64,000 nucleotides of DNA from Flavobacterium sp. CFS9 (GTDB taxonomy: Bacteria > Bacteroidota > Bacteroidia > Flavobacteriales > Flavobacteriaceae). The notes under the pieces were generated by a model, which was not told the origin of the DNA, searched no databases, and saw only the letters and a program-made list of their open reading frames with translations. Within the stretch, counting starts at the first letter, position 1; each line of letters begins with the position of its first letter. Where the stretch lies: positions 4,836,001-4,900,000 of the forward strand of contig NZ_AP031573.1 in NCBI RefSeq assembly GCF_041154745.1, given 5' to 3'. Positions 1 through 64,000 of this stretch are shown here, in pieces. Made by a program: the position numbers and the translations under genes.

Positions 1-3000
1 CTGACTAAACGATAAAGGAATACGAGCCGGACGTTCTTCTGCAACAATACCTGGTAATAAAACCACTTCAGACTGTGCCGCTATATGGGTTCCTAAGTCT
101 GAGATTGTGGCATGTTCAAATACTTCGCGGATGGATACTTCTATCATCAAAGCCTTACGGATCATCGAAACTAAACGTGTAGCCAGTAAACTGTGACCTC
201 CGAGTTCGAAAAAGTTATCATAAATCCCTATTTGTTCTACGCCTAACAGGTTTTGCCAGATTGCTGCTAATTGGATTTCTGTCTCATTACGCGGAGCGAC
301 AAATTCTTTACTGGATAAGCCTGAAAAATCAGGATTTGGTAATGACTTTTTATCCAGCTTTCCGCTACCGGATAATGGCATTGTATCTAATGCCACCCAC
401 AATTGAGGAACCATGTATTCCGGTAAGCTCAACTTTAATTGATTTTGTAGTCGCTCTTTGTCTAATGCTCCTTCTAAAACTACATAACCTACCAGACGTT
501 TGTTGCCTGCTGTATCTTCTTTGGCCAAAACACAACATTGGTTTACGCCCACTAAAGAAGACAAGGCGTTTTCGATCTCGCCTAATTCTATTCGATAGCC
601 GCGAATTTTAACCTGATCGTCTTTTCTGCCAATGCATTCTATGTTTCCATCCGGAAGCCAACGTGCTAAATCGCCTGTCTTATAAATTCGCTCTCCCTCT
701 TTGAATGGATTTGCTATAAATTTTTCCTTTGTTAATTCTTCCTTGTTCAAATATCCTCTGGCTACCTGAACTCCTCCTATACACAATTCGCCAATTACGC
801 CTATTGGTACTAATTGATTTTGATGATCTAAAACATATAAGCTGGTATTGGCTACCGGTTTTCCAATTAAAACCTGAGATAAAACATCTTTCAGAGGTAC
901 TTCCCATGAACTCACTTCAATTGCAGCTTCTGTAGGACCGTATAAGTTATCTAATCGAACATTCCTGAATTTTTCTTTAAATAAGAGTACCTGATCTACT
1001 TGTAAAGCCTCTCCACTACACAGAACCTGTTTTAACGATTTACAGTCTCCTAAGTTAATATCTTCTAAGAAAACTCTCAACATCGAAGGAACAAAATGAA
1101 TCGTTGTGATGTTTTCCTTTTCTATAATATGCTTTAAATATTCAACATCTTTGTGTCCTTCGGGTTTGGCAAAAACCAATCGTGCTCCACAGCTAATAGC
1201 CCATAAAAATTCCCATACCGACACATCAAAACTAAAAGAGGTTTTCTGTAGAATTGCATCATCACTCTTAAGCTGATAATGGGATTGTCCCCATAATAGA
1301 CGATTCACAATACCGCTATGTTGATTCATCACTCCCTTAGGTGTACCGGTACTTCCTGAGGTATATATCACATATGCTAAATTAGAGGCCGTCAATACAG
1401 TCCTAAGCTCTACTGTTGGATAACCTGAGATAAGTTCCCAATCTTTATCCAGACACAGAACGGATATATCCTCACCTCTGTTTATAACATTACAACTGGT
1501 TTGACTGCTTAAAACCAAATCAATACCAGCATCTTTAAGCATATAAGCGATACGATCTGTTGGATACTCCGGATCAATAGGAACATAAGCGCCTCCTGAT
1601 TTTAAGATCCCAAGAATACCAATTAGCATTTCTAAACTGCGCTCCAGACAGATCCCTACAAGAGTATCGGGTTTTACACCCTGCTCGCGTAAATAGTGTG
1701 CCAACTGATTGGAGCGCTCGTCTAATTCTTTGTAGGTTAGTTTTGCATCTTCATAAACAACTGCAATAGCCGTTGGTGTTTGCTTAACCTGCTCGGTAAA
1801 TAAATCAACTATTGTCTTATCTGATGGATAGGCAGCTTCAGTGTTATTGAAAACATTCAATAATTGATGCTCTTCTGCCTGGCTAAGCATGGACAGAGTA
1901 CTGATTGGTTGTTTGGTACTGCTTACAATACTTTGCAATAATTCCTGATAATGCAGCAGCATACTCTCGATTGTAGCCTTATCAAATAAAGCTGTGCAAT
2001 AATTTACCGCTAATGAAATACCATTGTTATTTTCTGATGCACTAAATGTCAAATCAAACTTAGAACTAACCGTATCAAACTCATATTCAGAAATAATAAT
2101 ATTATTTAATTTGTTCTCTTTTTGGACTTGATTATCTCCCTCATTTTGTAATACAAACATCACCTGAAACAGCGGACTCATGCTCCTATCACGGCTTGTA
2201 ACCACACGATCTACCACCTTCTCAAATGGGGTTAACTGATGGTCGTAACCTTCTAAAGTGGTTTGTTTTACTCTTGACAACACATCCTTAAAACTCGGAT
2301 CGCCGCTCAAATCACTGCGAAGCGCCAAGGTGTTGACAAAAAAGCCAATCATTCCTTCTAATTCCGCTTGGGTTCGATTTGCAATTGGTGTTCCAACACA
2401 AATATCTTCCTGACCGCTGTAACGCGACAACAAGATCTTAAAAGCGGATAATAAAAGCATAAACAAGGTTACTCCCTCCTCTTTACAGATAGCATTTAAT
2501 GAAGTTTTAAGCTTCTGGTCTAAAGCTAAAGAGACAGCTGCTCCCGCATTGCTCGGAACCGAAGGACGGGGATAATCTGTTGGTAAGGACAAAGTACTTA
2601 CGCCACTTAGTTTGGATTCCCAGTACGACAACTGATCCTCTAAAACTGCTCCTTCTAAATAGTTGCGCTGCCAAATCGCATAATCGGCATATTGTAAATG
2701 AAGTGTTGGTAGATTAGGTATGCTGTTGGATTGTAATGCACTATATAATTGTGTAAACTCATTCACCAAAATTCCCTCTGACCAGCCATCACTGGCAATA
2801 TGATGAAACACGCATACCAACACATATTTCTGATTCCCTAAAGTGTATAAACACGCTCGCAGTTTATAGTCTTTTGATAAATCAAAAGGTTTATGGGCAT
2901 AGTCGGCGATCTGATTTTTTAATACGAATTCATCCGATATGATCTCTGTATCCAGTGACCAGCCTTCTGCACTGATGATTTGCTGATAAGCGATACCTTC

Positions 3001-6000
3001 TTCTGATAAAAGCATGCTGCGTAAGATCTCATGACGCGAAACAATACCATGCAGGGTTTGTTCCAACAGCGACATCTCTAAAGCGCCTTCTAAACTCAAA
3101 ACTATCGGAATATGGTATTCAGTACTGCCCTGAAGCTGATCCAAAAACCATAGTCGTTCCTGACTAAACGATAAGGGAATACGCTCCGGACGCTCTCCCC
3201 CTGTAATAACCGGAAGTAAAATACCTTCTGACTGAGATGATAAATGAGTTTCTAAGTCTGAAATCGTGGTATAGGCAAAAACATCCGCAATTTCAATCTC
3301 TTTAGAGAGTTCTTTACGGATCATCGAAACTAAACGCGTAGCGAGCAAACTGTGACCTCCAAGTTCAAAGAAATCATCATGAATTCCTGCTCGTTCTACC
3401 CCTAACAGGTTTTGCCAGATCCCGGCTAGCTGTGTTTCTGTATCATTACGAGGAGCTACATATTCTTTACTCGATAGTCCTGAACCATCCGGATCTGGTA
3501 ATGCTTTTTTATCCAGTTTTCCGTTACCGGTTAATGGCATTGTATCTAATGCCACCCATAATTGAGGAATCATGTATTCAGGCAAACTTAATTTTAATTG
3601 GTTTTGTAATTGCTCTTTGTCTAATGCTCCTTCTAAAACTACATAACCTACCAGACGTTTGTTGCCTGCTGTATCTTCTTTAGCCAGAACACAACATTGA
3701 TTTACACCCGCTAAAGAAGACAAGGCGTTTTCAATCTCCCCTAATTCTATTCGATAACCGCGAATTTTAACCTGATCGTCTTTTCTGCCGATATATTCTA
3801 TGTTACCATCCGGAAGCCAGCGTGCTAAATCACCCGATCGGTATAATCTGGAAGTTTTATCCGCACTAAACGGATTCGCTATAAACTTCTCATTGGTTAA
3901 GTCTTCTCTATTTAAATAACCTCGTGCTACTCCTGCTCCCGAGATACACAATTCTCCTTCTACTCCTATGGGAACCAAATTTAAATGAGCATCCACTATG
4001 TAACATCCTAATGTTGGAATTGCAGTACCTATATTACTGATCAGACTCTGTGTATCTGTCTCTGTAATCTCTTTGTAAGTGACATGTACAGTTGTTTCTG
4101 TGATGCCATACATGTTGATTAGTTTACAATCTGCATAAGAACGCTTCCATCTTTCCAAATAAGTAGAATTCAGAGCCTCTCCTCCAAAAATTACATAACG
4201 CAGAGAATGTGATGAGCTTTTGGATAAAAATTCTTCCTGAAGTACGTAAAATGAACCTGGTGTCTGGTTTAAAACTGTTACACCTTCTTTTATTAATAAT
4301 TCCTTAAAAGAAACAGCATCTTTTGTTAGGGCCTTAGGAACAACCACTAAACGGCCTCCATGCAATAAGGCGCCATACATTTCCCATACTGAGAAATCAA
4401 AACAAAAGGAATGAAACAAAGTCCAGACATCACCGGACCCAAAATCATATAACGGGGATTCGTTTTTAAATAATCGAACTACATTTTTATGCGTTATCAA
4501 AACTCCCTTAGGTGTACCGGTGCTTCCTGAGGTATATATCACATATGCTAAATTAGAGGCCGTCAGCACAGTACTAAGCTCTACTGTTGGATAACCTGAG
4601 ATAAGATCCCAATCTTTATCCAGACACAGAACGGATATATCCTCACCTCTGTTTATAACATTACAACTGGTTTGACTGCTTAAAACCAAATCAATACCAG
4701 CATCTTTAAGCATATAAGCGATACGATCTGTTGGATACTCCGGATCAATAGGAACATAAGCGCCTCCTGATTTTAAGATTCCCAAAATACCAATTAGCAT
4801 TTCTAAACTGCGCTCCAGACAGATCCCTACAAGAGTATCGGGTTTTACACCCTGCTCGCGTAAATAGTGTGCCAACTGATTGGAGCGCTCGTCTAATTCT
4901 TTGTAGGTTAGTTTTTCATCTTCATAAACAACTGCAATAGCCGTTGGTGTTTGTTTAACCTGCTCGGTAAATAAATCAACAATTGTTTTATCTGATGGAT
5001 AGGCAGCTTCAGTGTTATTGAAAACATTCAATAATTGATGCTCTTCTGCCTGGCTAAGCATCGACAGAGTACTGATTGGTTGTTTGGTACTGCTTACAAT
5101 ACTTTGCAATAATTCCTGATAATGCAGCAGCATACTCTCGATTGTAGCCTTATCAAATAAAGCGGTGCAATAGTTTAAGACTAATGAAATACCATTGTTA
5201 TTTTCTGATGCACTAAATGTCAAATCAAACTTAGAACTAACCGTATCAAACTCATATCCGGAAATAATGATATCATTTAATTCGTTCTCTTTTGGGACTT
5301 GATTATCTCCTTCATTTTGTAATACAAACATCACCTGAAACAGCGGACTCATGCTCCTATCACGGCTTGTAACCACACGATCTACCACCTTCTCAAATGG
5401 GGTTAACTGATGGTCGTAACCTTCTAAAGTGGTTTGTTTTACTCTTGACAACACATCCTTAAAACTCGGATCGCCGCTCAAATCACTGCGAAGCGCCAAG
5501 GTGTTGACAAAAAAGCCAATCATTCCTTCTAATTCCGCTTGCGTTCGATTTGCAATTGGTGTTCCAACACAAATATCTTCCTGACCACTGTAACGCGACA
5601 ACAAGATCTTAAAAGCGGATAATAAAAGCATAAACAAGGTTACTCCCTCCTCTTTACAGATCGTGTTTAATGATGCGCTCAGCTTCTGATCTAAGACTAA
5701 AGAGACAGCTGCTCCCGCATTGCTCGGAACCGAAGGACGGGGATAATCTGTTGGTAAGGACAAAGTACTTACGCCACTTAGTTTGGATTCCCAGTACGAC
5801 AACTGATCCTCTAAAACTGCTCCTTCTAAATAGTTGCGCTGCCAAATCGCATAATCGGCATATTGTAAATGAAGTGTTGGTAGATTAGGTGTGCTGTTGG
5901 ATTGTAATGCACTATATAATTGTGTAAACTCATTCACCAAAATTCCCTCTGACCAGCCATCACTGGCAATATGATGAAACACGCATACCAACACATATTT

Positions 6001-9000
6001 CTGATTCCCTAAAGTGTATAAACACGCTCGCAGTTTATAGTCTTTTGATAAATCAAAAGATTGGTTGACATAGTCGGCGATCTGATTTTTTAATACGAAT
6101 TCATCCGATATGATCTCTGTATCCAGTGACCAGCCTTCTGCACTGATGATTTGCTGATAAGCGATACCTTCTTCTGATAAAAGCATGCTGCGTAAGATCT
6201 CATGACGCGAAACAATACCATGCAGGGTTTGTTCCAACAGCGACATCTCTAAAGCGCCTTCTAAACTCAGAACTATCGGAATGTGGTATTCAGTACTGCC
6301 CTGAAGCTGATCCAAAAACCATAGTCGTTCCTGACTAAACGATAAGGGAATACGCTCCGGACGCTCTCCCCCTGTAATAACCGGAAGTAAAACACCTTCT
6401 GACTGAGATGATAAATGAGTTCCTAATTCTGAGATTGTAGTATGTTCAAATACTTCACGGATAGAAACTTCTCTTTTTAAATCCTTACGAATCATCGAAA
6501 CTAAACGCGTAGCGAGTAAACTGTGACCTCCGAGTTCAAAGAAGTTGTCATAAATTCCTACTTGTTCTACCCCTAACAGGTTTTGCCAGATTTCAGCTAA
6601 TTGGGTCTCTGTTTCGTTGCGGGGCGCTACATATTCTTTACTCGATAGTTCTGAACCATCCGGGTCAGGCAATGCATTTTTATCTACCTTACCATTACTG
6701 GTAAAAGGTATTGCTTCGAGTTGAATAAATTGATTCGGAATCATAAACTTAGGAAGCACTTTGGACAATTGTGTTCTTAAATTCCCAGTATTTATTTCTT
6801 CTGTAAGTTCTAAAAAAGCGACTAAACGTTTATTTGAGTTTTGATCTGCTTTTACAAGTACTACTGCTTTTCTAACTTCCTCTAGTTTTAGTAGTGCATA
6901 TTCTATTTCGCCCAATTCTATACGATGACCACTAATTTTAACCTGATCATCTTTTCTTCCCATAAACTCTACTGTTCCATCAGGTAACCATCTTCCTATA
7001 TCTCCGGTTTTATATAACTTTTCGCCAGATTTAAAAGGATGTTCGATAAACTTCTCTATCGTTTGTAATGGTTTATTTAAATAACCTCGGGCAATACCAT
7101 CTCCGGATACACAAATTTCTCCTAACAAACCTATGGCAACCAAAGAGTCTGCTTCATCCAAAATATAAACCTCAGAATTGCCTACAGGCCCGCCAATAGG
7201 TATGATAGTATATTCTACATCGTTCGCAAATCGATAAATAGTTGAATCAATCGTATTCTCAGTTGGTCCATATGAATTGTACAGTGCTATTAAATATCTG
7301 CTGCCAAGTCTGCTGTTAAAAGTATTGACTACTTTGGTATTTATTTTATCACCGCCTGATACCACATGACGCAAACTTTGCAATTTCTTGAGATCAGTAT
7401 CCGATATGTAATCCAATATATTTTGTAACAATAAAGGCGGCATATTCACCTTTGTTATCTCATATTTTTGGATAGTGTCAATAATGTTCTGAAATAAATC
7501 ATCTTTGAAATTTACTGACGCCATAACACAGCAGCCTCCAATTGTAAAAGGCATCAGATACTCTTCAATAGCACCATCAAAGCTAAATGAACGATAAAAT
7601 AAAACCTTATCCTCAGCCGTCATGGCATAATATAGTTTATAAAACTGTAAGCGGGATGCCAGTGATCTATTACTAATTTCTACGCCTTTTGGCTGTCCGG
7701 TACTTCCGGATGTATAAATTATATAAGCCAAATTCTCCCCAGCTGAGATTCTGTGGATTGATTCCGTTGATTCACGAGCTATTACATCCCAGTCGCGGTC
7801 TAATAAAATAATATCTAAATTCGCTTTATCTGGAAATGCAACTAAGCTCTTACTATCACTAAGTAAAAATTTCACACCTGAATCCTCTAACATATAAGCT
7901 ATACGGTCTGCCGGGTACTCCGGATCGATTGGAACATAAGCACCTCCTGATTTCAATATCCCTAAAATACCAATAAGCATCTCGAAAGAACGATTAATAC
8001 AAATACCTATCAGATCTTCTTTTCCTACTCCTTTATTTATCAAAAACCTTGCGAACTGATTGGATTTCACATCCAAATCCTCATAAGTCAGTTCCTGATT
8101 ATTAAAAATAACCGCTGTCGCTTTTGGTCTTTCAGACACCTGTTCTGAAAACAAATCTACAATTGTCTTGTCCTTAGGATAATCAATAGAAGTAGCATTA
8201 AAAACATTCAGTAATTGATGTTCTTCTTCCTGAGGTAATATTGATAATTTACCTATTGGTTTATTGATATCTCTAATAATATTCTTCAATAACTCCTGGT
8301 AATGCAAAAGCATTCGATCGATCGTAATCTTGTCAAATAAAGCCGTACAGTAATTTACTGTTAGTAAAATACCATTGCTGTTTTCTGCTACACCAAGGGT
8401 TAAATCAAACTTGGAAGTTACCGTGTCAAACTCGTATTCCGAAATAATAATATCATGTAATCCCCTGTCTTTTTCTCCCTGACTATCAACTTCATTTTGC
8501 AATACAAACATAACCTGAAACAATGGACTCATGCTCATATCACGGCTTGTAACCACACGATCAACAACCTTCTCAAATGGAGTTAACTGATGATCATACC
8601 CCTCCAGAGTGGTCTGTTTTACTCTCGACAACAAATCCTTAAAACTCGGATCTCCGCTTAAATCACTGCGAAGTGCCAAAGTATTGACAAAAAAACCGAT
8701 CATTCCTTCTAAATCAGACTGGGTTCTATTGGCTATTGGTGTTCCTACGCAAATATCATCCTGTCCGCTGTAGCGCGATAACAAAATCTTAAAAGCTGAT
8801 AGCAATAACATAAACAGCGTTACACCTTCTTCTTGGCATATAGAACTTAGTGAAGTGCTTATTTTTTTATCCAATTCTAAGGAAATACTTCCTCCTGCAC
8901 TGCTCTGTACAGAAGGTCGTACATGATCCGTCGGTAAGGACAAAGTGCTTACATTGCTTAGTTTTGCTTCCCAGTACGATAACTGATTATCTAAAACCTC

Positions 9001-9774
9001 ACCTTCTAAATAATTACGCTGCCAAATCGCATAATCAGCATATTGTAAATGAAGCTCAGGTAAATCAGGAGTGCTGTTCGATTTCAGAGCGCTGTACAGC
9101 TCCACAAATTCATTAACCAAAATTCCCCCCGACCAGCCATCACTTGCAATATGGTGGAAAACACAAGCTAAAACATATTTCTCATCTCCTAATATATATA
9201 AACATGCTCTTAATTTATAATCATTTGACAGATTAAATGGAGTATTTAGATATTTATGTAAGTGCTTCTCCAGCATTTCTTCATCTGATACTGCCTCTTG
9301 TTCCAAAAACCAATCCCCTGCCTCAACAACCTCCTGATACCCAATCCCATCTTCTGATAAAAGATTCGTGCGTAATACTTCATGACGCGAAACAATAGTC
9401 TGTAATGATTCTTCTAAAATTGAAATATTTAATACTCCACCTAAACGTAACACTAGAGGCATATTATATTCTCCGTTACCGCCCAATTGATCCAGAAACC
9501 ATAAACGCTCCTGACTATAAGATAAAGGAATTTGTTTGAGAAGACTTCTATCAAATGGCTTTACAGTATGCTTTCCTAATCCCTTATTGTTATTTCTATT
9601 TACTTCAAATTTTTCAAGATGTTTAATAATAAGATCTTTATTATTTTTTACATCTGATAACAATGTATCATTAATATTCTCGTTTTCTGATTTCAAAACC
9701 AAGTTACCGCCTTCTAACTCTAACCTCACCCCCTCATCTTGAGCTCTTTTTAAAAGATTTAATATTTTGTCCAT
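1..9774 (-). CDS. Nonribosomal peptide synthetase 3 (C-terminal part beyond window)
   Basis: Third NRPS of the lipopeptide line. 3258 codons are open from the ATG at 9774 to the window edge. Residues about 1-60 look like a TubC-type beta-hairpin docking domain. Three C-A-T modules follow, then the start of a fourth C domain (RIPLSFSQ, in the last codons). C domains carry HHIASDG near residues 208, 1267 and 2325. Carrier serines (LGGHSLL) lie near 1083, 2141 and 3193. Specificity residues read by eye are DGENVGSIDK (module 1, no code I can name; acidic residues suggest a basic substrate), DFWNIGMVHK (module 2, the known Thr code) and DVWHLSLIDK (module 3, the known Ser code). The ATG overlaps the stop of NRPS 2 by one base (TAATG), so translation is probably coupled. 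Modules 2 and 3 are nearly DNA-identical to modules 3 and 4 of NRPS 2. The number of remaining modules and the release domain cannot be seen. Confidence 0.95.
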   Translation of the reverse strand, partial: MDKILNLLKRAQDEGVRLELEGGNLVLKSENENINDTLLSDVKNNKDLIIKHLEKFEVNRNNNKGLGKHTVKPFDRSLLKQIPLSYSQERLWFLDQLGGNGEYNMPLVLRLGGVLNISILEESLQTIVSRHEVLRTNLLSEDGIGYQEVVEAGDWFLEQEAVSDEEMLEKHLHKYLNTPFNLSNDYKLRACLYILGDEKYVLACVFHHIASDGWSGGILVNEFVELYSALKSNSTPDLPELHLQYADYAIWQRNYLEGEVLDNQLSYWEAKLSNVSTLSLPTDHVRPSVQSSAGGSISLELDKKISTSLSSICQEEGVTLFMLLLSAFKILLSRYSGQDDICVGTPIANRTQSDLEGMIGFFVNTLALRSDLSGDPSFKDLLSRVKQTTLEGYDHQLTPFEKVVDRVVTSRDMSMSPLFQVMFVLQNEVDSQGEKDRGLHDIIISEYEFDTVTSKFDLTLGVAENSNGILLTVNYCTALFDKITIDRMLLHYQELLKNIIRDINKPIGKLSILPQEEEHQLLNVFNATSIDYPKDKTIVDLFSEQVSERPKATAVIFNNQELTYEDLDVKSNQFARFLINKGVGKEDLIGICINRSFEMLIGILGILKSGGAYVPIDPEYPADRIAYMLEDSGVKFLLSDSKSLVAFPDKANLDIILLDRDWDVIARESTESIHRISAGENLAYIIYTSGSTGQPKGVEISNRSLASRLQFYKLYYAMTAEDKVLFYRSFSFDGAIEEYLMPFTIGGCCVMASVNFKDDLFQNIIDTIQKYEITKVNMPPLLLQNILDYISDTDLKKLQSLRHVVSGGDKINTKVVNTFNSRLGSRYLIALYNSYGPTENTIDSTIYRFANDVEYTIIPIGGPVGNSEVYILDEADSLVAIGLLGEICVSGDGIARGYLNKPLQTIEKFIEHPFKSGEKLYKTGDIGRWLPDGTVEFMGRKDDQVKISGHRIELGEIEYALLKLEEVRKAVVLVKADQNSNKRLVAFLELTEEINTGNLRTQLSKVLPKFMIPNQFIQLEAIPFTSNGKVDKNALPDPDGSELSSKEYVAPRNETETQLAEIWQNLLGVEQVGIYDNFFELGGHSLLATRLVSMIRKDLKREVSIREVFEHTTISELGTHLSSQSEGVLLPVITGGERPERIPLSFSQERLWFLDQLQGSTEYHIPIVLSLEGALEMSLLEQTLHGIVSRHEILRSMLLSEEGIAYQQIISAEGWSLDTEIISDEFVLKNQIADYVNQSFDLSKDYKLRACLYTLGNQKYVLVCVFHHIASDGWSEGILVNEFTQLYSALQSNSTPNLPTLHLQYADYAIWQRNYLEGAVLEDQLSYWESKLSGVSTLSLPTDYPRPSVPSNAGAAVSLVLDQKLSASLNTICKEEGVTLFMLLLSAFKILLSRYSGQEDICVGTPIANRTQAELEGMIGFFVNTLALRSDLSGDPSFKDVLSRVKQTTLEGYDHQLTPFEKVVDRVVTSRDRSMSPLFQVMFVLQNEGDNQVPKENELNDIIISGYEFDTVSSKFDLTFSASENNNGISLVLNYCTALFDKATIESMLLHYQELLQSIVSSTKQPISTLSMLSQAEEHQLLNVFNNTEAAYPSDKTIVDLFTEQVKQTPTAIAVVYEDEKLTYKELDERSNQLAHYLREQGVKPDTLVGICLERSLEMLIGILGILKSGGAYVPIDPEYPTDRIAYMLKDAGIDLVLSSQTSCNVINRGEDISVLCLDKDWDLISGYPTVELSTVLTASNLAYVIYTSGSTGTPKGVLITHKNVVRLFKNESPLYDFGSGDVWTLFHSFCFDFSVWEMYGALLHGGRLVVVPKALTKDAVSFKELLIKEGVTVLNQTPGSFYVLQEEFLSKSSSHSLRYVIFGGEALNSTYLERWKRSYADCKLINMYGITETTVHVTYKEITETDTQSLISNIGTAIPTLGCYIVDAHLNLVPIGVEGELCISGAGVARGYLNREDLTNEKFIANPFSADKTSRLYRSGDLARWLPDGNIEYIGRKDDQVKIRGYRIELGEIENALSSLAGVNQCCVLAKEDTAGNKRLVGYVVLEGALDKEQLQNQLKLSLPEYMIPQLWVALDTMPLTGNGKLDKKALPDPDGSGLSSKEYVAPRNDTETQLAGIWQNLLGVERAGIHDDFFELGGHSLLATRLVSMIRKELSKEIEIADVFAYTTISDLETHLSSQSEGILLPVITGGERPERIPLSFSQERLWFLDQLQGSTEYHIPIVLSLEGALEMSLLEQTLHGIVSRHEILRSMLLSEEGIAYQQIISAEGWSLDTEIISDEFVLKNQIADYAHKPFDLSKDYKLRACLYTLGNQKYVLVCVFHHIASDGWSEGILVNEFTQLYSALQSNSIPNLPTLHLQYADYAIWQRNYLEGAVLEDQLSYWESKLSGVSTLSLPTDYPRPSVPSNAGAAVSLALDQKLKTSLNAICKEEGVTLFMLLLSAFKILLSRYSGQEDICVGTPIANRTQAELEGMIGFFVNTLALRSDLSGDPSFKDVLSRVKQTTLEGYDHQLTPFEKVVDRVVTSRDRSMSPLFQVMFVLQNEGDNQVQKENKLNNIIISEYEFDTVSSKFDLTFSASENNNGISLAVNYCTALFDKATIESMLLHYQELLQSIVSSTKQPISTLSMLSQAEEHQLLNVFNNTEAAYPSDKTIVDLFTEQVKQTPTAIAVVYEDAKLTYKELDERSNQLAHYLREQGVKPDTLVGICLERSLEMLIGILGILKSGGAYVPIDPEYPTDRIAYMLKDAGIDLVLSSQTSCNVINRGEDISVLCLDKDWELISGYPTVELRTVLTASNLAYVIYTSGSTGTPKGVMNQHSGIVNRLLWGQSHYQLKSDDAILQKTSFSFDVSVWEFLWAISCGARLVFAKPEGHKDVEYLKHIIEKENITTIHFVPSMLRVFLEDINLGDCKSLKQVLCSGEALQVDQVLLFKEKFRNVRLDNLYGPTEAAIEVSSWEVPLKDVLSQVLIGKPVANTSLYVLDHQNQLVPIGVIGELCIGGVQVARGYLNKEELTKEKFIANPFKEGERIYKTGDLARWLPDGNIECIGRKDDQVKIRGYRIELGEIENALSSLVGVNQCCVLAKEDTAGNKRLVGYVVLEGALDKERLQNQLKLSLPEYMVPQLWVALDTMPLSGSGKLDKKSLPNPDFSGLSSKEFVAPRNETEIQLAAIWQNLLGVEQIGIYDNFFELGGHSLLATRLVSMIRKALMIEVSIREVFEHATISDLGTHIAAQSEVVLLPGIVAEERPARIPLSFSQ
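160..6412. repeat. Duplicated NRPS Thr-Ser dimodule, copy in NRPS 3
   Basis: This stretch is nearly identical to 9918-16170 at a constant offset of 9758 bases. Matched landmarks are 729-935 with 10487-10693, 3833 with 13591, and 5654-5845 with 15412-15603. Similarity fades below ~160 and above ~6412. Within it, about 3170-3830 instead matches 16100-16760 (the A-sub/carrier end of NRPS 2 module 2), so the copy is mosaic. Boundaries were judged by eye. Confidence 0.8.
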
Positions 9775-12700
9775 TATATTGTTATTATTTTTTTATAAGT
9801 GATGTCTTGGCTTTCTTTTTCTTTAATTTCTTTGTGCCTCAAATAGGTCCCTAATTCTTCTATTCTTGTGAATTCAAATATATCTTTGATTGTAATTTCA
9901 ATCTCAAATTCCTTACGGATCATCGAAACTAAACGTGTAGCCAGTAAACTATGACCTCCGAGCTCAAAAAAGTTATCATGAATCCCTATTTGTTCTACAC
10001 CTAACAGGTTTTGCCAGATTGCTGCCAACTGCTCTTCTGTCTCATTACGCGGAGCGACGTATTCGGTACTCGATAAGTCTGAACCATCCGGATCCGGCAA
10101 TACTTTTTTATCCAGCTTTCCGTTACTGGTGAGCGGCATTTTTTCTAAAGTCACCCACAATTGAGGAACCATGTATTCCGGTAAGCTCAACTTTAATTGG
10201 TTTTGTAGTCGCTCTTTGTCTAATGCTCCTTCTAAAACTACATAACCTACCAGACGTTTATTGCCTGCTGTATCTTCTTTGGCCAAAACACAACATTGGT
10301 TTACGCCCACTAAAGAAGACAAGGCGTTTTCGATCTCGCCTAATTCTATTCGATAGCCGCGGATTTTAACCTGATCGTCTTTTCTGCCGATGTATTCTAT
10401 GTTTCCATCCGGAAGCCAACGCGCTAAATCACCTGTCTTATAAATTCGCTCTCCCTCTTTGAATGGATTTGCTATAAATTTTTCCTTTGTTAATTCTTCC
10501 TTGTTCAAATATCCTCTGGCTACCTGAGCTCCTCCAATACACAATTCGCCAATTACACCTATTGGTACTAATTGATTTTGATGATCTAAAACATATAAAC
10601 TGGTATTGGCTACCGGTTTTCCAATTAAAACCTGAGATAAAACATCTTCCAGAGGTACTTCCCATGAACTCACATCAATTGCAGCTTCTGTAGGACCATA
10701 TAAGTTATCTAATCGAACATTCCTGAATTTTTCTTTAAATAAGAGTACCTGATCTACTTGTAAAGCCTCTCCACTACACAGAACCTGTTTTAACGATTTA
10801 CAGTCTCCTAAATTAATATCTTCTAAGAAAACTCTCAACATCGAAGGAACAAAATGAATCGTTGTGATGTTTTCCTTTTCTATAATATGCTTTAAATATT
10901 CAACATCTTTATGTCCTTCGGGTTTGGCAAAAACCAATCGTGCTCCACAGCTAATAGCCCATAAAAATTCCCATACCGACACATCAAAACTAAAAGAGGT
11001 TTTCTGTAGAATTGCATCATCACTCTTAAGCTGATAATGGGATTGTGTCCATAATAGACGATTCACAATACCACTATGTTCATTCATCACTCCCTTAGGT
11101 GTACCGGTACTTCCTGAGGTATATATCACATATGCTAAATTAGAGGCCGTCAGCACAGTACTAAGCTCTACTGTTGGATAACCTGAGATAAGATCCCAAT
11201 CTTTATCCAGACACAGAACGGATATATCCTCACCTCTGTTTATAACATTACAACTGGTTTGACTGCTTAAAACCAAATCAATACCAGCATCTTTAAGCAT
11301 ATAAGCGATACGATCTGTTGGATACTCCGGATCAATAGGAACATAAGCGCCTCCTGATTTTAAGATCCCAAGAATACCAATTAGCATTTCTAAACTGCGC
11401 TCCAGACAGATCCCTACAAGAGTATCGGGTTTTACACCCTGCTCGCGTAAATAGTGTGCCAACTGATTGGAGCGCTCGTCTAATTCTTTGTAGGTTAGTT
11501 TTGCATCTTCATAAACAACTGCAATAGCCGTTGGTGTTTGCTTAACCTGCTCGGTAAATAAATCAACTATTGTCTTATCTGATGGATAGGCAGCTTCAGT
11601 GTTATTGAAAACATTCAATAATTGATGCTCTTCTGCCTGGCTAAGCATGGACAGAGTACTGATTGGTTGTTTGGTACTGCTTACAATACTTTGCAATAAT
11701 TCCTGATAATGCAGCAGCATACTCTCGATTGTAGCCTTATCAAATAAAGCTGTGCAATAATTTACCGCTAATGAAATACCATTGTTATTTTCTGATGCAC
11801 TAAATGTCAAATCAAACTTAGAACTAACCGTATCAAACTCATATTCAGAAATAATAATATTATTTAATTTGTTCTCTTTTTGGACTTGATTATCTCCCTC
11901 ATTTTGTAATACAAACATCACCTGAAACAGCGGACTCATGCTCCTATCACGGCTTGTAACCACACGATCTACCACCTTCTCAAATGGGGTTAACTGATGG
12001 TCGTAACCTTCTAAAGTGGTTTGTTTTACTCTTGACAACACATCCTTAAAACTCGGATCGCCGCTCAAATCACTGCGAAGCGCCAAGGTGTTGACAAAAA
12101 AGCCAATCATTCCTTCTAATTCCGCTTGGGTTCGATTTGCAATTGGTGTTCCAACACAAATATCTTCCTGACCGCTGTAACGCGACAACAAGATCTTAAA
12201 AGCGGATAATAAAAGCATAAACAAGGTTACTCCCTCCTCTTTACAGATCGTGTTTAATGATGCGCTCAGCTTCTGATCTAAGACTAAAGAGACAGCTGCT
12301 CCCGCATTGCTCGGAACCGAAGGACGGGGATAATCTATTGGTAAGGACAAAGTACTTACGCCACTTAGTTTGGATTCCCAGTACGACAACTGATCCTCTA
12401 AAACTGCTCCTTCTAAATAGTTGCGCTGCCAAATCGCATAATCAGCATATTGTAAATGAAGTGTTGGTAGATTAGGTGTGCTGTTGGATTGTAATGCACT
12501 ATATAATTGTGTAAACTCATTCACCAAAATTCCCTCTGACCAGCCATCACTGGCGATATGATGAAACACGCATACCAACACATATTTCTGATTCCCTAAA
12601 GTGTATAAACACGCACGCAGTTTGTAATCTTTCGATAAATCAAAAGGTTTATGGGCATAGTCGGCGATCTGATTTTTTAATACGAATTCATCCGATATGA

Positions 12701-15700
12701 TCTCTGTATCCAGTGACCAGCCTTCTGCACTGATGATTTGCTGATAAGCGATACCTTCTTCTGATAAAAGCATGCTGCGTAAGATCTCATGACGCGAAAC
12801 AATACCATGCAGGGTTTGTTCCAACAGCGACATCTCTAAAGCGCCTTCTAAACTCAAAACTATCGGAATATGGTATTCAGTACTGCCCTGAAGCTGATCC
12901 AAAAACCATAGTCGTTCCTGACTAAACGATAAGGGAATACGCTCCGGACGCTCTCCCCCTGTAATAACCGGAAGTAAAATACCTTCTGACTGAGATGATA
13001 AATGAGTTTCTAAGTCTGAGATTGTAGTATGTTCAAATACTTCACGGATAGAAACTTCTCTTTTTAAATCCTTACGAATCATCGAAACTAAACGCGTAGC
13101 GAGCAAACTGTGACCTCCGAGTTCAAAGAAATCATCATGAATTCCTGCTCGTTCTACCCCTAACAGGTTTTGCCAGATTTCAGCTAATTGGGTCTCTGTT
13201 TCGTTGCGGGGCGCTACATATTCTTTACTCGATAGTCCTGAACCATCCGGATCCGGTAATGCTTTTTTATCCAGCTTTCCGTTACCGGTTAATGGCATTG
13301 TATCTAATGCCACCCATAATTGGGGAACCATGTATTGTGGCAGACTTAATTTTAATTGGTTTTGTAATTGCTCTTTGTTCAATGCTCCTTCTAAAACTAC
13401 ATAACCAACCAGACGTTTATTACCTGCTGTATCTTCTTTAGCCAGAACACAACATTGATTTACACCCGCTAAAGAAGACAAGGCGTTTTCGATCTCGCCT
13501 AATTCTATTCGATAGCCGCGAATTTTAACCTGATCGTCTTTTCTGCCGATATATTCTATGTTACCATCCGGAAGCCAGCGTGCTAAATCACCCGATCGGT
13601 ATAATCTGGAAGTTTTATCCGCACTAAACGGATTCGCTATAAACTTCTCATTGGTTAAGTCTTCTCTATTTAAATAACCTCGTGCTACTCCTGCTCCCGA
13701 GATACACAATTCTCCTTCTACTCCTATGGGAACCAAATTTAAATGAGCATCCACTATGTAACATCCTAATGTTGGAATTGCAGTACCTATATTACTGATC
13801 AGACTCTGTGTATCTGTCTCTGTAATCTCTTTGTAAGTGACATGTACAGTTGTTTCTGTGATGCCATACATGTTGATTAGTTTACAATCTGCATAAGAAC
13901 GCTTCCATCTTTCCAAATAAGTAGAATTCAGAGCCTCTCCTCCAAAAATTACATAACGCAGAGAATGTGATGAGCTTTTGGATAAAAATTCTTCCTGAAG
14001 TACGTAAAATGAACCTGGTGTCTGGTTTAAAACTGTTACACCTTCTTTTATTAATAATTCCTTAAAAGAAACAGCATCTTTTGTTAGGGCCTTAGGAACA
14101 ACCACTAAACGGCCTCCATGCAATAAGGCGCCATACATTTCCCATACTGAGAAATCAAAACAAAAGGAATGAAACAAAGTCCAGACATCACCGGACCCAA
14201 AATCATATAACGGGGATTCGTTTTTAAATAATCGAACTACATTTTTATGCGTTATCAAAACTCCCTTAGGTGTACCGGTGCTTCCTGAGGTATATATCAC
14301 ATATGCTAAATTAGAGGCCGTCAATACAGTACTAAGCTCTACTGTTGGATAACCTGAGATAAGATCCCAATCTTTATCCAGACACAGAACGGATATATCC
14401 TCACCTCTGTTTATAACATTACAACTGGTTTGACTGCTTAAAACCAAATCAATACCAGCATCTTTAAGCATATAAGCGATACGATCTGTTGGATACTCCG
14501 GATCAATAGGAACATAAGCGCCTCCTGATTTTAAGATTCCCAAAATACCAATTAGCATTTCTAAACTGCGCTCCAGACAGATCCCTACAAGAGTATCGGG
14601 TTTTACACCCTGCTCGCGTAAATAGTGTGCCAACTGATTGGAGCGCTCGTCTAATTCTTTGTAGGTTAGTTTTTCATCTTCATAAACAACTGCAATAGCC
14701 GTTGGTGTTTGTTTAACCTGCTCGGTAAATAAATCAACAATTGTTTTATCTGATGGATAGGCAGCTTCAGTGTTATTGAAAACATTCAATAATTGATGCT
14801 CTTCTGCCTGGCTAAGCATCGACAGAGTACTGATTGGTTGTTTGGTACTGCTTACAATACTTTGCAATAATTCCTGATAATGCAGCAGCATACTCTCGAT
14901 TGTAGCCTTATCAAATAAAGCGGTGCAATAGTTTAAGACTAATGAAATACCATTGTTATTTTCTGATGCACTAAATGTCAAATCAAACTTAGAACTAACC
15001 GTATCAAACTCATATTCAGAAATAATAATATTATTTAATTTGTTCTCTTTTTGGACTTGATTATCTCCCTCATTTTGTAATACAAACATCACCTGAAACA
15101 ACGGACTCATACTCCTATCACGGCTTGTAACCACACGATCTACCACCTTCTCAAATGGGGTTAACTGATGGTCGTAACCTTCTAAAGTGGTTTGTTTTAC
15201 TCTTGACAACACATCCTTAAAACTCGGATCGCCGCTCAAATCACTGCGAAGCGCCAAGGTGTTGACAAAAAAGCCAATCATTCCTTCTAATTCCGCTTGC
15301 GTTCGATTTGCAATTGGTGTTCCAACACAAATGTCTTCCTGACCACTGTAGCGCGACAACAAGATCTTAAAAGCGGATAATAAAAGCATAAACAAGGTTA
15401 CTCCCTCTTCTTTACAGATCGTGTTTAATGATGCGCTCAGCTTCTGGTCTAAAGCTAAAGAGACAGCTGCTCCCGCATTGCTCGGAACCGAAGGACGGGG
15501 ATAATCTGTTGGTAAGGACAAAGTACTTACGCCACTTAGTTTGGATTCCCAATACGACAACTGATCCTCTAAAACTGCTCCTTCTAAATAGTTGCGCTGC
15601 CAAATCGCATAATCGGCATATTGTAAATGAAGTGTTGGTAGATTAGGTATGCTGTTGGATTGTAATGCACTATATAATTGTGTAAACTCATTCACCAAAA

Positions 15701-18700
15701 TTCCCTCCGACCAGCCATCACTGGCGATATGATGAAACACGCATACCAACACATATTTCTGATTCCCTAAAGTGTATAAACACGCTCGCAGTTTATAATC
15801 TTTTGATAAATCAAAAGGTTGGTTGATATAGTGGGCGATCTGATTTTTTAATACTAATTCATCCGACACCACCTCCGTATTCAGTGACCAGCCTTCCGCA
15901 CTGATGATTTGCTGATAAGCGATGCCTTCTTCTGATAAAAGCATACTGCGTAAGACCTCATGACGCGAAACAATACCATGCAGGGTTTGTTCCAACAGCG
16001 ATATCTCTAAAGCGCCTTCTAAACTCAGAACTATCGGAATGTGGTATTCAGTACTGCCCTGAAGCTGATCCAAAAACCATAGTCGTTCCTGACTAAACGA
16101 TAAGGGAATACGCTCCGGACGCTCTCCCCCTGTAATAACCGGAAGTAAAATACCTTCTGACTGAGATGATAAATGAGTTTCTAAGTCTGAAATCGTGGTA
16201 TAGGCAAAAACATCCGCAATTTCAATCTCTTTAGAGAGTTCTTTACGGATCATCGAAACTAAACGCGTAGCGAGCAAACTGTGACCTCCAAGTTCAAAGA
16301 AATCATCATGAATTCCTACTCGTTCTACCCCTAACAGGTTTTGCCAGATCCCGGCTAGCTGTGTTTCTGTATCATTACGAGGAGCTACATATTCTTTACT
16401 CGATAGTCCTGAACCATCCGGATCTGGTAATGCTTTTTTATCCAGTTTTCCGTTACCGGTTAATGGCATTGTATCTAATGCCACCCATAATTGAGGAATC
16501 ATGTATTCAGGCAAACTTAATTTTAATTGGTTTTGTAATTGCTCTTTGTCTAATGCTCCTTCTAAAACTACATAACCTACCAGACGTTTGTTGCCTGCTG
16601 TATCTTCTTTAGCCAGAACACAACATTGATTTACACCCGCTAAAGAAGACAAGGCGTTTTCAATCTCCCCTAATTCTATTCGATAACCGCGAATTTTAAC
16701 CTGATCGTCTTTTCTGCCGATATATTCTATGTTACCATCCGGAAGCCAGCGTGCTAAATCCCCTGTCTTATACATTCGTTCGCCTTCTAAAAAGGGGCTG
16801 TCGATAAATTTCTCATTGGTTAGTTCTTCTCTATTTAAATATCCTCGCGCTACCTGAATACCTCCTACACACAATTCTCCTGTTACTCCTATTGGTAATA
16901 ATCCTAAAGCCTCGTTTACTATATAGATATGGGTGTTTCCCACTGGACGGCCTATATGGATGCGATCTAAGGATTCATAGTGAGTAACCTCTAATACACT
17001 ACAGCCAATAGTGGATTCAGTAGGTCCATATTCGTTAAACAGTTTAACCGATGGATCTAATTCTCCTAAATGAGACAGATCGGAATGGGTTAATTGTTCG
17101 CCACCGATGATGAATCTTTTTAATGGAGAATGACCTAAGTCTCTGAAAAAGGACAAATGTGACGGGGTTAATTTTATAGAGGTAATAGCATCATTTGAAA
17201 CAATGGCCTTCAATACGGAGCTAACATCATTATCTTTGTAGATGTGCAGTTGTCCTCCTGTTAAAAGTGTCAAATAGATACTGGTCTGGGTTAAATCAAA
17301 GGATAAGGAGCTAAATAGGGGGAAACTCTGAGCGTTATCCCCGTCTCCATAACGTGAGATACTGTACGATAAGTAGTTCACCAAACTGTTATGCTCGATC
17401 ATTACTCCTTTTGGATTTCCTGTACTTCCTGAGGTATAAATGACATAAACCAAATCTGATAATTGGATGGTGTTGGTTTTTAAAGCCGGGAATGATGAAG
17501 CCTGGCTTAATACGCTATCAAATTCTACGTCGATAGAAAAAATAGGAACTGCATATTCTATTACATCAAATAAGCTTTCCGATTCTATAATCAGTAATTT
17601 TACATTAGCATCTTTGACTAGAAAAGATTTGCGATTCTCTGGATATTCTTTATCGATCGGAAGGTAACAAGCACCCGCTTTTAGTGTTCCAATTATTGAA
17701 ATAATAGACCAGATACTGCGATCTAACATGAGACCTACAATATCATTGGAGGTGACATGGTAGTGATTTCGTAAGTATAGCGCCAGGTCATTGGATTTTG
17801 CATCTAATTCCTGATAGCTTAATGTTTCGTCTCCACAAACAACTGCAATAGCAGCCGGGGTTTTCTTTACCTGCTCTGCAAATAAATCAACTATTGTTTT
17901 ATCTAATGGATATGCTGCAGTTGTGTGATTGAATACATTGAGTAGTTGATGCTCTTCTGCCGGGGTAAGCAGAGACAGGTTTTTTACAGGCTCTGTAATA
18001 TTCTTTGCAATATTTTGTAACAGTTCCTGATAATGCAATAGCATTCGCTCTATTGTTGTTTTTTCAAATAAAGCGGTGCTGTATACCATGTTCAATGAGA
18101 TACCTCCCTGGTTTTCTGATATATTGAACAATAAGTCAAACTGAGAATTTACCACTTGGGTATCATAAGAGGATAAGCTGAGACCTTTTAGAGCAACAGG
18201 GTTGCTTTCCTGATTATTCTGTAAAGAAAACAATACCTGAAACAATGGACTCATGTTTCTATCACGGGTTGTAATTACCCGATCTACTACTTTCTCAAAT
18301 GGGGCTAACTGATGGTCGTAGCTCTCTAAAGTGGTCTGTTTTACTCTTGACAATAGGTCCTTAAAACTCGGATTGCCGCTTAAATCACTGCGAAGGGCCA
18401 GAGTGTTGACAAAAAAGCCGATCATGCCCTCTAAATCCGATTGAGTTCTATTGGCGATTGACGTTCCTACGCAAATGTCTTCCTGACCGCTGTAACGCGA
18501 TAATAAAACTTTAAAAGCCGATAATAATAGCATAAACATCGTTACGCCTTCTTCTTTACAGATCGTGTTTAATGATGCACTCAGCTTTTGGTCTATCTCT
18601 AAAGAAACAGCTGCTCCTGCATTGCTTGGAACCAAAGCACGGGCATAATCTGTTGGTAAGGATAAAGTGCTTACTCCTTTTAGTTTGGATTCCCAGTACG

Positions 18701-21700
18701 ATAACTGATTCTCCAGAACTGCTCCTTCTAAATGTTTACGCTGCCAAATGGCATAATCGGCATATTGTAAATGAAGTGTTGGTAGATTAGGGGTGCTGTT
18801 GGATTCAAGGGAACTGTATAGTTCCATAAATTCATGAACCAAGATTTCCCCCGACCAGGCATCACTGGCGATATGATGGAAAACACAGGCCAAAACATAT
18901 TTCTGATTCTCTAAGGTGTATAAACACGCGCGCAGTTTATAGTCTTTAGATAAATCAAAAGGTTTATGGGCATAGTGGGCGATATGATTTTTTAATACTA
19001 ATTCATCCGATACCGTATCCGTATCCAGTGACCAGCCTTCTGCACTGATGATTTGCTGATAACCGATACCTTCTTCTGATAAAAGCATGCTGCGTAAGAC
19101 TTCATGGCGCGAAACAATACCATGCAGAGTTTGCTCCAGCAGCGATATATCCAAGGCCCCTTCTAAACTCAAAACTATAGGGATATGGTATTCGGTACTG
19201 CCTTGAAGTTGATCCAAAAACCATAATCGTTCCTGACTAAACGATAAAGGAATACGAGCCGGACGTTCTTCTGCAACAATACCTGGTAATAAAACCACTT
19301 CAGACTGTGCCGCTATATGGGTTCCTAAGTCTGAGATTGTGGCATGTTCAAATACTTCGCGGATGGATACTTCTATCATCAAAGCCTTACGGATCATTGA
19401 AACTAAACGTGTAGCCAGTAAACTGTGACCTCCGAGCTCGAAAAAGTTATCATAAATTCCTATTTGTTCTACACCTAACAGGTTTTGCCAGATTGCTGCC
19501 AACTGCTCTTCTGTCTCATTACGCGGAGCGACGTATTCGGTACTCGATAAGTCTGAACCATCCGGATCCGGCAATGCTTTTTTATCCAGCTTTCCGTTAC
19601 TGGTGAGCGGCATTTTTTCTAAAGTCACCCACAATTGAGGAACCATGTATTCCGGTAAGCTCAACTTTAATTGGTTTTGTAGTCGCTCTTTGTCTAATGC
19701 TCCTTCTAAAACTACATAACCTACCAGACGTTTATTGCCTGCTGTATCTTCTTTGGCCAAAACACAACATTGGTTTACGCCCGCTAAAGAAGACAAGGCG
19801 TTTTCGATCTCGCCTAATTCTATTCGATAGCCGCGGATTTTAACCTGATCGTCTTTTCTGCCGATGTATTCTATGTTTCCATCCGGAAGCCAACGCGCTA
19901 AATCACCTGTCTTATAAATTCGCTCTCCCTCTTTGAATGGATTTGCTATAAATTTTTCCTTTGTTAATTCTTCCTTGTTCAAATATCCTCTGGCTACCTG
20001 AGCTCCTCCAATACACAATTCACCAATTACACCTATTGGTACTAATTGATTTTGATGATCTAAAACATATAAACTGGTATTGGCTACCGGTTTTCCAATT
20101 AAAACCTGAGATAAAACATCTTCCAGAGGTACTTCCCATGAACTCACATCAATTGCAGCTTCTGTAGGACCATATAAGTTATCTAATCGAACATTCCTGA
20201 ATTTTTCTTTAAATAAGAGTACCTGATCTACTTGTAAAGCCTCTCCACTACACAGAACCTGTTTTAACGATTTACAGTCTCCTAAATTAATATCTTCTAA
20301 GAAAACTCTCAACATCGAAGGAACAAAATGAATCGTTGTGATGTTTTCCTTTTCTATAATATGCTTTAAATATTCAACATCTTTGTGTCCTTCGGGTTTG
20401 GCAAAAACCAATCGTGCTCCACAGCTAATAGCCCATAAAAATTCCCATACCGACACATCAAAACTAAAAGAGGTTTTCTGTAGAATTGCATCATCACTCT
20501 TAAGCTGATAATGGGATTGTGTCCATAATAGACGATTCACAATACCACTATGTTCATTCATCACTCCCTTAGGTGTACCGGTACTTCCTGAGGTATATAT
20601 CACATATGCTAAATTAGAGGCCGTCAATACAGTCCTAAGCTCTACTGTTGGATAACCTGAGATAAGTTCCCAATCTTTATCCAGACACAGAACGGATATA
20701 TCCTCACCTCTGTTTATAACATTACAACTGGTTTGACTGCTTAAAACCAAATCAATACCAGCATCTTTAAGCATATAAGCGATACGATCTGTTGGATACT
20801 CCGGATCAATAGGAACATAAGCGCCTCCTGATTTTAAGATCCCAAGAATACCAATTAGCATTTCTAAACTGCGCTCCAGACAGATCCCTACAAGAGTATC
20901 GGGTTTTACACCCTGCTCGCGTAAATAGTGTGCCAACTGATTGGAGCGCTCGTCTAATTCTTTGTAGGTTAGTTTTGCATCTTCATAAACAACTGCAATA
21001 GCCGTTGGTGTTTGCTTAACCTGCTCGGTAAATAAATCAACTATTGTCTTATCTGATGGATAGGCAGCTTCAGTGTTATTGAAAACATTCAATAATTGAT
21101 GCTCTTCTGCCTGGCTAAGCATGGACAGAGTACTGATTGGTTGTTTGGTACTGCTTACAATACTTTGCAATAATTCCTGATAATGCAGCAGCATACTCTC
21201 GATTGTAGCCTTATCAAATAAAGCTGTGCAATAATTTACCGCTAATGAAATACCATTGTTATTTTCTGATGCACTAAATGTCAAATCAAACTTAGAACTA
21301 ACCGTATCAAACTCATATTCAGAAATAATAATATTATTTAATTTGTTCTCTTTTTGGACTTGATTATCTCCCTCATTTTGTAATACAAACATCACCTGAA
21401 ACAGCGGACTCATGCTCCTATCACGGCTTGTAACCACACGATCTACCACCTTCTCAAATGGGGTTAACTGATGGTCGTAACCTTCTAAAGTGGTTTGTTT
21501 TACTCTTGACAACACATCCTTAAAACTCGGATCGCCGCTCAAATCACTGCGAAGCGCCAAGGTGTTGACAAAAAAGCCAATCATTCCTTCTAATTCCGCT
21601 TGCGTTCGATTTGCAATTGGTGTTCCAACACAAATATCTTCCTGACCACTGTAACGCGACAACAAGATCTTAAAAGCGGATAATAAAAGCATAAACAAGG

Positions 21701-22646
21701 TTACTCCCTCCTCTTTACAGATCGTGTTTAATGATGCGCTCAGCTTCTGATCTAAGACTAAAGAGACAGCTGCTCCCGCATTGCTCGGAACCGAAGGACG
21801 GGGATAATCTGTTGGTAAGGACAAAGTACTTACGCCACTTAGTTTGGATTCCCAGTACGACAACTGATCCTCTAAAACTGCTCCTTCTAAATAGTTGCGC
21901 TGCCAAATCGCATAATCAGCATATTGTAAATGAAGTGTTGGTAGATTAGGTGTGCTGTTGGATTGTAATGCACTATATAATTGTGTAAACTCATTCACCA
22001 AAATTCCCTCTGACCAGCCATCACTGGCAATATGATGAAACACGCATACCAACACATATTTCTGATTCCCTAAAGTGTACAAACACGCTCGCAGTTTGTA
22101 ATCTTTTGATAAATCAAAAGGTTGGTTGATATAGTGGGCAATCTGATTTTTTAATAATTCATCCGATATAATCTCTGTATCTAGTGACCAGCCTTCTGCA
22201 CTGATGATTTGCTGATAAGCAATGCCTTCTTCTGATAAAAGCATACTGCGTAAGACCTCATGACGCGAAACAATGGTCTGTAATGCTTCTTCTAAAATTG
22301 AAATACTTACTCTTCCATCTAAATGCAGCACAATGGGCATGTTATATTCTGCACTACCGCCAAACTGATCCAAAAACCATAAACGCTCCTGACTAAACGA
22401 TAGTGGAATTTTAGTAAAAGTATTCCTATTGTAAGGAGTAATCTTTTTTAATAATTCTTCTGTTGTATTTTCATCCTGATACTTTTTTAGATATTGAATA
22501 ATTAATTCCTTATTAGTTTTGATCTCCAAAAGTATGGCCGGATCTATGTTGGTATTAGATTTAACACTTAATAAATCACCGTTTAATACTAATTTTATTC
22601 CTTCTTTATTTAATCTTTCAAAAAAACTTGAAAATTCCATGTGCAT
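9774..22646 (-). CDS. Nonribosomal peptide synthetase 2, four C-A-T modules
   Basis: Second NRPS, about 4290 aa. The open frame extends to a TTG at 22664 inside the upstream gene. ATG codons at 22646 or 22640 are better starts because they place the TubC-like docking domain (first ~55 residues) at the N-terminus, as in NRPS 3. Layout is docking-C-A-T-C-A-T-C-A-T-C-A-T. C-domain histidine motifs lie near residues 210, 1255, 2310 and 3365; the second reads HHIASDA instead of HHIASDG. Carrier LGGHSLL motifs lie near 1075, 2130, 3185 and 4240. Codes read by eye are DVWHLSLIDK (Ser), DLTKIGEIGK (close to the Asn code), DFWNIGMVHK (Thr) and DVWHLSLIDK (Ser). No epimerisation, methylation or release domain is seen. 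The C-terminus ends in a short KKIITI tail that could be the docking motif for NRPS 3. It follows NRPS 1 by 7-13 bases. Confidence 0.96.
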   Translation of the reverse strand: MHMEFSSFFERLNKEGIKLVLNGDLLSVKSNTNIDPAILLEIKTNKELIIQYLKKYQDENTTEELLKKITPYNRNTFTKIPLSFSQERLWFLDQFGGSAEYNMPIVLHLDGRVSISILEEALQTIVSRHEVLRSMLLSEEGIAYQQIISAEGWSLDTEIISDELLKNQIAHYINQPFDLSKDYKLRACLYTLGNQKYVLVCVFHHIASDGWSEGILVNEFTQLYSALQSNSTPNLPTLHLQYADYAIWQRNYLEGAVLEDQLSYWESKLSGVSTLSLPTDYPRPSVPSNAGAAVSLVLDQKLSASLNTICKEEGVTLFMLLLSAFKILLSRYSGQEDICVGTPIANRTQAELEGMIGFFVNTLALRSDLSGDPSFKDVLSRVKQTTLEGYDHQLTPFEKVVDRVVTSRDRSMSPLFQVMFVLQNEGDNQVQKENKLNNIIISEYEFDTVSSKFDLTFSASENNNGISLAVNYCTALFDKATIESMLLHYQELLQSIVSSTKQPISTLSMLSQAEEHQLLNVFNNTEAAYPSDKTIVDLFTEQVKQTPTAIAVVYEDAKLTYKELDERSNQLAHYLREQGVKPDTLVGICLERSLEMLIGILGILKSGGAYVPIDPEYPTDRIAYMLKDAGIDLVLSSQTSCNVINRGEDISVLCLDKDWELISGYPTVELRTVLTASNLAYVIYTSGSTGTPKGVMNEHSGIVNRLLWTQSHYQLKSDDAILQKTSFSFDVSVWEFLWAISCGARLVFAKPEGHKDVEYLKHIIEKENITTIHFVPSMLRVFLEDINLGDCKSLKQVLCSGEALQVDQVLLFKEKFRNVRLDNLYGPTEAAIDVSSWEVPLEDVLSQVLIGKPVANTSLYVLDHQNQLVPIGVIGELCIGGAQVARGYLNKEELTKEKFIANPFKEGERIYKTGDLARWLPDGNIEYIGRKDDQVKIRGYRIELGEIENALSSLAGVNQCCVLAKEDTAGNKRLVGYVVLEGALDKERLQNQLKLSLPEYMVPQLWVTLEKMPLTSNGKLDKKALPDPDGSDLSSTEYVAPRNETEEQLAAIWQNLLGVEQIGIYDNFFELGGHSLLATRLVSMIRKALMIEVSIREVFEHATISDLGTHIAAQSEVVLLPGIVAEERPARIPLSFSQERLWFLDQLQGSTEYHIPIVLSLEGALDISLLEQTLHGIVSRHEVLRSMLLSEEGIGYQQIISAEGWSLDTDTVSDELVLKNHIAHYAHKPFDLSKDYKLRACLYTLENQKYVLACVFHHIASDAWSGEILVHEFMELYSSLESNSTPNLPTLHLQYADYAIWQRKHLEGAVLENQLSYWESKLKGVSTLSLPTDYARALVPSNAGAAVSLEIDQKLSASLNTICKEEGVTMFMLLLSAFKVLLSRYSGQEDICVGTSIANRTQSDLEGMIGFFVNTLALRSDLSGNPSFKDLLSRVKQTTLESYDHQLAPFEKVVDRVITTRDRNMSPLFQVLFSLQNNQESNPVALKGLSLSSYDTQVVNSQFDLLFNISENQGGISLNMVYSTALFEKTTIERMLLHYQELLQNIAKNITEPVKNLSLLTPAEEHQLLNVFNHTTAAYPLDKTIVDLFAEQVKKTPAAIAVVCGDETLSYQELDAKSNDLALYLRNHYHVTSNDIVGLMLDRSIWSIISIIGTLKAGACYLPIDKEYPENRKSFLVKDANVKLLIIESESLFDVIEYAVPIFSIDVEFDSVLSQASSFPALKTNTIQLSDLVYVIYTSGSTGNPKGVMIEHNSLVNYLSYSISRYGDGDNAQSFPLFSSLSFDLTQTSIYLTLLTGGQLHIYKDNDVSSVLKAIVSNDAITSIKLTPSHLSFFRDLGHSPLKRFIIGGEQLTHSDLSHLGELDPSVKLFNEYGPTESTIGCSVLEVTHYESLDRIHIGRPVGNTHIYIVNEALGLLPIGVTGELCVGGIQVARGYLNREELTNEKFIDSPFLEGERMYKTGDLARWLPDGNIEYIGRKDDQVKIRGYRIELGEIENALSSLAGVNQCCVLAKEDTAGNKRLVGYVVLEGALDKEQLQNQLKLSLPEYMIPQLWVALDTMPLTGNGKLDKKALPDPDGSGLSSKEYVAPRNDTETQLAGIWQNLLGVERVGIHDDFFELGGHSLLATRLVSMIRKELSKEIEIADVFAYTTISDLETHLSSQSEGILLPVITGGERPERIPLSFSQERLWFLDQLQGSTEYHIPIVLSLEGALEISLLEQTLHGIVSRHEVLRSMLLSEEGIAYQQIISAEGWSLNTEVVSDELVLKNQIAHYINQPFDLSKDYKLRACLYTLGNQKYVLVCVFHHIASDGWSEGILVNEFTQLYSALQSNSIPNLPTLHLQYADYAIWQRNYLEGAVLEDQLSYWESKLSGVSTLSLPTDYPRPSVPSNAGAAVSLALDQKLSASLNTICKEEGVTLFMLLLSAFKILLSRYSGQEDICVGTPIANRTQAELEGMIGFFVNTLALRSDLSGDPSFKDVLSRVKQTTLEGYDHQLTPFEKVVDRVVTSRDRSMSPLFQVMFVLQNEGDNQVQKENKLNNIIISEYEFDTVSSKFDLTFSASENNNGISLVLNYCTALFDKATIESMLLHYQELLQSIVSSTKQPISTLSMLSQAEEHQLLNVFNNTEAAYPSDKTIVDLFTEQVKQTPTAIAVVYEDEKLTYKELDERSNQLAHYLREQGVKPDTLVGICLERSLEMLIGILGILKSGGAYVPIDPEYPTDRIAYMLKDAGIDLVLSSQTSCNVINRGEDISVLCLDKDWDLISGYPTVELSTVLTASNLAYVIYTSGSTGTPKGVLITHKNVVRLFKNESPLYDFGSGDVWTLFHSFCFDFSVWEMYGALLHGGRLVVVPKALTKDAVSFKELLIKEGVTVLNQTPGSFYVLQEEFLSKSSSHSLRYVIFGGEALNSTYLERWKRSYADCKLINMYGITETTVHVTYKEITETDTQSLISNIGTAIPTLGCYIVDAHLNLVPIGVEGELCISGAGVARGYLNREDLTNEKFIANPFSADKTSRLYRSGDLARWLPDGNIEYIGRKDDQVKIRGYRIELGEIENALSSLAGVNQCCVLAKEDTAGNKRLVGYVVLEGALNKEQLQNQLKLSLPQYMVPQLWVALDTMPLTGNGKLDKKALPDPDGSGLSSKEYVAPRNETETQLAEIWQNLLGVERAGIHDDFFELGGHSLLATRLVSMIRKDLKREVSIREVFEHTTISDLETHLSSQSEGILLPVITGGERPERIPLSFSQERLWFLDQLQGSTEYHIPIVLSLEGALEMSLLEQTLHGIVSRHEILRSMLLSEEGIAYQQIISAEGWSLDTEIISDEFVLKNQIADYAHKPFDLSKDYKLRACLYTLGNQKYVLVCVFHHIASDGWSEGILVNEFTQLYSALQSNSTPNLPTLHLQYADYAIWQRNYLEGAVLEDQLSYWESKLSGVSTLSLPIDYPRPSVPSNAGAAVSLVLDQKLSASLNTICKEEGVTLFMLLLSAFKILLSRYSGQEDICVGTPIANRTQAELEGMIGFFVNTLALRSDLSGDPSFKDVLSRVKQTTLEGYDHQLTPFEKVVDRVVTSRDRSMSPLFQVMFVLQNEGDNQVQKENKLNNIIISEYEFDTVSSKFDLTFSASENNNGISLAVNYCTALFDKATIESMLLHYQELLQSIVSSTKQPISTLSMLSQAEEHQLLNVFNNTEAAYPSDKTIVDLFTEQVKQTPTAIAVVYEDAKLTYKELDERSNQLAHYLREQGVKPDTLVGICLERSLEMLIGILGILKSGGAYVPIDPEYPTDRIAYMLKDAGIDLVLSSQTSCNVINRGEDISVLCLDKDWDLISGYPTVELSTVLTASNLAYVIYTSGSTGTPKGVMNEHSGIVNRLLWTQSHYQLKSDDAILQKTSFSFDVSVWEFLWAISCGARLVFAKPEGHKDVEYLKHIIEKENITTIHFVPSMLRVFLEDINLGDCKSLKQVLCSGEALQVDQVLLFKEKFRNVRLDNLYGPTEAAIDVSSWEVPLEDVLSQVLIGKPVANTSLYVLDHQNQLVPIGVIGELCIGGAQVARGYLNKEELTKEKFIANPFKEGERIYKTGDLARWLPDGNIEYIGRKDDQVKIRGYRIELGEIENALSSLVGVNQCCVLAKEDTAGNKRLVGYVVLEGALDKERLQNQLKLSLPEYMVPQLWVTLEKMPLTSNGKLDKKVLPDPDGSDLSSTEYVAPRNETEEQLAAIWQNLLGVEQIGIHDNFFELGGHSLLATRLVSMIRKEFEIEITIKDIFEFTRIEELGTYLRHKEIKEKESQDITYKKIITI
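9918..16170. repeat. Duplicated NRPS Thr-Ser dimodule, copy in NRPS 2
   Basis: Partner of 160-6412. It covers C3-A3(Thr)-T3-C4-A4(Ser)-T4 of NRPS 2. The unchanged 9758-base offset over about 6 kb means no net insertion or deletion since duplication, which points to a recent event or continuing gene conversion. Confidence 0.8.
19233..22130. repeat. Ser-module cassette shared with NRPS 3 module 3
   Basis: NRPS 2 module 1 (A-Ser, carrier and much of C1) matches positions 1 to about 2900 of the window at a constant offset of 19232; for example 729-935 matches 19961-20167. The A-domain part is also matched by 10487-10693. The identity includes the carrier region at 19233-19400, which NRPS 2 module 4 does not share, so this module is closer to NRPS 3 module 3 there. 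Confidence 0.7.
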
Positions 22647-22653
22647 TATTAAA

Positions 22654-25600
22654 TTATAATTCAATGTTTATACTATAATCATTTTTAGTATCAGTAGAGT
22701 TGACTAGTTTATAGATGATATATGATGCCAACTCTTCTACAGTATTAAATCTGAAAATGTTTCGAATAGATACTTCTATTAACAGTTCTCTACGAATCAT
22801 AGACACTAAGCGGGTTGCCAATAAACTATGCCCTCCCAATTCAAAAAAGTTATCATGAATTCCTACCTTATCAATCCCTAATAATTCTTGCCAGATTTCT
22901 GCTAACTGCGCTTCCGTTTCGTTGCGTGGTGCTACATATTCTTTACTTGATAATTCTGACTCATCCAGATTTGGTAATGACTTTTTATCCAGCTTTCCAT
23001 TACTGGTTAATGGCATTGCCTCTAAAGTCACCCACAATTGGGGAACCATATATTCCGGCAAACTTATCTTTAATTGTTCTTGTAATACTTCTTTATCGAA
23101 ATCTCCCTCAGGAATAACATAACCAACTAGACGCTTGCTACCACCTGAATCTTCCCTAGCCAATACACAACATTGTGCTACTCCTGGTAAAGAAGACAAG
23201 ACGTTTTCAATCTCGCCCAATTCTATACGATAACCTCTAATCTTAACCTGGTCGTCTTTTCTTCCTACAAGCTCAATATTACCATCAGGTAACCAACGTG
23301 CCAAATCGCCTGTTCTATAAACTCGTTCTCCCTCTTTATACAAATTCGATATAAACTTCTCATTTGTTAATTCTTCTCGGTTTAAATACCCTCTTGCTAC
23401 CTGAACGCCTCCTATACACAATTCTCCAATTACTCCTAATGGCACTATCTTATTATAATTATCTACTATGTATATCTTAACATTATCAATCGCTCTTCCT
23501 ATATTTACTTTTTGAAAACGATTTAATCTTTGCGCTGTAACCCAAATAGTAGCCTCTGTTGGACCATATAGATTCCAAACAAAATTGCTTATAGTAGTAA
23601 GGCTATCCTTTAAAGATTCCTTAATTGCTTCTCCTCCGGTTAAAATTGTAACTCCTTCTTTATTGTCCCAGTTATTATCAATAAGCATTTGCCAGGTTGA
23701 TGGTGTCGCCTGCATAAAATCAGGGCGGTAATCCGCTATAAAAGATTGAAGTTTATCTGCATCTTTTATGGAAATGCTATCTAACATGATAACTTTAGCT
23801 CCTAATAATAAAGGAGTGAAAAATTCTAAATAAAAAATATCAAAAGTGTATGTTGTCACTGATAGAAACGAATTTAAATCACTCATTCTTAAACCATTAA
23901 TCATACTCAACAAGAAATTAACTAAACTGGTATGAACAACAGGAACTCCTTTAGGAACACCTGTACTTCCCGAAGTGTAAATAACATATGCCAAATTAGA
24001 AGGCGATAACAGAGAACTCAATTCACTTTTTGAGCAGTTCGAGATAAGATCCCAATCACTGTCTAAAGATAAAACTGATAAACCTTCACGTTTATCTATA
24101 ACTGTACGGCTTAACTCACTGCTTAACACCAAATCAATACCAGCATCTGTAAGCATGTAATTTATACGATCTCTTGGGAAATCCGGATCGATTGGAACAT
24201 AAGCACCTCCCGATTTTAAGATTCCCAGAATACTAATAAACATCTCTAAACTACGTTCCAAACAAATACCAACAAGAGCATCTCGTTTAACTCCTTTTTC
24301 TTGCAAATAATGTCCCAACTGATTCGAACGTTGGTCTAATTCTTTATAACTTAGTTCCTCACCATTATAAACAACTGCAATAGCAGCTGGTGTTCGTTTA
24401 ACCTGTTCAGTGAATAAATCAATTACAGTCTTATCTTTTGGATATGCGACATCAGTTTTATTAAAAACATCCAATAATTGATGTTTTTCTTCTTTGGTAA
24501 GCATTGACAGATTGCCCAAAGACTTGGAAGTATCGGCTACGACGCTTTTTAACAACTCTTGATAATGCAACAGCATTCGATCGATTGTTGTCTTTTCAAA
24601 CAAGGCAGTACTGTAATTTATGTTCAGTGAAATTCCTTCCTCTCCTTCTGATACATTCAATGTCAAATCAAACTGTGTAGTAACCATATCAAACTCATAA
24701 TCTGATACCACAACCCCCTCTAAATCTAATTTTTTATTCGTTACTGATGCGTTCTGTACTATAAACATCACTTGGAACAAAGGGGTCATGCTCATATCCC
24801 GGGTAGTAACTACACGATCGACTACTTTCTCAAAAGGAACTAACTGATGGTCGTATCCCTCCAAAGTAGTCTGCTTGACCATTGTCAATAGCTCTCTGAA
24901 GCTAGGATCACCGCTCAAATCACTTCGAAGTGCCAGCGTATTGACAAAAAAACCTATCATGCCCTCTAACTCCGATTGTGTACGGTTAGCTATAGGGGTT
25001 CCTACACAAACATCCTCCTGTCCTGTATATCGGAACAACAAAACCTTAAAAATGGACAAAAACAACATGAACAAAGTTACTCCCTCTTCTTTGCATACTG
25101 ACTCCAATGAAGCGCTTAGTTCATTATCCAGTACAAAAGAAACACTCGCTCCCACACTACTCTGCACAGAAGGACGTATATGATCTGTTGGTAACGATAA
25201 AGTACCAACACCTTTCAATTTCTCCTCCCAATACAACAACTGGTTCTCTAAAATAATTCCTTCTAAATACTTGCGCTGCCAGATCGCATAATCTGTGTAC
25301 TGTAAACTAAGCTCTGGTAAAGCGGCCGTCTTACCAAATTGCAGAGCATTGTACAATTCCATAAACTCATTGGTCAGGATTCCTCCTGACCAGCCATCAC
25401 TGGCAATATGATGAAATACAATTGCTAAGACATATTGATTGTCTCCAAGATCATACAAACATGCTCGTAGCTTGTAATCTTTCGATAAATCAAAAGGACG
25501 CATCAGATAATCCCGAAGACTGCTTTCGGACATTGATCTGTTTTTTATTTCCAATTGATCCAATGACCAGTTTTTAGCGCTGATAATTTCCTGATAACCA

Positions 25601-28600
25601 ATTCCTTCTTCTGAAAGAAGCATACTGCGTAAAACCTCATGACGGGAAACAATCTCCTGCAAGGTTTGCTTCAGTACCGATACTTCTAATACGCCTTCTA
25701 AACGAAGAACAATAGGGATGTGATATTCTGTACTGCCTTGCAACTGATCCAAAAACCATAATCGTTCCTGACTAAAGGATAAAGGAATGCGAACAGGACG
25801 ATCCTCTACAATAATATTTGGCAATAAAACTCCTTCTGACTGGACGGATACATGAGCTGCTAATTCGGTGATTGTGGTATGTTCAAATATTTCCTTGATA
25901 GTAACTTCTATACATAACTTTTTTCGAATCATGGAAACCAAACGAGTAGCTAATAAACTATGCCCTCCAAGCTCAAAGAAATTATCATGAATCCCTATGT
26001 TTTCTATACCCAATAATCCCTGCCAAATCGTTACTAATTGATTCTCTATTTCGTTTCGAGGAGCAATATATTTACTGGTTGACAACTCTGAGTTTTCCGG
26101 ATCTGGCAATGCTTTTTTATCCAGCTTACCATTAGTGGTTAATGGCATTACTTCTAAAGTCACCCACAATTGTGGAACCATATACTCAGGTAAACTTAGC
26201 TTTAATTGGTTTTGTACTATTTCTTTATCAAAATCACCCTCAGGTACCACATAACCAACTAAACGTTTGGAGTTATTTGGATCTTCTTTGGCTAAAACGC
26301 AACACTGGGCAACTCCTGATAATGATGATAATACATTTTCAATCTCTCCTAATTCAATACGATAGCCCCGAATTTTAACCTGATCATCTTTTCTGCCTAT
26401 AAATTCAAGGTTGCCATCTGGTAACCAGCGTGCCAAATCTCCTGTTTTATAAATTCGCTCTCCTTCAATAAAAGGATTGTTTATAAATTTTTCTTTGGTT
26501 AATTGTTCCAGATTTAAATAACCTCGTGCTACTCCTGCTCCTCCCACACATAATTCACCTACTACTCCAACAGGTAAAAGATTGTGTTCCTCATTCATCA
26601 CATACACCTGAGTATTATCAATAGGTTTCCCAATGGATACCCTATTTTTTATACCTCCCTGGAAAGTCGTAGAACAAATACTTGCTTCTGTAGGTCCGTA
26701 AGCGTTAATGTAGTTGTAATGCTCAGAAAATCTCTTCGCTACTTCTAAAGGTATTGACTCTCCTGCAGTAACCAGAGTTTTAATACTTTTTATATCGTCA
26801 ACAGCTAATAATTGTAAAAAAGCCGGTGGCAAGGTTGCAAAAGTAATAGCATTATTTGCTATAAAGTTTCTAAAAAAGGTAACATCTGATTTTGCTTCTT
26901 CTTTTATAATGCATAAGCGACTGCCACTCAAAAGAGAAATACCTATCTCCCAAATAGAAGCATCAAACGAAATACTCGCAAATTGCAGACAGCTATCCTT
27001 ATTGGTAATTGAAAAAGCAGAAATCTGAGATAGTATTGTATTGACAATATTTCGATGTTCAATCATTACCCCTTTTGGTTTACCCGTACTACCCGAAGTG
27101 TAAATAATGTATGCCAAATTATCAGAGCTGATATTTATTTCAGGTAAGTCACCAGAGTAATCGGAGCAATTCTTTTTGAATGTTTCCAGTACTAAATCAT
27201 CTATAACAATAGAACAGTTACTATCTTTCTTTATGTATTCTTTTCTTTCTTCCGGAAAATTGGAATCTATTGGTACATAAGCTGCACCTGTTTTCAATAT
27301 CGCAAGAAATGAAATAATTAACCATTCACTGCGCTCTAAAACTACTCCTATTAGACTATCTGCAATAATACTATTATTTGATAATAAATAATGAGCCAAT
27401 TGATTGGAGTGTTTATCTAATTCTTTATAAGTTAGTTCCACGTCCTTATAAAGAATTGCGATAGCATTTGGTGTTTGTTTAACCTGTTCGACAAATAAAT
27501 CTATTATGGTCTTATCTACTGGATATACAGCATCAGTGTCATTAAAAACATCTAATAGTTGGTGTTTTTCTTTATTAGACAGGATATTCAACGTATTTAT
27601 GCTTACTTCTTTTTCAAAAGTTAAGCCATCTATAAGTTGAATTAATGATTGTTCCATGAATTGAAGTATACGACCTGCTCCAATGTTCACATCCACAAGT
27701 GCTGTTAATCCAAAATCAATACCAAAATCATCTACAATAAAGTTAAAAGGATAGTTCGTTCGTTCATAATCATCAATTAGCGTTATCCCCAAATTTTTCA
27801 TATTACCCTCTTCTACTGCTGAAGAATGACGGTAATTTAATAAAGCACTGAAAAGAGCCATTTGATTGGAAATACCACTCCAATCCTGAATGTAAGGTAA
27901 AGGAGTTTGCTCATAAGATAACAATTCTCCTAATCTTAACTTAACTTCCTCTAAATACTCCATAACACTGCCTTTTAATTCCAAAGCAACTGGTAGTGTA
28001 TTGATAAACAAACCTAAAGAATCTGCCGCACCTAAAGAGCCTTGCAAACGTCCAGAAAATAAGGAGCCAAACACCGCATACTGCTTATTACTGCATCTTG
28101 CTATTACCAATCCGAAAGCCGCATGAAACAATACAGCAGGACTAATACTTAAATGGACACAAGTAGTCCGCAATGCTGTACTTAAATCTTTAGAAAGGGT
28201 AACTGTGGCCTCTTCAATTTTTGTACCATCTCCTAAGGCATTTGATAAATTAAATGGATAGGTAGGTTCATTAATTGCTCCCAATAATGACCTAAAATAA
28301 GACTCTCCATCGCTGACTGATTGTGCATGCAAAGTATGCCCAATAAAATCCCGATATAAAAAAGGAACTGAAAGATTTTCCCCTTCTCCTGACAGGTGTA
28401 CCATTACCTCTTCCATGATTTTCTCTAAACCAACATGGTCCATTATTAAATGGTGATAATAGACTACCAGATAATATGATTCGTTCTCAGGATCATCTGT
28501 TACTTTCAATTCCAGTAATGGAGCCTTAGAGGTATCCATCCAATGAGTGCCTGAAGTTGCCAATACTTTCAACTGTGGTAAAATAGCTTTGGAATTATCC

Positions 28601-31600
28601 AAGTTTGAACTCTCTAATAACTCTACTGATAAAACAGCTTCTCGCAATACTACCTGAACAACATCAGGTAAATCAGCACTTAAAAAACAGGTACGCAAAA
28701 TATCATGGCGATTCACCACAAACTGTAAGGCTTCAATAAAGTCTGTACGCTTTTTTGAATCAGAAAATGAAAGTAAACCCGAAAGAATATAAGGATCTCC
28801 CTGAACAGCATTGCTCATAAGATGGTGAAAATAAATCCCTTCTTGTAATGGAGATAAAGGATAGATGTCTTCAATATTTGAAAAACCACCTGGAACCATT
28901 GCCACTATCTTATCTAAATCGTTTTGCTCAAAATCAAGTAAAGGAACCATCAATGGTGTGATACAATCACTTGTTGCTAAAATTCCATTAGCAGGAACAG
29001 TGTAAACAAACGATATCGAAGATAGCTTATCACCAATAGAAGCTATAGTTGGGCCTGCAAAAATATCTTTAACTGCGATATTAAAATCTAACGTCTGCAG
29101 ACGGGATATCAATTGAACTACCAGTAAACTATGACCTCCGAGTTCGAAGAAATTATCATGAATTCCTACTCGTTCTACTCCTAACAGATTTTGCCAGATT
29201 TCAGCTAATTGGGTTTCTGTTTCGTTGCGGGGCGCTACATATTCTTTACTCGATAGCCCTGAACCATCCGGATCCGGTAATGCTTTTTTATCCAGCTTTC
29301 CGTTACCGGTTAATGGCATTGTATCTAATGCCACCCATAATTGGGGAACCATGTATTGTGGCAGACTTAATTTTAATTGGTTTTGTAATTGCTCTTTGTT
29401 CAATGCTCCTTCTAAAACTACATAACCAACCAGACGTTTATTACCTGCTGTATCTTCTTTAGCCAGAACACAACATTGATTTACACCCGCTAAAGAAGAC
29501 AAGGCGTTTTCGATCTCGCCTAATTCTATTCGATAGCCGCGAATTTTAACCTGATCGTCTTTTCTGCCGATATATTCTATGTTACCATCCGGAAGCCAGC
29601 GTGCTAAATCACCCGATCGGTATAATCTGGAAGTTTTATCCGCACTAAACGGATTCGCTATAAACTTCTCATTGGTTAAGTCTTCTCTATTTAAATAACC
29701 TCGTGCTACTCCTGCTCCCGAGATACACAATTCTCCTTCTACTCCTATGGGAACCAAATTTAAATGAGCATCCACTATGTAACATCCTAATGTTGGAATT
29801 GCAGTACCTATATTACTGATCAGACTCTGTGTATCTGTCTCTGTAATCTCTTTGTAAGTGACATGTACAGTTGTTTCTGTGATGCCATACATGTTGATTA
29901 GTTTACAATCTGCATAAGAACGCTTCCATCTTTCCAAATAAGTAGAATTCAGAGCCTCTCCTCCAAAAATTACATAACGCAGAGAATGTGATGAGCTTTT
30001 GGATAAAAATTCTTCCTGAAGTACGTAAAATGAACCTGGTGTCTGGTTTAAAACTGTTACACCTTCTTTTATTAATAATTCCTTAAAAGAAACAGCATCT
30101 TTTGTTAGGGCCTTAGGAACAACCACTAAACGGCCTCCATGCAATAAGGCGCCATACATTTCCCATACTGAGAAATCAAAACAAAAGGAATGAAACAAAG
30201 TCCAGACATCACCGGACCCAAAATCATATAACGGGGATTCGTTTTTAAATAATCGAACTACATTTTTATGCGTTATCAAAACTCCCTTAGGTGTACCGGT
30301 GCTTCCTGAGGTATATATCACATATGCTAAATTAGAGGCCGTCAGCACAGTACTAAGCTCTACTGTTGGATAACCTGAGATAAGATCCCAATCTTTATCC
30401 AGACACAGAACGGATATATCCTCACCTCTGTTTATAACATTACAACTGGTTTGACTGCTTAAAACCAAATCAATACCAGCATCTTTAAGCATATAAGCGA
30501 TACGATCTGTTGGATACTCCGGATCAATAGGAACATAAGCGCCTCCTGATTTTAAGATTCCCAAAATACCAATTAGCATTTCTAAACTGCGCTCCAGACA
30601 GATCCCTACAAGAGTATCGGGTTTTACACCCTGCTCGCGTAAATAGTGTGCCAACTGATTGGAGCGCTCGTCTAATTCTTTGTAGGTTAGTTTTGCATCT
30701 TCATAAACAACTGCAATAGCCGTTGGTGTTTGTTTAACCTGCTCGGTAAATAAATCAACAATTGTTTTATCTGATGGATAGGCAGCTTCAGTGTTATTGA
30801 AAACATTCAATAATTGATGCTCTTCTGCCTGGCTAAGCATCGACAGAGTACTTATCGGTTGTTTGATATTGCTTACAATACTTTGCAATAATTCCTGATA
30901 ATGCAGCAGCATACTCTCGATTGTAGCCTTATCAAATAAAGCGGTGCAATATGACATGTCCAATGAAATACCATTATTATCCTCAAATACATTTAACATC
31001 AAATCAAATTGAGAGGTAATGTTATCAAACTTATAATTTGAAATCTTAATATTCTCTAAACTCAATTCTCGAGATGCATCAGGCGTATTCTGTAACACAA
31101 AAAGTACTTGAAACAAAGGATTCATAGACATGTCACGAGTAGTAACCACACGATCTACTACCTTTTCAAAAGGAGCTAATTGATGGTCATATCCCTCTAA
31201 GGTTGTCTGTTTTACCCTTGCTAATAAATTACTAAAACTTGGGTTTCCACTTAAATCACTGCGAAGAGCAATAGTGTTTACAAAAAAGCCAATCATGTCT
31301 TCTAACTCCAATTGCGTACGATTTGCAATTGGTGTTCCCACACAAATATCAGACTGCCCACTATAACGAGACAATAAAACTTTGAAGGCTGATAATAAAA
31401 ACATAAACAGCGTAACACCTTCTGATCGGCATAAGAAATCTAAGGATGCTGTTAACGTTTTATCTAATACAGAAGATATAGAAGCTCCAATTGTGCTATG
31501 TACTGAAGGGCGTGCATAATCCATTGGCAATGCTAAAGTGCTAACGTCTTGCAGCTTCTCTTCCCAATAAGATAATTGCTCTTCTAAAGCAGTATCTACT

Positions 31601-34600
31601 ACATATTTTCGTTGCCAAATGGCATAGTCTGCATACTGCAAACTCAATTTTGGAAGACTTGCTGTTCGATCTAATTGAAGTATATTATACAACTTCATAA
31701 ACTCATTGACTAAGACCCCACCGGACCAACCATCACTGGCAATATGATGGAATACACTGGCCAGTACATGTTTTTCGTTCCCACAATCATATAAGCAACA
31801 TCTTAGCATGTAATCCTTAGATAAATCAAAAGGTTTCTTCAGGTAGTCTGCTATATTACTTTGTAATAATACTTCATCTGATACAATTTCTCTATCCAAT
31901 GACCAGTTTTCTGCACTGATAATTTCCTGATAACCAATTCCATGCTCTGAAAGAAGTACGCTTCGTAATACCTCATGACGATAAACAATTTGCTGTAAAG
32001 TTTTTTCTAATATGGATATATCTAAAGGTCCCTCTAAATGAAGAACTACAGGTATGTGATAATCTGTACTGCTTTGTAACTTATCCAAAAACCATAATCG
32101 CTCCTGACTAAAGGATAAAGGAATACGGGCTGGACGATCCTGTACCGTAATTGTAGGTAAGATTACACCTTCGGATTGAGCAGACACAAAAGTTCCCAAC
32201 TTAGAAACCGTAGTATGGATAAATATTTCCCGAATAGAAACTTCTATTGTCAACTCTTTACGAATTATAGAAACTAAGCGTGTTGCTAATAAACTATGAC
32301 CTCCCAGTTCAAAGAAATCATCATGAATACCAACTCTTTCAACACCTAATAACTCTTGCCATAAATTAACTAGTTGTAATTCTAAATCTGTAGTTGGTTC
32401 GGCATATTCTTTACTTGATAACTCTGAGCTATCCGGATCTGGCAATCCCTTTTTATCTAGTTTTCCATTACTGGTTAATGGCATTGCATCTAATGCAATC
32501 CAGATCATAGGAATCATATATTCTGGCAGGCTTTGTTTTAATTGGTTTTGTAATTGCTCTTTGTCTAATGCTCCTTCTAAAACTACATAACCTATTAAGC
32601 GTTTTGCACCATTTACATCTTCCCTGGCCAATACGCAACATTGTGTAACTTCGGGAAGCAATGATAATGCGTTCTCAATCTCACCTAATTCTATACGATA
32701 TCCACGAATCTTAACCTGATCGTCTTTCCTGCCTATAAATTCCAAATTACCATCAGGTAACCAACGCGCTAAATCACCCGTTTTGTACATTCGCTCTCCT
32801 GTTTTAAAAGGATTCGCTACAAATTTTTCACGGGTTAATTCTTCCTTGTTTAAATAGCCACGGGCTACTCCCGCTCCGCCAATACACAATTCACCAATTA
32901 CTCCTATAGGTACTAATGACTCAGAAGTGTTGAGTATATAAAAACTATTATTCCATAAAGGCTTACCAACAGGGACATTCACTAAACCATCAAGAATCTC
33001 AACATTATCAGTTTCAAAATAAGAGCTATCAATAGTTGTTTCAGTAGTACCATAACTATTAATGATTCGCATAGCGTGACCAAACCTGCTGTATACTCTT
33101 TTAAAGTCATTAATATTACATACATCAGATCCCAAAATTAAGAGCTTCATCCAAGCATAATCTAAACTTTGCTCGTAGATATAATCCATCAATGGAATCA
33201 CTAAACCTGGCGTACCTTCTAATATAGTAATACCCTTTTCTAAAATAAGATCATAAAGTCTAGCCGGATCCAACCTGGCATCTGAAGGACAAAGTACCAT
33301 TCTGCCTCCAAATAATAAACTTCGGCATAAATCGCCGGAAAACACATCAAAAGAAAAACTTGCCATTTGCAATAAGCAAGTATCACTATCCAAATGATAA
33401 GATGACTCCCAACACAAAGCCATATTCAATAAACTCGTATGGTTAATGACAACTCCTTTAGGTCTGCCTGTAGAACCTGATGTATAAATAACATAAACAG
33501 ACTGATCACCATTGATAATAGTATCAACCTTGCTTAACGGTTGTTTACCTATTGAGTTCCAATTATCATCTGTTGTAATAATTTGTATTTTCTTGTTTTC
33601 GGCAGCTAAAAATTCATGAGCATGATCTGTTATGAAAAAAGTGGTGTTACTGTCTTCAATTATATAATGAATGCGCTCTTCAGGATACTCGGCATCTATA
33701 GGAACGTAAGTTCCGCCTGCCTTTAAGACCCCAAACACCGCTATAATCATATCAAAAGAACGATTGACACAAATACCTACCAAATCTTCCGGACTTAGTC
33801 CTTTACCTATCAAATAATGGGCTATCTGATTTGATTTTTCATCTAACGCTTTATATGTCAATTCTTTTTTTCCAAAAACAACTGCAATGCTTTCCGGCAT
33901 TCGCAATACTTGTTCTTCAAACAAATCAACTATCGTTTTATCTTTTGGAAATAATACTTCTGTATTATTAAAATGCTTTAGTTGTTGCTCTTCTTCATCT
34001 TCAGATAACAATTGTATATTTCCTATACTGCCTCCATTGCTTTCAATGATTTGATTTAAAATAAATTGATAACAGTCTAAAATATCTTTTGCCAATTTAC
34101 TGCTTAAGAAAGATTCTCTGTAATCCAGAGAAAGAACTAAATCTCCCGATTCCTCAATGGCATTAAACATTAAATCAAAATCACTGTAAACTGGCTTATT
34201 ATGCACTACCTGTAAGTCTACACTTTCCATATCAATATTAGAAACACTAACATTAAAATTGAAAACAACATTTACCCAGTTATCATATTTTATATCAGTC
34301 TCTTTTTGGAGCAATTCCATAAAACTAGCATAAGGATATTCCTGATGCTCATAGGTTTCATATATTCTATTTTTTAGATCCTTTACATATTCTGTTAAAG
34401 AATCCTTAGAATTATGGGATATTAAAAAAGGCATAAAATGAGAGAAATCTCCAATTGCCTCCTGTATATCCGGCATTGTTCTGCCACCTGTGGGAATACC
34501 AATAATAAGCTCATTTTTCTCCGTTATTTTGCATAACAAGAGTTCGAATGCCGACAAAAATGTCATAAAAAGTGTTAAATTTTGCTGGCTGCTCCATTTT

Positions 34601-37600
34601 TTGTATCTAAGAATATCTTCCGCAGGAATACGTAAAGAAACGGACTTACCTGCATTCCCGTATTGAGATACACTGTTATCAAACGGAAGTATTATATTAA
34701 AAGATTTTTTAGAAAACTTATTTATAAAATACTCTTCATGAACCTTCCAGGCATCACTACTCAATTTATTTTCTAACCATTTTGTATACTCATTAAAACC
34801 AACGGACTGTAATAAGTCCAGTTTCTTTCCCTGAAATAACGAATTGTAGTTATTTGTAATTCCTTTAATAAATAAAGCACAGGACCATCCATCTGCTATT
34901 ATGTGGTGCATCGTCACAACTAAAACAGTCTCTTCTGAAGAAAATCTTACTAACTGTAGTCGCACAAGAGGCCCTTTTGTAAATGAGAATGCAGTATGCA
35001 TGTTTACATCAACTAAAGCTTTATATGCCTTTTCCTGTTGATCTAATCCATCTTTTGAAAAATCTATTTCTTCTATTGGTAAAGTAATAGAGGAATCGAA
35101 AATTAAGTGTACTCCGTCTTCTGATACCCGAGTTCTTAAAATATTATGTGTATCTACGAAATTATATACTGCTATTTTCAGCAATGACGCATCTATTTTA
35201 CCTTTCATCTGTAAGCTGAAAGATTGATTATATGCTAAAGATCTTTCCGGGTCAATTTGATGAAGAAGATTAAACTTCTGTTGTGTCAAAGTCAAATTGA
35301 CCTTAGAAATATTTGATTCTTGCTGTTCTTCCTGTTTTTTTGGTAATTTTTCTAAAAAAAAATCTTTACCGTCAAATGATCCCGTCTGACTGATTTCTTC
35401 TTTAGTTATTATTTTTTTTTTTATACTATCAAATAGGTTTGTAGTTTCAGAAATCTCAGCGACGCTTACACCTGTTCCCTGTTTATTGGTATTCTCTGAA
35501 GTTTTAAAAATCTTTAAAAACTCCAAAATGATTTGATTTTGTTGTTCAAGAATACGATTCTGTTCCACTAACAGATCTCTGATTGTAATAAAGTCGGTAC
35601 TATCGGTTGTAGAATCCGCGCCAGTATGAATCTTTTCATTTGAACTTGTCGGCAAACCAGAAGAAATATTCGTATGAAATGGCTCATTAATCTCTACCAG
35701 ATTGTCAGATATGGCTTCCGTTTGTCCCTTTTCCTGAGTAATGTATTTTCTAATTGCATCTATATTCGTCAAATCTTCAAACATCTTGCGAATTGGAGGT
35801 TCTACTCCGTATTCTTTATGTATTATCCCAATCAGTCTTATGATGTTTAAAGAACCTACACCTAATTCTGAAAACGAAGTATGAGCATTAATTTCTAATA
35901 TGTCTACGTTTAATTCGGTTGCTACAGCTTCTCGTAAAAACGTTTCTACATCATTAGATAACGTTGGTGCTTTTACTATTTCGTTCTCTTGTAACTGTTC
36001 ATTATTAATGCTTTGTCCTCGAACCCATTGATCCATTACTCCATCAATAGTAGCAGACTCATATAATTTTTTTGTGGCTAATCGTTTAATTTTCCCACTT
36101 GACGTTTTTTCAACTTTTCCCGGTTCAACCAATACAATTCCATATATAGCTAATTCATGTTGCTCAAATACACTATCAACTATGCGCTTAGCAATGAAAT
36201 CAAAATCATAGCCCCTCATTGACGTTCTTTTAATTTCCTGAACAACAACTAATTGATCTTTCCCATTTGCCTCTATACAAAATGCTGCACCTGCATTGTC
36301 TTGCAAATCAATATGAGATTGTTGTACAACACGTTCTATATCTTGTGGAAAATGATTTACTCCATTAATGATCATCATCTCCTTTAAACGACCCGTTATA
36401 AAAAGTTGCTCATTCATTAAAAACCCCATATCGCCTGTTCGCAAATACTCTGTTTCGTCTGCACTAAAGTTTACATCCGAATTCTGAATTCGTGCCTGAA
36501 AAAAATCTTTAGTCAATTCTTCCCTTTGCCAATAACCTTTTGCAACGCTTTCCCCACTAATCCAAATTTCACCTATTTCATTTTCCTCACATAAGATCTT
36601 AGTATCGGGATTGACAATCTTAATTGCCAATTCTTCTAAAACTGGTCCATTACCTATAAATTCAATGGTATTCGAATTTTTATTTTCTTTATTTAAAAGT
36701 TTTACTTTTCCTAAATGAAAATTTTCTTTATCTAATAATAAGACTTTAGGTACTGAATTAAAATTAGAACAACTAACGATAAGAGTCGTTTCCGCCATTC
36801 CATAGCATGGAATTAACTGCGTGCTGCTAAATCCAACTAAACTAAAACTAGTAGTAAAATTATTTATGGTTTCTGGTCTAATTGGTTCTGATCCATTATA
36901 GGCAACTGACCAACTGCTTAAATCGAGTCCTTTTAAATCCTCTTCCTTAATTTGATTAACACACAAATCATATGAAAAATTAGGTCCTCCACTAAAAGTC
37001 GCTTTATAATCTGAAATAATTTTTAACCATCGAAGAGGTTTTTGTATAAAGGCAGTTGGAGGCATAATATTCATTTCAAAGCCTACATATAAAGCCTGAA
37101 GAATATTCCCTACAAGTCCCATATCATGATAAATAGGTAACCAGCTAACTCCTACTGAGTTAAAATTTTGATGAAAACAATTTTCCATCAATTTATTATT
37201 ATGGACAATATTAGAATGTGTGACCATAACTCCTTTTGGATCACCTGTTGATCCCGAAGTATATTGAAGAAAAGCTGTATCTCTTGGTAATACAACAGGA
37301 AACTCTTTGTCCAAACTATGAGTTAAGAGGTTCGTTTGCAACCATTTTACATCTGCAAAAATTTCATTATCAAACCAACTAATTGTTTTAACGTATATAC
37401 TCTCTATAGTCAAAATGAGAGTAGCTTTACAATCTACAGCAATATTTTCCAATCTCCCCACTCTTCGTTTCCCTTGTGGTGGAAAAGCTGGAACTGCAAT
37501 CACTCCTGCCATTAAACAGCCTACAAAGGCATCTATAAAATCTAATCCTGACGGATATAAAAGTAAAACACGATCTCCGGGATTTGCATATTCTAAAATA

Positions 37601-37788
37601 TGAGACGCAATACGTTTTGCATTATCATATAAATCCTGAAAAGTTCTGCGATCACTTTCTTCTTCCCCATTTTCTAAAAATCTATAAATAACCTTATTGG
37701 GAGCTTGATTAATATGATTAATTAAAACTTTAACTAAGGTTTCTTTCGAAGTTACTTCTTCTAGATTAGTCGATTTTATTAGTGGCAT
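22654..37788 (-). CDS. Nonribosomal peptide synthetase 1 with fatty acyl-AMP ligase loading module
   Basis: Initiating synthetase, 5044 aa. Residues ~10-590 are a fatty acyl-AMP ligase (YTSGSTGDPKG near 178, then LPIYHDMGLVG and GGPNFSYDLC). An ACP follows (LGVGSLNII, Ser near 644), then a low-complexity linker, which implies an acyl-capped peptide. The first C domain (HHIIADG near 960) is probably the starter C that acylates residue 1. Four modules follow. Codes read by eye: DVGEIGSIDK (Orn), DFWNIGMVHK (Thr), DAWTVAAICK (Phe-like) and DILQLGLIWK (Gly). The carrier after the Thr module differs from all others (LGGHSLLVVQLISRLQ, near 2887). The C domain after it is divergent: IYPLSPLQEGIYFHHL near 2970-2990 and HHLIMDH near 3113, features of dual E/C domains. 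The last carrier is near 4986. The protein ends NDYSINIEL, a possible docking tail. It starts 19 bases after the aminotransferase stop and is probably in one operon with it. Confidence 0.97.
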   Translation of the reverse strand: MPLIKSTNLEEVTSKETLVKVLINHINQAPNKVIYRFLENGEEESDRRTFQDLYDNAKRIASHILEYANPGDRVLLLYPSGLDFIDAFVGCLMAGVIAVPAFPPQGKRRVGRLENIAVDCKATLILTIESIYVKTISWFDNEIFADVKWLQTNLLTHSLDKEFPVVLPRDTAFLQYTSGSTGDPKGVMVTHSNIVHNNKLMENCFHQNFNSVGVSWLPIYHDMGLVGNILQALYVGFEMNIMPPTAFIQKPLRWLKIISDYKATFSGGPNFSYDLCVNQIKEEDLKGLDLSSWSVAYNGSEPIRPETINNFTTSFSLVGFSSTQLIPCYGMAETTLIVSCSNFNSVPKVLLLDKENFHLGKVKLLNKENKNSNTIEFIGNGPVLEELAIKIVNPDTKILCEENEIGEIWISGESVAKGYWQREELTKDFFQARIQNSDVNFSADETEYLRTGDMGFLMNEQLFITGRLKEMMIINGVNHFPQDIERVVQQSHIDLQDNAGAAFCIEANGKDQLVVVQEIKRTSMRGYDFDFIAKRIVDSVFEQHELAIYGIVLVEPGKVEKTSSGKIKRLATKKLYESATIDGVMDQWVRGQSINNEQLQENEIVKAPTLSNDVETFLREAVATELNVDILEINAHTSFSELGVGSLNIIRLIGIIHKEYGVEPPIRKMFEDLTNIDAIRKYITQEKGQTEAISDNLVEINEPFHTNISSGLPTSSNEKIHTGADSTTDSTDFITIRDLLVEQNRILEQQNQIILEFLKIFKTSENTNKQGTGVSVAEISETTNLFDSIKKKIITKEEISQTGSFDGKDFFLEKLPKKQEEQQESNISKVNLTLTQQKFNLLHQIDPERSLAYNQSFSLQMKGKIDASLLKIAVYNFVDTHNILRTRVSEDGVHLIFDSSITLPIEEIDFSKDGLDQQEKAYKALVDVNMHTAFSFTKGPLVRLQLVRFSSEETVLVVTMHHIIADGWSCALFIKGITNNYNSLFQGKKLDLLQSVGFNEYTKWLENKLSSDAWKVHEEYFINKFSKKSFNIILPFDNSVSQYGNAGKSVSLRIPAEDILRYKKWSSQQNLTLFMTFLSAFELLLCKITEKNELIIGIPTGGRTMPDIQEAIGDFSHFMPFLISHNSKDSLTEYVKDLKNRIYETYEHQEYPYASFMELLQKETDIKYDNWVNVVFNFNVSVSNIDMESVDLQVVHNKPVYSDFDLMFNAIEESGDLVLSLDYRESFLSSKLAKDILDCYQFILNQIIESNGGSIGNIQLLSEDEEEQQLKHFNNTEVLFPKDKTIVDLFEEQVLRMPESIAVVFGKKELTYKALDEKSNQIAHYLIGKGLSPEDLVGICVNRSFDMIIAVFGVLKAGGTYVPIDAEYPEERIHYIIEDSNTTFFITDHAHEFLAAENKKIQIITTDDNWNSIGKQPLSKVDTIINGDQSVYVIYTSGSTGRPKGVVINHTSLLNMALCWESSYHLDSDTCLLQMASFSFDVFSGDLCRSLLFGGRMVLCPSDARLDPARLYDLILEKGITILEGTPGLVIPLMDYIYEQSLDYAWMKLLILGSDVCNINDFKRVYSRFGHAMRIINSYGTTETTIDSSYFETDNVEILDGLVNVPVGKPLWNNSFYILNTSESLVPIGVIGELCIGGAGVARGYLNKEELTREKFVANPFKTGERMYKTGDLARWLPDGNLEFIGRKDDQVKIRGYRIELGEIENALSLLPEVTQCCVLAREDVNGAKRLIGYVVLEGALDKEQLQNQLKQSLPEYMIPMIWIALDAMPLTSNGKLDKKGLPDPDSSELSSKEYAEPTTDLELQLVNLWQELLGVERVGIHDDFFELGGHSLLATRLVSIIRKELTIEVSIREIFIHTTVSKLGTFVSAQSEGVILPTITVQDRPARIPLSFSQERLWFLDKLQSSTDYHIPVVLHLEGPLDISILEKTLQQIVYRHEVLRSVLLSEHGIGYQEIISAENWSLDREIVSDEVLLQSNIADYLKKPFDLSKDYMLRCCLYDCGNEKHVLASVFHHIASDGWSGGVLVNEFMKLYNILQLDRTASLPKLSLQYADYAIWQRKYVVDTALEEQLSYWEEKLQDVSTLALPMDYARPSVHSTIGASISSVLDKTLTASLDFLCRSEGVTLFMFLLSAFKVLLSRYSGQSDICVGTPIANRTQLELEDMIGFFVNTIALRSDLSGNPSFSNLLARVKQTTLEGYDHQLAPFEKVVDRVVTTRDMSMNPLFQVLFVLQNTPDASRELSLENIKISNYKFDNITSQFDLMLNVFEDNNGISLDMSYCTALFDKATIESMLLHYQELLQSIVSNIKQPISTLSMLSQAEEHQLLNVFNNTEAAYPSDKTIVDLFTEQVKQTPTAIAVVYEDAKLTYKELDERSNQLAHYLREQGVKPDTLVGICLERSLEMLIGILGILKSGGAYVPIDPEYPTDRIAYMLKDAGIDLVLSSQTSCNVINRGEDISVLCLDKDWDLISGYPTVELSTVLTASNLAYVIYTSGSTGTPKGVLITHKNVVRLFKNESPLYDFGSGDVWTLFHSFCFDFSVWEMYGALLHGGRLVVVPKALTKDAVSFKELLIKEGVTVLNQTPGSFYVLQEEFLSKSSSHSLRYVIFGGEALNSTYLERWKRSYADCKLINMYGITETTVHVTYKEITETDTQSLISNIGTAIPTLGCYIVDAHLNLVPIGVEGELCISGAGVARGYLNREDLTNEKFIANPFSADKTSRLYRSGDLARWLPDGNIEYIGRKDDQVKIRGYRIELGEIENALSSLAGVNQCCVLAKEDTAGNKRLVGYVVLEGALNKEQLQNQLKLSLPQYMVPQLWVALDTMPLTGNGKLDKKALPDPDGSGLSSKEYVAPRNETETQLAEIWQNLLGVERVGIHDNFFELGGHSLLVVQLISRLQTLDFNIAVKDIFAGPTIASIGDKLSSISFVYTVPANGILATSDCITPLMVPLLDFEQNDLDKIVAMVPGGFSNIEDIYPLSPLQEGIYFHHLMSNAVQGDPYILSGLLSFSDSKKRTDFIEALQFVVNRHDILRTCFLSADLPDVVQVVLREAVLSVELLESSNLDNSKAILPQLKVLATSGTHWMDTSKAPLLELKVTDDPENESYYLVVYYHHLIMDHVGLEKIMEEVMVHLSGEGENLSVPFLYRDFIGHTLHAQSVSDGESYFRSLLGAINEPTYPFNLSNALGDGTKIEEATVTLSKDLSTALRTTCVHLSISPAVLFHAAFGLVIARCSNKQYAVFGSLFSGRLQGSLGAADSLGLFINTLPVALELKGSVMEYLEEVKLRLGELLSYEQTPLPYIQDWSGISNQMALFSALLNYRHSSAVEEGNMKNLGITLIDDYERTNYPFNFIVDDFGIDFGLTALVDVNIGAGRILQFMEQSLIQLIDGLTFEKEVSINTLNILSNKEKHQLLDVFNDTDAVYPVDKTIIDLFVEQVKQTPNAIAILYKDVELTYKELDKHSNQLAHYLLSNNSIIADSLIGVVLERSEWLIISFLAILKTGAAYVPIDSNFPEERKEYIKKDSNCSIVIDDLVLETFKKNCSDYSGDLPEINISSDNLAYIIYTSGSTGKPKGVMIEHRNIVNTILSQISAFSITNKDSCLQFASISFDASIWEIGISLLSGSRLCIIKEEAKSDVTFFRNFIANNAITFATLPPAFLQLLAVDDIKSIKTLVTAGESIPLEVAKRFSEHYNYINAYGPTEASICSTTFQGGIKNRVSIGKPIDNTQVYVMNEEHNLLPVGVVGELCVGGAGVARGYLNLEQLTKEKFINNPFIEGERIYKTGDLARWLPDGNLEFIGRKDDQVKIRGYRIELGEIENVLSSLSGVAQCCVLAKEDPNNSKRLVGYVVPEGDFDKEIVQNQLKLSLPEYMVPQLWVTLEVMPLTTNGKLDKKALPDPENSELSTSKYIAPRNEIENQLVTIWQGLLGIENIGIHDNFFELGGHSLLATRLVSMIRKKLCIEVTIKEIFEHTTITELAAHVSVQSEGVLLPNIIVEDRPVRIPLSFSQERLWFLDQLQGSTEYHIPIVLRLEGVLEVSVLKQTLQEIVSRHEVLRSMLLSEEGIGYQEIISAKNWSLDQLEIKNRSMSESSLRDYLMRPFDLSKDYKLRACLYDLGDNQYVLAIVFHHIASDGWSGGILTNEFMELYNALQFGKTAALPELSLQYTDYAIWQRKYLEGIILENQLLYWEEKLKGVGTLSLPTDHIRPSVQSSVGASVSFVLDNELSASLESVCKEEGVTLFMLFLSIFKVLLFRYTGQEDVCVGTPIANRTQSELEGMIGFFVNTLALRSDLSGDPSFRELLTMVKQTTLEGYDHQLVPFEKVVDRVVTTRDMSMTPLFQVMFIVQNASVTNKKLDLEGVVVSDYEFDMVTTQFDLTLNVSEGEEGISLNINYSTALFEKTTIDRMLLHYQELLKSVVADTSKSLGNLSMLTKEEKHQLLDVFNKTDVAYPKDKTVIDLFTEQVKRTPAAIAVVYNGEELSYKELDQRSNQLGHYLQEKGVKRDALVGICLERSLEMFISILGILKSGGAYVPIDPDFPRDRINYMLTDAGIDLVLSSELSRTVIDKREGLSVLSLDSDWDLISNCSKSELSSLLSPSNLAYVIYTSGSTGVPKGVPVVHTSLVNFLLSMINGLRMSDLNSFLSVTTYTFDIFYLEFFTPLLLGAKVIMLDSISIKDADKLQSFIADYRPDFMQATPSTWQMLIDNNWDNKEGVTILTGGEAIKESLKDSLTTISNFVWNLYGPTEATIWVTAQRLNRFQKVNIGRAIDNVKIYIVDNYNKIVPLGVIGELCIGGVQVARGYLNREELTNEKFISNLYKEGERVYRTGDLARWLPDGNIELVGRKDDQVKIRGYRIELGEIENVLSSLPGVAQCCVLAREDSGGSKRLVGYVIPEGDFDKEVLQEQLKISLPEYMVPQLWVTLEAMPLTSNGKLDKKSLPNLDESELSSKEYVAPRNETEAQLAEIWQELLGIDKVGIHDNFFELGGHSLLATRLVSMIRRELLIEVSIRNIFRFNTVEELASYIIYKLVNSTDTKNDYSINIEL
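29160..30955. repeat. Thr adenylation-domain cassette shared by three NRPS modules
   Basis: The A domain of NRPS 1 module 2 is nearly identical at DNA level to 13139-14934 (NRPS 2 module 3, offset 16021) and, for its core, to about 3830-5180 (NRPS 3 module 2). Identity stops in the C-A linker at the high-coordinate end, near the CTALFDKATIES stretch. At the other end it stops where the unusual carrier of NRPS 1 begins. The specificity domain thus looks like a transplanted unit between unrelated flanks. Confidence 0.75.
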
Positions 37789-37807
37789 TATTATGTGGTT
37801 TTATTTT

Positions 37808-39202
37808 TTACAGAACTGATTCCAAGTATTTTTCCATTCTAACTTTGATGGCCTCTTTCATAATTTCAATTGCTTCATCAACAATTTTGGAAGTTGTGAT
37901 TAAAGGAGGGATCAATCTCATTACATTTTTATAATGACCACCTACTTCAAACAATAGCCCACGCTGAAAGCATTCCTCTCTAAGCTCTTTAAGATATTCC
38001 GGAAAAGGTTCCTTAGTAATCTTATCTTTTACAAACTCTACCCCCAACATCATTCCCTTTCCTCTTACATCTCCTATAAATGGATTTTCGGCTTCTAATT
38101 CCTTCAATTTTTCCATTAAATAGCATCCTATTGACTCTGTATACTTTTCAATCTCATATTCATCAATAAAATCAAAAGCTCCTCTTGCTGCCGCGATACT
38201 CACCTGATTAGATCTAAAGGTTCCTATATGATCCGCAGGCTTCCAGGCTTCTATACTTTTTCTATAGATTAATCCGGAAATAGGAAAACCTATTCCTCCA
38301 AAGCCTTTAGAAAATGTTACAATATCAGGTACCGCTTTTGTATTCATAAACTCTAAAAACTTTCCTGTTCTGAAAAAACCACTTTGAACTTCATCAAAAA
38401 TTACAATAACATCATGTTTATGAGCTATTTCGACTATACGTTCAAGGTACCCCTCTTTAGGTGCGATATTACCTCCTTCACCTTGCAGAGGTTCCAGTAT
38501 TATAGCAGCAGGTTTTACAATTCCTGAATGTGCCGTATTTAATATCCATTCGAAATGACTTACACATTCGAACTCACAACTATCACTATTTTTACTGAAA
38601 GGACAACGATAGCAATAACTATAGGGTGCAAAACTTACATTTGGAATTAGGGATGTCAATTTATTACGAAAAAATGTATCTGAAGTTACTGCCAAAGCCC
38701 CGGAACTCATTCCGTGATACCCTCCTGTGAAAGCTATAATTCCATCACGTCCTGTCTTAATTTTTGCCAGTTTTATTGCTGCTTCTATAGCATCTGATCC
38801 CGTAGGTCCTCCAAAACTCACCTTGTATTCCTCCTGAATCTCAGTTGGCAAGTTTTTTAATATTAGCTGAATTAAATCAAGCTTATTTTCAGTTGGAAAA
38901 TCTAATGCATGAATCAATTCTGTTTGTTGCTCTTTAACATAATCTAGCACATATTCGTTACCATGTCCCACATTCAGAACTCCGCATCCTCCAAAAAAGT
39001 CAATAAACTGATTCCCGTCCACGTCTTCAATAATACTTCCTTTCGCTCTTTTTATTGCAATTGGCATACTTTTAGGATATGAAACAACACTTCCTTCAAT
39101 TTCACTTTGCAGCTTCAACAATACTTTCGATTTTTCACCAGGTATTGAAGCTGAAACAATTTTTGCACATTCAGATAAATGATACTTTTTAAGTAACTCC
39201 AT
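37808..39202 (-). CDS. Class III PLP aminotransferase, diaminobutyrate aminotransferase-like
   Basis: 464-aa fold-type I aminotransferase. Visible family marks are GGPTGSDAIEAAIKLA (PLP phosphate region), FDEVQSGFFRTG (the Asp that contacts the PLP nitrogen, near residue 267) and TFSKGFGGIG with the Schiff-base Lys near 298. A four-Cys patch CYRCPFSKNSDSCEFEC is typical, as I recall, of diaminobutyrate-2-oxoglutarate transaminases. Such enzymes make L-2,4-diaminobutyrate from aspartate semialdehyde. It lies between the exporter and NRPS 1 on the same strand (76 and 19 bases), so it probably supplies a non-proteinogenic diamino acid to the peptide. Candidate users are module 1 (Orn-type code) or NRPS 3 module 1 (unassigned code). 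A 4-aminobutyrate or ornithine transaminase role cannot be excluded. Confidence 0.85.
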   Translation of the reverse strand: MELLKKYHLSECAKIVSASIPGEKSKVLLKLQSEIEGSVVSYPKSMPIAIKRAKGSIIEDVDGNQFIDFFGGCGVLNVGHGNEYVLDYVKEQQTELIHALDFPTENKLDLIQLILKNLPTEIQEEYKVSFGGPTGSDAIEAAIKLAKIKTGRDGIIAFTGGYHGMSSGALAVTSDTFFRNKLTSLIPNVSFAPYSYCYRCPFSKNSDSCEFECVSHFEWILNTAHSGIVKPAAIILEPLQGEGGNIAPKEGYLERIVEIAHKHDVIVIFDEVQSGFFRTGKFLEFMNTKAVPDIVTFSKGFGGIGFPISGLIYRKSIEAWKPADHIGTFRSNQVSIAAARGAFDFIDEYEIEKYTESIGCYLMEKLKELEAENPFIGDVRGKGMMLGVEFVKDKITKEPFPEYLKELREECFQRGLLFEVGGHYKNVMRLIPPLITTSKIVDEAIEIMKEAIKVRMEKYLESVL

Positions 39203-39278
39203 AGTAAATTATTCTTACTTATTTTATTAATACAGATCTAGAAGAATTAAACTCTTTAATTAAAGAGGTCTCTGAAAA

Positions 39279-41054
39279 TCAGCTACCAACTTCTAAACCC
39301 ATTTGTTCTTGCACTAGCATTCCACCGTAATTGAATTTTATTAATCGATCACAGTATTGGTAATACGCGTCATCATGGGTAATTGCAATTACAGTTTTTC
39401 CTTTATTTTTTAAATCAGGAATTATATTTTCATAAAAATACTTTCGAAATTCCGGATCTTGCTCCGCAGCCCATTCATCAAAAATGAAAATATCTTTGTT
39501 TTCTAAAAGTGTATATATCAATGCGAGGCGCTTCTGCTGGCCACTGGACAAATTTTGAAATATTCTGTTATTTTCATCCTGTCTAATAACTTTATCCAGT
39601 TTCATTTTTTTCAAAAGCTCCGCTAAATGCTTGTTAGATGGAAGAAGATTGAAATTATCATAATTCTCCGTAAAGAGATAATTATTGGAAAAAATACATG
39701 ATATCATATCTCTATATTGCGCTCTGTTATCATCTGTAATTATTAAATCATTAAGGAAAATGTTTCCAGATTTCGGAATATATAATCCTGATAGTAAATT
39801 AATAAAAGTACTTTTTCCACTACCATTGCTTCCGGAGATAAAAATAATTTCCCCTTTCCCAAATTTCAGGTTGATTGGTTTAAGTTCAAACGTAACACTT
39901 CCTGTTTCATCAACATGCTGATAGGTTATCTCATTGATTGAAAGAGTTTCTAAAACTGGCCACTCTTCATTTGAAGCTGTTAACGGAAGGGCATCTGAAT
40001 GATTCAAATTATCTGTAAGAGTATCGTTAAACTCATTAATTCTGGCAAATGCAACATTATACCCTATGACACTCTTCATAAGGTTTATCAAAATACCAAT
40101 TGGTCCCATTAAGAATAAAAGAGTAATCATAAAACCAGAAATGACTGTTTTATCAATACTAAAAACAACAGGTAAGACAAAAAGTATTGCACCAATCAAA
40201 AAGTAAAAAAAATAACCTCCTAATAATTCATTGCCAAAAGACGATAATCCTGCCTTGGTACTCAGCTTTATTGCTTTATCACGGTTCTCTGTAATGTGGC
40301 CAATAAATATAGAATCACTTCTCTTAGTACTCATTTTAACTTTATTGAACCCATGTAAAAAGTCGTTATAAAATCTCATAAATACATCATCAAGATCTCT
40401 CTTGGCATCCATATCCTTTTCAATAATTCCATTTCGATATACATAGATAAAAACCAGTATAATAATAAGGGAAACTATCGTTAAGGCTCCTTTAGGATAA
40501 AGCCAAAACATGTATCCCATTCCGGCAATTATCATTACTAAAGAATTAAAAAAAGTGATAAAAACTCCGGGAAGTGATTCTAAAGTACGTACATCTTCCA
40601 TTATCGTTCTTACTCTTTCCTCACCAATCTGCAAATAAGATTCATAATTTGATAGTCGAAGTTTATCAATTATTTGCAGAGTCATTTCTTTACCAAAGAT
40701 TAGGCTCGCTTTTATCATGTAGCCATTAAAATAGTAGGTAAGCACAAAAGAGACTAAAACAAAAATTAAATAAATTAACCAATCAAACTCATTATAAAAG
40801 GGTAATGGAGTTCCAGATATTTTATGACTTACCAGCATTAACAAACTGCTACTCCATAAACCATTAATTACAGCCAAAAATCCAAGTAGTGGTAATGCTA
40901 CTTTTAGTTTTAATCTTAATAAATTAAGCAATGTTGCTTTTCCCAATTTTCTAGCTAATTTAGTTGTAATTGTAATTTTTATTTCCTGAAAAAAATCTGA
41001 AATACCTTGAAAAATCTCTCGACAATATCTGCTTGTCCATATCTTTTGACGCAT
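39279..41054 (-). CDS. Cyclic-peptide-type ABC exporter (fused membrane and ATPase domains)
   Basis: About 591 aa. The frame opens at a TTG (41060), but the ATG at 41054 is two codons later and preferred. An N-terminal membrane domain (about residues 45-345, several hydrophobic spans) is followed by an ABC ATPase: Walker A GSNGSGKST near 408, signature LSSGQQKRLAL near 508, and Walker B IFIFDEWAAEQDPEFR near 525, then ITHDD. The DEWAAEQDP form is characteristic of SyrD/PvdE-like exporters found with nonribosomal peptides. It sits in the presumed biosynthetic operon between the MBL protein and the aminotransferase, so export of the lipopeptide across the inner membrane is the likely job. About 45 residues precede the first membrane span, which is long for the family. 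Confidence 0.92.
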   Translation of the reverse strand: MRQKIWTSRYCREIFQGISDFFQEIKITITTKLARKLGKATLLNLLRLKLKVALPLLGFLAVINGLWSSSLLMLVSHKISGTPLPFYNEFDWLIYLIFVLVSFVLTYYFNGYMIKASLIFGKEMTLQIIDKLRLSNYESYLQIGEERVRTIMEDVRTLESLPGVFITFFNSLVMIIAGMGYMFWLYPKGALTIVSLIIILVFIYVYRNGIIEKDMDAKRDLDDVFMRFYNDFLHGFNKVKMSTKRSDSIFIGHITENRDKAIKLSTKAGLSSFGNELLGGYFFYFLIGAILFVLPVVFSIDKTVISGFMITLLFLMGPIGILINLMKSVIGYNVAFARINEFNDTLTDNLNHSDALPLTASNEEWPVLETLSINEITYQHVDETGSVTFELKPINLKFGKGEIIFISGSNGSGKSTFINLLSGLYIPKSGNIFLNDLIITDDNRAQYRDMISCIFSNNYLFTENYDNFNLLPSNKHLAELLKKMKLDKVIRQDENNRIFQNLSSGQQKRLALIYTLLENKDIFIFDEWAAEQDPEFRKYFYENIIPDLKNKGKTVIAITHDDAYYQYCDRLIKFNYGGMLVQEQMGLEVGS

Positions 41055-41085
41055 TTTCAATTATCAAAAGGAATAAAAATTCAAC

Positions 41086-42684
41086 CTACTTTGAGTACAT
41101 AATCTCTTTTTCTCCAAACAAACGTTCAGCAATTATATTGTTAGCCTGACAATCCTTTATCAATAGGTCAGACTGAACAATAGGATGAGATTCGGCTGTA
41201 TATTTTATACTACTGATAAATTCTAGCCAGGGCTCCTGCCCCATTGCATACACATAGACTTCTTTTGGATTAAATGCTTCTACTAAGCCCCTGCCTCTTT
41301 CAAAATTAGAGCCCGCCAATCTACGGGAAGAATCCTTATCTCTTGCCAATGGTTCTGTTAGCAATGGACCATAAAGCCATGAAAGTGGCGCTCCGTCACA
41401 TTCCATCCCTAAAAAGATAACATCAACATCTCCAAGTAAAGATTGCACTCTCTGGTAGATTTTTGATTCTACATTGCAGGAATCAGCAACGAAAAGCATT
41501 TTAAAATCTCCAACACGCACATGGTGACATATTTTAGCCTGAATATTTAAATCTGAATGCTCTCCTATAAATGGAATTCCTGTAATAGAACAATCGTTAA
41601 ATTTAATAGTATCCATTTCATCAATTTCTACTACATTATTAAATCCAATCGAATTAAACATCAACTTCAAACTAGGATCCTGCAAACTACCATTAGAAGA
41701 TCTTGGTACAACTATATTTTTTATTTTATGTCTTAAAGGAATAAGTGTTTCGAATAAAATATGATCTTGATGATTATGTGTAATTAAGACATAATCAATA
41801 GTATCAGGTAGATCCATATCTGAAAATCGCTCCACTTCCTGAGGATAACCATAATAACTAATAATAGGATCTATAAGAATACTAATATCCTTAGTTTCTA
41901 CTAATATACAGGCATGACCAAAATAACGCATTCTTACTTTGTCTCCCATATATTTTTCATAAGGCTTAGGAACTTCAATTGTAAAAAAAGATTCAAAAAC
42001 TGCCTCCATATCAGAAGGTATATCCAATTTCTTTTTAATTTCACTTAGTGATCCTGGAATTCTTCTCATTTTACTGAGCTCATCTAGCCCACTATGATTA
42101 AAAGGTATATTCAAATGTATTTTATCCTTATCTTCTAAACGTGGCGTACTGAGTACAAAGGGTCTTTCGTCATTATCAGTTAACCATAACAAAATACTCT
42201 GTGAAGTTTCTTTGTAAAATTCACTATTATATAATAATGTCTCAAAAAATCGAAATGAAGGCTGGTTGTTAAGATCATAAATCAATTCTACATAGCCCTT
42301 TAATATCTCAGGAACCTCTGCATATAGTGGTTCAAGAGAGTATCCTTTTGCTTTTGTTTTAAGCATTAAATCTAGCTCTTTAATCCCTTCACTAAAAGCA
42401 ATGAGATCTTTTTGACTTTTTAAAGTATTGTTGCGTAACTGCTCTATTTCGTCTACTCGTTTTCCTTCATAATCTATAAAAGGTCCACCTAACATTTTTG
42501 GGTTTTTCACAGCAGCGGCATGGGCAGTAGGAGCCTGAATATAGGATCCCATTATTTTCAAATGTCTACCCACAATATTCATTGCTGCTGTTGCCGGAGA
42601 TATTAAATGACTCCATGCATACCAGTTATCAAAAAGTGGTTCGATTACTAAATTCGGTTTTAAATAAACTAGATCTGTATTCAT
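41086..42684 (-). CDS. CmlA-like MBL-fold protein, candidate beta-hydroxylase of a carrier-bound amino acid
   Basis: 532 aa: an N-terminal domain of about 240 residues, then a metallo-beta-lactamase fold. Potential metal ligands are H303, H305, D307, H308 (HNHQDH), E375, H376 and D401 (FVADSC). The length and positions recall CmlA, the diiron enzyme that beta-hydroxylates a carrier-bound phenylalanine derivative in chloramphenicol synthesis. From memory its ligands include H305, E307, D309, H310, E377 and D403, each two higher than here. The difference is His305 where CmlA has Glu307, so the classic HxHxDH motif is kept. It could therefore be a true hydrolase or a variant oxygenase. It is the first gene of the presumed exporter-aminotransferase-NRPS operon. 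If an oxygenase, Phe3 or Asn6 would be natural targets; this is inference. Confidence 0.7.
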   Translation of the reverse strand: MNTDLVYLKPNLVIEPLFDNWYAWSHLISPATAAMNIVGRHLKIMGSYIQAPTAHAAAVKNPKMLGGPFIDYEGKRVDEIEQLRNNTLKSQKDLIAFSEGIKELDLMLKTKAKGYSLEPLYAEVPEILKGYVELIYDLNNQPSFRFFETLLYNSEFYKETSQSILLWLTDNDERPFVLSTPRLEDKDKIHLNIPFNHSGLDELSKMRRIPGSLSEIKKKLDIPSDMEAVFESFFTIEVPKPYEKYMGDKVRMRYFGHACILVETKDISILIDPIISYYGYPQEVERFSDMDLPDTIDYVLITHNHQDHILFETLIPLRHKIKNIVVPRSSNGSLQDPSLKLMFNSIGFNNVVEIDEMDTIKFNDCSITGIPFIGEHSDLNIQAKICHHVRVGDFKMLFVADSCNVESKIYQRVQSLLGDVDVIFLGMECDGAPLSWLYGPLLTEPLARDKDSSRRLAGSNFERGRGLVEAFNPKEVYVYAMGQEPWLEFISSIKYTAESHPIVQSDLLIKDCQANNIIAERLFGEKEIMYSK

Positions 42685-43245
42685 AAATATTGTTTTGTAC
42701 TTAATTTACCTTCAAAGGCATTATATATTTTTGAGCGATAATTTAGAGCTGTTTGTAACTAAAAATTAAATTCCTCTTTCATCTTATGGATTTAAGTTGA
42801 TTAACATACCTAAACTTCCAAATATTAGTGATAACTACATAACATTATTCATCCAATAAAATCAAGAGGCCACGAATTTATAGTATTCTTGATACTAAAC
42901 CTTACGGGAAACCGTAATTACAAAAGATTCTCAAAAAACTTTACGTTTTTTTTAAATTCTGTTAAACTACAACTTAATTTATGCTGCTATTTTAACTTTT
43001 ATATTACTGCATTACAAATGATAACAAAAAAACAAGCTTTAACAAATAGCAACTTACATATCGCACTAAAAATAATTTTAAACTTATTTTATTTCAAAAA
43101 GGCAAAACGTTGAGATAGAGAATTCCATCACAATGAAGTATCTAAGAATGTTTTACAGCTAATTTATTGCGCAATAATATATTTAGTAAGTGCAAATTAG
43201 AAAATAGCATTTCAGATTATCACGAACAAAACCTTAAAATAAAAT
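42685..43245. other. Intergenic gap between thioesterase and MBL-protein genes
   Basis: 561 bases, very AT-rich. Apart from the paired inverted repeats at 42881-42917 I see no gene, RNA or terminator. A 74-codon plus-strand frame at 42889-43113 has a composition I do not believe is coding. The gap probably carries the promoter of the long NRPS operon. Confidence 0.5.
42881..42917. promoter_or_regulatory. Two adjacent inverted repeats upstream of the exporter/NRPS operon
   Basis: Two perfect palindromes stand four bases apart, about 200 bases upstream of the MBL gene. TAGTAT-5-ATACTA lies at 42881-42897 and TTACGG-GAAA-CCGTAA at 42902-42917. They could be operators or a leader-RNA structure. 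I see no exact TANNTTTG box on the minus strand nearby. Confidence 0.35.
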
Positions 43246-43983
43246 CTAAAAAATAACAACAGAGTTAATAGCAATTTGAGATATCCTTTTTGCGATTGAT
43301 TCAGCGTGTTTAAAAATAAAAAAATGATCTCCTTCTAAAAGTTCAAATGTACAATTATTGCTAGTCTCATTTTGCCAGTCCTTCATACCGGTAAGAGGGG
43401 TTTTTTCATCACCAAAACCTATTTCATCCTTACCCATTAAAATATGAATAGGAAAAGTAAAAGGTATCTCCATCGGGAAATAGCTATAGTCCTCTATAGC
43501 TTTAAAATCCGATTTCATAATTGGATAGTAAAGATCCAAAAGTTCATTACATTCTAAAATTTCTTTTGGCAGTCCTCCAATTTTACCTACTTCTTCCCAA
43601 AAAAGAGAACTGGGTAATATAGATTTTTTGTTATTAAAGCGGCTAAATCCTGGCGCCCCGCGTCCTGTAAAAAAAAGAGCCATGGGTTTATGCATTCTTT
43701 TTTCAGTAATTTTCTTTGCCAATTCATATCCTAATAATGTCCCCATACTATGACCATATATGATATAATTTCCTTCTTGTATATGTGGCATTATTTGATT
43801 AAATAGATCATTTACCATCTGGTCAACGTTGTCAAACAATTTCTCTTTAAAACGACTACCTCTTCCTGGAAGCTCCAAGGTAATCCAATCTATCTTTTTT
43901 GGTATATACTTTTCAATATTATTAAAGCTATATTTATTACCTCCTGCAAATGGAAGAGCTATTATTTTATTATTCGTTGTCAT
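43246..43983 (-). CDS. Type II thioesterase of nonribosomal peptide synthesis
   Basis: 245-aa alpha/beta hydrolase. It shows the external thioesterase pattern: N-terminal LPFAGGNKYSF, PGRGSR, nucleophile motif GHSMG (Ser near 79), and a late GDHFF with the catalytic His near 219. Stand-alone enzymes of this type remove wrong acyl groups from carrier domains of NRPS lines. The gene starts 7 bases after the phosphopantetheinyl transferase stop, so the two housekeeping functions of the assembly line are co-transcribed. No release thioesterase is visible in the window, so this protein should not be taken as the cyclising enzyme. Confidence 0.92.
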   Translation of the reverse strand: MTTNNKIIALPFAGGNKYSFNNIEKYIPKKIDWITLELPGRGSRFKEKLFDNVDQMVNDLFNQIMPHIQEGNYIIYGHSMGTLLGYELAKKITEKRMHKPMALFFTGRGAPGFSRFNNKKSILPSSLFWEEVGKIGGLPKEILECNELLDLYYPIMKSDFKAIEDYSYFPMEIPFTFPIHILMGKDEIGFGDEKTPLTGMKDWQNETSNNCTFELLEGDHFFIFKHAESIAKRISQIAINSVVIF

Positions 43984-43990
43984 TAATTTT

Positions 43991-44668
43991 TTAAATCTGA
44001 ATTAATTTGTGGGATAATTTTGAAGAATCAAATTCTGAAATCTTTATACTTGATTCATTAACTAATTTATTAGTTGCTATATGGCATTTGTATTGATCGT
44101 CTAACCAAATTTGTTTTAGAAAAAAATTTTCATTATCAACAATTGCTGTATTTTTCAATACTTCAAAAGATCTTAGTGGTACGGTTAAACCTTTTCCACA
44201 ACCTTTGATTACAGCTTCTTTTTGTGTCCAATAATTATAAAATGAATCCATCTTATTAAAAGATCCGGTAATTTTCATCCATTCCCCATCTGTCATCTGA
44301 GGTTGAAAATCTTCCAACTGAATATCGCGTTTTAACTCAATATCTATTCCAATTTCACACAGATTAGTCACAGCACAAACAACAATTTTTCCAGAATGAG
44401 AAATATTAAAAAAAACTTCTCCTCTTTCTTCCCCAAAATAAGGTTTATTATATTCGGTATATTTTATATTGATTTCTCTATATTTTTTATCAAAATTATC
44501 AGTCCCTTTATAAAGTAATATCCTTCCTAATAATGACAATTGAGCATCCTGCCATCTGCGATAGCTCTTTACTTTTTTTTGAAAATCAATTGGTAATTTT
44601 AGCAAAGACTCTTGCATTAATTTTTTATGATTATTCTCAGAAATATAGGAATAATATATGTAAATCAT
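43991..44668 (-). CDS. 4'-phosphopantetheinyl transferase, Sfp type
   Basis: 225 aa, the usual length for the Sfp/HetI branch. The magnesium-binding motif is seen as IGIDIELKRD near residues 111-120, followed by WTQKEAVIKGCGKGL near 150-165. It transfers phosphopantetheine from CoA to the conserved Ser of each carrier domain and so activates the ACP and all T domains of the three NRPS proteins. It is the first gene of a two-gene unit with the thioesterase. The ATG at 44668 gives MIYIYYSY, an ordinary start for this family. Confidence 0.92.
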   Translation of the reverse strand: MIYIYYSYISENNHKKLMQESLLKLPIDFQKKVKSYRRWQDAQLSLLGRILLYKGTDNFDKKYREINIKYTEYNKPYFGEERGEVFFNISHSGKIVVCAVTNLCEIGIDIELKRDIQLEDFQPQMTDGEWMKITGSFNKMDSFYNYWTQKEAVIKGCGKGLTVPLRSFEVLKNTAIVDNENFFLKQIWLDDQYKCHIATNKLVNESSIKISEFDSSKLSHKLIQI

Positions 44669-44986
44669 TTTCGTAAAAAATATAAATCAACTAACTTTAT
44701 ACTTTGTTATTCACTTTTTGGATTCATAATAAAGATTCTACAAGTTTAGCAGTAATTAACCTAATAACAAAATTTTATTAATCAAATAAATTTCGTTAAA
44801 AAACAAAAATCTATAACAACCAACAGTCAAGAGTAATGCGGGCTTAAGTTCCAATTCTGTTCTACCTACATAAAATTCTACATTAAGGATTAATAATAAA
44901 CACACTTAAACCTTATTCTTTTGTTTCTCTGTACTTTACAAATAAAAACTAAGATCATATCGTAAAATTTTATAGATTTGTCCTAA

Positions 44987-45224
44987 CCACTGGTCTAATG
45001 TGTTCTTAGAAAATATATTACTGCAAATTAGCAAAGTGCTATTTTTCAATTAAAATTGAATGAAGTTTTGTTTGTTTTGCTTTGAGATAGTTTATTAAAA
45101 ATTTACTTCAAATTTGTACCTCGGAGCCTGAAACCTCAGTAAATATGGGGTTGTTAATTTCTGTATTGGGAAATAGAGAGACAAAATAACGCAAAACAAC
45201 AACAAACAAACGAGTTAAAATATT
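44987..45224 (+). repeat. Dispersed noncoding repeat, full copy
   Basis: About 238 bases closely similar to 53108-53340 on the same strand. Shared segments include GTGTTCTTAGAAAATATATT, a TTCAATT-AA-AATTGAA hairpin, GGGTTGTTAATTTCTGTAT and AAACGAGTTAAAATATTTA. No open frame is conserved between the copies. This copy has an intact terminator hairpin at its end; the other does not. Confidence 0.8.
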
Positions 45225-45254
45225 TATAATCAATATTTTAACTCGTTTTTTTTT
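45115..45254 (+). ncRNA. Candidate small noncoding RNA
   Basis: A strong intrinsic terminator on the plus strand is preceded by no protein gene on that strand. A duplicated upstream sequence has a weak -7-like box (CAAATTTG here, TAAACTTG in the other copy) near 45108-45115. In the transcript, AACCTC can pair with GGGGTT around an AGTAAATAT loop. The other copy has AATCC with GGGTT, a change that keeps pairing. The transcript start is approximate and the RNA's role unknown. Confidence 0.4.
45208..45254 (+). terminator. Intrinsic terminator with a perfect 17-bp stem
   Basis: Left arm 45208-45224, 7-base loop, right arm 45232-45248. The stem is perfectly complementary (AAACGAGTTAAAATATT) and runs into a run of nine T. 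It ends a plus-strand transcript. Confidence 0.88.
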
Positions 45255-45594
45255 ATTATCCACAGCCTGGAATAAATAACACTAAATACCTTTAACTTTT
45301 AAATTGTAAGCTTTACTTATATTTTAATCTTCTTTATAAAGCGGTATTCATACGATAACCTTAAGCAATTTATTTTAGCGGAATAAATCAATTTTATTCA
45401 CAACAAAAAAAACATCCATTCACGACAGAAAAATCTTCATTAACGACATCTTTTTCATTTTTTTTATTTTCAATCATTAATTTCATTTCGGAAAATTAAA
45501 ATCTTGAGTCAGAAAGCGTTTTCGAGATTATTCCAAAGAAAATACAATTACCATAAATCAAATTTTTTATTTTTTAACATAAAATTTATACGAA

Positions 45595-47490
45595 ATGGGA
45601 CAGTACAAAAGTCGTCAGGAATTTTTAAAAAACAATCCGAGATCAATTGCATTTGCCGCATTGGCTAAAGCAACAAAAATGCAAAACACGATTACCAATC
45701 AAGCGATTAAACTTAGTCCAAATCAACTAGAAGGAAAGGAAGTTATAATCATCGGGTCTGGTGTTGGAGGACTTACCACCGCGTATGAACTACTCGCTCA
45801 AGAGTCAGGTGCAAAAGTAACCGTTCTGGAAGCATCTCATAAAACGGGAGGACGCTGCATGAGCTTACGCACAGGGGATACACTCATCGAAGATGCCAAC
45901 AGTGATTTGTTCGATTCGAAACCTGGAGAACCACAAGTTGTTCGGTTTAAACGCCCGGTGGGAGACTCAGAACCTTACCTTAATGCAGGTCCTGGTCGTA
46001 TTCCAAGCAGTCACAAACGACTCCTTTCTTACTTAAAACGTTTTTCGGTAGACGTTGAAATATATGTGATGAACTCTGAATCTAATTTGGTTCAAAAGAA
46101 CGAAAGTTTCGGAGGTAAGCCAATGGTTTACCGTCGTTTGGATCATAATACAAGAGGTTGGTTGGCGCAGATGGTATACCAAAATGCGGAAGAATTACTT
46201 CGCAATTCAAAAGTGGGAATTAGTGAAAATAATCTTAAAGCACGCGTTGAAGAATTACAAAGTTTGATGATCAGTTTCGGAGAGCTTGATGTAGATGGAA
46301 CCTATAGCGCAACGGCTGGATCACCTGGCTTCGAGGATGGAAAAACACGCGCCGGATATGAAGTTTTACCTGGTGTTGCGGCTGGAATTGTAGCCGATGT
46401 TTTAAGTTTTGATAAATTGCTTGAATCAAAATTTTGGGAAGGCACGAAATTCTATCAACCTATAGATTTTCTTTGGCAACCTACTTTATTTCAACCTGTT
46501 GGAGGAATGGATCAGGTGCAACACGCTTTTGCTCAACAAGTCGCAGCTTTGGGGGGAAATATTCTTTTGAATAGTCCTGTAAAAAAAATAAAGTGGGACT
46601 CAACTAAAGAAAAGTACATCATTTCGGTTGGACAAGTTGGAACAGAAGAACCGATCTATTACGAAGCTGATTATTGTGTTTGCAACCTTGCGATGCCTTT
46701 TTTGAAAAACATTCTAGATGCTGATCTCCTAAAATCGGGACTTGAACCTGAATTCAAAGATGCATTAGAAGCCGTTTTTGTGGCACAATTTGAACCAACA
46801 CAAGCTCCAGGTTATAAACCGCGAAAAGACGGATACGTTCCGCGTTTTTTAGCCTGTACCTCCAAAGTGGGCTGGCAAGCAAATCGATATTTATGGCAAG
46901 GAAGCCCAATAAATCCCAAAACAATGGGAGTTGAAAAATCCGAAGTAGGAGTTGTACCAATTTTTGGAGGAATCTCTTGGACAGACAATGAAATTCAACA
47001 AATTTGGTATCCATCTACGGCATATCAAGACGAAAAAGGTGTGCTCACAGGCGCTTATAATTTTGATAAAGTAGCATACGATTGGGGAAAATTATCCGTT
47101 GATGAGCGACTTACCAAAGCACGAAATGATGCCAGTAAGTTCGGTAAGAAATTTGCCGAAGGCTTAGGAGAAGGCGTTGCTATAGCTTGGCAAAATATGC
47201 CAAATATTAAGGGAGGCTGGGCCTATTGGCAAGCCGTTGGAGATGCGAACTACTCAACGAAACAATTTAACGCTATTGCACAGGGGTCCGGGATTATAGA
47301 TCCGAAAACAAAAAATGCGAGCGATGCTAACTTTTTTATTGTTGGTGATCAAATTTCCTCCCTTCCTGGTTGGCAAGAAGGCGCTATTGCAGCCGCATTA
47401 AATGCAATTTCGAGAATGGCAAAACCAGAGGTTAAAATACAGCCATTGAAAAATTTACCGGACACTCGTTTGATGGTCGAAGGTATCTAA
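45595..47490 (+). CDS. FAD-dependent L-amino acid oxidase / flavin amine oxidase
   Basis: 631 aa. It shows the flavin amine oxidase plan: a dinucleotide-binding start VIIIGSGVGGLTTAYELL near residues 49-66, an EASHKTGGRC segment near 80-90, a GPGRIPSSH substrate-side segment near 138-146, and a C-terminal FAD motif FFIVGDQISSLPGWQEGA near 590-607. Such enzymes deaminate L-amino acids to 2-oxo acids with hydrogen peroxide. The Arg of GPGRIP is in the position that binds the substrate carboxylate in L-amino acid oxidases. No secretion signal is evident. It is a single gene closed by its own terminator and transcribed away from the NRPS cluster. The amino-acid preference, and any link to the peptide, cannot be told from sequence. 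Confidence 0.85.
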   Translation: MGQYKSRQEFLKNNPRSIAFAALAKATKMQNTITNQAIKLSPNQLEGKEVIIIGSGVGGLTTAYELLAQESGAKVTVLEASHKTGGRCMSLRTGDTLIEDANSDLFDSKPGEPQVVRFKRPVGDSEPYLNAGPGRIPSSHKRLLSYLKRFSVDVEIYVMNSESNLVQKNESFGGKPMVYRRLDHNTRGWLAQMVYQNAEELLRNSKVGISENNLKARVEELQSLMISFGELDVDGTYSATAGSPGFEDGKTRAGYEVLPGVAAGIVADVLSFDKLLESKFWEGTKFYQPIDFLWQPTLFQPVGGMDQVQHAFAQQVAALGGNILLNSPVKKIKWDSTKEKYIISVGQVGTEEPIYYEADYCVCNLAMPFLKNILDADLLKSGLEPEFKDALEAVFVAQFEPTQAPGYKPRKDGYVPRFLACTSKVGWQANRYLWQGSPINPKTMGVEKSEVGVVPIFGGISWTDNEIQQIWYPSTAYQDEKGVLTGAYNFDKVAYDWGKLSVDERLTKARNDASKFGKKFAEGLGEGVAIAWQNMPNIKGGWAYWQAVGDANYSTKQFNAIAQGSGIIDPKTKNASDANFFIVGDQISSLPGWQEGAIAAALNAISRMAKPEVKIQPLKNLPDTRLMVEGI

Positions 47491-47515
47491 ATCAATTATA
47501 TGGAAATGAATGAAA

Positions 47516-47548
47516 CGACGTGGAAGGTATTCTGCGTCGCTTTTTTTT
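47516..47548 (+). terminator. Intrinsic terminator of the flavin oxidase gene
   Basis: The stem pairs CGACGTGG with CTGCGTCG (two G-U pairs) around an 8-base loop, followed by eight T. It lies 25 bases after the stop codon. Confidence 0.75.
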
Positions 47549-47728
47549 ATACTGTAAATATTAATTTAAAATATATTGCTTGCAGAATTATGGATTTTGA
47601 CGAACAATAACCTTTAATATTCATTTTTTGATGGATTTAAAATTCTAAAGATAAAAGTTATTAGCAGATGCGACAGCCCCCTTACTCTTTCCATTTCAAT
47701 AGAATTTAATTACTTTTCTAATCAACTA

Positions 47729-48748
47729 CTATACTCCGTCGCCTATACAGATAGGCTTTGCAACTAAACCTTCTATAATTCGAATGATTTTATTATTCTC
47801 TTCTTTTGATCCGATTGTTATTCGAAAAAAATCAGGATAATTTCTAACTTTACCAATTATTATCTCTGAATCAATACATCGCTGTGTAAATTCATTCTTT
47901 AAGCTCTCATTGTAAAACCGAATCGGAATAAAATTTCCATGAGATTTAGAAACCTTAACATCCTTGTCTAAAAGCATTTCATTTAAAGTATGAAACATTT
48001 CTTCACGAGCTTCAATAATTCTTTCAATTCTAGGTTGAATAACTTTCTCAAAATTATTGATTAACACTTTGGCGGAAATAATAGTAAACGGTGAGAACTT
48101 ATAAGGAAGATCATTTTTTTTCAATTGTTTCTTGATCGTATCTGAACAAATAGCATACCCTAATCTAATTGCTGCAGCTCCTAAAGCTTTCGAGAATGTT
48201 TTCAAAACAATGACATTGTTATATTTTTGAATCAAATGTGCGTATGAATCATTCGCAAATTCTGCGTATGCCTCATCGATTAAAAAAACACTGGATGGAT
48301 CGTTAGCTACTTCAGTTTCTACAAATATTGGATCAATTAAAGTTCCTGTTGGATTGTTTGGTGTACAAAACACATAAATTGAATTCTTACCTCTGGGAAA
48401 CCCCACATAATCGTAATCCAATTCATTATTAAAACCCCAAGTTATATGATTTAGATCGAATAATTTTGGACAAATATCAAATAGTTCGAAACTTGGATCT
48501 GGTGTAACAATTCTATTATAGTGCTTTGAAAGCTCCCCTAAGAATCTCATAATTAAGCCCGAAGACCCATTCCCAAGAATCAATGAATCAGCAGGAACAC
48601 TATTTAATTGAGCAATTAAAGCTATTAATTCTTGTGGCTCAGCAACTGGATATCTGTTCCAGTCAGAAATTATTAGCTTACTAATTACCTCTTCCTTGAT
48701 ACTTTTTGGGAGATCAGACGGGAACTCGTTTTTATCTAAAGAAATCAT
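47729..48748 (-). CDS. HisC-like class I/II aminotransferase
   Basis: 339-aa PLP enzyme of the histidinol-phosphate aminotransferase family. It has the N-terminal LDKNEFP, GNGSSGLIMRF (cofactor phosphate side), CTPNNPTGT, FLIDEAYAEF and TFSKALGAAAIRLGYA, with the Schiff-base Lys near residue 186. It is the last gene of a four-gene minus-strand unit, starting 18 bases after the FAD oxidase stop. The setting with an oxidase and a VOC protein, not with histidine genes, argues for a specialised amino acid pathway. A biosynthetic HisC role is possible but unlikely here. The substrate is unknown. Confidence 0.82.
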   Translation of the reverse strand: MISLDKNEFPSDLPKSIKEEVISKLIISDWNRYPVAEPQELIALIAQLNSVPADSLILGNGSSGLIMRFLGELSKHYNRIVTPDPSFELFDICPKLFDLNHITWGFNNELDYDYVGFPRGKNSIYVFCTPNNPTGTLIDPIFVETEVANDPSSVFLIDEAYAEFANDSYAHLIQKYNNVIVLKTFSKALGAAAIRLGYAICSDTIKKQLKKNDLPYKFSPFTIISAKVLINNFEKVIQPRIERIIEAREEMFHTLNEMLLDKDVKVSKSHGNFIPIRFYNESLKNEFTQRCIDSEIIIGKVRNYPDFFRITIGSKEENNKIIRIIEGLVAKPICIGDGV

Positions 48749-48766
48749 AATCTAAATTGAATTATT

Positions 48767-50638
48767 TTATTTATGAAATATATTTAACATGGAGCGAAAG
48801 GTATTTTTAGGGTCGAACTTTATTTTACCGGCTGTCATATCAGGCCATTGATTTCCAAAATGTATCGCCCATTCTTCTGGGTTTCCAGGTTTATTAATAC
48901 TGTCGCAAGGATATCTGTTTCCTCCATATTTTAAAGCAATTTGATACAATTCATTGTTTAATTCACTTAAATATTCTACACGCTCTTTTGTATTTGGATA
49001 AGCATTTCTTAATATTCCAATAAAGTAAAAATCCTCCTCAGGCTTTACAAATAAAGGAGTTTGAATGCTTGACGATTTCATTGGAATAAAAAGTACAGGA
49101 CCATCACTCATATCTGCAGCTTTATGCATCAATTGAAATTCATTCATAAAACCAGAAAACTGTGAAAACGGTATAAAAGCAGCTAACTCCGGATGAGCTG
49201 TTTTCCCTTTCTCCTTTTCGGTAATTATTAAGGGTGGTTCTTTTGTTACGTAACTAAAAAAATCTTCCTGATAACTATGTTTTAAACCATTCAAAGGGAT
49301 TTCCTTTTCTAAAAAACATTGATCTTCATATTCATACTGTACCAATTCTACAAAAAAGCTAAACTCCTCTTCGTTTTTGCATTTTTCAGCAAAGTACCCG
49401 CGATTTTCTGTAACAACGGTTTGCCCCATTTTCTTTTCAAATTCCACCCTTGTATTGGGAATTAAAAAAGCATGTATGCATTCAAAATCAGGTTCTTTTA
49501 GCAGTTGAGTACTTAAATCATGAAACTCCTTAACATTATCAATAAGTAATTTTGTAACGTGCATTATTTTTGGAGCATGATTTAATTTCATTTTAACCTT
49601 TGTAATTACTCCAAACTGTCCCAATCCAGACCTTACAAGGTTAAAAAGATCACTATTCTCAGTACGCGAACATATTCTAATTTCACCATCGCCAGAAACA
49701 ACTTCTAACTCAAGAACATTATCTGCCTGGATTCCAGAATTATGACTCATAAAGCCCAATCCTCCAGTTGAAATGGTTCCTCCTACAGTCAATTTTTGCC
49801 AATCTGTAAGCGTGGGTGGGGTTGCATTTAGTTTTAACGTTTCTCTTACAAGTTTTTCCCAGGTAATACCCCCTTCTACAACAACAGAACCCGTTTTTCC
49901 ATCAAAATCTATTGAAAGAATCTTATTCATGGTCTTGATATTAATAACTATACCCAGATCTATTAGACACTGACCACTTGCCGAATGAGACATCCCTCTT
50001 GTGTTAACTGGAATTTCGTTTTTATTACAATAATTTATTATCTTTTGTACGTCTTCTGTTGATTTAGGGTTCAAACACCCAACAGAATTTACAGTAATCA
50101 TTTGTCCAAAATCTGTTTTCAGCTTTTCTAAGACATCTTCTTCGTTACTGAATTTTCCTTCGAATTTAGGTAACACTTGCTCTGTCATTAACCTATTTAT
50201 TACGTATTCTTTCATTATCTTTTTCTCAGATTCCGTCAGTTCGTATTTTCCATCATTTAGAAATTGTTCCAATATTTTAAACTCAACGTTTAATAAACTT
50301 TGAAGAGCTAATAACTTTTTACTTAAAGCAGTGGAAGGAATAAATACCTCCACACTCACTTTACCATTGATTCCATTTCTTATTAAAAACCGAAATTGTT
50401 TTTTAATTTCCCCTTCTAAAATCCATGTAAAATCTAGAAAATCATCTAAATAATGATTCTTATTGGTTACACTTATTTTTGTTTTTTCTCCGGTAGAGCT
50501 AGTAATTTCATAGCACACATCTTCAATTACAACCAAATTGGTATGTATCGTCCAATATTTAAGATTAATAGGCTTTTTTAAAAATTCTATTAATTTTACT
50601 TTTTCAATTAAAACTTCTACGCTAAAAATTTTAGTCAT
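48767..50638 (-). CDS. FAD-linked oxidase, cytokinin-dehydrogenase-like, with extra N-terminal domain
   Basis: 623 aa. From about residue 185 it is a VAO/PCMH-type flavoprotein: TRGMSHSASGQ with a His near 218 at the usual covalent FAD site, QKLTVGGTISTGGLG, and RSGLGQFGVITKVK. It ends in FDPKNTF, much as cytokinin dehydrogenases do. The first ~150 residues are not part of that family. Their pattern (a W/F-rich beta region, then a C-terminal amphipathic helix, ALSKKLLALQSLLNVEFKIL) suggests an SRPBCC/START-like ligand-binding domain; this is an inference. Its start overlaps the VOC gene stop by 8 bases, so the two are translationally coupled. The substrate is unknown; oxidation of a small amine or hydroxy acid would fit. 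Confidence 0.8.
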   Translation of the reverse strand: MTKIFSVEVLIEKVKLIEFLKKPINLKYWTIHTNLVVIEDVCYEITSSTGEKTKISVTNKNHYLDDFLDFTWILEGEIKKQFRFLIRNGINGKVSVEVFIPSTALSKKLLALQSLLNVEFKILEQFLNDGKYELTESEKKIMKEYVINRLMTEQVLPKFEGKFSNEEDVLEKLKTDFGQMITVNSVGCLNPKSTEDVQKIINYCNKNEIPVNTRGMSHSASGQCLIDLGIVINIKTMNKILSIDFDGKTGSVVVEGGITWEKLVRETLKLNATPPTLTDWQKLTVGGTISTGGLGFMSHNSGIQADNVLELEVVSGDGEIRICSRTENSDLFNLVRSGLGQFGVITKVKMKLNHAPKIMHVTKLLIDNVKEFHDLSTQLLKEPDFECIHAFLIPNTRVEFEKKMGQTVVTENRGYFAEKCKNEEEFSFFVELVQYEYEDQCFLEKEIPLNGLKHSYQEDFFSYVTKEPPLIITEKEKGKTAHPELAAFIPFSQFSGFMNEFQLMHKAADMSDGPVLFIPMKSSSIQTPLFVKPEEDFYFIGILRNAYPNTKERVEYLSELNNELYQIALKYGGNRYPCDSINKPGNPEEWAIHFGNQWPDMTAGKIKFDPKNTFRSMLNIFHK

Positions 50639-51578
50639 GTAACAAGGTTAACGGATAACCGGCATATTCTTTCTCTAACTTTATGCTTCCTCCCTGAACT
50701 GTAAAATCTAAATTCAAAGATTCAAGAATATTTTTGCTTTTCTCAAAATTGAATGTTTTTAATGCTAATTCTACCGGAATAACTCCGTTTTGAGAGTCCT
50801 GAATTTCACTTAATCTCAAAAACTTATCCTTTTCATGAGGATTAATCATTTTTTCACCTTCTATATTAAACCCTAAAACACTGTTTAAAAAGTTTTTTGC
50901 ACTTTGAACTTCGGCAACGTTAATTTGAATATTATCAATTCTATCCACTTCAATACACTCACTAACTTCAAAATAATTTGTTTTATCTAAAGACTTAATA
51001 TCATCATCGTTTTTTAAGTTAGGATCATCTAAATATGACTTCATAGTATTTGCTAATCCTGACATATTATCATGTGTAAAGAAACCTTGTTTCTCAGAAG
51101 TTTTATCCTCCGTTTCACTTTTTCTTTCTATCAACTCAATGAAGACACCTGTATACTTATTTGAAATAAAAAATTGTCTCAATCCTGATAACGGATCTCT
51201 TAATATCTTATCTGAAGTCATTTCTATTCCTTTAGTTACTAATAGCTCAAAAATATCTTCAATATCATCTACTTCAAAAGCTACATGGTGTATACCTTGT
51301 CCAAACTTCTCATAGAACTTATGAAAAATAGACTCCTTAGTTAAACCTTCAGTTACCACCATTACTCCTTTTTCATTATTTGGCCACCCAAGAACATAGT
51401 TCAGCATATCATGTTTACCTTCTGAAGCTGAACCTGCATTAACTAAAATTGTGTTTATTAACTTGTACCCTAACACATTTTGATGAAAGTCAGAAACAAC
51501 TTTGGCATTAGGTACAATCAAAGTATAATGATCTATATTAAAACATTTAATTGGAAAATCTAATTTTTGTTTATTCAT
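50631..51578 (-). CDS. Double VOC-domain protein (glyoxalase / HPPD superfamily)
   Basis: 315 aa with two vicinal-oxygen-chelate units. The first (about 12-155) keeps a plausible metal triad: His17 (NIDHYTL), His97/98 (GIHHVAFEVDDI) and a Glu near 148 (VFIELIER). The second (about 210-315) begins DRIDNIQINV, with Asn where the ligand His should be, and seems degenerate. The GIHHVAFEVDDI form is commoner in glyoxalase/methylmalonyl-CoA-epimerase-type proteins. In 4-hydroxyphenylpyruvate dioxygenase and hydroxymandelate synthase the catalytic domain is the C-terminal one, opposite to here. The gene lies between the thioredoxin-like lipoprotein and the FAD oxidase in one operon. A dioxygenase, an epimerase or a binding protein are all possible. 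Confidence 0.75.
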   Translation of the reverse strand: MNKQKLDFPIKCFNIDHYTLIVPNAKVVSDFHQNVLGYKLINTILVNAGSASEGKHDMLNYVLGWPNNEKGVMVVTEGLTKESIFHKFYEKFGQGIHHVAFEVDDIEDIFELLVTKGIEMTSDKILRDPLSGLRQFFISNKYTGVFIELIERKSETEDKTSEKQGFFTHDNMSGLANTMKSYLDDPNLKNDDDIKSLDKTNYFEVSECIEVDRIDNIQINVAEVQSAKNFLNSVLGFNIEGEKMINPHEKDKFLRLSEIQDSQNGVIPVELALKTFNFEKSKNILESLNLDFTVQGGSIKLEKEYAGYPLTLLHD

Positions 51579-51622
51579 TAGTTGTATGTTTTGAATTTAA
51601 TCTTAATCTTCTCTATAATAGT

Positions 51623-52465
51623 TTACTCTTGTTTCGAATATAACTGACTCCTAACTTTATCGATCATGATCTTACTTTTTGAAAACCCTTGGGAAATAAC
51701 TGAAATTTGACCATTTGACTCCAGCAACACCGTAGGAAATGATCTAACCCCCATTTTGCGAGCAAATTGAAAATCTGATTTCACTAACTCTTTTATTTCA
51801 TTAGATTCAAATTTTTCTTTAAATACTTCCTTTTTAATTCCAAATTCCTCTACAAAATCTAAGTAAGCTTCAACATAATTTGTATTACTATTATCTAAAT
51901 AAAAGGCTTTTTGCACTCTCTCATAAAATTCATTTTCTACTTCAGGAGCAAGCTCTCTCATTACGACTACAGCTCTGGAAGGAGGTTCTGTATCAAGGAT
52001 AAATGAATTATCATATAGTACCTTATTATTGATAGGGAGCCCGGTCACTTTAGCCAGGTTATCAAAATGCGGTAGTAAATAATCTTTCATGTTAGTAATT
52101 GGCTCTGTCCCATAAGGTCTAAGCCCTCCTAATACCAATTGAAAGTCTAATACTCCATCAAACTCTTTTTTCAACTCCTTAATTTCTGATGAAAATGCCA
52201 AACAAGTGGAACATATTGGGTCTCCCACATAAATCAATTTCCCACTTTTAACACCTGATAATGAAGATTCGATCTCGTCTTTGGAATTGGAAGATATTGT
52301 ACACATTCCGGTATTCAAATCACACGCAAAACCGTTATCGTAATCTGTTTTTTTAGTATTAGTAGTATTTTCCATAGCTTTTGAAGTGTAATTTTTGATT
52401 AGCGAACAACTAAGAATCATAGCACAAAACCCGGCTACAATCCAGAAAAAAAATCTCGCTTTCAT
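51623..52465 (-). CDS. DsbA/FrnE-like thiol-disulfide lipoprotein
   Basis: 280 aa. The N-terminal hydrophobic stretch ends in AMILSC, a lipoprotein signal with Cys20, so the protein is probably anchored in the cell envelope. A thioredoxin-fold domain follows with DPICSTC (CxxC near 84-87) and the cis-Pro loop SFPTV near 244. The DPxCSxC form resembles the FrnE branch of DsbA-like proteins. A second pair of Cys (ACDLNTGMC) lies between the signal and the domain. It is the first gene of the unit that continues with the VOC protein, FAD oxidase and aminotransferase, and is divergent from an HxlR regulator. It probably handles thiol redox chemistry in the periplasm. Confidence 0.82.
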   Translation of the reverse strand: MKARFFFWIVAGFCAMILSCSLIKNYTSKAMENTTNTKKTDYDNGFACDLNTGMCTISSNSKDEIESSLSGVKSGKLIYVGDPICSTCLAFSSEIKELKKEFDGVLDFQLVLGGLRPYGTEPITNMKDYLLPHFDNLAKVTGLPINNKVLYDNSFILDTEPPSRAVVVMRELAPEVENEFYERVQKAFYLDNSNTNYVEAYLDFVEEFGIKKEVFKEKFESNEIKELVKSDFQFARKMGVRSFPTVLLESNGQISVISQGFSKSKIMIDKVRSQLYSKQE

Positions 52466-52498
52466 TGTTTTTTAATTTTATTTTTATATGTGATTACA

Positions 52499-52506
52499 CA
52501 AAGTTA
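52499..52506 (-). promoter_or_regulatory. -7-like promoter box for the thioredoxin-like operon
   Basis: Minus-strand TAACTTTG matches the Bacteroidetes -7 consensus TANNTTTG. It lies 34 bases upstream of the lipoprotein ATG, leaving a short leader. No good TTTG -33 box is evident. Confidence 0.45.
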
Positions 52507-52519
52507 AACACAAATAGTA

Positions 52520-52527
52520 TATTTTTG
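52520..52527 (+). promoter_or_regulatory. -7-like promoter box for the HxlR regulator
   Basis: TATTTTTG matches TANNTTTG and lies 61 bases before the regulator ATG. It faces the minus-strand box 13 bases away, so the two promoters are back to back. Confidence 0.5.
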
Positions 52528-52533
52528 GCATGT

Positions 52534-52549
52534 GTTTCCTACAGGAAAC
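52534..52549. promoter_or_regulatory. Palindromic operator candidate
   Basis: GTTTCC-TACA-GGAAAC is a perfect inverted repeat just downstream of the plus-strand -7 box, where transcription would begin. A winged-helix dimer such as the divergent HxlR protein could bind here and repress itself, and perhaps the operon on the other side. Confidence 0.5.
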
Positions 52550-52588
52550 TGGTTTATTAGAAGAAACTAACTACATTAACCTACTAAA

Positions 52589-52948
52589 ATGAAAAAAGAA
52601 ATTATTCTAACACAAGAGTGTAATCGAGAAATAAGAGCCATTTCAGATACTATGGAAGTATTATCTGGAAAATGGAAGATCCAAATCATTGCCACTCTGC
52701 TTATACATGGCAAAATGCGATTCATGGAGTTAAAGAAGACAACGAATGGCATTGGGGCTAAAAAACTATCTAAAGATTTGGAAGAATTAGAAATAAACAA
52801 ACTTATTACAAGAACAGTAATGAACACTAAGCCTATAACTGTAGAATACGAAATCACTCCATATGGAGAAAAAATGGAGCCCTTAATTCATAAAATTACT
52901 GAATGGGGTCTAAAACATCGAGAATATATATTTAAGAAAAATAACTAA
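52589..52948 (+). CDS. HxlR-family winged-helix transcriptional regulator
   Basis: 119 aa, typical length. It shows the family pattern: N-terminal ECNREI with Cys11, then MEVLSGKWKIQIIATLL, RFMELKKTTNGIGAKKLSKDL (recognition region), EYEITPYGEKMEPLI and a C-terminal helix. Some HxlR proteins (YodB, HypR) sense electrophiles or disulfide stress through an N-terminal Cys like this one. The gene is divergent from the DsbA-like operon over 123 bases that hold opposing promoter boxes and a palindrome, so it likely controls that operon. Redox sensing is an inference from the Cys and the neighbour. Confidence 0.92.
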   Translation: MKKEIILTQECNREIRAISDTMEVLSGKWKIQIIATLLIHGKMRFMELKKTTNGIGAKKLSKDLEELEINKLITRTVMNTKPITVEYEITPYGEKMEPLIHKITEWGLKHREYIFKKNN

Positions 52949-53107
52949 GCCCTTTAGTATAATTTCAATTCCACCTAATGTTCGTCTCGCAGACTAAAAA
53001 CTTTTAAAACCTGATGCATTTTGTATTCCACGCGTTTTTATTATTTCTTCAACATCCTTGTAACTCAATGTAAATCTCAATTTAAAATAAGCAGCCTGAA
53101 GTTTCAA

Positions 53108-53340
53108 CCATTGGTCTCATGTGTTCTTAGAAAATATATTACTGTAAACTGCCATTTTTCAATTAAAATTGAATGAAATTTTGTTTGTTTTTGGTTTGCG
53201 ATAATTTGTTAAAAGTTAGCTTTAAACTTGTGCCTCGAAGTCTGAAATCCCAGTAAATATTGGGTTGTTAATTTCTGTATAAGGAAGTAATATGACAAAA
53301 TAACACAAGACAACTACAAGTAAACGAGTTAAAATATTTA
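53108..53340 (+). repeat. Dispersed noncoding repeat, truncated copy
   Basis: Second copy of the element at 44987-45224, same orientation, with scattered substitutions and a short deletion near 53149. It keeps the left arm of the terminator stem (AACGAGTTAAAATATT), but the right arm and T run are missing. Transcription would not stop here. The rest of the 52949-53368 gap shows nothing else. Confidence 0.78.
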
Positions 53341-53368
53341 TTTTGCTTAGATCAAATTTGTTAAATTT

Positions 53369-54118
53369 TTATCTTGCTTTAATAACATATAACTCATTTG
53401 GGCCATAACTTTTGTGTCTTACAAAAAAAGCAACGTCTGCTATTTTTTGAAATTCCACAGGCAGTTGGTAAACACTCGTATTCAATTCATAATCCCATTT
53501 TCCATAGGTATTCGAAAAAAAATTTTGAGCAAATACTTCCTCTATTTTGAGTTTTAAGATTTCTGTTTTCATTTTCAAATCAATATACGCAGTTCCTTCC
53601 CAAGTCATATTTCTGCCCGTACCGGTGGGACTACCATATCCTCTAAAAGGATTCCAACTGTAACAATATCTCTCTTTTGAAAAATATAGAACATCGGCCA
53701 TTTTATTATCGTAGAGAAGATTTTCTTCTAATTTTATACAATGTTCAAATTCTTTTTGTTGTTCCTTTTCTTCTGCAGATTCCGTTTTTGAAACTAAAAC
53801 TCCACTCTTATCAAATACATAAGTGCAATTGCTTATTATAGCTTCCCCTTTTTGTTCATCATAATATTGATGTTTCAATGGAAGAATGAATTTATAGTTT
53901 ATGGTATCAAAATTTATATTTTCGGATACTAAATCTTGTGGAATAACTTTTGAGACCGGAAATACAACATAATTTTTAGCAACAATGCCTTCTTGGTAAT
54001 TTTTGTACGTCGTATCATAGCGTATTTTATAATACATTATTGATACTTTGTTAATTACAAAGAGCATTGCAAAAGGCATAAAAATCAATAATACTATAAT
54101 TGTGATTTTTTTTGTCAT
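53369..54118 (-). CDS. Hypothetical membrane-anchored protein
   Basis: 249 aa, not recognised. The first ~27 residues are a strong hydrophobic segment (signal anchor or uncleaved signal). The rest is polar with no membrane span, and probably lies in the periplasm. Several Cys (for example SNCTYVF, ERYCYSW) are spread through it. It is the last gene of the minus-strand array of small envelope proteins and reads toward the truncated noncoding repeat, without an obvious terminator. Confidence 0.75.
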   Translation of the reverse strand: MTKKITIIVLLIFMPFAMLFVINKVSIMYYKIRYDTTYKNYQEGIVAKNYVVFPVSKVIPQDLVSENINFDTINYKFILPLKHQYYDEQKGEAIISNCTYVFDKSGVLVSKTESAEEKEQQKEFEHCIKLEENLLYDNKMADVLYFSKERYCYSWNPFRGYGSPTGTGRNMTWEGTAYIDLKMKTEILKLKIEEVFAQNFFSNTYGKWDYELNTSVYQLPVEFQKIADVAFFVRHKSYGPNELYVIKAR

Positions 54119-54176
54119 ATTACGTAAATCGAAGGTTTAAAAATCTTAAAGTCAATCCGTTTTACTACTACCTTTA

Positions 54177-54938
54177 TTAATTGGGCCCATCTATTATTGG
54201 CTTCGAATCTAATTTAAATTTATTGGTTTTTACATTAAATTTAATGGTTAAATAACCGCCCATTCTTCCTATATCGTTCCAGACAATCAACTCTTTTTTC
54301 TTATTACCAGTTACTTCAACGTTATCGAAAATAATAGTTCTTATGTTACCTGTTACTGTTTTTATTTTTGAAAAATCAATTGTTTGAAAAACAGTATTGT
54401 CATTTTTATTGATTATTTTCAATTTGTCCATTTGTGTCTGATCGCTATTCTTCTTTTTGGAATATATACCAATAAAATAGAATTCTGTTAGGGAGCCCGC
54501 CTGCAAAATTTCAATATCATTAAATTCATTTTCTTCTGTTTGATCAATTAAAACAGAAGTATTGATTAATTCTAATGACAAATGCTGATTTGTCGAAAGA
54601 TTTGTCCAAACGCCAACGCATTTCTCTTTAGAAAATTCAAATTCAAATCTAGCGGTGTATTTTTCATTACTGATTTCATACAATAAAATTTTATTCTTTT
54701 TAAAATCAATTACACCTTCAAGTCTGATTGGGGTGTTACGTTTGTCATATTTATAAACTCCAATGAGATTCAAGTGTTTTTTGTTTTTTGCTCCAAAATA
54801 GCCTTCCTTTATTTGGAAGGAAAGAGAAATAGGATATTTATCAATTTTACCTTTGTAGCTAAAACATTCGTACCAGCCTGCATAAGTTTTTGTTACGATG
54901 ATTATAAATATCAAAATTGAAAGTATTGATTTCTTCAT
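54177..54938 (-). CDS. Hypothetical secreted protein
   Basis: 253 aa, unknown family. A clean signal peptide (MKKSILSILIFIIIVTKTYA, cleavage probably after TYA) is followed by a beta-rich domain that starts YECFSYKGKIDKYPISLSF and continues with short alternating strands. No catalytic motif is visible. It lies 58 bases upstream of the 53369-54118 gene and 55 downstream of the next, so the genes may be co-transcribed. Confidence 0.78.
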   Translation of the reverse strand: MKKSILSILIFIIIVTKTYAGWYECFSYKGKIDKYPISLSFQIKEGYFGAKNKKHLNLIGVYKYDKRNTPIRLEGVIDFKKNKILLYEISNEKYTARFEFEFSKEKCVGVWTNLSTNQHLSLELINTSVLIDQTEENEFNDIEILQAGSLTEFYFIGIYSKKKNSDQTQMDKLKIINKNDNTVFQTIDFSKIKTVTGNIRTIIFDNVEVTGNKKKELIVWNDIGRMGGYLTIKFNVKTNKFKLDSKPIIDGPN

Positions 54939-54993
54939 ATTCTTTTTTTTCTTTGACTTTGTTTATTAGTACAGCTGAAGCTAATAACCCTGC

Positions 54994-55923
54994 TTAGCTG
55001 TAATTTTTCTTAATCTCGTCCACACTTCTATTGAATCGATCAAAAACTATTTGTTCCTCTACTTCATTCCTTGGTTTCCATTTTTCAATAGTTACCATTT
55101 TATCCTTGCTTATATAAGTTTGACTTGAAATTAATCTGTCTTTCATAGGGTCTCTAAAATTAATATCCGCTTTGGTGTTTAAATACTTCTCTACCATTTG
55201 GGGTATTTCTAAAAAGTATTTTGTTTCCTTGTTAACATCAATTATTTTACTTTGAGAATCTTTTGGAAATAGTTTATTTAACCACCATTGTTTTTCGTGT
55301 TTTATATAAATAGGAACTGCATTCAAATACAGCTTATAACCTTCATAATGTTCTGTAAAATCACTGTTCACAGTGTAATTATAATAGATAATAGCATCAA
55401 CAGATTGCCAACTTATAAAACAATCCTTGTCAAATAGTGGCGTTTTTATAGTAATTCCTTTATCATCAGAAAACAGTTTATCCTGCCTATTTTCTATTTC
55501 TCTTTGTTGTTTTTCAGAAATTGAGAATCCAAACAACAAACCATAAATTAAAATTAATGGTGAAAAAGCAAATAAAGAAACTGTTATCCAGCCAAATAAA
55601 TCGACATTCCATTTTAGTGTAACGATTAAAAACAGCACTATCAGTCCTACTATTGAAAACATTAAAAGTGGAAAAATAAAAAAAACTAAACGTGAATGTT
55701 TCATCATCCATCTCCCTGATTTTATCATTTTTTCGCTATCACCCCATTTCAAAATGTTTTCTTTAAAAATAAATGATAATGAAACGATAATAAAAACAAT
55801 AGGAATTACGTATAAACCAAATGATCTATATCCGCTTTTGAAATAGAAAAAGACTATTGTTAAGCCAAATAATAGTATAAAAATACCTACTAGCTTAGTA
55901 ATTGTTTTTTCATTTAAATTCAT
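54994..55923 (-). CDS. Hypothetical four-span membrane protein
   Basis: 309 aa. Four hydrophobic spans lie in the first half (about 10-30, 34-52, 76-98 and 105-127). A cytoplasmic-looking domain of about 170 residues follows, with FISWQSVDAIIYYNY. That pattern, one Trp-rich strand after a membrane region, recalls PH-like domains of small bacterial membrane proteins, but I cannot name the family. It shares strand and spacing with the neighbouring envelope proteins. Confidence 0.75.
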   Translation of the reverse strand: MNLNEKTITKLVGIFILLFGLTIVFFYFKSGYRSFGLYVIPIVFIIVSLSFIFKENILKWGDSEKMIKSGRWMMKHSRLVFFIFPLLMFSIVGLIVLFLIVTLKWNVDLFGWITVSLFAFSPLILIYGLLFGFSISEKQQREIENRQDKLFSDDKGITIKTPLFDKDCFISWQSVDAIIYYNYTVNSDFTEHYEGYKLYLNAVPIYIKHEKQWWLNKLFPKDSQSKIIDVNKETKYFLEIPQMVEKYLNTKADINFRDPMKDRLISSQTYISKDKMVTIEKWKPRNEVEEQIVFDRFNRSVDEIKKNYS

Positions 55924-56055
55924 ACGGTTTCTTTATACTATGTTTTTATCTGCGAAACTCCGTTTGTAATTTCAATTTTGCTTTTTTATTTCGAATAAAT
56001 AATAAAGGTTTCTATAATCACCTGCTCCATTCTATCGGACATCTCGATAACATTG

Positions 56056-57087
56056 TTAATGACGATTGTCACATTGAAGAAAAATCTCCTCATTTGATTG
56101 GTCAATAACTGAAATTGACGGACATCCGAAAGAAATATATTCAAAACCAAAAACAACAAATGGTTTATTTTTAAAGAGCTTTCCTGTCCATTGATTAATT
56201 CCATCGTACCCTGGTTCGTAATTCAAAGGAGCGGGAGAAGTACCTTCGCTTTGAGAGTAAAGCTTTTCAATTATGACATCTTTAGTTTTAGAATCGGTAA
56301 CCAAAAGACGCCTGGCATAAATTGCTTTATTATCGTCTAAATATTCTTGTAAAAAATAGTGATAATCCGTTGTTTTAAACGAGTAAGAAGAACCAACCAG
56401 CCTGTTCTTTAACAAAGCACGATCTTCATTTTTCATTGGTCTTGACGGATATTCTTTGCCTTGAATTTTTTGCCAGACGATAGGCTTTAAACCTTCTTTC
56501 GAAAATGGATTTTCTTTACCCACATATACTAATACATCTCTAAAATATTCACTAAATCCGTTTAAATATTTCTTGTTAATTTCAAATCCGATCATGAAAT
56601 CGAAGTTGCGATAAGGCCAATCTTCTCCCGAAGAGTATGCATTTAACATGGCAGCGGTTTTTAGCTTTTTTACAGCAAAAGAAGCCATTTTGTTCTTCGC
56701 ATAATCGAATACAAAAACAGAATCGGTTTCGGATATATGAGTTTTAGATAAAAATCTTCTTCTGTAATTTTTATCAAAGATAAAATACTGAGCATCATAT
56801 TTTCCCAGTTTTTCTATATTAGGTAAAACAAGTGTGTCTTTTTCATCATTTACAGGATAAATATCCGAAAGAGAAACAAAAGCAACATCACTACTGTCTT
56901 TTGGCGTTAAAGTAAACAAATTGATACTTTCTTTTTTAGGAGTTTCCTCTTCTTCTTTTTGTATGGCATCGCTTTCAACCTGATTATTTTCAGCTAAACC
57001 CGATTGGACACTTTTAGCATCCTCTTTTCTATTACAGGCAAAAATTAAAAGCACTAAGCTTGCAGACAGAAGGTGTATTATTTTCAT
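56056..57087 (-). CDS. Hypothetical lipoprotein
   Basis: 343 aa. The signal ends LLIFAC with Cys18, so it is a lipoprotein. A charged, low-complexity linker follows (residues 20-55, Glu/Lys-rich), then a globular domain with no motif I recognise; the C-terminal part is FEYISFGCPSISVID. The gene is one of several lipoproteins in this run and probably faces the periplasm or cell surface. A 132-base gap to the next gene downstream holds nothing I can identify. Confidence 0.78.
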   Translation of the reverse strand: MKIIHLLSASLVLLIFACNRKEDAKSVQSGLAENNQVESDAIQKEEEETPKKESINLFTLTPKDSSDVAFVSLSDIYPVNDEKDTLVLPNIEKLGKYDAQYFIFDKNYRRRFLSKTHISETDSVFVFDYAKNKMASFAVKKLKTAAMLNAYSSGEDWPYRNFDFMIGFEINKKYLNGFSEYFRDVLVYVGKENPFSKEGLKPIVWQKIQGKEYPSRPMKNEDRALLKNRLVGSSYSFKTTDYHYFLQEYLDDNKAIYARRLLVTDSKTKDVIIEKLYSQSEGTSPAPLNYEPGYDGINQWTGKLFKNKPFVVFGFEYISFGCPSISVIDQSNEEIFLQCDNRH

Positions 57088-57155
57088 TTTTAATTATTTT
57101 TTGTTTTTTAAGCTGGAATTTATAAAAAGTTCTGTTTAGAGATATGCTTCGATTG

Positions 57156-57605
57156 TCATGTTTTACCTATTCTTGAAATATAATTAATCGAGAATATTGC
57201 GGCAATAGATAAAACTAAAACAGGCAAGATAGAAAGAGAAAAAGTATAGATAAACTCTTCTTTAAAAGTATAAGTACTCCATGACGATTCGCGATCAACA
57301 AAAATACCGTAATTCCAGAAAACCCAGATCGAAGATAATAGTGTTAGCTCGATTGTCCTTTTTAAATATATCTTTTTGATGAGTGAAAGCAGCAGAAACA
57401 CTACTGTTAAGAAAGCACTTGTTAGTAGAGATACTACATAAACATCTTCAATAAAAGAGCAATCCAGACATCCGCTGGACATTCTTTCAGAAAATTTACC
57501 CATAGACCAGTAAATCTCTATAAAAGTACTTGCAAAAATTACCAACGCAATAAATAACGTTTTCTTTAAAACCTGGATTATCTTATTTTGGGATATTTGT
57601 TTCAT
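57156..57605 (-). CDS. Hypothetical four-span membrane protein
   Basis: 149 aa, nearly all membrane: hydrophobic spans at about 14-33, 52-74, 83-103 and 118-145. A Cys pair (SGCLDCSF) lies in the first external loop. No family recognised. It starts 5 bases downstream of the 57611-58609 stop, so the two are probably translated from one message. Confidence 0.75.
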   Translation of the reverse strand: MKQISQNKIIQVLKKTLFIALVIFASTFIEIYWSMGKFSERMSSGCLDCSFIEDVYVVSLLTSAFLTVVFLLLSLIKKIYLKRTIELTLLSSIWVFWNYGIFVDRESSWSTYTFKEEFIYTFSLSILPVLVLSIAAIFSINYISRIGKT

Positions 57606-57610
57606 TAATT

Positions 57611-58609
57611 TTATGGTTTCTCAGGATATAAATCTTTTAAAGGAATGACAATAGCTTTTTTAGAAATTTTGCATTGAGAATAGGCATTTTTATGGAGTTT
57701 GAATGTCAAAGTAGTCGCTTCTAAAACATCCCTTTTATTTAGTTCTCGGAAAGCGCTTAAAATTTCAATAGGACACAATTCATATTGAATATTATATTCT
57801 TTTTTATTTTTATCCTTCCAATAAATGTAAAATGTTCTTGGAATATTTCGAAATGTGGCTGTATCATTATCGGTTGAGATTTCTATTTTTTCATCTTTAA
57901 AAGAATAGGCGTAAACACTTGTCAGCACCTCTTTTTCTTCCATTTCAATCTTCAAAAACCATTTGTATTGATTTTGAAGTAAGTCTGAAAAATCGGAAAT
58001 ACTCTCAATACTTTCATAATTATTATACTTCCCTCCTAAAGATTTTTCATAAACCAGCATATCTAAATTTCCTGTCGTTTCTTTGGCTTTAAATGTTTCC
58101 ACAAGTTGGGCTTCGGCATTTTCTTCTTCATTTTTAATTATTTTCAGATGAATTTTACCTTTTGGATGAATTTCTAAAATTAAGACAGGAATATTCATCT
58201 TTTCTTTAACCCAATCCTTCATTTTTTGATAAGGAAGCGGAGTAATAAGCCGATAAAATTTACGCTCATCGATAGAGAAGTACTTCAGGTTTAAAGAATC
58301 AGGCAGAAGCTCTTTTTCCCAGATCTTAAAATCAACAGAGTTTTCGCTTTTAGCGCTTGTTAGTTCTTTTGAATCATAATCAATACTGCTTTCAGAATCG
58401 TTAAAATTATTTGAAAAAACAGCTTCAATAATTTTGATGGTATTTGAATTTTCTGATGTAGAATCTTCTGCAGCACCATGAATTTCAGCTTTCCAAAACA
58501 ACTTATCATATTCCCTATTTCTAAATCTTACGACAAAATTGAGAATAATTAATACTCCTAAAATTACAGCTAAGACAATGTTGATATAATCTAATTTTGT
58601 TTTTTTCAT
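57611..58609 (-). CDS. Hypothetical single-span membrane protein
   Basis: 332 aa. One hydrophobic segment near residues 9-27 is followed by a large extracytoplasmic domain rich in Glu, Lys and Ser. No known motif is seen. It is tightly spaced with the three-span protein upstream (6 bases) and the four-span protein downstream (5 bases), forming a three-gene envelope unit. Confidence 0.78.
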   Translation of the reverse strand: MKKTKLDYINIVLAVILGVLIILNFVVRFRNREYDKLFWKAEIHGAAEDSTSENSNTIKIIEAVFSNNFNDSESSIDYDSKELTSAKSENSVDFKIWEKELLPDSLNLKYFSIDERKFYRLITPLPYQKMKDWVKEKMNIPVLILEIHPKGKIHLKIIKNEEENAEAQLVETFKAKETTGNLDMLVYEKSLGGKYNNYESIESISDFSDLLQNQYKWFLKIEMEEKEVLTSVYAYSFKDEKIEISTDNDTATFRNIPRTFYIYWKDKNKKEYNIQYELCPIEILSAFRELNKRDVLEATTLTFKLHKNAYSQCKISKKAIVIPLKDLYPEKP

Positions 58610-58615
58610 ACTCTT

Positions 58616-58909
58616 TTAGTGTTGATATGCTCCTCCTAAAGCCATTAAAAAAGATAATACCACAAATAGGATAATGGAAACAACGAAAAGAAATATCGAA
58701 AAATACCGGAACTCTTTTTTATACGCCATCTCTTTCACAAAAAGCAAAAGCAAAAGTGAAATTACAGGTACAGTAAAGAAAACTATGGGCATCAGCAAAC
58801 CTGCATATTCAGACGATAGCACTATCAAATTGGTGTATCCTATATAAATGTACAGTAGTATTTCTATACAAAACAGTAGAAAAACAGTAATAAAGGGATT
58901 GCTTTTCAT
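58616..58909 (-). CDS. Hypothetical three-span small membrane protein
   Basis: 97 aa, with hydrophobic spans at about 6-27, 31-56 and 69-92. It ends LGGAYQH. No family recognised. It is the first gene of the tightly packed unit running down to 57156. Confidence 0.7.
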   Translation of the reverse strand: MKSNPFITVFLLFCIEILLYIYIGYTNLIVLSSEYAGLLMPIVFFTVPVISLLLLLFVKEMAYKKEFRYFSIFLFVVSIILFVVLSFLMALGGAYQH

Positions 58910-58941
58910 TGATTAATTTGCGTTTAGAGATAAAAATTTCA

Positions 58942-59355
58942 TTATTCTGATTTTATAAACGATAAATATTTTTCGTCGCATTGTGTAAAATGTTCATATT
59001 CATTCATCGAGTTTCCATAATTCTGGATTTGGATTTTATTTTCGCCGTACAGTCCTCCCATTTTTCCAAAAGAAAGATAGAGAACATTATCGCTTTTTTG
59101 CTTTTTAAGTTTACCTTTTGCAATTATTTTATTCTTGTCAAAAATTAAAAACATATATGTTCCCGCTTTCTTCTCAATTTTTATCTTAAATCACGAATTT
59201 TCGCAGGATGTTAAAACATAAACACCCGTGATTTCAGGATCACTATTATCTGTAAATATATTTTCAGTTTGATTTATACTTTTAAAACTGACTAATGATA
59301 AAAATGCTATCATCACTATTGCACTAAACATTAACTTTTGGGTTAGTTTTTTCAT
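58942..59355 (-). pseudogene. Secreted small protein gene interrupted by an in-frame TGA
   Basis: Reading from the ATG at 59355 gives a signal peptide (MKKLTQKLMFSAIVMIAFLS), then EITGVYVLTSCENS, a TGA at 59191-59193 (codon 55), and the same frame continues for 82 more codons to a normal stop at 58942. The part after the TGA includes KIQIQNYGNSMNEYEHF. It parallels the C-terminus of the lipoprotein at 63173-63721 (EITIQNSGNAMNYYVKL), so the two are probably paralogues. TGC or TGT (Cys) at codon 55 would restore a 137-aa protein. A start at the internal ATG (59154) would make a 70-aa protein without a signal. Confidence 0.7.
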
Positions 59356-59390
59356 CTGTAACTGCTTTTTAATTTTTCAAAAAAATAGCT

Positions 59391-59482
59391 TCAGTTCTCT
59401 TTTGAAACATTTTCGTAAGTGGTACTTTTACAACCTAACAAGGAAAGCTGTAAACCAACCGAACGAAGAATCTTTTTTTCAT
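59391..59482 (-). pseudogene. Frameshifted remnant or very short lipoprotein gene
   Basis: An ATG at 59482, 3 bases after the preceding stop, is followed by seven A and reads only 15 codons. With eight A the frame would give MKKKILRSVGLQLSLLGC, a lipoprotein signal, then a 12-residue tail ending at the TGA at 59391-59393. This looks like a decayed lipoprotein gene, or one switched off by poly-A slippage. Confidence 0.4.
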
Positions 59483-59484
59483 TG

Positions 59485-60447
59485 TTATCTGTTAATCTGA
59501 AAATCATCAATTTTCCAGCCGTTTTTTTGTTTTACCAAAGTAAAAACAGCACTGTATTTTTCTGCATCTTTGTCTTTAAAAGTAATTTCCCAATCTTCAT
59601 TAATAGTAACTTTTTCTCCAAAACTACTACTGCCCCCCAGAGCTTTTATATTAACAATGTTTTGATATAAAACCAAATCTCTTTCGATTTTCTTTATCAT
59701 TTTTTCCGTACAGTATTCTTTTGCCGTTTCAATTTCCTGTTGTGCCATTGCATAACGAAAATAATCAGCGGTACCATTTGCACTTAATTTAGAAATAAAA
59801 CCAACCGAATTTTCATCTTTAATTAATTCGCACACAATCGTTCCATTTTCGCTCGAAATAGTTACAATTCCGTCTTCGTATTTCACCCTAATTACTAATT
59901 CTTCATTATTCTCTTTCTTGCTGTATTCTGTTCGTTTTATGATTTTGACAACTCTGTTTTGGTTATCATATTCGTTAATAATGCTTTCAGTACGGTTATA
60001 ATTTTCACCCACAAAATATTTTTTTTCATACAGTAACACAAAACATTTTGGGTTATAAACTGTTTTTATTTCTTTCCTAACCTCATAATTTCCAAATTCT
60101 AAATTGGTTTCAATCATGGTATTGTCTTTATACACATATTTTGCACGCTCTTTCTTTGTGTATGAAGTCGTATCTTCTTTCTGATTTTTTTCCCAATCTT
60201 TTCTATAGGAGAAAAAATTATTTAGATCCGTTTTTTTGTAAACCACACCATCAATTTTTTCGATAAGAGTATCTTTGCCCTTAAAATTTAAAAACTTATT
60301 GGTTCTGAAAACTTCATATGCAATTGTCGAAAGTTTTTCTTTTTTTGAAGGGGAATGCACTTCTGAAATCCCCAGTGAAGTTGGATTTTCCTGAGCATTA
60401 CATCTCACTACAGATGCTAAAAGCATAAAAAGTAAAATGTTTTTCAT
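59485..60447 (-). CDS. Hypothetical secreted protein
   Basis: The frame opens at 60462 (MNIMFMKN), but the Met at 60447 gives a better signal peptide (MKNILLFMLLASVVRCNAQ). I chose it, for about 320 aa. Cleavage after NAQ is likely; the Cys is preceded by Arg, so a lipoprotein is less likely. The mature part is charged and beta-rich. Its last ~60 residues (DWEITFKDKDAEKYSAVFTLVKQ, GWKIDDFQI) have the feel of an NTF2-like or DUF4878-type fold, but I cannot name it. No catalytic motif is visible. Confidence 0.75.
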   Translation of the reverse strand: MKNILLFMLLASVVRCNAQENPTSLGISEVHSPSKKEKLSTIAYEVFRTNKFLNFKGKDTLIEKIDGVVYKKTDLNNFFSYRKDWEKNQKEDTTSYTKKERAKYVYKDNTMIETNLEFGNYEVRKEIKTVYNPKCFVLLYEKKYFVGENYNRTESIINEYDNQNRVVKIIKRTEYSKKENNEELVIRVKYEDGIVTISSENGTIVCELIKDENSVGFISKLSANGTADYFRYAMAQQEIETAKEYCTEKMIKKIERDLVLYQNIVNIKALGGSSSFGEKVTINEDWEITFKDKDAEKYSAVFTLVKQKNGWKIDDFQINR

Positions 60448-60464
60448 AAACATTATGTTCATTT

Positions 60465-60670
60465 TTAATAGTTTTTTTCTGTTAAGTCTTTAGACTGTAA
60501 AATTCTCATACTCACTGTAGTCAAGACCAAACTCCTAAATGGATAAATTGAATTCTTGTACTCCCCTTTGTACTCGTTTGTGATGTTATACACATTCTTT
60601 CCATTGATTCTGTTCTCTCCAAGTCCAGCGAAATAAAACTGCTTGGCCGAATAGTAACTTACATGATTAT
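60465..60670 (-). pseudogene. C-terminal remnant of a lost gene
   Basis: No start codon fits, yet about 65 codons on the minus strand are open and protein-like (SYYSAKQFYFAGLGENRING near the start, SIYPFRSLVLTTVS later). The stop at 60465 lies 2 bases before the ATG at 60462 of the next frame, as in an operon. It is not the continuation of the gene at 60679-61140, whose own C-terminus is complete and in another frame. I read it as the 3' end of a gene whose 5' part was deleted. Confidence 0.4.
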
Positions 60671-60678
60671 TTTCGCGA

Positions 60679-61140
60679 TTATTTTATTTTAGCATAAATT
60701 TTTCCTTTCCAGAACATTACTTTTTCGGGATTTTCGGGATGGTCAAACTTCATGTCAAACCGGGCTTTTAAGATGTCTTTTTGCATCGCTTTTTTGTCTA
60801 TTATTATATTGCCTTCATTACACTGATAGAGGTGTTTTCCGTCAGCAATACTATTCAATTCAATTCTTGGATTTCTGATGACGTTATTGACAATATAAAA
60901 ACGTAACGAACAATGTGTTGCCGCATTTGTCATAGTATAACACTCAATCGTGTCTTTATGCAATCGTTTTGCTGTTATTTCGGTAGCGCCAGCGTATTCG
61001 TAACACCAAGCCTCACTTTTTAAACTGTGTTTTCGCGAAAAAGAAAAATCGCCATCCAGATTTTCGACCCATTGTATCTCGAAATCTTTGAAAGGAAATA
61101 GCCAAAAAATAAGACTCAATAAAAGAACGGTATATTTCAT
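60679..61140 (-). CDS. Hypothetical secreted protein
   Basis: 153 aa. A short signal peptide (MKYTVLLLSLIFWLFPF) is followed by a small domain with three Cys (AWCYEYAG, ATHCSLRFY, LYQCNEG) that could form disulfides after export. The segment WCYEYAGATEITAKRLHKDT has no relative I can name. The 119-base gap upstream (61141-61259) shows nothing recognisable. Confidence 0.72.
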   Translation of the reverse strand: MKYTVLLLSLIFWLFPFKDFEIQWVENLDGDFSFSRKHSLKSEAWCYEYAGATEITAKRLHKDTIECYTMTNAATHCSLRFYIVNNVIRNPRIELNSIADGKHLYQCNEGNIIIDKKAMQKDILKARFDMKFDHPENPEKVMFWKGKIYAKIK

Positions 61141-61259
61141 TTTGAAACGTTAAGTTTAAAGTTTGCGCAAACATTTTGATGCTTTTCCTGACATCAGAAT
61201 AATTTTCTTTTATTTTTTGAGTTAAAAAAGTACAACAACCAAAGGTTTATCTCAAGTTT

Positions 61260-62402
61260 TTATTTTACAAACATTCCCGAAAACAACATTTTTTTGTCAA
61301 AATTCAACGTTGTTTTGTAAGGCCCATTTTTTATTTCAATATAGTTTGCGAATTTTAAACCTTCATAATCAATTATTGAATTTTTGTCGAATAATTTGAC
61401 AACATCTTCGAATTTCATACCTGTTTTCAATCCGTTTTCAAATGAAATTTCAACTTTTCTAAAGTCGTTTATGGCATACCCTATAATTTGGTTTTCTTTC
61501 CTGTTTTCAGGATTCTTTTTACTTGCGGACAAATAAAAATAGAAATCGTGATATTCATTTTTATACATCATTTCATTTATATTTCCGGTACTTCCATCAA
61601 TTTCTACCATTCGTTCAAAATTTTTGTTGGTTTGAGATTCTACAAAATCGTATTCGGTTGATTTTCCAATAATTAGATTATTTACATTCCAGTTTTTATC
61701 GATTTTTATGATGGGCTTATTTTTAGTATTTTCGGGTTTTGTTGTGCTCTTCATCAATTCTTGGGTGTATTTTTCGTTCTCGCAACCTCCAAAATCAAGA
61801 AGTCCGTTAAAAGTGTCCCAATAACAAGTTTTAGATAAATTGGTACTGTTTAAAATAATGAGTCTGTCATAATCGGGTGCGAAAAAAATATATTTGTTTT
61901 CCTTTTTCAGGTTCCAATATAAACCATTATCTGTATTTGGATTTTTTGTGCCTCTGCCATATTTTAACTCTATTTTCTTTAAAATTTGCGATTTTAAACC
62001 CGGATTTTTCATTTCTATTCTAAGTCCGTAAATTTTATTTTCGGCATTAAAATTTTGTAAAGTGTTCGTTAATTCATTTTCATTTTTCACTGGTTTTAAA
62101 TCAATATGAGCACCGCCAAATCTTGAAATACTGTCTGTTTTGAGTTTCTCGGCGTTAATTTGAAAGATGATTTTCTGTCCGTCCAGATCAATTCCTTCAA
62201 AACTATATTTTTCTGATTTTTTTACGTCAATTAATAGACAAAACGGATATTCTACAGTTTCAACGCCAATAAGTAAATTATCATTAAAATCTACCACATT
62301 TTTTATTGGTTCGTTTAGATTTAATTTTAGCAAATCAATTTTCTTTTGTCCATTACAAGAAATCATAAAGGGTAAAATGGCAAGTAGTAAAAGTTTTTTC
62401 AT
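61260..62402 (-). CDS. Hypothetical lipoprotein
   Basis: The frame extends to 62462, but the Met at 62402 begins a lipoprotein signal (MKKLLLLAILPFMISC, Cys16), so the protein is 380 aa. This start also leaves a normal 56-base gap to the upstream gene, whereas the longer start would overlap it. The mature part is a mixed alpha/beta protein with no motif I recognise; it contains KTCYWDTFNGLLDFGGCENE with two Cys. It is one of three consecutive lipoprotein genes here. Confidence 0.78.
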   Translation of the reverse strand: MKKLLLLAILPFMISCNGQKKIDLLKLNLNEPIKNVVDFNDNLLIGVETVEYPFCLLIDVKKSEKYSFEGIDLDGQKIIFQINAEKLKTDSISRFGGAHIDLKPVKNENELTNTLQNFNAENKIYGLRIEMKNPGLKSQILKKIELKYGRGTKNPNTDNGLYWNLKKENKYIFFAPDYDRLIILNSTNLSKTCYWDTFNGLLDFGGCENEKYTQELMKSTTKPENTKNKPIIKIDKNWNVNNLIIGKSTEYDFVESQTNKNFERMVEIDGSTGNINEMMYKNEYHDFYFYLSASKKNPENRKENQIIGYAINDFRKVEISFENGLKTGMKFEDVVKLFDKNSIIDYEGLKFANYIEIKNGPYKTTLNFDKKMLFSGMFVK

Positions 62403-62458
62403 AAAATAGGCAAAAAGGTTAAAAAAATCAATATCAGTGCTAATCAAAATATTCAAAA

Positions 62459-63160
62459 TCAATTAATTATACCTCTATTCCATAAGTTTAATGCGTAGTT
62501 TCTAAAAACTTTTGGGCTTTTTTCAAATGCGGAATCAAATTTATAATTGCCACCTTCAAATGTTTTTTCTCCGTTATCGTCAATTCCTACCTGAACCTTA
62601 CTTTCTCCGCGCATGGCAAATTTTTGTTTTCCTTCATACATGATAATTTTCATTTCGCAAGGACTCACATCGCCATGGCATACAATTTTGTACATTAACC
62701 AAACTTCGGCAATTCCGTTATGGTTTAAATCCGTAATTTTAAAGGTATTTTTAACAAACGATGCCACAATATCAACCGGACAATCAGCGATGTAATCATA
62801 TACTTTCCAAGTTTGAATTACCTGATTGTTTTTTACTAAAAAATGGTACCCAAATAATTCGGCATCGCCACTTTCGTCAAATTCATGCTGAAATTTTTCA
62901 TTTCTGCTATTTCCTGTTTCTGTGGTAATTACAATATTATCACCCAATTTATCTTTCCATCGAACGGCATCTTTTATGAATCCTTCATATTTTAATGATT
63001 TTGGAAATTGTGAAGAATCAATATCCATTATCTGTAAATCTTCGTTTTTCGGCTCAATTGCTTTTTCGTTTTCAGATCCTATTTTAAGCTGTTTTGTTTC
63101 TTGTTTGCAACTGATTAAAATTGCACTCAATAATATCAAAATTAAAATTCGTTTTTTCAT
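62459..63160 (-). CDS. Lipoprotein, M949_RS01915-like family
   Basis: 233 aa. The signal ends ILISC (Cys18). The conserved-looking core KITDLNHNGIAEVWLMYKI, then CHGDVSPCEMKIIMYEG, resembles what I remember as the flavobacterial M949_RS01915 family, annotated from a Riemerella mutant as affecting surface polysaccharide; treat that name with caution. The DLNHNGIAE part looks like a calcium-binding or FG-GAP-type loop. It lies 12 bases after the lipoprotein gene at 63173-63721 and is probably co-transcribed with it. Confidence 0.7.
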   Translation of the reverse strand: MKKRILILILLSAILISCKQETKQLKIGSENEKAIEPKNEDLQIMDIDSSQFPKSLKYEGFIKDAVRWKDKLGDNIVITTETGNSRNEKFQHEFDESGDAELFGYHFLVKNNQVIQTWKVYDYIADCPVDIVASFVKNTFKITDLNHNGIAEVWLMYKIVCHGDVSPCEMKIIMYEGKQKFAMRGESKVQVGIDDNGEKTFEGGNYKFDSAFEKSPKVFRNYALNLWNRGIIN

Positions 63161-63172
63161 TTACTATCGAAG

Positions 63173-63721
63173 TTATTTAATTAATTGAATATATTTCACA
63201 TCACATTCGCCTAGTTTTACATAGTAATTCATTGCATTTCCAGAGTTCTGGATCGTTATTTCATTTTTATACAAAACACCTTGTATATCTTGAGGTAATG
63301 GCAGATCTTCATCAGAAGTTTCTCCTTCTGTATCTGTTACACCTGAATATTCACTCCATTCTATATTTTTAAACGTGATATAATAACCGTCCTTTTTTTC
63401 GTTTAAGTCGATTTTCGCATTACCCGAAAGTTCTCTTGTATTGGTTTTCATTTGGTATTTTAAAATTTCGTTTTCATAAAAAAGCGAAAGGATGATTTTA
63501 CAATCTGTAGCCTCATCTTTAAAAGTATAATTTCCCACAATATCAAATAACAAATCGTTATTTTTTGCTGGTTGCACAACATTTCGAACCGTATCTGCAT
63601 TGATTTTGGCAGTATTTTGCGGTTCTGATTTTTGTATTTCAGTACCTTCCTGTTTTTTCGTTTTATTCTCGCAGGATTGCAAGACAAAAACAAGGATTAA
63701 AATTGGAATTAGCTTTTTCAT
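63173..63721 (-). CDS. Hypothetical lipoprotein
   Basis: The frame opens at a TTG (63727); the ATG two codons later (63721) is the natural start and gives 182 aa with signal MKKLIPILILVFVLQSC (Cys17). A low-complexity linker of about 35 residues is followed by a small domain, IVGNYTFKDEATDCKIILSL up to GECDVKYIQLIK. The C-terminal third resembles the broken gene at 58942-59355, so this is the intact member of a small paralogue pair. Confidence 0.75.
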   Translation of the reverse strand: MKKLIPILILVFVLQSCENKTKKQEGTEIQKSEPQNTAKINADTVRNVVQPAKNNDLLFDIVGNYTFKDEATDCKIILSLFYENEILKYQMKTNTRELSGNAKIDLNEKKDGYYITFKNIEWSEYSGVTDTEGETSDEDLPLPQDIQGVLYKNEITIQNSGNAMNYYVKLGECDVKYIQLIK

Positions 63722-63732
63722 TTTCAATTGGA

Positions 63733-64000
63733 TTAAAAAATTCCGTTAGCATAAAATAAAGTAATGACCAAAATAAATACAAATAGACTAAAAATCATTG
63801 CTGCACTACGCAAATTAGCCTGCTTTCGTTTGTTGAACAGGTAAATTTCTATTAGAAGAAATAGTAAAAATAGAACTAAAAAAATCAAGCTTAATTCAAA
63901 AATCCTATCAATTTCAGCAATAAAACTAAAGCTATCTTCTTGTATGTATTCTGGTAAAGTATAATAAGCTCCGTTGTAAATTATTAGGAGAGCCACCAAT
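63733..64000 (-). CDS. Hypothetical membrane protein, N-terminus beyond window
   Basis: At least 88 codons are open up to the right edge, with only a TTG near 63999, so the real start is probably outside. Two hydrophobic spans are visible (about 35-52 and 65-85 of the visible part). No family recognised. It ends 11 bases before the lipoprotein ATG at 63721. Confidence 0.6.
   Translation of the reverse strand, partial: LVALLIIYNGAYYTLPEYIQEDSFSFIAEIDRIFELSLIFLVLFLLFLLIEIYLFNKRKQANLRSAAMIFSLFVFILVITLFYANGIF

Follow-up and report, generated by a model that had tools for sequence, protein, structure and literature searches.

Iturin-type lipopeptides are started on a MycA-type acyl ligase followed by an ACP, a KS and an aminotransferase ahead of the NRPS modules, with a malonyl transacylase separately encoded (as described in PMC3039948). 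The same loading logic is found in four of the five relatives of the locus described here, in which FAAL-ACP1-KS-AT-ACP2-aminotransferase-C precedes an Orn-type module. In contrast to the iturin clusters, the AT of these relatives is in line. The locus itself and the fifth relative, Myroides guanonis, lack the KS-AT-ACP2-aminotransferase segment, and the peptide differs from the iturins in length and predicted sequence.

Chitinopeptins, the cyclic lipodepsipeptides of Chitinophaga, have 14-15 residues, and a 16-module relative has been predicted (PMC9248904). Their lines resemble the present one in making a Bacteroidota lipopeptide, in CmlA-like β-hydroxylation and in having an ABC transporter, and in one relative the starter C domain is replaced by a PKS module. 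They differ in their 14-16 modules (19 here), in ordinary E domains without epimerizing C domains, and in Dap supply through sbnA/B; the two are set apart on that published description. In the present line each of the 19 modules has a single Condensation-family match, which leaves none over for an E domain, and the 20 proteins scanned yielded no sbnA/B-type Pfam match.

The Pseudomonas lipopeptide synthetases (arthrofactin and kin) obtain D-residues from C/E-like domains without E domains, as may the present line, in which only 2 of the 19 C domains are C/E-like; arthrofactin has tandem TEs (PMC3039948), whereas this line has an FAAL start and one terminal TE. In the A-domain recombination of wollamide/desotamide, an intragenomic A-domain replacement alters one residue (PMC9205934). 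A comparable one-residue change is predicted here, although donor and recipient lie within one cluster, the exchanged block is nearly identical, and it is not confined to the A core but reaches from the C end across the whole A domain into the A-T linker.

Extent and layout of the cluster

The window, a stretch of 64,000 nucleotides from Flavobacterium sp. CFS9 (contig NZ_AP031573.1, positions 4,836,001 to 4,900,000), cuts the NRPS cluster and holds the front part of the line. The host genome forms a single 5.37 Mb contig, and the sequence to the left of position 1, whose inclusion the sequence-only reading had proposed, carries the line on for 26 kb, to -26087. The full line consists of four NRPS proteins (5044, 4296, 5349 and 6600 aa), which together hold 19 C-A-T modules and end in a thioesterase. 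All of the in-window features that follow are on the minus strand. nrpsA (22654..37788) has the order FAAL-ACP-Cstarter-A1-T, C-A2-T, odd C-A3-T, C-A4-T (Orn/Dab-Thr-Phe-Gly); nrpsB (9774..22664) has four C-A-T modules (Ser-Asn-Thr-Ser); the front of nrpsC (1..9774) has modules 9-11 (X-Thr-Ser). The remainder of nrpsC, with modules 12-13 (Tyr-Ser), extends to -6275, and nrpsD (-26087..-6285) contributes Phe-X-Asn-X-Leu-Val-TE, so that eight modules and the terminal TE (PF00975 at the nrpsD C-terminus) are added outside the window. The right edge, at 44668 (the PPTase), is consistent with what the relatives conserve. Scanning the window for Rfam families and tRNA genes gave no matches.

The domain anatomy bears out the sequence-only reading of a lipopeptide assembly line with an FAAL-ACP-C start and eleven complete modules inside the window. 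The further C domain that it reported is barely there: the Pfam match runs from 21 leftwards to -1292, with only its first few residues inside. The odd C domains, the hydroxylase, the starter difference and the near-identical module copies described below are additions to that reading.

Residue codes and predicted peptide

Alignment yields codes 1-11 as DVGEIGSIDK, DFWNIGMVHK, DAWTVAAICK, DILQLGLIWK, DVWHLSLIDK, DLTKIGEIGK, DFWNIGMVHK, DVWHLSLIDK, DGENVGSIDK (for which no residue is placed), DFWNIGMVHK and DVWHLSLIEK. These are the eleven codes previously read by eye, in the same order, the ninth again without assigned specificity. The product order read from them was right as far as it went, which is 11 of 19 residues: Tyr-Ser-Phe-X-Asn-X-Leu-Val follows, for a predicted acyl-Orn/Dab-Thr-Phe-Gly-Ser-Asn-Thr-Ser-X-Thr-Ser-Tyr-Ser-Phe-X-Asn-X-Leu-Val. 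Most residue names are predictions from standard code tables. Codes 9, 15 and 17 (3 of 19) match no code known to us and none found in the literature searched, and the Orn code is the only one of the looked-up codes located in papers (PMC3992020). The code of residue 1 is indeed of the Orn type, as had been read, but Dab is equally possible because the cluster has a diaminobutyrate-transaminase-like gene. The peptide would be rich in Ser and Thr (7 of 19 codes), as foreseen; its cationic character is plausible and depends on residue 1 and perhaps residue 9.

The suggestion that the product may be new is uncontradicted: no matching flavobacterial lipopeptide was found in the open-licence literature searched, and, judged against that literature only, the 19-residue lipopeptide is likely a new one. 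A 19-mer, if confirmed, would exceed the chitinopeptins and their predicted relative, the longest Bacteroidota lipopeptides met in the literature examined.

Odd condensation domains

Two condensation domains, C3 (27580..29040) and C15, stand apart. Their N-terminal motifs, HHLMSNAVQGD and HNLMSDPNQGD, have six residues before GD where the textbook motif has four, with HN for HH in C15; C3 also has HHLIMDH. They are weak C matches, and reading them as E domains was rejected, since each occupies the C slot of a module and no module has more than one such match. The dual C/E motif is HH[I/L]x4GD, an elongated N-terminal His motif (PMC3039948), to which the motifs of C3 and C15 are similar but two residues longer. 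The resemblance to dual condensation/epimerization domains predicts D-residues at positions 2 and 14. A PDB search with C3 ranks microcystin synthetase and PvdL first. None of its matches is, to our knowledge, a dual C/E domain.

An alternative is that C3 and C15 do not epimerize but dehydrate the preceding β-hydroxy residue, turning Thr2 into dehydrobutyrine. C domains that dehydrate are known, some possible producers of dehydro-residues having been placed in the C/E clade (PMC10880069); the window has Thr as residue 2 and encodes a hydroxylase. Flavobacterium sp. ov086, however, has the same odd C domain after an Ile-type code (DGYFLGVVYK), and Ile offers no hydroxyl for elimination unless one is introduced by the hydroxylase; dehydration was accordingly discarded as the conserved role of the domain. 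That, together with the likeness of HH-L-x6-GD to the dual C/E motif, makes dehydration unlikely, and epimerization remains the preferred prediction.

Accessory genes and proposed pathway

Upstream of nrpsA lie genes for a Dab-transaminase-like enzyme, an exporter, a CmlA-type hydroxylase, a type II TE and a PPTase. The PPTase (43991..44668; PF01648 3e-11, PF22624 8e-11) would activate the carrier domains, and next to it is a stand-alone type II thioesterase (43246..43983; PF00975 1.5e-33). The hydroxylase (41086..42684; PF18456 3.9e-98) combines a CmlA N-terminal domain with a metallo-β-lactamase fold that has the HxHxDH motif (HNHQDH) at residue 303; its best PDB matches are to a non-heme diiron monooxygenase, over residues 3-526, and to CmlA, over 8-523 of 532 (1.8e-123), and it is predicted to be a diiron β-hydroxylase that acts on a carrier-bound amino acid. 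The ABC exporter (39279..41060) is of the cyclic-peptide type (TIGR01194, 298.9 bits against a cut-off of 286.2).

The class III aminotransferase (37808..39202) is predicted to supply Dab. Its nearest NCBIfam families are Dab-2-oxoglutarate transaminases (NF005393, 422.5 bits; TIGR00709, 390.2 bits), neither of which reaches its cut-off (401.6 bits for TIGR00709), so that it falls short of formal assignment as a Dab transaminase. Some weight, though clearly the smaller share, goes to its being instead an amino-acid racemase or an enzyme that serves the fatty acid: the best PDB match is alanine/serine racemase (4.9e-69), with Dab transaminase next (5.6e-65). Against this, NCBIfam places Dab transaminases at the top, the Leu/Met racemase family scoring 270.2 and the Ala/Ser racemase family 240 bits against 422.5, and the four relatives that have a built-in aminotransferase domain also retain the separate gene.

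On this anatomy, we consider it quite probable that a four-protein, 19-module, FAAL-started NRPS line makes an acylated 19-residue peptide and has undergone recent module copying and starter exchange. FAAL would activate a fatty acid and load it onto the ACP, the starter C domain would join the fatty acyl group to Orn or Dab, and 18 further modules would add Thr through Val in the order given above. The D-configuration predicted at residues 2 and 14 would be set by the two dual C/E-like domains, and the CmlA-type enzyme would β-hydroxylate one carrier-bound residue. The terminal TE likely releases the product, linear or, more likely, cyclised, and the adjoining transporter probably exports it. 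That the line is instead a relic or silent, making no peptide, agrees with the lack of a reported product in the literature searched, but is improbable: the four NRPS and five accessory frames are uninterrupted, A3, A8 and carrier motifs are present in 19 of 19 modules, the C domains carry HHxxxDG (15), HHxxxDA (2, C6 and C16) or HHxxxDH (2), and five relatives share the gene order.

Relatives and the start of the line

Gene order and the Orn-type code 1 are common to all five relatives (F. tructae, Flavobacterium sp. ov086, F. aquicola, a MAG and M. guanonis). The C-terminal codes are also kept in the two genomes in which they can be read, on split contigs: Phe-[odd C]-X15-start of Asn code and X17-Leu in ov086, Phe-[odd C]-X15 and X17-Leu-Val-TE in M. 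guanonis. The sequence of the other three ends before these codes, no relative's line being readable whole; position 2 and the middle differ.

The start of nrpsA has the Pfam order AMP-binding, DIP2-like AMP domain, PP-binding, Condensation. In a PDB search, CoA ligases are clearly outscored by FAALs (FadD23, FadD32, 'Fatty Acyl-Adenylate Ligase'), the top two names being 'Polyketide synthase' and 'Saframycin Mx1 synthetase B'. An FAAL-ACP fusion followed by a starter C domain, with colinear C-A-T modules and a terminal TE, places the line among FAAL-started NRPSs; between FAAL and starter C the window has PP-binding only (Pfam) and thus no iturin-type KS and aminotransferase. In all four carriers of that cassette (ov086, F. 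tructae, F. aquicola and the MAG), the Pfam matches run from KS through AT and carrier to class III aminotransferase, and the M. guanonis stretch that matches it contains a C domain alone, with no KS or aminotransferase (Pfam).

In its place, the window (FAAL and ACP, 35740..37788) and M. guanonis have a chimeric ACP, whose N half resembles ACP1 and whose C half resembles ACP2 of the cassette-bearing relatives: matches to ACP1 only and ACP2 only number 19 and 6 before the break, 4 and 30 after it. From mid-ACP to starter C, the sequence departs as one block from the iturin-like starter found in four of the five relatives, a difference that we infer to be due to starter exchange. The chimeric ACP could mark a deletion, but insertion via two ACP crossovers would leave an identical pattern. 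The M. guanonis FAAL is 89-92% identical to those of the four cassette-bearing relatives and 83% to that of the window, so that gain of the cassette fits at least as well as its deletion. The FAAL tree (three outgroup rows, two others having been left out because the frame used contained stops) decides nothing about direction because its outgroup branches are long and no fork is starred.

Probable recent editing of the line

Module 6 (Asn; 16113..19358) and nrpsD module 16 differ by 1 mismatch in 3246 bp, and a genome search with module 6 gives two full-length matches at 100%, itself included. Among Thr A domains 2, 7 and 10, identity reaches 99.7-99.9%, whereas ov086 gives no better than 86%; overall, the Ser, Thr and Asn A-domain copies within the cluster are 98.4-100% alike in DNA, and their ov086 counterparts 83-86%. 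The A2-containing block (29189..30951), a predicted paste near-identical to the A7/A10 Thr adenylation domains, spans the end of C, the whole A domain and the A-T linker: its 1763 bp have 9 mismatches to module 7, and the C domain that precedes A2 is 63-83% alike. The near-identity of modules within one cluster indicates that this line has probably undergone copy-and-paste re-editing in the very recent past.

These natural experiments in assembly-line editing are, in our view, more useful than peptide length. A whole module appears duplicated, a foreign module seems to have received an A domain whose two edges can both be seen, and a starter block appears to have been exchanged along with its starter C domain; NRPS engineering could make direct use of these edges as trial fusion points. 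With about even confidence, we propose a new flavobacterial lipopeptide family with a shared Orn/Dab head and D-Phe-X-Asn-X-Leu-Val tail and with swapped middle and lipid start, in which the starter block (mid-ACP through starter C) moves as a unit, switching between a β-amino-acyl (iturin-like) and a plain acyl head, and recently pasted A domains supply natural fusion points.

Near-identical modules could also arise as an assembly artefact, the real line having fewer or other modules. The draft contigs of three relatives stop within these NRPS genes, suggesting that repeats are hard to assemble here. Such an artefact is nevertheless very improbable in a single-contig genome in which four frames stay open across 63.9 kb. 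Recent copying is the better account of copies that differ in their edges, some with private mismatches, in a line with one C, one A and one T domain in each of its 19 modules.

The assembly line and its predicted product

In window 1-44668 the sequence-only reading had placed eleven NRPS modules behind a FAAL-ACP start. This is confirmed, and the predicted residues are extended from 11 to 19: the assembly line runs on leftward beyond window position 1 (40 kb further left were read; positions there are negative). The host genome is a single contig of 5,370,016 bases, with the window at G000:C1:4836001-4900000. Four open frames on the minus strand encode the line: nrpsA (22654-37788, 5044 aa), nrpsB (9774-22664, 4296 aa), nrpsC (-6275 to 9774, 5349 aa) and nrpsD (-26087 to -6285, 6600 aa), the last closed at its C-terminus by a thioesterase. 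Not counting the FAAL and the ACP, motif scans find 19 A domains and 19 carrier domains; there are 19 C domains, one per module, out of 63 Condensation matches genome-wide. Three more NRPS regions (G000:C1:14014-79296, 3145945-3200217 and 5236951-5266996) hold 42 of the 44 other matches. G+C is 0.34-0.40 in window 1-36000, which carries NRPS genes, versus 0.29-0.34 in 36001-64000.

Aligning the 19 A domains, with module 1 as an anchor set by eye, gave their ten-residue codes. Polymyxin-type Dab codes lie one or two residues away from code 1 (DVGEIGSIDK). This sequence is itself given as an Orn code in PMC3992020. Codes 9 (DGENVGSIDK), 15 (DASTHGGVCK) and 17 (DIWQLTADDK) are entered as X; searches of an open-licence library for codes or code parts yielded nothing relevant to these three. 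The other names follow known code tables: Thr for codes 2, 7 and 10 (all DFWNIGMVHK), Phe for 3 and 14 (DAWTVAAICK), Gly for 4 (DILQLGLIWK), Ser for 5, 8 and 13 (DVWHLSLIDK) and for 11 (DVWHLSLIEK), Asn for 6 and 16 (DLTKIGEIGK), Tyr for 12 (DASTIAAICK), Leu for 18 (DAWYVGNVVK) and Val for 19 (DALWLGGTFK).

Systems of this class are already known, but this product and its family are likely new, and the newest aspect of the locus is its record of recent editing. Searches of an open-licence library listed no described flavobacterial lipopeptide of this order. Among gene cluster families specific to Flavobacterium, PMC10734526 counts 29 of NRPS and 41 of hybrid type, and it mentions rhizomide-like and xenematide-like clusters in the family; the present cluster may thus already be in such a survey, unnamed. 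Corramycin is the one FAAL product given under Bacteroidetes in PMC11837247.

Relatives and conserved order

The FAAL-ACP recurs at 78-81% identity in 3 of 298 other genomes sampled from the genus (next best, 45%). A scan of named genomes gave six loci, five of them close: Myroides guanonis DSM 26542, Flavobacterium sp. ov086, F. tructae CCUG 60100, F. aquicola DSM 100880 and MAG nzgw149; the sixth, in a Pseudomonas MAG (23%), was left out. The order PPTase-TE-hydroxylase-exporter-aminotransferase-nrpsA is identical in the gene lists of M. guanonis, ov086 and F. tructae, and tblastn finds the same series in F. aquicola and the MAG.

The comparison covers partial lines, all five relatives ending at contig ends or at the fetched flank. 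Code 1 is Orn-type in all five. Code 2 is Ile-type in ov086; in F. tructae it begins D-A-I with W fourth, Val/Ile-like by eye. Split ov086 contigs carry Gly, Cys, Pro-like, Thr, code 9, Tyr and Ser codes. Phe, an odd C domain and code 15 follow one another on single contigs of ov086 and M. guanonis, with the beginning of an Asn-type code in ov086. Both also have code 17 with a Leu-type code, DAWYLGNVVK, differing from window code 18 at one residue. M. guanonis goes on to a Val code and an end that is TE-like by sequence.

Odd condensation domains

Fifteen C domains carry HHxxxDG, and C6 and C16 carry HHxxxDA. C3 (window 27580-29040) and C15 match Condensation weakly (4.9e-43 for C3 alone) and have HHLIMDH where HHxxxDG is expected. 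Their N-terminal motif, HHLMSNAVQGD or HNLMSDPNQGD, is a near but inexact match, with a spacing of six rather than four, to HH[I/L]x4GD, named in PMC3039948 as the hallmark of dual C/E domains. D-residues are predicted at positions 2 and 14. The counterpart odd C domain of ov086 sits after an Ile-type code, which speaks against Thr dehydration as its role.

Probable recent copying within the line

The A cores have a median DNA identity of 47.7% (171 pairs). Against this, A6/A16 and A8/A13 are 100% identical, A2/A7/A10 99.7-99.9%, the remaining Ser pairs 98.4-99.4% and A3/A14 93.5%. A single base in 3246 separates module 6 from module 16, and a whole-genome search with this sequence found full-length 100% matches at these two places alone (40 of 90 first-look candidates scored). 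Between module 2 and module 7 there are 9 mismatches over 1763 bp, in a block from window 30951 (C-domain end) to 29189 (A-T linker); the C domain of module 2 is 63-83% identical in sliding windows. This block occurs full-length at 99% or more at three genome places including itself (40 of 111 candidates scored).

The window copies are only 83-86% identical to their ov086 counterparts (Thr and Ser A domains, 84-86%; partial Asn A domain, 83%), which makes the copying look more recent than the split. Against ov086, C2 reaches 88% and C3 82%, whereas A2 shows no such match, from which we infer that the paste probably changed a formerly Ile/Val-like position 2.

Probable block exchanges

In ov086, F. 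tructae, F. aquicola and the MAG, a KS, an AT, a second ACP (ACP2) and a class III aminotransferase domain lie between ACP1 and the starter C, in the iturin order of PMC3039948 except that the AT is in line. This cassette is absent from the window and M. guanonis, whose single ACP is a chimera: ACP1-only against ACP2-only matches number 19 to 6 before the break and 4 to 30 after it in the window, 24 to 6 and 4 to 33 in M. guanonis. Among the four carriers, starter C identity is 96-99%; against M. guanonis or the window it drops to 82-84%, and these two share 86.6%. By contrast, the M. guanonis FAAL has 89-92% identity with those of the carriers and 83% with that of the window. Since starter C similarity follows the cassette while FAAL similarity differs, the block from mid-ACP to starter C appears to have been swapped as a unit.

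In 250-base steps, identity to F. tructae is 96-99% across the PPTase, TE and hydroxylase genes; leftward of window 41088 it falls to 67-89%. The abrupt break lies within window 40838-41088, the hydroxylase/exporter border. Three flanking stretches elsewhere, a small background sample, are 91-95% identical. The cluster is differently located in F. tructae: its flank there maps to 4.956-4.964 Mb of the host genome, and the window right flank maps to a different F. tructae contig. An exchange between lineages is therefore probable, either of the upstream block or of the NRPS block.

Accessory genes and neighbourhood

Upstream of the NRPS genes sit a PPTase, a type II TE, a CmlA-type hydroxylase, an ABC exporter and a class III aminotransferase. 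The hydroxylase has an HxHxDH motif and matches non-heme diiron monooxygenase and CmlA across nearly its full length; Phe, Tyr or Asn would be our guess at its substrate. There are four full-length genes of this type genome-wide, the three further ones in or adjoining G000:C1:14014-79296 and 3145945-3200217. The aminotransferase is closest to Dab transaminases among NCBIfam families, with scores under their cut-offs, and to an Ala/Ser racemase among PDB entries.

Immediately downstream of nrpsD is an APH/homoserine-kinase-like gene (L005:12135-13121 in the stretch read to the left; window -27865 to -26879), absent by tblastn from six relative loci, and its region has no gene-length DNA match in F. 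tructae or ov086; it may be a kinase for self-protection or a neighbour without connection to the line. Left of the cluster lies a hybrid two-component regulator (7TMR-DISM sensor, histidine kinase, receiver and AraC-type HTH; L005:6766-9594). A HisC-like aminotransferase, a FAD-binding/cytokinin-dehydrogenase-like oxidase and a glyoxalase-fold protein are encoded consecutively in window 47729-51578, a row suggestive of a small biosynthetic operon of its own.
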